Below are positions 1 through 30,949 of a stretch of DNA of 30,949 nucleotides, one piece after another. The DNA lies in the IMG/VR virus record IMGVR_UViG_3300045995_000500, positions 1 to 30,949 of that record; one strand, written 5' to 3'. The stretch comes from a virus. Under the pieces are notes generated by a model. The model saw only the letters and a program-made list of their open reading frames with translations, was not told the DNA's origin and searched no databases. The position numbers and the translations under genes are program-made. Numbering within the stretch: position 1 is the stretch's first letter; each line of letters starts with the position of its first letter.

Positions 1-157
1 GCTTTGCGCGTCTTTTGGCTTCACCCATTTGGTGATTCTCCCCGTTAGCCTGAATCTCAATAGCCGCGTACTCTAGCGGTTAGTTTTACGATGTCAACTG
101 CCGGAAGTAGGGTTATACAGCAGTCGACATTGAGGCTACTGTGGGGGAGTGTTCGTA

Positions 158-302
158 TTGGCACAGTTAGTACGAATCAAAGAAAGCTCTGGAAGCCACG
201 CGAACACTGGCTTTAGAAGCAATCAGAAGTAAAAATTGATTTGGCACAGAAATACGCAAAAACGATCAGGATTCAATCATTTTTGCGCATGATTTGGCAC
301 AG
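158..302 (+). repeat. Three direct repeats TTGGCACAG near left end
   Basis: TTGGCACAG occurs at 158-166, 241-249 and 294-302. The last two copies are extended to GATTTGGCACAGAA (238-251 and 291-304). Start-to-start spacing is 83 and 53 bases. The first copy sits inside the inverted repeat TTCGTA/TACGAA (152-157 and 171-176). Position outside the repressor gene, same orientation and uneven spacing are what is known for the L1-L3 transposase-binding sites of Mu-like ends. They could instead be repressor operators. Confidence 0.55.
255..287. repeat. 12 bp inverted repeat downstream of repressor gene
   Basis: Bases 255-266 and 276-287 pair over 12 positions with one mismatch around a 9-base loop. 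The element lies about 80 bases past the stop codon of the minus-strand repressor. The stem is AT-rich and no long T-run follows it on the minus strand, so it is either a weak terminator or a protein-binding dyad. Confidence 0.3.
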
Positions 303-369
303 AACAAACAGGTTTCAAATCTTTCGCTGCAAAAGATTCTGTTATGCACATTAAATAATTACATCGCAG

Positions 370-1107
370 TCAAAAAGAATACGAATTTGGTGCTGGAGGG
401 GGAAATTTCCTAGCCCAACTTAGTCGAACGTAGATTCTCAGCAACTCAATCAAGGCGTTTACTTCCAAGCGTTTCATTTCCCCAAGGTCTTTTTCATTTG
501 ATGCGCAGAAACGCACCAGCAAGCCATATAGATCGGTGGCATACCCCATCTGCACTACCGCTGACTCAGCATCGAACTTATCACCATATACAGCCCTGCA
601 GGCGGCATGACAGGCGGAAAGCAGGCTTTCATCAATTGCCTGGGCTACGCCTGGTATTGTCCTGGTTGAAACTCCAGCCATATGCATCATTACGCCTGCG
701 CTCGCAGAGTCAGGACGCTCGCTGGCTAAACGCGCGGCTGTACTACCAGAGAATTCCTCAGCCAGGCGAGCTGCTGCGCTACCAGAAAACTCCTTAGCCA
801 GGCGCGCAGCCATGGTGTTCGGGAAGCCCTCAGCCAATCGTTGTGTCAGGCTGGGCTTGCGCTTGTTTAAGAAGTCGGGGTTCGCTTCGAGGAACGACTG
901 GATCAATGCCAGCACGGGAGGCGGGGGCTGATACTCGGTGCGCATGCCTGCTTTACCGCCCATACACGGGGTTTCGCGCGATAACCACTCTTCTTTTTTA
1001 GCTCGCCCTGTACAGCCTGGCATAGTTGTCGGCAAGCCCGCGACTCGCTCCCCTCCTAGTAATGAAAGTTCGCCCGCAGAAAACCAGATTTTAGCTTTCG
1101 AGTTCAT
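370..1107 (-). CDS. Mu-type phage repressor (c-like) with internal 12-residue repeats
   Basis: The 245-residue protein probably keeps the phage lysogenic by binding operators between itself and ner. Residues about 5-60 form a Mu-type DNA-binding (winged helix) domain of the kind shared by Mu repressor and MuA: it contains the pattern W-S/F-A-x-E-L and ends GGKAGMRTEY, matching the two other copies in this window. Residues 88-135 are four 12-residue repeats built on AARLAxEFSGS, perhaps a helical linker. The C-terminal 100 residues are not recognised; in Mu this part controls stability and DNA affinity. The gene is divergent from ner with 145 bases between, the classical lysis/lysogeny layout. 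No Shine-Dalgarno sequence precedes the ATG. Other roles for a Mu-HTH protein cannot be excluded, but position argues strongly for repressor. Confidence 0.75.
   Translation of the reverse strand: MNSKAKIWFSAGELSLLGGERVAGLPTTMPGCTGRAKKEEWLSRETPCMGGKAGMRTEYQPPPPVLALIQSFLEANPDFLNKRKPSLTQRLAEGFPNTMAARLAKEFSGSAAARLAEEFSGSTAARLASERPDSASAGVMMHMAGVSTRTIPGVAQAIDESLLSACHAACRAVYGDKFDAESAVVQMGYATDLYGLLVRFCASNEKDLGEMKRLEVNALIELLRIYVRLSWARKFPPPAPNSYSF
703..846 (-). repeat. Four 36-bp tandem repeats inside repressor gene
   Basis: This stretch encodes four successive 12-residue units: TQRLAEGFPNTM, AARLAKEFSGSA, AARLAEEFSGST and AARLASERPDSA. The two middle units are nearly identical at DNA level, so copy number could vary by slippage. 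Confidence 0.75.
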
Positions 1108-1213
1108 TCTATATAGCCCAAAAGTAAAGCTCGAAACAATAAACCGAGCAAGAAAGTATTAATGTACTGAAATTAAACAAATAATTAAAATAACGTGATA
1201 AATATAGCTAGAA

Positions 1214-1252
1214 AGCTTGACAAGCTATAAAGCAAAGCTGTAAAGTTCGCCC
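1214..1252 (+). promoter_or_regulatory. Putative early promoter (Pe) with overlapping operator, leaderless
   Basis: A perfect -35 hexamer TTGACA (1217-1222) is followed after 18 bases by TAAAGT (1241-1246), which fits the TAnnnT -10 form. Six bases then lead to the ATG at 1253, so transcription would start at or very near the start codon. The -35 element is embedded in the perfect inverted repeat AGCTT-GAC-AAGCT (1214-1226), a natural operator for the repressor or Ner. Confidence 0.5.
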
Positions 1253-1624
1253 ATGTCAACAAACAGACGCACGTTAAACATGAAAAAAAATTCAGTTCAA
1301 ACAGACTGGCACAAAGCAGATGTTAAAGCCGCATTGGAGAAGAAAGGCTGGTCATTTATGAGCCTGTCACGATCTCTCGGCTACAAGAGCAATGCGCTGA
1401 TTAACTGCTTGCATATCACTGCGCCAAAGGCTGAGCGCATCATCGCTGAAACGCTCGGCGTGCCGGTTTCAGCCATTTGGCCTAGCCGTTATCACCTGGA
1501 TGGAACACCCAAAAGCGGACGCGGCGAACGGGGGCGCGGCAGATATAAGCGTCAAGCAGAACGAATCGTGAAACCTAATGATACCAGCGTTAAAACTGGT
1601 TGCAATGTAAACGTTCAGGGATGA
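1253..1624 (+). CDS. ner: Ner-family DNA-binding regulator
   Basis: Ner is the early negative regulator of Mu-like phages and acts on the repressor/early promoter region. Residues about 17-82 match the Ner/Nlp helix-turn-helix family: the segment begins TDWHKADVKAALEKKG, continues LSRSLGY, and ends with the signature AIWPSRY. The protein is 123 residues if started at 1253, against about 75 in Mu Ner. Residues 1-10 and the basic Gly/Arg-rich tail after residue 85 are extra. An internal ATG at 1280 would give a more typical N-terminus, but neither start has a clear Shine-Dalgarno sequence. The promoter spacing favours 1253 as a leaderless start. It opens the rightward early operon. Confidence 0.85.
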   Translation: MSTNRRTLNMKKNSVQTDWHKADVKAALEKKGWSFMSLSRSLGYKSNALINCLHITAPKAERIIAETLGVPVSAIWPSRYHLDGTPKSGRGERGRGRYKRQAERIVKPNDTSVKTGCNVNVQG

Positions 1625-1631
1625 AATAACC

Positions 1632-2078
1632 ATGAAACGCGACCCGCTCACTGCCGACATGTTCCCAGCCCCGGCCATGTTTGATATCCCTCAGCAAGCC
1701 TCACGCAATTATGGCGAGCTGGCGCTGGGTGTTCAGGTGGCACATCGGGTCGCTGAAATGCTCAAGCATAGCCTCTTATCTCGTAATGAAATCGCCGCGC
1801 GGATGAGTGAGCTGACTGGCGACGATATCAGCAAGAACTCGCTGGATAGCTGGACGGCGCAAAGCCGCATCGAATGGCGCTTCCCGCTGGAATACCTGCC
1901 TGCGCTGGAAGTGGCACTGGAAAGTCACGCACTAACCCAGTGGATTGGCGCGGTCAGGGGCTGCAAGGTGATGGTCGGTCGTGAGGCACTGGACGCCGAA
2001 ATGGGCAAGATTAAGAAGCAACAGATGGAACTTGCACGTCGCGAAAAGGCATTAAAAAAGATATTGGAAGGGGAATGA
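1632..2078 (+). CDS. Conserved Mu-like early protein, possible DNA-binding regulator
   Basis: This 148-residue protein resembles a family often found between ner and the transposase gene in Mu-like phages, but its function is not known to me. Residues 40-85 (LSRNEIAARMSELTGDDISKNSLDSW) read like a helix-turn-helix with an extended second part. Residues 118-148 form a charged, probably coiled-coil tail rich in Lys and Glu. The start is chosen for its position 8 bases after the ner stop; upstream AGGGATGAAATAACC gives a modest ribosome site. The next gene begins two bases after its stop, so it lies within the early operon. Confidence 0.65.
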   Translation: MKRDPLTADMFPAPAMFDIPQQASRNYGELALGVQVAHRVAEMLKHSLLSRNEIAARMSELTGDDISKNSLDSWTAQSRIEWRFPLEYLPALEVALESHALTQWIGAVRGCKVMVGREALDAEMGKIKKQQMELARREKALKKILEGE

Positions 2079-2079
2079 A

Positions 2080-2562
2080 ATGTATATGCCAGTAATCAAG
2101 AGTGAGGAACACTGTGAGCGCATGGCAGCAAGGCGCAAAGAAAGACACTTGCTGCGTTGTAGCCGTAAAGCAGCAAAACTGGACCGCGCAGCCCAACTTA
2201 TCTTGTGTGGCGCCAGTGTGAACAACTGGTATGGCGCCGAACAACTGGCTGCGATGAAGCTACCGGGGTTACCGACCAGCGATCGTGGAATGAGGTGTCG
2301 CGCCCAAAAGGAAAAATGGGATACGCGCCAAGTCAGGGGGCAAGGCGGTAAAAAAGGCATTAAAACAGAATATTTTATGCCACTTTCGTACCGTACCGCT
2401 CTGGCTACGCAGCCGCAGATTGCAGAAGAAGTCGCTGTGCCGATTGAAAGCGCCAGTGAACCGGCAGCACCGGCTCCAGGCATCGTCATGTTGACATTAA
2501 CGGTATCACTGACCGAGGCTGCTTATATCACCGGCTGGCTGGCAGAGCAGGTGAAAAAATGA
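2080..2562 (+). CDS. Mu-type HTH domain protein, paralogue of transposase N-terminus
   Basis: Residues about 48-105 (from NNWYGAEQLAAMKLPGLP to GGKKGIKTEY) form a Mu-type DNA-binding domain nearly the same as that at the start of the next gene. DNA similarity between 2225-2370 and 2565-2710 is visible by eye, so the two domains look like a fairly recent duplication. The first 45 residues are basic; residues 110-160 are Pro/Ala-rich then hydrophobic and not recognised. The protein lacks any catalytic domain. It may be a regulator acting on the same operators or end sites as repressor and transposase. Its stop codon overlaps the next start (ATGA). Confidence 0.65.
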   Translation: MYMPVIKSEEHCERMAARRKERHLLRCSRKAAKLDRAAQLILCGASVNNWYGAEQLAAMKLPGLPTSDRGMRCRAQKEKWDTRQVRGQGGKKGIKTEYFMPLSYRTALATQPQIAEEVAVPIESASEPAAPAPGIVMLTLTVSLTEAAYITGWLAEQVKK

Positions 2563-3167
2563 ATAAGCAATGGTATTCCGCCGCGCAATTGGCTGCAATG
2601 AAGTTGCCGGGGTTGCCGGGTAGCGAGCCAGGCGTTCGTGGTCGCGCTCAGTCTGAAAACTGGACTTCGCGCCAAGTTTCCTGCAAGGGCGGAAAGAACG
2701 GCCTGCGCACGGAATATCAGCCGCCAAAAGCGGTACTAATGCTTATTTCTGAGCAGCGGGTTACGCAAGAAATCGCGGAGATCGATGCTACTGTTGAAGC
2801 AAAGCTTCCAGCTGCGAAGTCCGTCACCAACGGTGAGCTGGCGCTGCCTGGCAGTACAGCACCATTAAATGACAAACAAAAATCCTGCGAACTGGCACGA
2901 ACAAAGATCGTTAATTTTATCCGTGAATATGCCGGATCAGCCGAAAAGGCCATCAGCTTTCTGAACACTGAATATACCAACGGCAATCTGAATAGCATAT
3001 TGCGTCTGGCTTATGAAAACGCCTGGGATAAAAAACGCGCCGACAGCCAGATAACGCTCAGCACCTATAACAAGTGGGTCAAGTGTTTTAAGACCAGCGG
3101 CAGCTACGCGCCACTGAGAGTGCATCCGCTATCAAGATGGGCTTTCAGCGCTTCGCGTGGCGTTTGA
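2559..3167 (+). pseudogene. MuA-like transposase, N-terminal DNA-binding part (split gene)
   Basis: Residues 1-60 (NKQWYSAAQLAAMKLPGLP to LRTEYQPP) are a Mu-type winged-helix domain, and residues 105-185 resemble the further DNA-binding region of MuA (FIREYAGSAEKAI, then STYNKWVKCFKTSGSYAPL). Native similarity stops near 3111. The last 18 residues are read from the antisense of the catalytic part, which lies inverted from 3104 to about 4080. An intact MuA would continue straight into the catalytic domain. This piece alone could bind transposase sites but not cut DNA, so at most it would act as a competitor. It is translationally coupled to the preceding gene. Confidence 0.75.
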
Positions 3168-4069
3168 TGACGCAGTTTTCCAGTCGCTTCATCACGAATT
3201 TTGGGTAATTTTGGATGCGGCCGGTCATTCAGCTTATCGACTACGCCATTTATCCAATCTACGAACTCCTGATAACTGCCAAATACGATCCCTTTGCCGA
3301 CTTTTTCAGCCTCTTTTTTCTTCTTATCGCGCAGCTCTACATCTCCGGCATCGGCGGCTTTAACCATGTCAGCAGTGATTTTCTTAACCCGTTTTAGCGT
3401 TAATGAATCCATGCCTTTTGCCTGATAGGTAGCCAGATCGCGGCAGGCACGATCAAGGTCTTTATTGCCGTTTTCGGCGATACCATTCGCCTGACTGTTT
3501 CCTACTTCAACTGGATGCACGACAGTGAACCCTGCGTGGTCTGCAATAAACTGAAAGCGCTCACTACCCTTGATGATTTTGGTGCTATCGGTCTGCACGA
3601 TCACCGGCACACCGCCGACGCGGATGCAGTTTTTCAGTCCGCTGGTGATGACATCGAAATTTTCAGTAAGACCCAAGCCGGGTGGGCAACGAAATCGAGT
3701 TGCGACATCGCGAAAAATCCATACCTCATGAGTGACAAACTCTCCTGTTCTTGGATGCGGCGCGGTGCAATGAGTATTCCAGCCGTCGGCGTGGATTTCC
3801 TGCCACGGATACATACCTTCGCTGGTGCGCGTGGTGTAGTTCTTGTAACTGCGCAGCTTTGATCCGGTATAACGGCCTTTTAATTGGTCGATTGCACTAC
3901 ATTTATGATCAAAAAACCGCCACAGAACGCCATATAAATCACTGGGTTTCTTACCCCAATCCGCCTCATTCCATTGCTCGCTGACCTGCTCTGCAATCCA
4001 GGTCAACGTACTGCCCTGAGGGCGTTGGCGCAATGACAGTGCCAGCGCATACCAAGGCTTAATGCTCAT
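3104..4069 (-). pseudogene. MuA-like transposase, catalytic DDE part, inverted and truncated
   Basis: This is the RNase H-like catalytic domain of a Mu-type transposase. The expected DDE residues are visible: D95 in EIHADGWNTH, D161 in VIVQTDSTK and E199 in NSQANGIAENGNKD. The start SIKPWYALALSLRQRPQG is the segment that normally follows the DNA-binding part. The frame is open upstream of the ATG to about 4080 (residues SQPD), as expected of an internal fragment. The normal C-terminal region (the beta-barrel and the MuB-interacting tail) is absent: after TPREALKAHLDSG the frame runs into the N-terminal gene half and stops. Gene halves in opposite orientation cannot give a whole transposase. 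Confidence 0.85.
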
Positions 4070-4350
4070 GTCTGGTTGGGAGTCACTTCGCTACCATCAC
4101 GACGGACGCGCGGCGCTTCGATACCGTTGTCGCGAACAAGGAGGTAACAGACGGCCGGGGCGGTTGTAATCAGCGTCAAGTAACCCGCCGCAACTAGACT
4201 ATCCAAGTAGGGCTGCGATGTGCGGCGCAGCACGTCTTTTGGTGTGACATCCTTCCAGGTAAATTTACCTATCTGGCGGCGGATATTCGCCCAGATGCGC
4301 TGGCGCGGGCTTTGACCACCGGCGAGTTCGGAAATAGGCTTACGCGGCAT
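4066..4350 (-). pseudogene. Tandem winged-helix early protein, N-terminal half (inverted)
   Basis: Residues 1-65 form a winged helix (SPRQRIWANIRRQIGKFTWKD, then LVAAGYLTLI). The line continues with a typical linker ending APRVRRDGSEVT. In Mu-like phages this family has two such winged-helix repeats joined by the sequence RDG-x-x-VTQG. The second repeat is present on the plus strand at 4839-5162, so this is half of one gene. The last four residues (PNQT) come from the junction near 4080/4081. The overlap of its TGA with the ATG of the transposase fragment therefore appears to be chance, not operon design. Confidence 0.7.
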
Positions 4351-4618
4351 TCCATTCCTCCAGTCTTTCTATCAACACTGTTTTCATGGTTTGCAATTGC
4401 CCAATCATGGCGGTAAGCGCCTTTTTATCCAGGTCTATACCAATGATCGTGTTTTCTTCCTGCGTTGATCCAAGCACCCAAATGGAAAGGTGCACATTAC
4501 GCTCGACGAGTGACAGCTCTACACTCCCAGTTCCCTGAAAACGCTTGGTTTTCCCATGATTTTGGACATCACAATATTCCATTCTGCCCAGCGTCAAACC
4601 TGTAATTTCAGTCGTCAT
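4340..4618 (-). CDS. Conserved early hypothetical protein inside the inverted block
   Basis: The 92-residue protein looks intact: MTTEITGLTLGRMEYCDVQN at the start, a beta-rich middle and a helical end (IGQLQTMKTVLIERLEEWNAA). I do not recognise a function. It keeps tight spacing with both neighbours of the inverted block (its ATG overlaps the MuB-like stop as TAATG, and its 3' end overlaps the winged-helix start). This shows that the order MuB-like, this gene, winged-helix is the ancestral one. In its present orientation it has no visible promoter. Confidence 0.6.
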   Translation of the reverse strand: MTTEITGLTLGRMEYCDVQNHGKTKRFQGTGSVELSLVERNVHLSIWVLGSTQEENTIIGIDLDKKALTAMIGQLQTMKTVLIERLEEWNAA

Positions 4619-4838
4619 TACGCGCCTCTCCTTGGTGCTTCACCCGTCTGAAGAATCCGTTTACCCCAGGTCTTCATATCTACCGTTGACCAGCCTTGCG
4701 ACATCGCTTCACCGGCGATGATAGAAAGGTTATTGCCCACTCGACGCACGCTGCCATTGGCGATTTCAACCAGCTTTTCCAGCAGGTCGTCGGCGATCTG
4801 GATCCCCTGGCACTTTTGCGCTGCAAGTTGACGCGCAT
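4618..4838 (-). pseudogene. MuB-like AAA ATPase, C-terminal fragment
   Basis: Reading leftward from about 4838, the frame gives DARQLAAQKCQGIQIADDLL, then EIANGSVRRVGNNLSIIAGE, and ends ILQTGEAPRRGA. This matches the end of the MuB-type ATPases of transposable phages, including the helical lid with GSVRRV and the terminal TGEAP motif. MuB selects target DNA and stimulates MuA. Walker A and B motifs and roughly the first two thirds of the protein are missing; no other part is found in the window. No start codon is present in frame. The fragment abuts the winged-helix second half, which points the other way. Confidence 0.65.
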
Positions 4839-5162
4839 CAGGGTGGCGGAAACGAAGCGATCTGGGGTGTGATCAGCGTGCTGGATAGCTTTAATTCTCA
4901 CACTATTGCCGACTTGTCCGGTGCAGCGCTAAGCACCGTTAAACATTACTGCAAATTTCTGGAGCACGCAGGGTATTTAACGGTGATCGCCAAGGGAAAA
5001 GGCGGGAGCGCGGCATCCACTTACCGCACTGTAAAGGGGCGCATCACTGGCCCGCGTGCCCCAATGATTACCCGCCTAAAGGCGGTATACGACCCAAATA
5101 TGCACCAGATCGTCTGGAGTGAAGGTGCGGATGAAGCTGTTAAGGAGATGGATCATGCTTGA
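4839..5162 (+). pseudogene. Tandem winged-helix early protein, C-terminal half
   Basis: The frame opens QGGGNEAIWGVISVLDSF and continues through a winged helix (TVKHYCKFLEHAGYLTVI) to a conserved end, RITGPRAPMITRLKAVYDPN followed by VWSEG. This is the second repeat and tail of the two-repeat protein whose first half lies inverted at 4081-4350. Joining GSEVT of that half to QGGGNEAIW rebuilds the family linker exactly. A GTG at 4869 could start a shorter protein of 97 residues. Its stop overlaps the next gene by 8 bases. Confidence 0.7.
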
Positions 5163-5541
5163 GAAAAAAACAGAAAAACTCCTGATTCGTGACGTGTCAT
5201 ATCGCGATGAATATTGGTTCAAGCTACTGGAGCAGGCGGTCAACGAATCCACTAAGGCCGCTGTCGCAAAGCGTCTCTCCAATGGTTATGAAAAAACCTA
5301 CAAGCGCACCACGATCTCGCAAATCATGCACGGGATCTACCGTGGAAAGCCGACAGCGATTGCAGAACGCGTGATGCAGGTACTGGATCGGCGCAGTTGC
5401 CCTTATTTGGGGGCGCAAGTTGAGGCAGGTTATTGCCATGAAACCAACACCGGCCCTACACCGACATGGGATCCATCTGCGCTTGCCCAGCGGCGCATGT
5501 GTCAGAAATGCGAATACAAACCAGAGGGGGATAAGTCATGA
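5155..5541 (+). CDS. Phage HTH protein with C-terminal cysteine motif
   Basis: Started at the ATG at 5155, where TAAGGAG stands 8 bases upstream, this gives about 128 residues. Residues 25-75 look like a Cro/LacI-type helix-turn-helix (STKAAVAKRLSNGYEKTYKR, TTISQIMHGIYRGKP). The tail has Cys residues in SCPYLG, YCHET and MCQKCEY, possibly a metal site. Small proteins of this build are common in the early operon of Mu-like phages; their role is unknown. It overlaps both neighbours by a few bases, so translation is coupled. Confidence 0.65.
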   Translation: MLEKKTEKLLIRDVSYRDEYWFKLLEQAVNESTKAAVAKRLSNGYEKTYKRTTISQIMHGIYRGKPTAIAERVMQVLDRRSCPYLGAQVEAGYCHETNTGPTPTWDPSALAQRRMCQKCEYKPEGDKS

Positions 5542-5846
5542 GTAATTTGCAACGGAAACCGCTGTTTTCACCAACTACGATACGTATCAACCCCGCTGAC
5601 CGCTTGGCACTTGCACAACTGGCAAAGCAGTGCGTCGACTGGCTGTTTATCAGCGGATTCGAGGTGCTGCAAGTAACAAAAGGATTAGATAAGCCGCGTG
5701 TATTTATTCGTAACAGCCCTTTGTGCAATACGCTTGATGGCGCGGTACATCGCTTTGAGCGCTGTGCCGGTGTCGAGCGTCGCTACTGGTTTGCGATCCG
5801 TCACAACTGCGAAGTGCGCTGGAATGATGCGGAGGTACAGTCATGA
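5538..5846 (+). CDS. Conserved Mu-like early hypothetical protein
   Basis: The 102-residue protein has no domain I can name. Visible features are a conserved-looking core (GFEVLQVTKGLDKPRVFIRN followed by SPLCNTL) and an end rich in aromatic residues (RYWFAIRHNCEVRW). Similar small proteins sit in the early operon of other Mu-like phages. The start ATGA overlaps the previous stop and its own end overlaps the next start, showing a tightly packed operon. Confidence 0.6.
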   Translation: MSNLQRKPLFSPTTIRINPADRLALAQLAKQCVDWLFISGFEVLQVTKGLDKPRVFIRNSPLCNTLDGAVHRFERCAGVERRYWFAIRHNCEVRWNDAEVQS

Positions 5847-6112
5847 AAATCACCCTTATTAATCAGCCTGGTCGAATCTTGCTAGCGCTGCGAGCCGGTC
5901 GAATGGATGCGGCTCAGATAACCGAAAAGTTTTCATTTGCGTACGCATGGATGTCTCGCCTGATCGCAGCGGGACTTATTGAAAGAAATGAGGATTTTGT
6001 TGTGAGCATTACGCCAGCTGGTCGAGCTGTATGCCCGAACCGCCGCGATGCGCAGATGGAGCCTATGTACTACAAAAAAACCGTGCCGGCACAGCAAGGA
6101 GTATCGGCATGA
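5843..6112 (+). CDS. Small winged-helix-like early protein
   Basis: This 89-residue protein reads like a single winged helix: GRILLALRAGRMDAAQITEK, then MSRLIAAGLIERNEDFVVSI. It is probably a small DNA-binding protein, but neither partner nor site is apparent. The tail (residues 65-89) is unstructured. It overlaps the neighbours by ATGA-type junctions. Confidence 0.55.
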   Translation: MKITLINQPGRILLALRAGRMDAAQITEKFSFAYAWMSRLIAAGLIERNEDFVVSITPAGRAVCPNRRDAQMEPMYYKKTVPAQQGVSA

Positions 6113-6318
6113 GTGCAGAAAACCTATGTTCCTGGCAATTCGATATGGCGGTAATGATGGCCAGCTTGGCAGCCGAATTGGACGATAAAAAGGAAGATGT
6201 AGATATGTTCCTGTTCCAGATAATCGATCTGGTGAGCAAGATGCATGAAATGGCGCAGCGGCTTGCCGGTGATCGTGCAGGCGAGATTTATGCGCCAGAT
6301 GATGAGGAGGTCGCATGA
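6109..6318 (+). CDS. Small acidic helical early protein
   Basis: The ATG at 6109 overlaps the previous stop (ATGA) and follows AAGGAG, giving 69 residues. The protein is mostly helical and acidic (AAELDDKKEDVDMFLFQIID) and ends YAPDDEEVA. No family is recognised. A longer frame opens upstream at 6031, but it lies wholly inside the preceding gene, so the short start is preferred. Confidence 0.55.
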   Translation: MSAENLCSWQFDMAVMMASLAAELDDKKEDVDMFLFQIIDLVSKMHEMAQRLAGDRAGEIYAPDDEEVA

Positions 6319-6551
6319 ATCAGATACCTCGCCCTACCGTCACCACCAGCGCGGTGCATCTGAAGATGGTGTTGCACGCCTTTCGTAAGGCTGTCACCCG
6401 TGAAGAATGCATTTCGATTGCCGAGAAGCATAAGCCGTACATGCTGGATGCGGAAATCAAGCAAATGCGGATCGCATTTAAAAATTTGCAACAAACCAAA
6501 AGCAGCCATGAGCAAAAACCACAAGCGCCACCGGATAGCCCGGAAGCGTAG
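6315..6551 (+). CDS. Small early hypothetical protein
   Basis: This gene encodes 78 residues with a helical, basic middle (LKMVLHAFRKAVTREECISI) and a Pro/Gln-rich tail. It starts at ATGA overlapping the preceding stop, with GAGGAGG just upstream. No function is recognised. A 41-base gap follows before the next gene. Confidence 0.5.
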   Translation: MNQIPRPTVTTSAVHLKMVLHAFRKAVTREECISIAEKHKPYMLDAEIKQMRIAFKNLQQTKSSHEQKPQAPPDSPEA

Positions 6552-6592
6552 ACAACTGATTTTTTACTACCTCAACCAGAAAGGATTTAACC

Positions 6593-7219
6593 ATGCAACA
6601 AGTTGAAATTAAACCGATACCAGACGGCTATATGTCTGATGCCAAAGGCGCTTTGTGGCCTGTCGAGAAGGTTCGTGAAATAGACCGGCTGCGTGATGAG
6701 CTTGTCCGTGAGATTGCAAAAAATGCACGTGTGCAGTCCGAAGTGCTGGCGAAGTTCAAAGCCAGCGTATTTGGCGACATTGAGTCATTCATTCAATTGA
6801 GTGGCGAGAAATACGGCGTGAATATGGGCGGGAAAAAAGGCAACGTCAGCCTACTGTCGTTCGATGGCCGCTACAAGGTTCAGCGCGCAGTCGCTGAGTC
6901 ACTGGCCTTTGACGAGCGCCTACAGATCGCTAAAGAGCTGGTCAGCGAGTGCATACATCTGTGGTCGGCAGGATCTAGTTCTGAAATACGTGCGCTCATC
7001 AATGACGCATTCCAGGTCGACAAGGAGGGGCGCGTCAATGTGGCACGCATCTTGAGCCTACGCCGTCTGGATATCGCCGATGAAAAGTGGGCGACAGCGA
7101 TGCAGGCTATCGGAGAGAGCATTCAGGTCGCGGGAAGCAAAACCTATTTCCGCGTGTATGAACGTATCGGCGATACCGACCAGTATCGGTCTATCAGTCT
7201 GGACATTGCAGCGCTTTAA
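6593..7219 (+). CDS. DUF3164 family protein
   Basis: The 208-residue protein is a clear DUF3164 member: it has IPDGYMSDAKGALWP at the start, YGVNMGGKKGNVSLLSFDGR in the middle, INDAFQVDKEGRV, then SKTYFRVYERIGDTDQYRSI at the end. Such proteins are near universal in the early region of Mu-like phages and are sometimes misnamed sulfate transporters; there is no membrane segment here. The biochemical role is not established. The segment from residue 15 to 60 is a likely coiled coil. Confidence 0.85.
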   Translation: MQQVEIKPIPDGYMSDAKGALWPVEKVREIDRLRDELVREIAKNARVQSEVLAKFKASVFGDIESFIQLSGEKYGVNMGGKKGNVSLLSFDGRYKVQRAVAESLAFDERLQIAKELVSECIHLWSAGSSSEIRALINDAFQVDKEGRVNVARILSLRRLDIADEKWATAMQAIGESIQVAGSKTYFRVYERIGDTDQYRSISLDIAAL

Positions 7220-7297
7220 CAACCCGTTTACCGACTAATCATGGTCAACGCTATTACCTGTTTCAAATTAACGATTTACCCACCAAAGGAGCAACAA

Positions 7298-7591
7298 ATG
7301 AACCAAGCACAACTGATCAATGAAATCGCAGCTCAAGCTGCAAATGATGGCGTATCAAAAGCCACCGTCAAGCATGTACTGGATGCACAGGCCGATGTTG
7401 TCGCTCGCGAAATGCAGAAAGGCGAAGGCGCTGAAGTGACATTACCGGGCATCGGCAAGATCAGCGTCAAACAGAGTCCAGCGCGCATCGGTCGCAATCC
7501 GGCCACAGGTGCTGAGATATCTATACCCGCCAAAAACAAGCCTCATTTCAGCGCAGCCAAGGCGTTGAAAGGCGCTGCAATGTGTAACTAA
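7298..7591 (+). CDS. HU/IHF-family DNA-binding protein
   Basis: Started at 7298, where AAAGGA lies 8 bases upstream, this gives a 97-residue histone-like protein. HU features are the N-terminal helices (LINEIAAQAANDGVSKATVK), the beta-strand segment TLPGIGKISVKQSPARIGRN followed by PATGAEI, and the end AAKALKGAA. HU-type proteins bend DNA; HU and IHF assist Mu transpososome assembly and repressor control, so a phage-encoded copy could serve transposition or early regulation. It stands in its own gap with a ribosome site, between DUF3164 and gemA regions. Confidence 0.85.
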   Translation: MNQAQLINEIAAQAANDGVSKATVKHVLDAQADVVAREMQKGEGAEVTLPGIGKISVKQSPARIGRNPATGAEISIPAKNKPHFSAAKALKGAAMCN

Positions 7592-7654
7592 ACCCTCACT
7601 TCCAGCCCGTTAAATATAGCGGGTTGCGAGAGACGGTTTAACAGGAGATAAAAC

Positions 7655-8062
7655 ATGAAACTTAGCAAAGAACAGAAAGATCAGGCTATTCAGAAACTAT
7701 CTAACCCGTGGGGTTCGATAATCCTAATGTGCGACGGATATCGTGTCGCTCTACAGGTTCAGCGTACCAGCGCATTGAGTTTTCGTGTCATGACCTTTGT
7801 GAATGGAGAGTTCAAGGGTTTATGGTGCAGCCCAGAGAATGAATGTCCTGAATCAAAGTTCCTGCGCAAGACAGTTCGTCCACTTACTTCACCATCAAGA
7901 AAGCGGGAGATAGAAAAAAATCTGGGTAAGCGCCACGTTGCTAAAGACCCGTTCTACAGTAAAACGCATACCTATTACCTGCCTGACTTTGCCAGCGGTA
8001 AGGCGGCAATCAATCATATGTGCAAGGTATCCGAATCTATCCAGATCGTGGAGGAATCATGA
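7655..8062 (+). CDS. Early hypothetical protein upstream of gemA
   Basis: The 135-residue protein starts after AACAGGAGATAAAAC, a good ribosome site. It is basic, with a beta-rich N-terminal half (VALQVQRTSALSFRVMTFVN) and a Lys-rich middle. I see no known domain, signal peptide or membrane segment. It overlaps the start of gemA by four bases, implying coupled expression. Confidence 0.55.
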   Translation: MKLSKEQKDQAIQKLSNPWGSIILMCDGYRVALQVQRTSALSFRVMTFVNGEFKGLWCSPENECPESKFLRKTVRPLTSPSRKREIEKNLGKRHVAKDPFYSKTHTYYLPDFASGKAAINHMCKVSESIQIVEES

Positions 8063-8487
8063 GCGCCTACCCAGCCAAATTCAAACAATCCGATCTTGCA
8101 CGTCGCGAGATCCAGTTGATCCACGTCGCCCGCCAGAAAGTGAGCATGGATGAGGATACCTATCGCGCGCTGCTGCATGACCGCTTCGGCGTGGCCAGTA
8201 GCAAAGATATGGACTGGAAACAGCGCAAAGAGCTGCTTGATCACTTCAAGCAGCTGGGTTTCAAATCAACCGGGTCACAGCGCCCAGCCCCGGCTAAGGA
8301 TAAAGCGGCGCAGGTCGGTAAAATCCGCGCCTTGTTGATCGCCCTGGACAACAAACCGGATGCCTACGCTGATGGCATGTCGAAGCACATGTTCAAGATC
8401 GACCGCTTCGAGTGGTGCACCGGAGCGCAGCTCGGCAAGATCATCGCGGCTCTGGAATACGCGAAAAACAAGGCTGACGCAAAATGA
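8059..8487 (+). CDS. gemA: GemA-family (Mu gp16) regulatory protein
   Basis: The 142-residue protein matches the DUF1018/GemA family: REIQLIHVARQKVSMDEDTY near the start, YRALLHDRFGVASSKDM, then DRFEWCTGAQLGKIIAALE at the end. In Mu, GemA affects host gene expression and supercoiling-related functions; the mechanism is not well defined. The ATG at 8059 overlaps the previous stop and follows GGAGGAATC. It directly precedes the Mor gene, as in many relatives. Confidence 0.85.
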   Translation: MSAYPAKFKQSDLARREIQLIHVARQKVSMDEDTYRALLHDRFGVASSKDMDWKQRKELLDHFKQLGFKSTGSQRPAPAKDKAAQVGKIRALLIALDNKPDAYADGMSKHMFKIDRFEWCTGAQLGKIIAALEYAKNKADAK

Positions 8488-8879
8488 ACCTAGACGAATC
8501 TGATTTGCACCTGCTCCCGCCATCCATGCAATGGCTGGCTAAGGCCATCGGCCTGACCGCTACGCTGAAGCTGGTAAAGATGCATGGCGGCGGTACACCG
8601 ATTTATATTCCGATGACGGTGCAAATGGATCACCGCTTACTGTATCTGATAGGGATGGAAGCCTATACGGCGCTGGTAGCGGAATACGGCGGCGATCAAC
8701 TAGAAATTGCACGTTGTGAAAAAGCGGCTCGGGTACTCATCTATCGTGAAATTCGCCGCGAATATGCCGAAGGGACGCCACAAAACACCTTGGCACTGAA
8801 ATATGAATTCACTACCCGGCACATCCGTGACATTCTGAATAGCGAAATTGAAGATGACATACAGGTCGGGTTGTTTTAA
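8484..8879 (+). CDS. mor: Mor-family transcription activator
   Basis: The 131-residue protein belongs to the Mor/C activator family: GGGTPIYIPM followed by a dimerisation segment, then IYREIRREYAEGTPQNTLAL and a C-terminal helix-turn-helix (ALKYEFTTRHIRDIL). In Mu, Mor turns on the middle promoter and C turns on the late promoters, both by binding dyads just upstream of -35. Only one family member is seen here, at the end of the early operon. It is therefore the best candidate to act at the four dyad-bearing promoters at 9584, 18096, 26564 and 29508. The start overlaps gemA by four bases. Confidence 0.9.
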   Translation: MNLDESDLHLLPPSMQWLAKAIGLTATLKLVKMHGGGTPIYIPMTVQMDHRLLYLIGMEAYTALVAEYGGDQLEIARCEKAARVLIYREIRREYAEGTPQNTLALKYEFTTRHIRDILNSEIEDDIQVGLF

Positions 8880-8909
8880 GGTATGGCACTTTTAACTAAT
8901 GGGGATGAT

Positions 8910-9488
8910 ATGAAAAAGCTGATGATTCTGGTAATGGCATTGATCTCCAACAATGCTATGGCAAGCGGCGAGGACTTGGAAAACTGTCGCTGGAAAAATG
9001 GGAGCGCAATAGATGGCAATATGTGCGCCATGTTTAGGAAAAATAAGGCGGCTGACGATGCAGCTAAACAGCGACAGGCTGAAAAAGAGGCTGAAAATGT
9101 ATGTGACTTTCCAATCATGGTAAAGGGAAAGCTATCGTATAAAACTGCGCCATGCCCTAAAGGTGAGTTCATGGCGACTTGTAGCAAGGAATCCATTGAT
9201 GATAAGGGCTGGTCAAGCGGGGAAATCATACCTTGTCCACCTGGGCAAAGAAAAACCATCGATCAAATACACCGCGAAGAAGAGTCTGTCCAAAAACGCA
9301 AGTGCGGTAAGGATTACATGACGATCCGCATCGGCATGGCCATTGAGCAATTAGAAGATTGTCATGGAGCGTCTTACGTTACCGAAACAGTCAGCGCATC
9401 AGGGGTAGTTGAAACCTACCGTACTGTATTTGATTGGGTTTATGTAAAAAATGGTCGTGTAATTGGATACACCAAGAGAAAGTTTTAA
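8910..9488 (+). CDS. Secreted cysteine-rich protein, possible cargo gene
   Basis: Started at the ATG at 8910, after GGGGATGAT, the protein is about 192 residues and begins with a signal peptide (MKKLMILVMALISNNAMASG, likely cut after AMA). The mature part has several Cys residues (CRWKNG, MCAMF, VCDF, APCPKG, ATCSK, IPCPPG, KCGKDY, LEDCHG) consistent with disulfides in the periplasm. Residues about 140-192 (YMTIRIGMAIEQLEDCHG to VYVKNGRVIGY) resemble the BamE/SmpA-like or DUF2845 fold. It is not a core Mu gene and sits between Mor and the late promoter, the usual place for a lysogeny-expressed or moron gene. Function unknown. Confidence 0.6.
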   Translation: MKKLMILVMALISNNAMASGEDLENCRWKNGSAIDGNMCAMFRKNKAADDAAKQRQAEKEAENVCDFPIMVKGKLSYKTAPCPKGEFMATCSKESIDDKGWSSGEIIPCPPGQRKTIDQIHREEESVQKRKCGKDYMTIRIGMAIEQLEDCHGASYVTETVSASGVVETYRTVFDWVYVKNGRVIGYTKRKF

Positions 9489-9550
9489 TATTCGGTATCT
9501 GTACAAAATAGCGCGAAATAAAAGTTTAACCGGTAACGAAAATCTTTCTA

Positions 9551-9574
9551 AGCCCCGTCTAGTACGGGGTTTTT
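9551..9574 (+). terminator. Rho-independent terminator ending the early/cargo region
   Basis: CCCCGT (9553-9558) pairs with ACGGGG (9564-9569) around the loop CTAGT and is followed by five T. The stem extends with G-T and A-T pairs. It separates the early operon from the first late promoter, which begins 10 bases further on. Confidence 0.85.
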
Positions 9575-9583
9575 CGTTTACCC

Positions 9584-9635
9584 CGGAACCCCTTCTGTCT
9601 TATCCCGCCTCGCGCGCACGCGTACATTACGCGTC
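9584..9635 (+). promoter_or_regulatory. Late promoter copy 1 (lysis/packaging unit), leaderless
   Basis: The dyad CGGAA-CCCC-TTCTG (9584-9597) is the least symmetrical of the four. TTATCC (9600-9605) stands as -35, then 17 bases, then TACATT (9623-9628) as -10, then seven bases to the ATG. The -10 is embedded in the perfect stem ACGCGTA-CAT-TACGCGT. There is no Shine-Dalgarno sequence. Position corresponds to Plys of Mu. Confidence 0.7.
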
Positions 9636-9902
9636 ATGCAAACAACTAAATTCTATGACCTGAAACCCGGCGACCGCTTTGTCGATCAGGATGATCGCGT
9701 CTGCACAAAACTCACCAGTACCACGGCACGGCTGCATATTGCCCATCCGCCCAAGGAGTTCGGGCGCTGCATTGCGGCGATAGGCGCGGGCACACTGGTT
9801 CGATTTCTCCCCGCTGTTCCAGCCAAATTCAGCCCGCAAGGGGCTTCCCACGAAACGACGGAGCATAGGCTCCTGTTTCTGAATGAAAGGAAAATCAAAT
9901 AA
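9636..9902 (+). CDS. First late protein, small hypothetical
   Basis: The 88-residue protein (start MQTTKFYDLKPGDRF) looks like a small beta-rich domain. No family is recognised. The ATG lies directly at the predicted transcription start of late promoter copy 1, so its mRNA should be leaderless. Its stop overlaps the next start (TAATG), placing it at the head of the lysis cluster. Confidence 0.6.
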   Translation: MQTTKFYDLKPGDRFVDQDDRVCTKLTSTTARLHIAHPPKEFGRCIAAIGAGTLVRFLPAVPAKFSPQGASHETTEHRLLFLNERKIK

Positions 9903-10873
9903 TGAAAATATCCAGCTTAACCGCCTGGCTGCGTGGATTGCTTCGCCAACGCTCATTGTTCCTGATAGGCGGTGCCGCACTGGCATTATGGGCATCATTA
10001 CAGTCAGATCCAGACAGCGGACTTTCCACATTGCTGGGCGGACTGGCGCTAATTCAAGGGGTATGGGCTATCGCTGCCGCTCACTGGGCACGCAAGGCAT
10101 TGATGGATTATCCCGAGGCTAATCAGCGCAACTTGTTTGCCAAGGCCAGCGAGGGTTCTACCGGTGCCGGTCTTGCCTTGATCGCAATGGCTATCGCATT
10201 CGTTGGATTACTGATGGTATTTGCGCCCCGCGCGCATGCCACTGAGCTTCCCGCCGGATTTATTAAATATGGCCCGATGCTGAAAGCCGAGCAGCGCCAT
10301 TACTGGTCGGATCACCCTGATGCGGTTTTACTGGCCGGTTTAGTTGAGCAGGAATCCTGTATCAGCCTGAAATCAAAAGGATGCTGGAATCCATCGGCAC
10401 AGCTCAAAACTTCACGTGAGGAAGGTGCAGGCATGGGGCAAATCACCCGTGCCTATCGGGCAAACGGAGCGCTGCGATTCGATGCCTTATCTGACTTACA
10501 TGACCGTTATGAGGTTGAGTTAAGGGATATGTCATGGAGCAACGTATACGCCAGGCCAGAACTTCAGCTGCGCTCTATTGTGCTGATGAGCCGGGATGCG
10601 GCCAAACCATTTCGATCCGCTCCAGACATGCTGTCGTTTGGCGATGCCGCCTATAACGGCGGCACAGATGGCGTCCAAAAAGAACGCCGCGCCTGTGCGC
10701 TGACAAAAAATTGCAATCCCGGCAAATGGGTAGCTAACGTTGAGGCCCACTGCCTGAAGTCACGGCAACCGCTGTACGGCGGTCGTAACGCCTGCGACAT
10801 CAACCGTGAACACGTACACAACGCCCTATTGGTGCGCCCTGCCAAATACCGTTTAATGTGGGCAACGATATGA
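9902..10873 (+). CDS. Holin-like membrane domain fused to lytic transglycosylase
   Basis: The 323-residue protein joins two functions usually encoded apart. Residues 18-34, 43-62 and 88-109 are membrane segments (for example SLFLIGGAALALWASL), as in small phage holins. After APRAHATELPAG, which looks like a signal cleavage site, residues 120-323 form an SLT-like muramidase. Catalytic Glu is probably E151 in LVEQESC, followed by GAGMGQIT (175-182) and AYNGG (250-254). The enzyme would cleave peptidoglycan glycan strands from the periplasmic side. Being one frame without a break, it may be a signal-anchor type endolysin or a true holin-endolysin fusion. Spanins follow directly. Confidence 0.8.
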   Translation: MKISSLTAWLRGLLRQRSLFLIGGAALALWASLQSDPDSGLSTLLGGLALIQGVWAIAAAHWARKALMDYPEANQRNLFAKASEGSTGAGLALIAMAIAFVGLLMVFAPRAHATELPAGFIKYGPMLKAEQRHYWSDHPDAVLLAGLVEQESCISLKSKGCWNPSAQLKTSREEGAGMGQITRAYRANGALRFDALSDLHDRYEVELRDMSWSNVYARPELQLRSIVLMSRDAAKPFRSAPDMLSFGDAAYNGGTDGVQKERRACALTKNCNPGKWVANVEAHCLKSRQPLYGGRNACDINREHVHNALLVRPAKYRLMWATI

Positions 10874-11409
10874 ACCTCGTCCCCTGGCCTTATCGCATTC
10901 TCGCCCTGGTGTTGCTGCTTCTGGCCGGTATCGGTTTCGGATACGTGGAGGGCATCTCCCGTGAATCTGACCGACGCGACGCGCAGGATCTGCAAAAAAC
11001 AAACGATGCAGTTAAAGCCCGTGCAGTTGCACAAGCTCGTGCAGACAAGGAATCGGCACGTCGTGAAAGCATTGGCGCACAACGCGAAACCTCACGCGAA
11101 CAGATTCGTGTGGTGTACAGAACAATAAAGGAGCAAGCCGATGAAACAGTTAAAAAACATCCTGAGTTTAACGATTGCGGCCTTGATGCTGACGGCCTGC
11201 GCAACTGGAACGCCGCCAATTCTGGATCCGCCGCAAGCACGCCCGTGTCCGGCAAGCCTGACAGCACCTTGCCCAGTACCGCCACCCGCGAAATCGGGCA
11301 GCCTGGCGGATCTATATCTGAATCACATCGAGGCAATGGAGCTGGCCGCGCAGTGCCGGGATCAGATAGCAAAGCTGGCGGAGTGCGTACGGGAGTGATT
11401 TATGACTGA
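10870..11409 (+). CDS. Rz: Inner-membrane spanin (Rz-like)
   Basis: Started at the ATG at 10870 (ATGA overlap with the lysis enzyme), the protein has one N-terminal membrane segment (ILALVLLLLAGIGFGYVEG) and then a long charged coiled coil (about residues 30-95), the pattern of an i-spanin. With the o-spanin it fuses inner and outer membranes in the last step of lysis. The C-terminal third is Ser/Gly-rich, where the DNA also encodes the o-spanin in another frame. An upstream GTG at 10858 is possible but less likely. Confidence 0.8.
   Translation: MNLVPWPYRILALVLLLLAGIGFGYVEGISRESDRRDAQDLQKTNDAVKARAVAQARADKESARRESIGAQRETSREQIRVVYRTIKEQADETVKKHPEFNDCGLDADGLRNWNAANSGSAASTPVSGKPDSTLPSTATREIGQPGGSISESHRGNGAGRAVPGSDSKAGGVRTGVIYD
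11141..11398 (+). CDS. Rz1: Outer-membrane lipoprotein spanin (Rz1-like), nested in Rz
   Basis: Wholly embedded in the Rz gene in another frame, this encodes 85 residues with a lipoprotein signal (MKQLKNILSLTIAALMLTAC, lipobox LTAC). A Pro-rich mature part (PPILDPPQARPCPASL) follows. A ribosome site AAGGAGC precedes the ATG. These are the defining features of Rz1: secretion, lipidation, and Pro-rich contact with Rz in the periplasm. The nested arrangement is the same as in lambda. The last 35 residues (HIEAMELAAQCRDQIAKLAE) are helical. Confidence 0.85.
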   Translation: MKQLKNILSLTIAALMLTACATGTPPILDPPQARPCPASLTAPCPVPPPAKSGSLADLYLNHIEAMELAAQCRDQIAKLAECVRE

Positions 11410-11608
11410 TGAGATTGATCGCGCCTGCGAAGCTGAAGAGTGGTTTCGCAGCCAGGCACTGGATAACCGGCAAGTCATTGCCGACGCAATGCCATTCACC
11501 GGCAGTTGCTACAACTGCGAAGCCCCAATCGAGCATGGAAGTTTCTGCGATACAGATTGCCGGGACGATTATCAACTACGTAAAAAACAGGAAAATCAAA
11601 GGGTATGA
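11402..11608 (+). CDS. Small zinc-finger-like phage protein
   Basis: The 68-residue protein carries Cys36-x2-Cys39 and Cys49-x3-Cys53 (SCYNCE, FCDTDC), a probable metal-binding finger. Small proteins of this type are common between the spanins and the packaging genes in Mu-like phages. Their role is unknown. It overlaps Rz by 8 bases and the next gene by four. Confidence 0.65.
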   Translation: MTDEIDRACEAEEWFRSQALDNRQVIADAMPFTGSCYNCEAPIEHGSFCDTDCRDDYQLRKKQENQRV

Positions 11609-11952
11609 GCATGGATATGGAGTTAATGAAATTGGCCGTCATGGCGCTGGGATTAGCCTTCAATATTGCGGCATACCAGTATATGAAGTCATCGAATAAA
11701 GATAAGGCTACCAAGGATCAGATCAAAGAACTCAAAGATGATCTTGATGAAAAAATGGAAGACCAGGGAGACCGAATTACCAAGCTGGAATCTCGTGCTG
11801 AGGGTTCCCCTACGCATGCTGATCTGGGCGATATGCACGAAAAAATCAACAGGCTGATGACCGATGTCGGTCATCTATCTGGCGAATTTGTCGGTGTGCG
11901 GAATCTGCTCAACACCATCCATCAACACTTACTGACCGGAGGTAAAAAGTGA
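11605..11952 (+). CDS. DUF2730 (Mu gp25-like) membrane coiled-coil protein
   Basis: The 115-residue protein has an N-terminal membrane segment (MKLAVMALGLAFNIAAYQYM) followed by a charged coiled coil (IKELKDDLDEKMEDQGDRIT), the usual layout of DUF2730. In Mu the equivalent lies just before the terminase genes; its function is not known. The start follows AAAGGGT and overlaps the preceding stop. Confidence 0.75.
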   Translation: MSMDMELMKLAVMALGLAFNIAAYQYMKSSNKDKATKDQIKELKDDLDEKMEDQGDRITKLESRAEGSPTHADLGDMHEKINRLMTDVGHLSGEFVGVRNLLNTIHQHLLTGGKK

Positions 11953-12278
11953 CGACTTACGCCGAAGAAATAACCGCATCACGCCGCCTGACTATCCTTC
12001 TGGCACTGTACTTTGCGAATGCCTTCACAATGAATCGCGCCGTGCTACGCGATCAGGTCGGACGCACCGGCTATGTGACCAGCATGGACGAAATGATGGC
12101 TGACCTTGAATGGCTGGTCAGCATTGATCTGATTGAAATGCTGGAAATGGATGTGGTGCGACTCACCTATCGCGGTGAAGATATCGCGCTGGGTCGCAGT
12201 CAGGTCAACGGCGTGCGCCGCCCCTCTCCCGCCGTGACACCAGGCAAACCTGCCGCTAAACCACTGAGTCTTATCTGA
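11949..12278 (+). CDS. Mu gp26-like (VpaChn25_0724 family) protein
   Basis: This 109-residue protein begins at GTG, overlapping the preceding stop, after GGAGGTAAAAA. The body resembles a winged-helix protein (RRLTILLALYFANAFTMNRA, then EWLVSIDLIEM and RLTYRGEDIALG), matching a family that regularly precedes the small terminase gene in Mu-like phages. The tail is Pro/Ala-rich. Function not established. Confidence 0.7.
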   Translation: MTTYAEEITASRRLTILLALYFANAFTMNRAVLRDQVGRTGYVTSMDEMMADLEWLVSIDLIEMLEMDVVRLTYRGEDIALGRSQVNGVRRPSPAVTPGKPAAKPLSLI

Positions 12279-12778
12279 TGGCACACGGTGAAGATGCCCG
12301 CCGCCAAGTTCGTGCGGCCTATGTATTTGACCAGTTGTCTCTGGAAATCGCTGCTGCCAAGTTAGGCGTGCCGTATGCAACGGCACGTAACTGGAAGCGT
12401 ACCGGTAAAGAGCTGGGTGACGACTGGGACAAGGCGCGTGGTGCGCAGATGATCGCCGGTGGCGGCATTGAGGACGTGGTACGTCAGACGCTGGCCGTGG
12501 TAGTGCAGCAGGTACAGGCCACCGTCGAATCTATCCAGCAAGCACCCGATATGGCACCGGGCGACAAGGTACAAATGCTGTGTAGTCTGGCTGACGCCTA
12601 TAACAAATTGATGGCCGCCAGCCGCAAGCTGATGCCGGAAACTGACAAGCTCGCCGTGGCCACGGATGTGGTCAAGCGTTATGCCGAGTTTGTCCGGGTC
12701 AAGTATCCAAAACACATGCTAGTTGTGATTGAGACGATGGAGCCGTTCGGTGACGAACTGGCGAAAGCATATGGTTAA
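12278..12778 (+). CDS. DUF1804 protein, small terminase subunit candidate
   Basis: The 166-residue protein fits DUF1804: RRQVRAAYVFDQLSLEIAAA with a helix-turn-helix (ATARNWKRTGKELGDDWDKA) at the N-terminus, then GGGIEDVVRQTL and a conserved end ETMEPFGDELAKAYG. An N-terminal DNA-binding domain plus helical oligomerisation region just before TerL indicates the small terminase, which recognises phage DNA for packaging. Start and preceding stop overlap (TGATG). Confidence 0.8.
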   Translation: MAHGEDARRQVRAAYVFDQLSLEIAAAKLGVPYATARNWKRTGKELGDDWDKARGAQMIAGGGIEDVVRQTLAVVVQQVQATVESIQQAPDMAPGDKVQMLCSLADAYNKLMAASRKLMPETDKLAVATDVVKRYAEFVRVKYPKHMLVVIETMEPFGDELAKAYG

Positions 12779-12941
12779 AGTAAAAGACTGTGAATGGACT
12801 CGCGCGTCTTCGCTAAGAAAACGTGTATCTGGCTGTTTTAGTTATCTACTCATGGCGCTGGTCGCGTTATTCGCTCCAGTGAGTGCCGATATGGAGATGT
12901 ACAAGGTGCTGCGAGAGCAGTTTGAAGACGATGGCAAGTAA
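12771..12941 (+). CDS. Small membrane protein between terminase genes
   Basis: The ATG at 12771 overlaps the end of the small terminase gene and gives 56 residues. The basic start (MVKVKDCEWTRASSLRKR) is followed by one hydrophobic segment (FSYLLMALVALFAPVSA) and an acidic tail. It could be a short membrane protein or a signal-bearing peptide. It ends 11 bases inside the large terminase gene. No family is recognised. Confidence 0.45.
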   Translation: MVKVKDCEWTRASSLRKRVSGCFSYLLMALVALFAPVSADMEMYKVLREQFEDDGK

Positions 12942-14556
12942 CCAAACCTCAAAACGCGCCTTCCTTGAAGAGATCGGCAAGCTCGCGCAGAACTTCCGCA
13001 TGCAGATCGAAGCGGAGGTGGACGGCTTCGATCCGGATCCGGCTGCACTGGCTGAACGCCGTGCGCGAGCAATGCACGACTACCGTTTCTTTGCGCGCAC
13101 CTACTTTCCACACTACGTTAAAAAAGGCGAGGCAGCGTTACATACCTACCTCTATGACCGGTTGCCTGAGATTGTCGATAACGGAACCGGAGACCATGAA
13201 GCGATTGCCGCACCACGCGGTAATGCCAAATCCACGCTGGTTACACAGATCTTCGTAATATGGTGTGTCGTCACTGGGCGCAAGCATTATCCGGTGATCG
13301 TCATGGATGCACTGGATCAGGCAGCAACTATGCTGGAGGCGATCAAGGCCGAACTGGCATTCAATCCGCGTCTGACGATGGACTTCCCGGAGGCGTGTGG
13401 TGGCGGTCGCGTATGGAATGTCGGCACCATCATCACCGCCAACGATGCCAAGATACAGGCGTTCGGTTCAGGTAAGCGGATGCGCGGCCTGCGTCACGGC
13501 CCGCACCGTCCTGACCTGGTGATCGGCGACGATCTGGAAAATGATGAGAACGTGCGCAGCCCTGAGCAGCGCGACAAGCTGGAAAACTGGCTGAAGAAAA
13601 CCGTTCTTTCCCTGGGCGAAGCGGATGATACGATGGATGTGATCATCATCGGCACCATCCTGCATTACGACTCGGTGCTGTCACGCCTGCTTAAAAACCC
13701 ACTCTGGTCATCAAAGAAATTCCGCTCTATCGAGCGCTGGCCGGACAATATGAGTCTGTGGGAGCAATGGGAAGAACGCCTGCTTAATGAAGGTCAAGAG
13801 GCCGCATTACAACTTTACACCAGGTGTAAAGATGAAATGGAGGCCGGTGCAATCATCTGCTGGCCAGACGGTCAGCCGCTCTACAAGTTGATGGTCAAAC
13901 GCGCCCGCGATGGCCGTGCGGCATTTGATTCAGAACAACAGAACGATCCGGTCTCCGGAGACGATGCGCCGTTCGCACATATCCTGGACGATTGCTGGTA
14001 TCAATACCTGCCGCCTAATCTGATTTATTTCGGTGCATGTGACCCGTCACTAGGCAAGGCAGGTGCATCGCGTGATCCGTCTGCCTTGCTAGTAGGCGGT
14101 TATGACCGCACCACTGGCAAGCTGTATGTGGTCGAAGCGCCAATTAAAAAACGCCTGCCGGATCGCATCATTGAAGACGTGATCGAGCTGCAACGAAAAT
14201 ACCGCTGCGTATTATGGGTGGTAGAAACGGTACAGTTTCAGGAGTTCTTGTATACCGAACTGGTGAAGCGTTCGGCGATTGCTGGCGTTCCTGTCCCCGC
14301 TCGTGCCGTCAAACCCACAGCGGATAAGCTGCTGCGCATCGAGACGCTGCAGCCACATTTTGCCAATGGCCTGATTAAGCTCAATCCCAGCCAGACCACG
14401 CTGATTGACCAGCTGCGTCACTTCCCAAAAGCGGATCATGACGACGGCCCTGATGCCCTGCACATGCTGTGGGTGGCAGCGTTGTCAGGAAGCGGCGGTA
14501 TGGAATTTCAAACGTTGGGACAGCGCCGCGTCTCAACACGAATGAACGATTATTGA
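12931..14556 (+). CDS. Large terminase subunit (TerL, Mu gp28-like)
   Basis: The packaging motor ATPase and nuclease. From the ATG at 12931 (MASNQTSKRAF) it has 541 residues; an in-frame ATG at 12883 would add 16 residues of unlikely sequence. Walker A is near residues 94-102 (APRGNAKST) and Walker B near 196-203 (LVIGDDLE). The nuclease part has GACDPSLG with DPSALLVGGYD, VVETVQFQEF and HDDGPDALHML, giving the acidic residues of an RNase H-like active site. The small terminase and portal flank it in the standard order. The predicted start overlaps the small upstream gene. Confidence 0.9.
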   Translation: MASNQTSKRAFLEEIGKLAQNFRMQIEAEVDGFDPDPAALAERRARAMHDYRFFARTYFPHYVKKGEAALHTYLYDRLPEIVDNGTGDHEAIAAPRGNAKSTLVTQIFVIWCVVTGRKHYPVIVMDALDQAATMLEAIKAELAFNPRLTMDFPEACGGGRVWNVGTIITANDAKIQAFGSGKRMRGLRHGPHRPDLVIGDDLENDENVRSPEQRDKLENWLKKTVLSLGEADDTMDVIIIGTILHYDSVLSRLLKNPLWSSKKFRSIERWPDNMSLWEQWEERLLNEGQEAALQLYTRCKDEMEAGAIICWPDGQPLYKLMVKRARDGRAAFDSEQQNDPVSGDDAPFAHILDDCWYQYLPPNLIYFGACDPSLGKAGASRDPSALLVGGYDRTTGKLYVVEAPIKKRLPDRIIEDVIELQRKYRCVLWVVETVQFQEFLYTELVKRSAIAGVPVPARAVKPTADKLLRIETLQPHFANGLIKLNPSQTTLIDQLRHFPKADHDDGPDALHMLWVAALSGSGGMEFQTLGQRRVSTRMNDY

Positions 14557-14562
14557 GGCTGA

Positions 14563-16032
14563 ATGACCATGAATGATATTAAAAAATCACGTCCACCCGC
14601 AGAGACCGATGAAATCGCCAGCGTTAAACGCGACCCTTTTTTGCCGCTATTCAGTGGTCTATTGCAACAAAATGACGACACGCTGGCGACGCGCGGCCAG
14701 GGAAAAGGTATTCGGCTCTACGAAGAGATAGAGCGCGACGCACATGCTTTTTCCTGTCTGCATAAACGCAAGATGGCGGTTATCTCACGTCCATGGGAAG
14801 TCACACCAGCCAGCGAATCCGCACTGGATCAGCGTGCCGCTGAGGTCGTACGTACACAGCTGAGTAATATCGGTTTTGATCACCTCTGTCTGAATCTACT
14901 GGACGCGATCAATAAGGGGTTTTCGGTCGGTGAAATTTTGTGGGCAACTACGGGCAGTGAGATTGTAGCCAGCGAGGTCCGCGCACGCGATCAGCGGCGT
15001 TTCTGGTTTGGTGAAAATTACGAACTGCGTCTAAAAACCCTTACCAATATGCTGCCTGGTGAAGAGTTACCGGAGCGCAAGTTCATTGTCCATTCTCTAG
15101 GAGCAAAAGACGGCAATCCTTACGGCATGGGCTTGGGAAGCAAACTGTTCTGGCTAGTCTGGTTCAAGCGTCAGGGCATTACTTTCTGGTTGACACTGCT
15201 GGACAAGTTCGGCTCACCGACTGCCGTTGGCAAATATCCCAATGGCACGCAACCTCCCGATCAGCAAAAGTTATTGGATGCGCTGTCCGCCATCTCGCAA
15301 GATTCCGGGGTAATTGTTCCGGAAGGAATGATGATCGAACTGCTCGAAGCCACGCGAGGCGGTAACGTCGGCTATGAACAGATGATCCGCTACATGGATG
15401 AGCAGATCAGTTACTGCGTCTTGGGCGAAGCGCCCAGTGCAAAAGGTTCAGGCGGTGCTCTGGCCAGCGCGGCAATCACGCGCAACGAAGTGCGACTTGA
15501 GCTAGTGCAATTCGATGCGGACATGCTGTCGGCCACACTCAATAACACACTGATCAAATGGATCACCGAATACAATGTACCAGGTGCCACAGCACCTACT
15601 GTATGGCGCAAGATCATCGAGGCAGAGGATATCAAAATTCGTGCCGAGCGCGATCAAATCCTATTTAACATGGGGATGCGTCCAGATGATGTTTATCAGG
15701 CTGAGAATTATCCTGGCTGGACATTTCAAGCGCCGCCCAAAAAACAAATCCAAGGGGGTGGCACGCCAGTAGCGTTCGCCGAATCTGCTCAGGCAGTATT
15801 CCCCGGCGATGCGCTGGCCGCACGCTTATCAATCGAGGTAGCACCGCACTGGGATGCGATGTTGGAGCAGCTGCGCGGCATCGTGCATGGCGCTAATAGT
15901 CTGGAGTCGTTGCGCGATGATCTGCTGGCAAGCTTTGGCGATTTGCCCGATGACGAGCTAGTTAAGGTGATGGCGGCAGGATTTGCGGTGGCGGAGATGG
16001 CTGGTATGAGCGACGTTAACGATGGTCGCTAA
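14563..16032 (+). CDS. Portal protein (DUF935, Mu gp29-like)
   Basis: The 489-residue protein is the dodecameric portal through which DNA enters the head. DUF935 features include ERDAHAFSCLHKRKMAV, SRPWEVTPAS, GFSVGEILW, LLDKFGSPTAVGKYP and ASAAITRNEVRLELVQFDAD. Two start ATGs lie two codons apart (14563 and 14569). It follows terminase by six bases and overlaps the MuF gene by 11 bases. Confidence 0.9.
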   Translation: MTMNDIKKSRPPAETDEIASVKRDPFLPLFSGLLQQNDDTLATRGQGKGIRLYEEIERDAHAFSCLHKRKMAVISRPWEVTPASESALDQRAAEVVRTQLSNIGFDHLCLNLLDAINKGFSVGEILWATTGSEIVASEVRARDQRRFWFGENYELRLKTLTNMLPGEELPERKFIVHSLGAKDGNPYGMGLGSKLFWLVWFKRQGITFWLTLLDKFGSPTAVGKYPNGTQPPDQQKLLDALSAISQDSGVIVPEGMMIELLEATRGGNVGYEQMIRYMDEQISYCVLGEAPSAKGSGGALASAAITRNEVRLELVQFDADMLSATLNNTLIKWITEYNVPGATAPTVWRKIIEAEDIKIRAERDQILFNMGMRPDDVYQAENYPGWTFQAPPKKQIQGGGTPVAFAESAQAVFPGDALAARLSIEVAPHWDAMLEQLRGIVHGANSLESLRDDLLASFGDLPDDELVKVMAAGFAVAEMAGMSDVNDGR

Positions 16033-17260
16033 CGTATTCGCTCGGCCATTTACAGAGCAGGTCGATTTCTTCCGTCAGAAGATTAACCTACCCAGTGATC
16101 GCTATGATGATATCCAGAAATCAGCACACGATAAAGGATTCATCGTGGCAGGAGCTAATAAGGCTGATCTACTGAATGACCTGCGCAAAACCATCGACCA
16201 GTGCATCCACGACGGTAAGAGTCTGGGCTGGTATCAAAAGAACTTTGACGAGATCGTAAAGAAGCACGGCTGGACAGGATGGAAAGGAGAAGGAACTAAG
16301 GCTGGGCGCGATTGGCGCACCAAGGTCACCTATCAAACTAATATGAGTACCAGCTATGCCGCCGGGCGTTGGCAGCAGCTGCACAATCCTGACCTCGTTA
16401 AAATTCGTCCGTATTTAACCTACCATCACGCAGACGGGGTGCGTCATCCACGGCCCTATCATTTGAGCTGGAACGGTTTTACAGCTCCTCGCGATCACCC
16501 ATTCTGGTTGACGCACTTCGCCCCGAACGGTTGGCTTTGCCATTGCTATATCTCGGCATCTTCTGAAGAAGATTACACTTCTGCCAAGTCAGCTAATAAA
16601 CATAAGCCGCCTGATGGATGGGATGAGATCGATCCAAAAACAGGCGAGCAAGTTGGAATAGACAAAGGATTTGGCTATGCGCCGGGCGCAAATGTAAACC
16701 GGCCAATGAAGGATTTCATTGACCAGAAGCTGATTCGACTGGATGCACCGATTGGCGCGGCAATGTGGCAGGCACTTGCTCCCGTATTGAAGGCAGAGCA
16801 ACTGAAGGAGGTACAGGAAATGGTTGCCGTTGCTGCGGCCAGCATGGCGCCTACCAGTGCCAGTGTGGTGGCGCACGTCATAGAACCCGATACTATTGCG
16901 GCGCTTGCGGCGCGCGGTGTTGAATTGAATGATGCGGCAATATGGCTGCGTGATCGTGAATTGATCCACGCAATTCGGGATATCAAAGATGCCCGTGGTG
17001 CTATGCTACCGCTGGATGTATGGCTTAATCTGCCAAATTACCTTGAAATAGCGACCCCTTACCTGGACACCAAAAACAATACGCTGCTGTATGCATTCGA
17101 TTTGCCTGATATAACAGGCAAGGTTGTTGTTAAGGTAAATTATTCGAGCAAGATCAGGGAGACGGGGAAGCGAAAGATAGTCGATTCAAACTTCATTGTG
17201 ACTGGCGGAATATTTGACGCAGGCAATCTTAAAAACGGTAGATATGTGCTTATTAAATAG
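16022..17260 (+). CDS. MuF head protein with C-terminal BECR-like nuclease domain
   Basis: The 412-residue protein has a MuF (Mu gp30) domain over about residues 1-210, with the minor-head motifs TKVTYQTNMSTSYAAGRWQQ, HPFWLTHFAPNGWLCHC and SASSEED. MuF proteins enter the capsid and may be ejected with DNA. Residues about 285-412 look like a phage BECR (Barnase-EndoU-ColicinE5/D-RelE) domain: LRDRELIHAIRDIKDARGAM, LPLDVWLNLP, NNTLLYAFDL, VVVKVNY and a terminal GGIFDAGNLKNGRYVLI. MuF proteins with such tails are known as polymorphic toxins of temperate phages. The tail DNA (from about 17040) looks more AT-rich than the MuF part, suggesting module exchange. A tRNA-like gene on the other strand follows within five bases. 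Confidence 0.75.
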   Translation: MVANVFARPFTEQVDFFRQKINLPSDRYDDIQKSAHDKGFIVAGANKADLLNDLRKTIDQCIHDGKSLGWYQKNFDEIVKKHGWTGWKGEGTKAGRDWRTKVTYQTNMSTSYAAGRWQQLHNPDLVKIRPYLTYHHADGVRHPRPYHLSWNGFTAPRDHPFWLTHFAPNGWLCHCYISASSEEDYTSAKSANKHKPPDGWDEIDPKTGEQVGIDKGFGYAPGANVNRPMKDFIDQKLIRLDAPIGAAMWQALAPVLKAEQLKEVQEMVAVAAASMAPTSASVVAHVIEPDTIAALAARGVELNDAAIWLRDRELIHAIRDIKDARGAMLPLDVWLNLPNYLEIATPYLDTKNNTLLYAFDLPDITGKVVVKVNYSSKIRETGKRKIVDSNFIVTGGIFDAGNLKNGRYVLIK

Positions 17261-17345
17261 CTCAAGGTAGCGAGCGGATTCGAACCGCCTCACACGGGTT
17301 TAAGACCGTCCCGTCAACCGATATTTCGGGTTCTCTACCTTGAGC
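17260..17345. repeat. 11 bp perfect inverted repeat enclosing the tRNA-like gene
   Basis: GCTCAAGGTAG (17260-17270) and CTACCTTGAGC (17335-17345) are perfectly complementary. They extend the tRNA acceptor stem outward by several pairs, so RNA from either strand could fold into one long-stemmed structure. Confidence 0.8.
17265..17339 (-). tRNA. tRNA-like gene, anticodon UAA (unusual)
   Basis: On the minus strand the sequence folds as a 75-nt cloverleaf. Acceptor GGTAGAG pairs with CGCTACC (one A-G mismatch). The D stem CCCG/CGGG has a 13-base loop with A14, G18G19 and A21. The anticodon arm ACGG/CCGT has loop CTTAAAC (17304-17298), giving anticodon UAA after U33. A four-base variable loop follows, then T arm GGCGG-TTCGAAT-CCGCT with the canonical loop. 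Oddities: position 26 is missing, the pair next to the anticodon loop is U-C, the variable arm is short although UAA normally marks class II tRNA-Leu, the discriminator is U, and no CCA is encoded. It may be a divergent functional tRNA, a decoy, or a tRNA-like element. Confidence 0.65.
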
Positions 17346-17369
17346 GTAAACGTAGTATAAGGCTAACAA

Positions 17370-17882
17370 ATGATTGAAATCAAGGTAGATAACAAGAATG
17401 TGATCGCGGCAATAGAGCGTCTCGCCAAGGCTACAGCGAATCTACGCCCGGCACTGCTAGCAATCGGTGAAGATCTAGTTGTGTCCACGAAGAAACGCTT
17501 CGAGACAAGTACTGCGCCAGACGGTACTCGCTGGACACCAAATAGTCAGTCCACATACTTGCAACATCTCGGTAGTGCAAAAAGCAATCATCGTAAAGAT
17601 GGGCGTATCAATAGCCGTGGCGCAGCGAAAGTTATGGGGAAGCGGCCGTTAATCGGCATAGGGACATTGTCTCAACAAATTTATTCTAACGTAGATGGAA
17701 ATGGTCTACAGGTTGGCTCAACGATGGAATATGCTGCTATGCAGCAGTTTGGCGGAAAGAAGAGTATGTTTCCTCATTTATGGGGTGATATTCCTGCCCG
17801 CCCCTTTCTGGGTATTTCTGATGCCGACGAACAAAATATCATTAGCGTGGTGAACAACTACTTGAGTCGGGTCATTGGGTAA
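17370..17882 (+). CDS. Phage virion morphogenesis protein (Mu gpG-like)
   Basis: The 170-residue protein belongs to the virion morphogenesis/tail completion family: a helical N-terminus (AAIERLAKATANLRPALLAI), the motif F-x-T-S-T-APDGTRWTPN, then GRPLIGIGTL-like LIGIGTLSQQIYS, MEYAAMQQFGG and PARPFLGIS. It probably links head and tail. The family normally follows MuF directly; here the tRNA-like element sits between. The DNA is more AT-rich than that of neighbouring structural genes, consistent with exchange together with the MuF tail. Confidence 0.85.
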   Translation: MIEIKVDNKNVIAAIERLAKATANLRPALLAIGEDLVVSTKKRFETSTAPDGTRWTPNSQSTYLQHLGSAKSNHRKDGRINSRGAAKVMGKRPLIGIGTLSQQIYSNVDGNGLQVGSTMEYAAMQQFGGKKSMFPHLWGDIPARPFLGISDADEQNIISVVNNYLSRVIG

Positions 17883-17900
17883 AAGCGCAGATCGAACAGG

Positions 17901-17968
17901 GCGCGATTTAACGCACTTGTCGGCCACGAGTGCGGCGGATGTATCAAAATAAATCGCGGCGGGTTTTT
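17901..17968 (+). terminator. Structured element, probable terminator of first late unit
   Basis: Two nested stems are visible. The outer one pairs CGCGATTTA (17902-17910) with TAAATCGCG (17950-17958). The inner one pairs CGCACTTGT (17912-17920) with ACGAGTGCG (17926-17934) around CGGCC. The sequence GGGTTTTTAA follows, with five T at 17964-17968. It lies just after the gpG-like gene and before late promoter copy 2. The rest of the 264-base gap up to 18146 holds no gene. Confidence 0.5.
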
Positions 17969-18095
17969 AACGTATAGTTAACGGCCTGTTTTAGCGATTT
18001 CCGGCTAAGTTTGCCCTCGCACTTTCCGTATGCGCAATATGTTTGCTGTTTTTCCAAATTCTGAGTAGTCTAAAAAATACCTAGCAGCCCTACCC

Positions 18096-18146
18096 CGGAA
18101 CCCCATCCGTCTTAACACCCCGCTTCGTGCCGCTCAAAATGCGGTC
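18096..18146 (+). promoter_or_regulatory. Late promoter copy 2 (protease/capsid unit), leaderless
   Basis: Dyad CGGAA-CCCC-ATCCG (18096-18109), -35 TTAACA (18112-18117), 17-base spacer, -10 CAAAAT (18135-18140), then six bases to the ATG at 18147. CCGC/GCGG flank the -10. No Shine-Dalgarno sequence is present. The place is equivalent to PI of Mu. Confidence 0.75.
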
Positions 18147-19259
18147 ATGAAAACGAATAAACCAATCCAGATCTTCAAGCCCGGCAAGCACACCGCGATG
18201 AGTGGTGCTGCATTGTCGTTTTCCGAAACCGACCTGTCGGCAACTGCGGCTGCCTACGATCCAGCAAAGCACGAAGCGCCGCTGGTCTGTGGCCATCCAA
18301 AACACGACGATCCGGCTTACGGCTGGGTTGGTGCACTGAGTTTTTCGGATGGCGTGCTGGAAGCGAACCCCACACAAGTAGATGCCGCATTCGCCGAAAT
18401 GGTCGGCAAGGGTTCATTCAAGAAAATATCTGCCTCCTTTTACGCCCCCGATTCCCCCAGCAATCCTGTCCCTGGTGTGTATTACCTGCGCCACGTGGGT
18501 TTCCTCGGTGCGATGCCGCCCGCTGTAAAAGGGATGCGCAATCCTTCATTTGCAGATACCGAGCAAGGTGTCGTCGAGTTCGCCGAATGGGACGACATAG
18601 ATAACGCAGGTCTGTGGCGCAGCATGCGCGACTGGATACTCGGCAAGTTCGGTCAGGCCGATGCCGATACGGCGGTACCCGGTTACACCGTTAAAAATCT
18701 TGAGCAATCCGCCCAGGATGAATTGAAGAAATCACAAACCGCCGATGTACCCGCACCGGCATTTATCGAGAAAGGAAGCATCGCTGTGACCCCTGAAGAA
18801 AAAGCCGCACTGGAGGCAGAAAACGCCCAGATGAAAAAACAATTGGCCGATGCAGCTGCCCGCGACAAAGCCAGTAAGGCTGCCGCACGTCACACCGAAA
18901 ATGCCAGCTTTGCAGAAGGTCTGGCAAAGGCTGGGACGCTGCTCCCTGCGCACAAAGATGTGATCGTCGCCTCTCTGGATCAATTGGGCGCGGGTGAACA
19001 AGTGGTTGAGTTCGGTGAAGGCGATACCAAAAAGCCGTTGGTCGATGCATTGAAAGCCATGTTGACCAGCATGCCCAAGCTGGTGAGTTTCGGCGAAGCC
19101 GCCGGTGCTGGCAAAGCATCACAAGGCACAGTCGATTTTGCGGCACCTGCCGGATATGCCGTAGACGGCGAGCGTCTGGAACTGCACCACAAGGCGCTGG
19201 CCCACCAGGCGCAACACAAAGTGACTTACGGCGAAGCACTGTCTGCCGTCAGCATTTAG
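18147..19259 (+). CDS. Phage protease/scaffold (Mu gpI/Z-like)
   Basis: The 370-residue protein is the maturation protease with a scaffold tail. The protease part (about residues 1-150) contains LVCGHPKHDDPAYGWVGAL, SFKKISASFY and YYLRHVGFLGAMPPAVKGM, all hallmarks of the Mu gpI family. Residues about 205-260 form a coiled coil (EEKAALEAENAQMKKQLADA) typical of a scaffold, and the end resembles Z-like assembly domains. In Mu an internal start makes the scaffold alone; an ATG at 18831 inside the coiled coil is a possible but unproven internal start here. The first ATG coincides with the predicted transcript start. Confidence 0.85.
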   Translation: MKTNKPIQIFKPGKHTAMSGAALSFSETDLSATAAAYDPAKHEAPLVCGHPKHDDPAYGWVGALSFSDGVLEANPTQVDAAFAEMVGKGSFKKISASFYAPDSPSNPVPGVYYLRHVGFLGAMPPAVKGMRNPSFADTEQGVVEFAEWDDIDNAGLWRSMRDWILGKFGQADADTAVPGYTVKNLEQSAQDELKKSQTADVPAPAFIEKGSIAVTPEEKAALEAENAQMKKQLADAAARDKASKAAARHTENASFAEGLAKAGTLLPAHKDVIVASLDQLGAGEQVVEFGEGDTKKPLVDALKAMLTSMPKLVSFGEAAGAGKASQGTVDFAAPAGYAVDGERLELHHKALAHQAQHKVTYGEALSAVSI

Positions 19260-19286
19260 CCCTCACAACACGAACAGGAGAACACG

Positions 19287-19628
19287 ATGCGTAACGGAAT
19301 CAGTTTATTGGCAGTACCGGTGCTGGCCACAGCAGCCATTACGGCAAATCGCTTTATCAGCCCGGCAGGTACGCTGGCCGCTGCGGCGGGAAATGCCCAG
19401 GGGATCGCCCAAACCGATGCAGTTATCGGTGCAAAAGTGACTACAACCGTGCTGGGTACCGAGGTGGTAGAGACCGGTGCGGCGATCGCTGCAGGCACAC
19501 TGATCGAAGCGGATGCGACAGGCCGTGCCATCACCAAGGCAGCGGGTGTTTCGCTGGCACGTCTGGCACCGGGCGAAGTGGCGACCGCTGCCGGGCAGTT
19601 CGTCGAAGTCATTCTGTTGCCTAACTAG
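19287..19628 (+). CDS. DUF2190-type capsid decoration protein
   Basis: The 113-residue protein is Ala/Thr/Gly-rich and beta-structured (TANRFISPAGTLAAAAGNAQ, GAAIAAGTLIEADATGRAIT, ending EVILLPN), like DUF2190 proteins placed between scaffold and capsid genes. These are thought to decorate or stabilise the capsid. A good ribosome site (AACAGGAGAAC) precedes the ATG. Confidence 0.65.
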   Translation: MRNGISLLAVPVLATAAITANRFISPAGTLAAAAGNAQGIAQTDAVIGAKVTTTVLGTEVVETGAAIAAGTLIEADATGRAITKAAGVSLARLAPGEVATAAGQFVEVILLPN

Positions 19629-19664
19629 GCGGCACAACCCTTTTCAAATATGGAGCGCTATAAC

Positions 19665-20738
19665 ATGAAATCTAAATTCCTGAAACTTTTCGCCGTGCTG
19701 GCCGGTTGTCTTGCCTATGCCGCACTGTCTCACGCCGGTGTGCTTGATCCCAGCTGGATTGATTCAAGTTCCCTTGTCGCACTGGGTTTTGTCGGCAACA
19801 TGACTGGTGCGCAAGCGCGGGTCGTCGATCCGATTCTCACCACCGTGGCACAGGGTTATCAGAATGCCGAGATGGTGGCGAACTACCTGTTCCCGGTTGT
19901 CCCTGTCGAGCAGCGCGGCGGCAAGATCATCCAGTTCGGCAAGGAAGATTTCCGCGCCTATAACACTGGGCGTGCGCCAGGTACCAACACCAAGCGCGTG
20001 CAATACGGCTATCTGGGCAATCCTTTTGCGCTGGAATCTCACTCTCTGGAAGGTGCGGTGCCGTTCGAGATCATGCAGGAAGCCAATGCCGTACCCGGCA
20101 TCGACATGGGACGCATCGCAGTAGCCAAAACGCAGAACATCATTTTGCTGAGCAGCGAAATTGCGGCAGCCTCACTGGCAACTAACCTTGCGAACTACGG
20201 CGCGAATAATAAGGTTACTTTGGCCGGTACCAGCCAGTGGTCGGACTATGCCAGCGGTATTTCTGATCCTTCCAAGGATATCGAAAGCGCCAAGGAACAA
20301 GTGCGTTCACAGACTGGTAAGCGCGCCAACACGGTTTTGCTGTCACCCAAAGCGTTTAACGCCCTGAAGCAGCACCCCAAGATCATCGACCGTATCAAGT
20401 TCACTGGTCGCGACTCGCTGAGCACGGATATCTTGGCTGCTCTTTGGGGCACGCCACGGATTGTCGTTGGTGATTCTGTCTATGAAGATGCTGCAACTGG
20501 CTTGCTGGCGGATGTTTGGGGCAAAGACGTGGTGGTCGCATATACCGAGATCGGCACGCTGGCTGATGCCGGTTTACCGAGCTACGGCTATACCTATCGC
20601 CTGCGCGGCTATCCACTGGTCGAAGTTCCTTACATGGACCGCAATGCCAAGTTGTGGGCCTATCCGGTCAACGATGAACGTGCGCCGGTGCTGGCCGCAT
20701 CAGGTGCGGGCTTCCTGATTAAGAACGCTTCAGCCTAA
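19665..20738 (+). CDS. Major capsid protein
   Basis: The second ATG (19665) is preferred over 19650 because GGAG lies nine bases before it; this gives 357 residues. From about residue 45 the protein resembles major capsid proteins of Mu-like phages: VVDPILTTVAQGYQNAEMVA, NYLFPVVPV, GKIIQFGKEDF, FEIMQEANAVPG, TVLLSPKAFNALKQHP and YRLRGYPLVEVPYMD. The first 25 residues (FLKLFAVLAGCLAYAALSHA) look like a secretory signal, unusual for a cytoplasmic capsid. They are probably removed by the phage protease or buried during assembly. The gene follows the decoration gene and ends before a hairpin. Confidence 0.85.
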   Translation: MKSKFLKLFAVLAGCLAYAALSHAGVLDPSWIDSSSLVALGFVGNMTGAQARVVDPILTTVAQGYQNAEMVANYLFPVVPVEQRGGKIIQFGKEDFRAYNTGRAPGTNTKRVQYGYLGNPFALESHSLEGAVPFEIMQEANAVPGIDMGRIAVAKTQNIILLSSEIAAASLATNLANYGANNKVTLAGTSQWSDYASGISDPSKDIESAKEQVRSQTGKRANTVLLSPKAFNALKQHPKIIDRIKFTGRDSLSTDILAALWGTPRIVVGDSVYEDAATGLLADVWGKDVVVAYTEIGTLADAGLPSYGYTYRLRGYPLVEVPYMDRNAKLWAYPVNDERAPVLAASGAGFLIKNASA

Positions 20739-20760
20739 ACCATAATCCGTAGTACGTAAT

Positions 20761-20782
20761 CCCGCCTGGAATATCAGGCGGG
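20761..20782 (+). terminator. Strong hairpin after capsid gene
   Basis: CCCGCCTG (20761-20768) and CAGGCGGG (20775-20782) form a perfect 8 bp stem with a six-base loop. The following ATATTC lacks a T-run, so it is more likely an attenuator or mRNA-stabilising hairpin that sets capsid expression above tail genes. Confidence 0.6.
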
Positions 20783-20799
20783 ATATTCAGGAGACAGTA

Positions 20800-21012
20800 A
20801 TGAAAAAAAGTTACCCCGTATTGAGTCCAATCCGTTTTAACGGCAAAGATTACCCAGTCGGATCAGCGATTGATCTCGATGAGGCCGAAGTGGCTGATCT
20901 GCTCGGTGCAGCTGCCATCGAAGATTCCCCGACAGAAATTGCGGCACTTAAAGCGCCCTCTGATGATGCCGAACGCGATGCCGCCTGGGCAACCGGTACT
21001 GGTCAGGTTTAG
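20800..21012 (+). CDS. Small head-region protein (Mu gp35 position)
   Basis: The 70-residue protein starts after CAGGAGACAGTA. It has a beta-rich start (YPVLSPIRFNGKDYPVGSAI) and an acidic helical tail. Small proteins with this start and place, between capsid and DUF1320, are common in Mu-like phages and mostly unnamed. Function unknown. Confidence 0.65.
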   Translation: MKKSYPVLSPIRFNGKDYPVGSAIDLDEAEVADLLGAAAIEDSPTEIAALKAPSDDAERDAAWATGTGQV

Positions 21013-21027
21013 GACAGGAGCCGTTAA

Positions 21028-21453
21028 GTGTCCTACGCCACGATCAGCGATTTAATCATTCAGTTCGGTGAAAGCGAAGTAGTCGCCATTACCGATCGCA
21101 ACCGTGACGGTGTGGTCGATGAGCCGGTTGCAAACAGCGCCTTGCAACGTGCCAGCGATACGATGGACAGTTATCTGGTGGCTCGTTACCCGCTGCCACT
21201 GTCTGTCGTGCCGCATCAGCTGGTGGATCTGTGCTGCGACATCGCCCGTTACAAGCTGTTAGGTAGCGATGTCACTGAAACCGATCCGGCACGATATCGC
21301 TACAAGGATGCACTGCGTACCCTGGAACATATCCGCGACGGCAAGATCGACATTGGTTTGTCGGTGGCAGGCCTAGCCCCTGCCGAAAGCGTATCAGTCA
21401 AAACCATCGGTGGCGGGCGTAAGTTCGATCGCGTCAGCCTGAGTGATTACTGA
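21028..21453 (+). CDS. DUF1320 (Mu gp36-like) head-tail connector
   Basis: The 141-residue protein starts at GTG after AGGAGCCGTTAA. DUF1320 features are SYATISDLIIQFGESEVVAI at the start, DTMDSYLVARYPLPLSVVPH in the middle, and DLCCDIARYKLLG. These small helical proteins act as head-completion or connector components. The stop overlaps the next start (TGATG). Confidence 0.85.
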   Translation: MSYATISDLIIQFGESEVVAITDRNRDGVVDEPVANSALQRASDTMDSYLVARYPLPLSVVPHQLVDLCCDIARYKLLGSDVTETDPARYRYKDALRTLEHIRDGKIDIGLSVAGLAPAESVSVKTIGGGRKFDRVSLSDY

Positions 21454-22055
21454 TGATCGCCGACATTGAAGACGCCATCATTGCCCGTATCAAAGCGGCG
21501 GAAGCTGCAACGCCGGGGCTGGGTTACAGGCTGCATGAGGTCACCAGCTATGGCGGTGAACTGGATGATGATCTGGCGCGGGTAGTACGTTCATTCCCGG
21601 CGGTATGGGTGACGTTTGGCGGTGCTGGGAAATCAAAGCCGATGGGTACTTCGCGTACCAAATGGCTGACCCCGGCAACGTTCGTGACGATGGTGGCGGC
21701 GCGCAATGTACGCGGTGAACGGGATACGCGGCATGGTTTGACGGTGAACGGGGTGATCAGGGAGGTCGGCACCTATCAGATGATGAAGGATGTCAGCCTG
21801 CTGCTGGTCAATTCCGATCTGGGGTTACCAATTGACTATTTGAAGCCGGGGCCGATCCGGACTTTATACAACACCAAACTGAATGGTCAGGCACTGTCAG
21901 TATTAGCCCACGAATGGCATACCGAGTTTGTTGAGACACAACCACGCGAACCGATCGATCTGACGGATCCGATGTGGCTCAAGATGGGAATCAACTATTA
22001 CCTGAAGCCCGGCGACGATGTCGCTGACGCGTCAGATCTGACAACGTTACGATAG
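21453..22055 (+). CDS. DUF1834 (Mu gp37-like) tail terminator candidate
   Basis: The 200-residue protein belongs to DUF1834: start MIADIEDAIIARIKAAEAA, YGGELDDDLARVVRSFPAVW, then ARNVRGERDTRHG and GTYQMMKDVSLLLVNSDLGL. The place between connector and sheath genes suggests a tail-terminator or head-tail joining role. It overlaps DUF1320 by one base. Confidence 0.8.
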   Translation: MIADIEDAIIARIKAAEAATPGLGYRLHEVTSYGGELDDDLARVVRSFPAVWVTFGGAGKSKPMGTSRTKWLTPATFVTMVAARNVRGERDTRHGLTVNGVIREVGTYQMMKDVSLLLVNSDLGLPIDYLKPGPIRTLYNTKLNGQALSVLAHEWHTEFVETQPREPIDLTDPMWLKMGINYYLKPGDDVADASDLTTLR

Positions 22056-22063
22056 GAGCTGTC

Positions 22064-22231
22064 ATGAAAGTTCAAGCTGCACCGGGATTGAATGTCCCAA
22101 AGGAAGACAAGCCGCACGATTACATCACGGATGCCGAGGCGGTAGAAGTACCGGATACCGCGTATTACCAGCGCCGTATCACTGATGGCGACCTGGTTGA
22201 AGTGACTACCAACAAGAAAGGAGCGGCATAA
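22064..22231 (+). CDS. DUF2635-type small protein before tail sheath
   Basis: This 55-residue protein starts MKVQAAPGLNVPKEDKPHDY, has the segment EVPDTAYYQRRITDGDLVEV and ends TTNKKGAA. The pattern matches DUF2635, a short protein regularly encoded immediately upstream of the Mu-like sheath gene. AGGAGCTGTC precedes the ATG. Its stop overlaps the sheath start (TAATG). Role unknown. Confidence 0.75.
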   Translation: MKVQAAPGLNVPKEDKPHDYITDAEAVEVPDTAYYQRRITDGDLVEVTTNKKGAA

Positions 22232-23652
22232 TGGCCAGCACCAATATCGCATTCAACAACCTGCCTGCCTCGATCCGCAAGCCGGGGAAGTACTTTGAAT
22301 TTAATACTTCAACGGCGGTACGCACGTTGCCGGGTAACCTGCAAAAAACCTTGATCGTCGGGCAGAAAATCGCTGCTGGAACGGTATTGGCCAACACGCC
22401 GATCGACGTATTCTCAGACGTGGATGCAGCCATCTACTTTGGTCGCGGCTCAATTGCACACTTGATGGCACGCTCGGCCTTGCAGGCAAACAACTATCTG
22501 GCGCTGACCATGATCGCACTGGATGATGCTGGCGGCTCTATCGCCGCCTCTGGCTTGGTGACGATCCTCAACAATGCATCAGATAGCGGCTCGCTCGTGC
22601 TGAATATAGGCGACCAGCAAGTCGTGGTTACGGTGTCTGCGACAGATACAACGGCGACCATCGCAGCGGCTTTGGTGGCAAAAATCGCCAAACAGCCGGA
22701 TCTGCCGGTGACAGCGTTTGCGGTAGTGAATGTGGTTACCTTGACTGCGAAAAACAAAGGCACGCTGGGCAATGCAATCAAGTTCAGCACGACTATAACG
22801 GCGGCTGGCGTGACGGCTGCGGTGGTTGCAATGGCTGGTGGAGCAACTGATCCTGCCATTGCAACTGCGCTGGCCACGGTATTTTCCGCCGGACACAATG
22901 TCATCATTGCCGCATGGAACGACACAGTTAATCTGACCGCACTGCGCACGCACCTGGACAATGTATCTGGCCCGCTGGAACAGCGCGGCGCAATCGGTAT
23001 TTATGCGCATACCGGAACGCTGGCACAAGCCACCACGCTGGCTGCCAGCATTAACAGTGGACGTATCAGCGGATTTTTACTACCTAACGGATACGAACAA
23101 AGCTACGAGGTCGCTGCGGCCTATGGTGCAGTCATCGCCTCCGAAGAGGATCCGGCGCGTCCGCTCAACACCTTACCGCTGACCGGCATCATGGCGATTC
23201 CGTTGATCAATCGCCTGGGGCGCGTCGAGCAGGAAAACTGCCTGTACAACGGCGTATCGCCTTCCGAAGTCGGCCCCGGTGAAAAGGTGCAGATCGTGCG
23301 TGCCATCACCACCTACATGCTGGATCCGCAGGGTGTGCCGGATATCTCGATGCTCGACCTGACCACGATCCGCACGCTGGACTATATTCGTAAAGCTTGC
23401 CGCGAGCGTATCAGCCTGCGTTTCCCGCGCGACAAACTGTCGGCACGTACCGCAGACAAGGTGCGCTCCGAGCTGCTCGATGTGTTGTACAAGCTGGAAG
23501 AACTGGAGATCGTGCAGAACGTGGATCAGTGGAAGTCTAGCCTGATCGTTGAACGTGACCTGCAAGACTCGAACCGGCTGGATGCGAAGATTCCGACCAA
23601 CGTAGTCAATGGCCTGCATGTATTTGCCGGGCGCATTGATCTGATTCTGTAA
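22231..23652 (+). CDS. Tail sheath protein (Mu gpL-like)
   Basis: The 473-residue protein builds the contractile sheath. Recognisable parts are the start (IAFNNLPASIRKPGKYFEFN), FGRGSIAHLMARSALQANNY, RPLNTLPLTGIMAI, RLGRVEQENCLYNGVSPSEV, and the C-terminal conserved domain with DLTTIRTLDYIRKACRERIS and DGRIDLIL-like VFAGRIDLIL. An Ala/Thr-rich insertion around residues 100-215 resembles a surface domain. AAAGGAGCGGC precedes the start. Confidence 0.9.
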   Translation: MASTNIAFNNLPASIRKPGKYFEFNTSTAVRTLPGNLQKTLIVGQKIAAGTVLANTPIDVFSDVDAAIYFGRGSIAHLMARSALQANNYLALTMIALDDAGGSIAASGLVTILNNASDSGSLVLNIGDQQVVVTVSATDTTATIAAALVAKIAKQPDLPVTAFAVVNVVTLTAKNKGTLGNAIKFSTTITAAGVTAAVVAMAGGATDPAIATALATVFSAGHNVIIAAWNDTVNLTALRTHLDNVSGPLEQRGAIGIYAHTGTLAQATTLAASINSGRISGFLLPNGYEQSYEVAAAYGAVIASEEDPARPLNTLPLTGIMAIPLINRLGRVEQENCLYNGVSPSEVGPGEKVQIVRAITTYMLDPQGVPDISMLDLTTIRTLDYIRKACRERISLRFPRDKLSARTADKVRSELLDVLYKLEELEIVQNVDQWKSSLIVERDLQDSNRLDAKIPTNVVNGLHVFAGRIDLIL

Positions 23653-23669
23653 CTAGGGGGAGAAAAGAT

Positions 23670-24044
23670 ATGGCACTCAAAGAATATGCAGGCGCGATTG
23701 TGCTTGAGGTGAACGGCGTTGAGATTGAAGTAGAGAGTCTTGACGTTACTAAAAAAACCGGGCGAAAGCTGGTAAAAACCATGAACCGTACAGGCCGCCC
23801 GGCTGGTTTTGCCAAAGGAGTTGAGGAAATTGACCTTAAGATTTCAGCGGTGATTCCACTGAGTGGGGATATTGATTGGGGTGCGATTCAGGGCGCGAAG
23901 TTAACTCTTTTCCCGGCTGCAGCAGGCGGTGTCCGCACCTCTTATCTGGATTGCTTCACACTGGATGTGGGGCGTAAATATACCGTGGATGGCGAAGCCA
24001 AGCAGGATTTAAGCATGGCAAGCTTACGCGAGGTGATTGAATGA
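23670..24044 (+). CDS. Tail tube protein (Mu gpM-like)
   Basis: The 124-residue protein (start MALKEYAGAIVLEVNGVEIE) follows the sheath gene after AGGGGGAGAAAAGAT. Further family-like parts are SLDVTKKTGRKLVKTMNR and the end SMASLREVIE. The order sheath, tube, chaperone is fixed in contractile tails. It overlaps the next gene by four bases. Confidence 0.85.
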   Translation: MALKEYAGAIVLEVNGVEIEVESLDVTKKTGRKLVKTMNRTGRPAGFAKGVEEIDLKISAVIPLSGDIDWGAIQGAKLTLFPAAAGGVRTSYLDCFTLDVGRKYTVDGEAKQDLSMASLREVIE

Positions 24045-24358
24045 GTTCGGCGCTCAAGGAAGTCGGTTCGTTGCTGGTCGGCGTTGAGGTGGATGGCAAT
24101 TTGCATTATGAATTTACCTTGCGCCCTCGCCTGGTACGAGATTCGATCCGCGTCATGGAAGATGACAAGGCACAGCAGAATGATGCTTATCGCGGCGTGG
24201 CATTGATCGCTTGCCAGCTTGAGAAGCTGGGTGACCTAAAGCCAGAACAAATTTCGACTGAACTGCTGTTGTCTATGTATGACGCAGATTTGGCGGTCAT
24301 CATGGAAGCAAATAGTCGCCTGGAGGGGCGGCTGCAAAACTTTCGAAAAGAAACTTGA
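24041..24358 (+). CDS. Tail assembly chaperone, first frame (Mu gp41-like)
   Basis: The 105-residue protein (SSALKEVGSLLVGVEVDGNL, then YEFTLRPRLVRDSIRVMEDD) is a tail assembly chaperone, the G-type protein that helps tape measure and tube assemble. As in other long-tailed phages, the following reading frame seems to be reached by ribosomal frameshifting near the end of this gene. The likely slip site is CTG-GAG-GGG-CGG (24320-24331); the alternative frame is the +1 frame, which can also be read after a -2 slip. Confidence 0.75.
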   Translation: MSSALKEVGSLLVGVEVDGNLHYEFTLRPRLVRDSIRVMEDDKAQQNDAYRGVALIACQLEKLGDLKPEQISTELLLSMYDADLAVIMEANSRLEGRLQNFRKET

Positions 24359-24554
24359 AACTCACCGGCATATCCATCTGGCACTGGTAAAGATCGGGGT
24401 ACCATGGCAAGCGGCGTTAGACTTGAGCGAAGCTGAAGCGGGTGCCTATCTGGATGCTTTTGCGCAGTTGAACGGGCTTAAAAAGAAGGGGGTATCCGAT
24501 GTCTCGCAGAAACGTTATCTCTCCACGCGTTCATTGTCAAAAAAACGCCTGTAA
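24359..24554 (+). CDS. Tail assembly chaperone, frameshift extension (gp42-type)
   Basis: This frame lacks its own credible start and continues the chaperone in the +1/-2 frame: it is open across the end of the first frame and gives ETHRHIHLALVKIGVPWQAA, DLSEAEAGAYLDAFAQLNGL and a basic end. The fusion G-T type product would bind the tape measure protein. In Mu a -2 frameshift at the equivalent place is known. The coordinates mark only the part beyond the first stop; the true fusion runs from 24041. Confidence 0.65.
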
Positions 24555-24705
24555 GTACGGCGAGGCCGATGGCATAAGCATCCTCTTGACCTTGTGGGGA
24601 AATGGCTAACCCTAGCCCCGCAGCCAACAGTAAAAGCGCCAGTACAGCCAGTAATTGACCAATCTGGCAGACGCGGTATAAAAATAGAAGCCAAGGATTT
24701 TTCAT
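24478..24705 (-). CDS. Small antisense membrane protein
   Basis: On the minus strand, opposite the gap between chaperone and tape measure, lies a 75-residue frame from the ATG at 24705. It has two clear membrane segments (QLLAVLALLLLAAGLGLAIS and YAIGLAVLTGVFLTMNAW), a basic amphipathic start (MKNPWLLFLYRVCQIG) and a basic tail. The plus strand carries no gene from 24555 to 24703, so this gene fills a real gap. Its start and that of the tape measure gene share one CATG. A weak GAGAG stands about 10 bases upstream. It may be a lysogeny-expressed membrane protein; the role is unknown. Confidence 0.4.
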   Translation of the reverse strand: MKNPWLLFLYRVCQIGQLLAVLALLLLAAGLGLAISPQGQEDAYAIGLAVLTGVFLTMNAWRDNVSARHRIPPSF

Positions 24706-26554
24706 GTCAACAACTCTCGCTCTCATGTTACAGATTACTGCTGCCAACGGCGCGGCGGGAGTGCTTAACGGGGTGAAGAAAAGCCTATCAGATATGGGGC
24801 GGCTAAGCAAGGATACCGCCGCCCACTTCGACTCGATGACACGATCATTGCAACGTGCAGGTACGGCGTTTGCAATGAGTGCCTATATCAACGGAAAGAT
24901 GAAGCCGGGTGTTCAGGCCGCAGCGGATCTTGAAGAGTCGATGAACCGCGTTAAGGGAAATATCGCTCAGGTCGGCGATAAAGCCGATGATCTGGCGGCC
25001 AAGCTTGCGAAGGTGCGAGATACCGGACGCGAAGTATCCAAGGTAATGCCCTATTCCTCCAAAGAGGTAGTCGACATTCAGGGCGATATGCTCAAGGCTG
25101 GCGTGCCATTAGAGGCCGTCTCGGGGGCACGCGGCGCAGCTTATTCCGCAGCAGGCTTGGCGAGCATTTCCGGTACCGACCCAAAAGATGTTGGGGAAAT
25201 GTTGGCACGTATCGGCAAACAGTACAATTTCAAACCCGATGAGTATAAACCTGCTGCTGACCTGTTGGCGAAGGGCGAAGCTGCCTCACCCGGCTCGTTG
25301 CAAGAGTTGATGTATTCACTCAAGCAATTTGGTTCAACTGCTGCGCTGCTGGGCGTATCGTTCAAGGATTCAGTCACAATGGCATCGGCGATGGCACCGT
25401 TAGGCTACGAGGCGGGCACAGCGGTAAACCGCTATATGCTGGATTCGGTGGGACTGACACCCCATCAGCGCAAGTCGATGGTAGAGCTTGGATTAGCCAA
25501 AGAGAAAGACGGGAAGTTTCAAAACCTGTTGTATAAAGACGGTAAATATATTGGTCTGGATGCTGAAAATGCGATGGTGCATAAGCAGTTTGGAAAAATT
25601 AACGATACAGGTGTCAAGGCTCGTCTCGCGCATGATATCTGGGGGCAGGAAGGAATGCGCGCCGCGCTGATGGTTGGTGGTGAAGGCGATTTGTTTGTCG
25701 GTATGCAAAAGCAAATGGATTCATCGCTCGGCCTGGAAGAACGGATGACCGTTACGATGAACGGTTTTAATATGGCAACCAAAGCTGCTGCTGGCACAGT
25801 ACAAACCCTACTGGCCACCGCTTTTACGCCAGCATTGGATAAGGCTACCGTACTGGCCAACAAAGTAAATGATATTGCTGATGCCGGGGCAAAAGGGTTG
25901 GATAGTCACAAACAGGCGAATAACTGGATTGTCGGTGGAGTTGCTACTGCAGCAGTGGGGGTGGCGGGTTACGGGCTTTTTAACCTGTTAAAAGGGTTGG
26001 GCAGCGGGGCTAAAGCGATCAAGGGATTTTTGGGTAGCGGCGCATCCCTAGCCGGTGGCATCGCCGAAGGTAAGGCAATACAAGCCGTAACCGGTGTAAC
26101 ACCTGTATTTGTCACCAATTTTGCGCAAATGCAGGGCGGTGGCGCGGCAAATGTAGCAACCGATCTGGCAGCCACGGCTGCTGCTGCATCCGCTGCGCCT
26201 GGGCTGCTCAAGACAGTGGCAACCGGAGCAAAATGGTTGGCCTACTCCACTCTGCCGGAAATTGCCGCATTAGGTACAGGTGCAGTGGCAGCATCCGCCG
26301 CAATGGCGGCGGCAGCGGGGGCGCTTGGCTATGGAGTTGGAACCGGCCTTAATGCCGCAGGCGGATATCTTGCAAAAGATACTTCAATGGAAGGTTTTGC
26401 CACGGATGTGTTTGGTAAAATGGCTGCCCAAATATGGGCATCTTTGGGCAGTAAAGATGCAGAAGAGGCACTGGTAATTAATTTACATCTCGATGGGCAG
26501 CAAATCCAGACGGCTGTTGAAACCAGACAAAAAGCAACGGCGCGGCGTAACTGA
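24704..26554 (+). CDS. Tail tape measure protein
   Basis: The 616-residue protein sets tail length. Typical features are the helical N-terminus (MSTTLALMLQITAANGAAGV), the TMP-family segment EESMNRVKGNIAQVGDKADD with VMPYSSKEVVDIQGDMLKAG and GTDPKDVGEMLARIGKQYNF, and hydrophobic, Ala/Gly-rich segments at about 405-430 and 490-560. These may insert in the host membrane during DNA ejection. AAGGA lies eight bases upstream of the start. It directly follows the chaperone genes. Confidence 0.9.
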   Translation: MSTTLALMLQITAANGAAGVLNGVKKSLSDMGRLSKDTAAHFDSMTRSLQRAGTAFAMSAYINGKMKPGVQAAADLEESMNRVKGNIAQVGDKADDLAAKLAKVRDTGREVSKVMPYSSKEVVDIQGDMLKAGVPLEAVSGARGAAYSAAGLASISGTDPKDVGEMLARIGKQYNFKPDEYKPAADLLAKGEAASPGSLQELMYSLKQFGSTAALLGVSFKDSVTMASAMAPLGYEAGTAVNRYMLDSVGLTPHQRKSMVELGLAKEKDGKFQNLLYKDGKYIGLDAENAMVHKQFGKINDTGVKARLAHDIWGQEGMRAALMVGGEGDLFVGMQKQMDSSLGLEERMTVTMNGFNMATKAAAGTVQTLLATAFTPALDKATVLANKVNDIADAGAKGLDSHKQANNWIVGGVATAAVGVAGYGLFNLLKGLGSGAKAIKGFLGSGASLAGGIAEGKAIQAVTGVTPVFVTNFAQMQGGGAANVATDLAATAAAASAAPGLLKTVATGAKWLAYSTLPEIAALGTGAVAASAAMAAAAGALGYGVGTGLNAAGGYLAKDTSMEGFATDVFGKMAAQIWASLGSKDAEEALVINLHLDGQQIQTAVETRQKATARRN

Positions 26555-26563
26555 ACATTACCC

Positions 26564-26614
26564 CGGAACACTTTCCGCCTTAACTCCCCTCATGCGCGCG
26601 CGTAACCTGCGCGC
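26564..26614 (+). promoter_or_regulatory. Late promoter copy 3 (tail hub unit), leaderless
   Basis: Perfect dyad CGGAA-CACT-TTCCG (26564-26577), -35 TTAACT (26580-26585), 17-base spacer, -10 TAACCT (26603-26608), six bases to the ATG at 26615. GCGCGC repeats flank the -10 on both sides. The dyad starts ten bases after the tape measure stop. The place corresponds to PP of Mu. Confidence 0.8.
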
Positions 26615-27844
26615 ATGGCCTGGATACAAACACTACAAGATGCTTCATTTCGCGGCACCGTTTTCGATATTGTTAAAACGGACGATACGGCAGATCGCGC
26701 CCTTGCCGAACAGAGTTACCCGTACAGGAATGGCGCTGATGTTGAAGATATGGGACGCGGTGCGCGACATATCAGCATCGAAGCGGTGTTTTATGGCGCT
26801 GATTACGAAGCGCGGCTACAGTGGTTTTTAGGCCAGCTTGATCTGCCGGGCAGTGGCGAGCTAGTTCATCCTGTCTTCGGGTCTTTCAAGACAGCGCAAG
26901 TGGCGCGCTACTCCGTCCACCATGATGCCGACAATGTTGACCAGGCAACTGTCAGCATCGAGTTTGTCGAATCCACGCCTGGCGAACCATTTTTCAACTG
27001 CACTTTACCTGTGCAACTTGCTGAAACGATATCCCAGCATGGCTCACTCGCTACAGCAGCTGCGACAGAAGCGCACGGCTCACTGATTGACCGGTTGCGT
27101 GCTGCAAATCCGCTGTCCTCTCTTAATGCGCTACGCACGGCGCTGATGAACCCTTTATTGGCAATCACAGCGCAAGCCGGTGTCGTTTTGTCCGGCCTAG
27201 ATGTGCTGGCCTACCCTCGCGCCTGGGGGAACGATATTTCTGCGCTGGTGAACGGGCTGTTGGATATTCGTGCCTTCGGCAGCAACCTTTCCGCCGACTG
27301 GGCTAGTATTCAGAGCGATCTGAACGCATTTTCAATCTTCAGCACCTCTACTTCGACATCGTCCACCACGACACAAGTATCACCTGGGAATACTTCGACC
27401 GAAGTACAAGCAATGAATGCTACCGCCGCCACTATTCAGGTAAACACGGCGGTCGGACTGGCGAATGCGGCCAGCTATATGCTGGGCGCTGAAGCTACCA
27501 CACCGACACTTTCACCTGTCGCAATTGAAGCGATTGCCAACACCGCCCGCACCGCCATCGAAGTGGCCATCGAACAAGTACGCGCCTGTTACGGCATCGA
27601 ACAGAGCCGCCCGATCACTGAACCGCTCAAGAATCAGGCGCTGGCCGTGCAGGAGACTGCGCGCGCAATCATTGCGGCACGTCCGCCGCTGATCCTGCGC
27701 ACCGTGGAAGTGAGTGGTAATTTCAGGCTATTAGCCCATTTATGGTATGGCGATCACACACGTGCACCTGAGCTGTATCGCCTGAATGATGCGCGTAGTC
27801 CGTTTGTCCAGGCCGGAGATCGCATTCATGCCTACGCCCGCTGA
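26615..27844 (+). CDS. DNA circularisation N-terminal domain protein (Mu gp43-like)
   Basis: The 409-residue protein starts MAWIQTLQDASFRGTVFDIV and continues with HISIEAVFYGADYEARLQWF and LDLPGSGELVHPVFGSFK, the N-terminal domain of the Mu gp43 family. Despite the family name it is a tail/baseplate protein. Residues 235-275 are Ser/Thr-rich linker. The C-terminal part ends in a LysM-like segment (LLAHLWYGDHTRAPELYRLN). No ribosome site precedes it; the ATG coincides with the predicted transcript start. Confidence 0.85.
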   Translation: MAWIQTLQDASFRGTVFDIVKTDDTADRALAEQSYPYRNGADVEDMGRGARHISIEAVFYGADYEARLQWFLGQLDLPGSGELVHPVFGSFKTAQVARYSVHHDADNVDQATVSIEFVESTPGEPFFNCTLPVQLAETISQHGSLATAAATEAHGSLIDRLRAANPLSSLNALRTALMNPLLAITAQAGVVLSGLDVLAYPRAWGNDISALVNGLLDIRAFGSNLSADWASIQSDLNAFSIFSTSTSTSSTTTQVSPGNTSTEVQAMNATAATIQVNTAVGLANAASYMLGAEATTPTLSPVAIEAIANTARTAIEVAIEQVRACYGIEQSRPITEPLKNQALAVQETARAIIAARPPLILRTVEVSGNFRLLAHLWYGDHTRAPELYRLNDARSPFVQAGDRIHAYAR

Positions 27845-28949
27845 ATCCGTCGAACTGCTGATTGCAGGCAAGACGCATCGCGACTGGTCTAGCTATGAGA
27901 TCGACTCCGATCTGCTCACACCTGCCGATGCGTGGCATGTCACGCTGGGGATGTCAGGTGGCATGATGCCGCCCGATGTCGCGCCAGGTGCGCCGGTTAT
28001 CGTTAAGGTTGGCGGCGACACGGTATTGACCGGGCGTGTCGATGAAGTCAGTCATCAGGTCGGCAAAACCGCACATAACTTCTCGATGTCGGGTCGCGAT
28101 CATGCTGCGGTGCTTCTGGACTGCTCCGCGCCGATCTTCACCAAGCAGATGGTCAGCCTCAAGGAACTCTGTACCGCCCTGACGCGCGACTTCGGTATCA
28201 AAACGCCGCGCATCGATGCCGACAGTACCCGCATTCGCGAGAAAATTAATATCGAACCCGGCGACAGCGCATGGGATGCCCTGTCACATGCCGCAGAGGC
28301 TAATGGCCTGTGGCCGTGGTTTGAACCGGAAGGTACGCTGGTGATTGGTGGGCCTGATTATAGTCAGCCAGCGGTAGCCACGCTGGTGCTACGCCGCGAT
28401 GGCCGTGGCAATAATGTACTCAGCCTGGATAAAACCGAGTCGGTTGCCGAGCGTTATTCACAGGTGACAGTGCTGGGGCAAACCCACGGTACGGCGACTG
28501 AGCCGGGCAAGCATGCGCTGACTGCGACAGCAAAGGATACCGGCATCGGCTGGTACCGACCGAAGATCGTCACAGACCATGAAACAGACAATTATGCAGT
28601 TTGTCTTGATCGCGCTAAAAAACTGATCTCAGATAGCAGGCTGAAGGGACTCACGCTGACCGCTACGGTACAGGGGCATCGGATTGTCGGCGCGACCGAC
28701 GCAGTGCGACTGCTCTGGAAGCCAGGGCAGCGGGTGAATGTCATATCCGAGCCGCACGGCATCGATGCGGTGTTTTTTCTGATGGCGCGCAAATTCACGC
28801 GCAGCCGCAGCGAGGGAACACGCACTACGCTGACACTCAAGGAAGACGGTGTCTGGATCATGGATGCTCACCCTCATAAAAACAAGCATCGGCGCGGTAA
28901 GAACGACGGTTTGGTGCATGTGCAGATAACAGATGGAACTCAGCCATGA
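27828..28949 (+). CDS. Baseplate hub protein (Mu gp44/gpP-like)
   Basis: Started at the ATG at 27828 (MPTPAESVELLIAGKTHRDW), the protein has 373 residues. It matches the gpP/gpD hub family: SFEID-like SYEIDSDLLTPADAWHVTLG, VDEVSHQVGKTAHNFSMSGR with DHAAVLLDCSAP, EANGLWPWFEPEGTLVIGGP and RARAEGTRTTL-like RSRSEGTRTTLTLKEDG. The hub trimer sits above the spike. It overlaps the previous gene by 17 bases, and an upstream ATG at 27786 would add 14 residues of unlikely sequence. Confidence 0.85.
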   Translation: MPTPAESVELLIAGKTHRDWSSYEIDSDLLTPADAWHVTLGMSGGMMPPDVAPGAPVIVKVGGDTVLTGRVDEVSHQVGKTAHNFSMSGRDHAAVLLDCSAPIFTKQMVSLKELCTALTRDFGIKTPRIDADSTRIREKINIEPGDSAWDALSHAAEANGLWPWFEPEGTLVIGGPDYSQPAVATLVLRRDGRGNNVLSLDKTESVAERYSQVTVLGQTHGTATEPGKHALTATAKDTGIGWYRPKIVTDHETDNYAVCLDRAKKLISDSRLKGLTLTATVQGHRIVGATDAVRLLWKPGQRVNVISEPHGIDAVFFLMARKFTRSRSEGTRTTLTLKEDGVWIMDAHPHKNKHRRGKNDGLVHVQITDGTQP

Positions 28950-29503
28950 TTGAGGTTATTGATAACCGTATTCGGCGCGCACTGAGTGGCATCCGCTTAG
29001 CCTTTCGTGGGGTGGTGACGCTGGTCAAGGCGGCGGGCGCAGTGCAGCTGATACAGGTTGAAGGGATGAGCGGCGAGCGCTTACAGGATACCGAGCTGTT
29101 TCAGCACTTCGGTTTTACCAGCAATCCGCCTGCTGGCACGATGGCGATTGTACTTCCGATCGGAGGAAAAACAGCGCACGGAATCGTCATCGCAACTGAG
29201 AATGGCAACCTGCGCCTGAAAGGATTGGCCAGCGGCGAGACGGCGCTTTACAATCAGTGGGGCGATTACGTCATTCTCAAGGCCGACCGGCGCATGCAGG
29301 TGTTCTCCTCTATTGCCGTGGACATCACCACGCCGCTGGTGACAACCAGTGGTGACCTACATGTGGGTGGCAGTATCGTCGCCCAGGGCGATATCAGTGA
29401 CCACGGCAACAAGACCATGTCCAACATGCGTACGGTTCACAACGGCCATACTCACAGTGATCCGCAGGGTGGCAGTGTCGCAGCGCCTATAAGTCAGATG
29501 TAA
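28946..29503 (+). CDS. Baseplate spike/assembly protein V (Mu gp45-like)
   Basis: The 185-residue protein is the membrane-piercing spike. It has the OB-fold start (RALSGIRLAFRGVVTLVKAA, then EGMSGERLQDTELFQHFGF) and a beta-helical tail ending in HNGHTHSDPQGG. There H168-T-H170 is the HxH motif known to bind iron at the spike tip. The start overlaps the hub stop (ATGA). Confidence 0.9.
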   Translation: MIEVIDNRIRRALSGIRLAFRGVVTLVKAAGAVQLIQVEGMSGERLQDTELFQHFGFTSNPPAGTMAIVLPIGGKTAHGIVIATENGNLRLKGLASGETALYNQWGDYVILKADRRMQVFSSIAVDITTPLVTTSGDLHVGGSIVAQGDISDHGNKTMSNMRTVHNGHTHSDPQGGSVAAPISQM

Positions 29504-29507
29504 CCCC

Positions 29508-29558
29508 CGGAAGTCTTTCCGTCTTAACTGCATTCATGCGCGCGCGTAACCTGCGCAC
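29508..29558 (+). promoter_or_regulatory. Late promoter copy 4 (baseplate unit), leaderless
   Basis: Perfect dyad CGGAA-GTCT-TTCCG (29508-29521), -35 TTAACT (29524-29529), 17-base spacer, -10 TAACCT (29547-29552), six bases to the ATG at 29559. From the -35 on it is nearly the same as copy 3, suggesting recent duplication. The dyad begins five bases after the spike stop codon. Confidence 0.8.
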
Positions 29559-29927
29559 ATGGACACCCGAATCGACCCCACTACCCGCGACTATGTGCTG
29601 ATCAATGGCACCCCTCAACGCGACCCCGCCGATGGCTTGGCCAACGCCTGTTATATGCGTCTGGAAATCCCGCTCGGCAGCTATTGGGCCGATAAAACGC
29701 TTGGCAGTCGCCTGCATGAATTGCAGCGCGAAAAGGATTTGTCACGTGTAGCCATGCTGGCTAAGCAATACGCCGAACAGGCGCTGGCACCGATTCTGGC
29801 CGATGGTCGCGCCACACAAATCAATGTGTCCACCGAACGTATGCCAGGCCGTCTCAACCTGCTGATCGAGGTGCTGGCGGCCAGCGGAGAAACGTTAACT
29901 TTCAAGCATCCTGTACAGGTGGTTTAA
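29559..29927 (+). CDS. Baseplate wedge protein (gpW/gp25 family, Mu gp46-like)
   Basis: The 122-residue protein fits the gp46/gp25-like family: DYVLINGTPQRDPADGLANA, CYMRLEIPLGSYWADKTLGS with RLHELQREKD, and AKQYAEQALAPILADGRATQ. It joins the baseplate wedge next to the J-type protein encoded downstream. It starts at the leaderless promoter copy 4. Confidence 0.85.
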   Translation: MDTRIDPTTRDYVLINGTPQRDPADGLANACYMRLEIPLGSYWADKTLGSRLHELQREKDLSRVAMLAKQYAEQALAPILADGRATQINVSTERMPGRLNLLIEVLAASGETLTFKHPVQVV

Positions 29928-29931
29928 CGCT

Positions 29932-30949
29932 ATGCCCAACATTACCCCCGATTACCGTCAGATCCGCGCCGACATCCTGCGCGACATTGCTAACCTGCAA
30001 TCCAGTGCTTCGACCGGAGCCGATTCGGATTTTGCAATCCGCGCTAATGCGACGGGAGCGGCCATCGAGGGTTTGTATCAGCACCAACAGTGGATCGTGC
30101 GTCAGATTTTTCCAGATACCGCTGACAGTGATTATCTTGAGCGTCACGCCAGTCGGTACGGAATCTATCGCAAGGCGGCATCGATAGCCACCGGCATCGT
30201 GCGCATGACTGGTGCAGCGGGTAGCGCCGTTCCGATCGGAACGGAGGGAAAACTGAACAGCGGCATCGCCTTTTTGACTACCGTATCCGCACTGATCGGT
30301 GCGGGTGGCACCGTGGACATCCCCGCCAAAGCAACTGTCGCGGGTCTGGCTGGAAATCAGATTACTGGCACTGCGATGACCTTGAGCGCTGCACCAGCGA
30401 GTGTGCAGTCACAAGCCAGTATCGTCAGCATGACGGGCGGCACAGATGTCGAAATTGACGCGGATTTGCTGGTGAGGTTGCTGACCAGAATGCGACTGCC
30501 CCCCGCTGGTGGCGCGGTTCATGATTATGCGGCCTGGGCACTGGCAGTGCCGGGGGTGACTGACGCCTATATTTACCCTCAGCGACGTGCGCTCAACAGC
30601 GTGGACGTAGTGATCGAGGTGGCGGGCGGACTGCCCTCAGTGCAAATGATCGCCGATGTGTATGCCTATATCGAAAGCGTGCGGCCGGTTTGCGCGAGTG
30701 TGCTGGTGATGGCTCCGCAAGTACTGGTTATCAACATTGCCGCTGTACTGACGCTTTCCGGAACCACACTGGCGTTGGCTACGGCACAAATCAACAGCGT
30801 ATTGCAAGCCTATTTCGCCACTTTGCATGTGGGCGATGTGGTGCGCCGTGTCAAGATCGAATCACTGATTACGGGCATTGCGGGTGTCATCGATGTGAAT
30901 CTGACCAGCCCGGCGGCCAACGTCATTCCGCTGGTTGATGCAGTCCATT
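29932..30949 (+). CDS. Baseplate J protein (Mu gp47-like), 3' end outside window
   Basis: From the ATG at 29932 the frame is open to the end of the window (339 codons, no stop). It starts MPNITPDYRQIRADILRDIA and contains DTADSDYLERHASRYGIYRK, SMTGGTDVEIDADLLVRLLT, PPAGGAVHDYAAWALAVPGV and TDAYIYPQRRALNSVDVVIE, all typical of the baseplate J/gp47 family. This is a wedge protein that bridges the baseplate to the fibres. It follows the gp46-like gene by four bases. Confidence 0.9.
   Translation, partial: MPNITPDYRQIRADILRDIANLQSSASTGADSDFAIRANATGAAIEGLYQHQQWIVRQIFPDTADSDYLERHASRYGIYRKAASIATGIVRMTGAAGSAVPIGTEGKLNSGIAFLTTVSALIGAGGTVDIPAKATVAGLAGNQITGTAMTLSAAPASVQSQASIVSMTGGTDVEIDADLLVRLLTRMRLPPAGGAVHDYAAWALAVPGVTDAYIYPQRRALNSVDVVIEVAGGLPSVQMIADVYAYIESVRPVCASVLVMAPQVLVINIAAVLTLSGTTLALATAQINSVLQAYFATLHVGDVVRRVKIESLITGIAGVIDVNLTSPAANVIPLVDAVH

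Follow-up and report, generated by a model that had tools for sequence, protein, structure and literature searches.

The late genes of the virus analysed here (IMG/VR record IMGVR_UViG_3300045995_000500; "the window" is the whole stretch of 30,949 bases) are preceded by four copies of one promoter element, which in all likelihood are late promoters activated by a Mor-family protein and from which messages starting with the start codon itself would be read. The system is a variant of Mu-type late control that was not previously known. In a fuller reading, with a probability of about 0.45, many Mu-like phages would have leaderless, Mor-activated late blocks whose promoters lie inside a covarying hairpin, with the first gene of a block, the head protease in particular, silent in read-through RNA until its own promoter fires, and the PI promoter of Mu and the leadered promoter of Chromohalobacter phage YPCBV-1 would carry the same gate.

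In the model proposed, a dimer of the Mor-family protein encoded at 8484–8879 would bind the dyad beside the -35-like hexamer and recruit the sigma-70 RNA polymerase of the host, so that the blocks for lysis/head, protease/capsid, tail hub and baseplate would all be switched on together. Transcription would begin at the ATG or at most one base away from it, and the first gene of each block would be read leaderless. The promoter is embedded in an inverted repeat, the 5' arm of which would precede the promoter's own transcription start; RNA reading through from an upstream promoter could fold a hairpin against or over a start codon without a Shine-Dalgarno sequence, while the promoter's own message would lack the hairpin, and the first gene, above all the head protease, would be translated only from its own Mor-activated message. 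The promoter and the leaderless start, taken together, are probable; the gating of read-through RNA by the hairpin, which we infer from the observed covariation, is the weakest added step and has about even odds.

A 22-base pattern, CCGGAANNNNTTCCGYCTTAAC, allowing up to three mismatches, has exactly four matches in the 30,949 bases, all on the plus strand and before late genes only, against a mean of 0.05 expected from dinucleotide shuffles, none of which contained four. The preliminary description had placed four such sites before the genes at 9636, 18147, 26615 and 29559 in a fixed geometry, and both statements are borne out: in each copy the dyad is followed by two bases, the -35-like hexamer, 17 bases, the -10, a gap (7 bases in copy 1, 6 bases in copies 2–4) and the ATG (Table 1). 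The dyad centre lies, as had been said of three copies, at -44.5 relative to the ATG in copies 2–4, and at -45.5 in copy 1, and its noted closeness to the position of Mor on the Mu middle promoter also holds, Mu Mor being centred at -43.5 on Pm (PMC4287176, PMC4390567), on a site of two 5-bp inverted repeats (PMC4390567). The common CGGAA-N4-TTCCG dyad stood only in part, being perfect in copies 3 and 4 and imperfect in copies 1 and 2. The -35-like hexamers, of TTAAC type, are conserved and identical to TTGACA at three to five of six positions. The earlier reading overlooked the terminator-like site at 9550–9572 and the inverted repeat around each -10. The promoter positions, before lysis, protease (I) and tail genes, are those of Mu-type late promoters. 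A 38,302-base viral contig that contains the window sequence identically holds no promoter site beyond the window's four, and contig G015, which matches the window without a difference from end to end, was not counted as independent.

Table 1. Late promoter elements and associated genes in the window
Feature	Position	Strand	Basis or remark
Mor-family transcription activator, 131 aa; residue 117 = Arg in helix TTRHIRDI	8484..8879	+	PF08765, phrog_836
Terminator-like stem + T tract (intrinsic type), just 5' of copy 1	9550..9572	+	pattern scan
Copy 1 dyad CGGAACCCCTTCTG (imperfect)	9584..9597	+	
Copy 1 -35-like TTATCC	9600..9605	+	
Copy 1 inverted repeat ACGCGTA-CAT-TACGCGT around -10	9618..9634	+	
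Copy 1 -10 TACATT	9623..9628	+	ATG at 9636
First late gene, 88 aa, function not assigned	9636..9902	+	then endolysin at 9902
Copy 2 dyad CGGAACCCCATCCG (imperfect)	18096..18109	+	
Copy 2 -35-like TTAACA	18112..18117	+	
Copy 2 inverted repeat CCGC-TCAAAAT-GCGG, -10 in loop	18130..18144	+	covariation, 22 protease promoters
Copy 2 -10 CAAAAT	18135..18140	+	ATG at 18147
Head maturation protease (Mu gene I counterpart)	18147..19259	+	phrog_976, E 1.3e-129
Copy 3 dyad CGGAACACTTTCCG (perfect)	26564..26577	+	
Copy 3 -35-like TTAACT	26580..26585	+	
Copy 3 inverted repeat CATGCGCGCG-N7-TGCGCGCATG, start codon included	26591..26617	+	
Copy 3 -10 TAACCT	26603..26608	+	ATG at 26615
DNA-circularisation/baseplate-hub protein	26615..27844	+	PF07157, phrog_184
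Copy 4 dyad CGGAAGTCTTTCCG (perfect)	29508..29521	+	
Copy 4 -35-like TTAACT	29524..29529	+	
Copy 4 inverted repeat (predicted stem, one mismatch) up to start codon	29535..29561	+	
Copy 4 -10 TAACCT	29547..29552	+	ATG at 29559
GP46 baseplate protein	29559..29927	+	PF07409, phrog_180

Dozens of Mu-like phages and prophages carry the element in front of late genes, and several of its carriers were found in Gallionellaceae and Nitrosomonadales assemblies. These relatives were collected by scans for the dyad and the -35 alone in viral contigs and in bacterial genomes. The ATG did not form part of the pattern, and among 71 distinct hits the unconditioned ATG offsets from the element start peak at 52/53 bases (28 of 71), most other offsets being taken by about one to four hits each; a second peak, at 44, corresponds to the AATGG of the protease loops. 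The preliminary description had tied its proposal to the presence of the motif before orthologous genes in relatives, and there it was found: whole contigs carry up to four sites each in front of orthologous genes, which in many relatives include those for the protease, the DNA-circularisation/hub protein and gp46. The start codons are sound because the orthologous proteins align from residue 1 or near it. In 40 non-redundant sites with the start at 52/53, selected without use of the -10, the -10 hexamer, at a fixed spacing of 17 bases, has A at position 2 in 39 and T at position 6 in all 40, and the 60 sites compared have in common the dyad, a -10 of the form nAnnnT, 6–7 bases and a start codon. 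A dyad-like site 5' of Mor in L064 was set aside, the -10/ATG layout being absent there.

Two observations on a relative (G022, IMGVR_UViG_3300025839_000361) concern the element itself. Its late promoters at 20379 and 23466, which stand before two different genes, are identical from at least about 19 bases 5' of the dyad through the ATG, which suggests recent copying of the promoter. At its first late site (792–819) there is an extended palindrome, GTTAAGCCGGAAGTGTTTCCGGCTTAAC, and the dyad and the -35-like hexamer therefore face both ways.

Each -10 of the window lies in or beside an inverted repeat, which in copies 3 and 4 extends to the start codon. The arms of this repeat change together between phages, most strongly at the head-protease gene, as judged from a covariation test in which the discriminators were swapped between phages of the same promoter class. 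With its own arm the mean stem is 6.1 at protease promoters, compared with 4.7 for the swapped arm (z=6.7, n=22), and at other promoters the values are 4.9 and 3.9 (z=3.7, n=14, one of the 14 sites, B23:10242, having been entered with a 7-base gap where the true gap is 6); the paired-arm changes at these two kinds of site include ones such as GGTTGCC/GGCAACC versus GGTCGCC/GGCGACC. Stems of at least 6 bp that end near the start were found at 10 of 15 protease promoters, as against 4 of 369 other starts. Among reference phages, no start tested in Mu or in YPCBV-1 has a longer stem than the protease start (CTGCTCA...TGAGCAG in Mu, first of 33; first of 47 in YPCBV-1), and the protease start is also near the top in B3 and in D3112, but not in B23; among the Mu-like phages examined, the protease hairpin is absent in phiSHP3, StM171, KS10 and Lsp-JY19.

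As to what the repeat does, the pattern scan found no terminator directly before copies 2–4, so that read-through from upstream is plausible there, and only such read-through RNA could fold the hairpin, since the promoter's own message would begin 3' of the 5' arm. With the ATG taken as +1, position and covariation describe a start-site hairpin of the T4 type, formable only by upstream-initiated RNA. The main competing explanation, which we consider unlikely, places the role of the repeat at the DNA level, where a cruciform or strand opening in supercoiled DNA would expose the -10 in a loop and help the activator to open the promoter. The location of the -10, within the loop or flanked by the two arms (some loops are just the -10 hexamer), and the retention of pairing while the sequence changes would both agree with this; however, the repeats of Mu PI and of YPCBV-1 are shifted 3' of the -10, to the region of the transcription start and ribosome site, and in imperfect stems G-U occurs at 10 sites and A-C at 1 (p about 0.055, worked out by hand), a preference that leans to RNA over DNA and is only suggestive. 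That the inverted repeats merely reflect a G+C-rich sequence with alternating C and G is improbable: it is partly true of the CG-tract promoters, which have little covariation beyond composition (z=2.2) and a fold energy no better than swapped, but at the protease and other sites the cognate arms beat the class-swapped ones. The alternating CGCGCGCG tract itself stands directly 5' of the -10 (for example at window 26593–26602 and 29537–29546), and a CG tract of this type is kept across many phages despite the weak covariation.

The preliminary description had proposed that the four starts have no Shine-Dalgarno sequence and that the ATG is the first base of the message. No Shine-Dalgarno match of at least 4 bases was found at the four window starts, many other window genes having one, and by the same threshold such a match is present at 1 of 40 promoter genes and at 220 of 371 other starts (Fisher p 2e-13), the choice of starts in the comparison set being rough. 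The usual distance from a -10 to the transcription start is 6–7 bases. This spacing, together with the near-invariant C before the start codon (56 of 60 sites), the missing Shine-Dalgarno sequence and the almost exclusive use of ATG at the compared promoter genes, fits the proposal, and what marks a leaderless gene, namely a -10 placed 6–7 bases before the start codon, no Shine-Dalgarno sequence and an ATG start, is found here; the spacing allows it to be said with good confidence that the late messages are leaderless. Leaderlessness is not universal among Mu-like phages, because the late messages of Mu and YPCBV-1 have leaders.

That short leaders are present instead, with CTTAAC as the -10, a start about 10 bases downstream and the hairpin in the gene's own 5' leader, for example as a translational regulator, is quite improbable. 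TTAACT is AT-rich and the 5' arm of the hairpin often begins about 10 bases after it, as this explanation would have it; yet CTTAAC was rejected as a -10 since the dyad centre would then sit at about -22, which is within the footprint of RNA polymerase and differs from the Mor site as mapped. Such a layout would also fail to account for the nAnnnT at a constant spacing of 17 bases and for the C that precedes the ATG, and its leader would have no Shine-Dalgarno sequence. The AATGG in the loop of the protease hairpin was not accepted as a general upstream start, being out of frame in the 6-base-gap sites. At protease promoters, for instance at window 18139–18150, an ATG in the hairpin region opens a three-codon frame with a TGA overlapping the real start codon; the overlap is a feature of 6-base-gap sites, and in 7-base-gap sites the hairpin-region ATG is in frame.

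It had further been suggested that one Mor-like protein may switch on all late genes directly, and here the sequence comparisons point the same way. The 8484–8879 protein scores 41.8 bits against PF08765, above the curated cut-off of 24.9, and matches phrog_836 with E 1.5e-29; it is the only PF08765 match in the window, and this, the Mu-like dyad distance and the correspondence between Mor residue 117 and the dyad make the neighbouring Mor-family protein the likely activator. Of 21 records searched, 13 have a Mor-family match, each in a single gene; the rest are mostly short fragments in which the Mor region is missing or may be missing. Mor homologues were taken from 60 prophage loci by genome searches with phrog_836, and a relaxed scan of the Mor loci (xyGAA-N4-TTC + nAnnnT + ATG) found 13 sites, a few of which look like chance, and none in reversed sequence; the finds include phages with CTGAA dyads, and larger stretches of several of these hold further copies before the protease. 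Among 25 phages compared, all 18 with CGGAA dyads have Arg at Mor residue 117, and all 7 with CTGAA dyads have Ser, Trp or Tyr there; a second column, window residue 102, also splits the two groups, with mixed residues on each side. The best tree has about four switches of dyad type, its strongly supported branches alone being compatible with a single origin of each type. Alignment of the window Mor with Mu Mor and C shows the region of the putative C-terminal helix-turn-helix; a single-sequence AlphaFold model (pLDDT 42) was too poor to use, and a PDB sequence search with Mor gave no useful relative. That the dyad is bound by some other regulator (a phage repressor or host factor), with Mor acting elsewhere, is also quite improbable, for although a dyad beside the -35 might be an operator too, its type tracks a residue in the Mor helix-turn-helix region, it sits at nearly the distance known for Mu Mor, and the window sites are confined to late genes.

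Like Mu, in which the late promoters Plys, PI, PP and Pmom depend on activator C (PMC4287176, PMC4390567, PMC4461284), the window phage has four probably activator-dependent promoters before lysis, head-protease and tail genes, a protein of the Mor/C family as the likely activator and, beside the -35, a short dyad that is centred at about -44 when the ATG is taken as +1. It differs in that Mu uses a Mor-to-C cascade and the window phage one activator, and further in its recognisable -35, its CGGAA dyad and the apparent lack of a leader; Mu Pm has been reported to lack a usable -35 hexamer, which does not apply to the window promoters. The oligonucleotide design in PMC4461284 indicates leaders of about 20–25 bases with a Shine-Dalgarno sequence for the Mu lys and I messages, and the same design, which includes 20 bases past the start, would place the PI start in or near the hairpin loop, so that the 5' arm would be largely outside the promoter's own RNA. 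In T4 the gating is established for gene e and I-TevI, where the hairpin is formed only by upstream-initiated RNA (PMC3014915, PMC2988022). The window promoters resemble the late promoters of T4 gene e, soc, 49 and I-TevI in being placed so that only upstream-initiated RNA would fold a hairpin over the initiation region; in contrast, the T4 hairpins sequester the Shine-Dalgarno sequence and/or AUG, whereas the window starts have no Shine-Dalgarno sequence and are apparently leaderless, and T4 uses a phage late sigma.

The protease promoter of Pseudomonas phage B3 is similar (GCCGCC-TCACTCTG-GGCGGC-ATG, with nAnnnT 7 bases before the ATG), and Pseudomonas phage JBD67 has the same protease hairpin; the B3 dyad, TTTTCGG-N4-CCGAAAA, is centred at -43.5 and is unrelated in sequence to that of the window. 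In B3 (NC_006548) 19857–19887 holds this perfect 7-bp dyad (TTTTCGG-TCCG-CCGAAAA), with the likely ATG at 19887 right after the GCCGCC/GGCGGC hairpin, and the annotated protease start, a CTG at 19857 upstream of that ATG, is probably wrong. In YPCBV-1 (18640–18734) the leader of the protease gene has a GGCCTCC/GGAGGCC hairpin over the likely Shine-Dalgarno sequence, and a dyad-like GCTGAAGTCCTTCGC lies upstream.

Discussion of leaderless messages mostly concerns single regulatory genes or treats them as a trait of particular bacterial lineages. The cI gene of lambda, read from PRM with the ATG at the transcription start and no Shine-Dalgarno sequence, is a single repressor gene, whereas in the present case, a widespread type of phage, it is blocks of structural and lysis genes that apparently rely on leaderless messages; a search of the open-licence literature found no earlier account of such late messages in phages of the Mu type. 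In many unannotated Mu-like prophages the 51-base layout can be used to find late promoters and to correct start codons, and the match between residue 117 and the dyad is a starting point for a recognition code of the Mor/C activators. To our knowledge, a protease-timing hairpin has not previously been described in Mu. The hairpin offers a testable timing mechanism for the synthesis of the head protease, and this mechanism may extend to Mu, a textbook phage.
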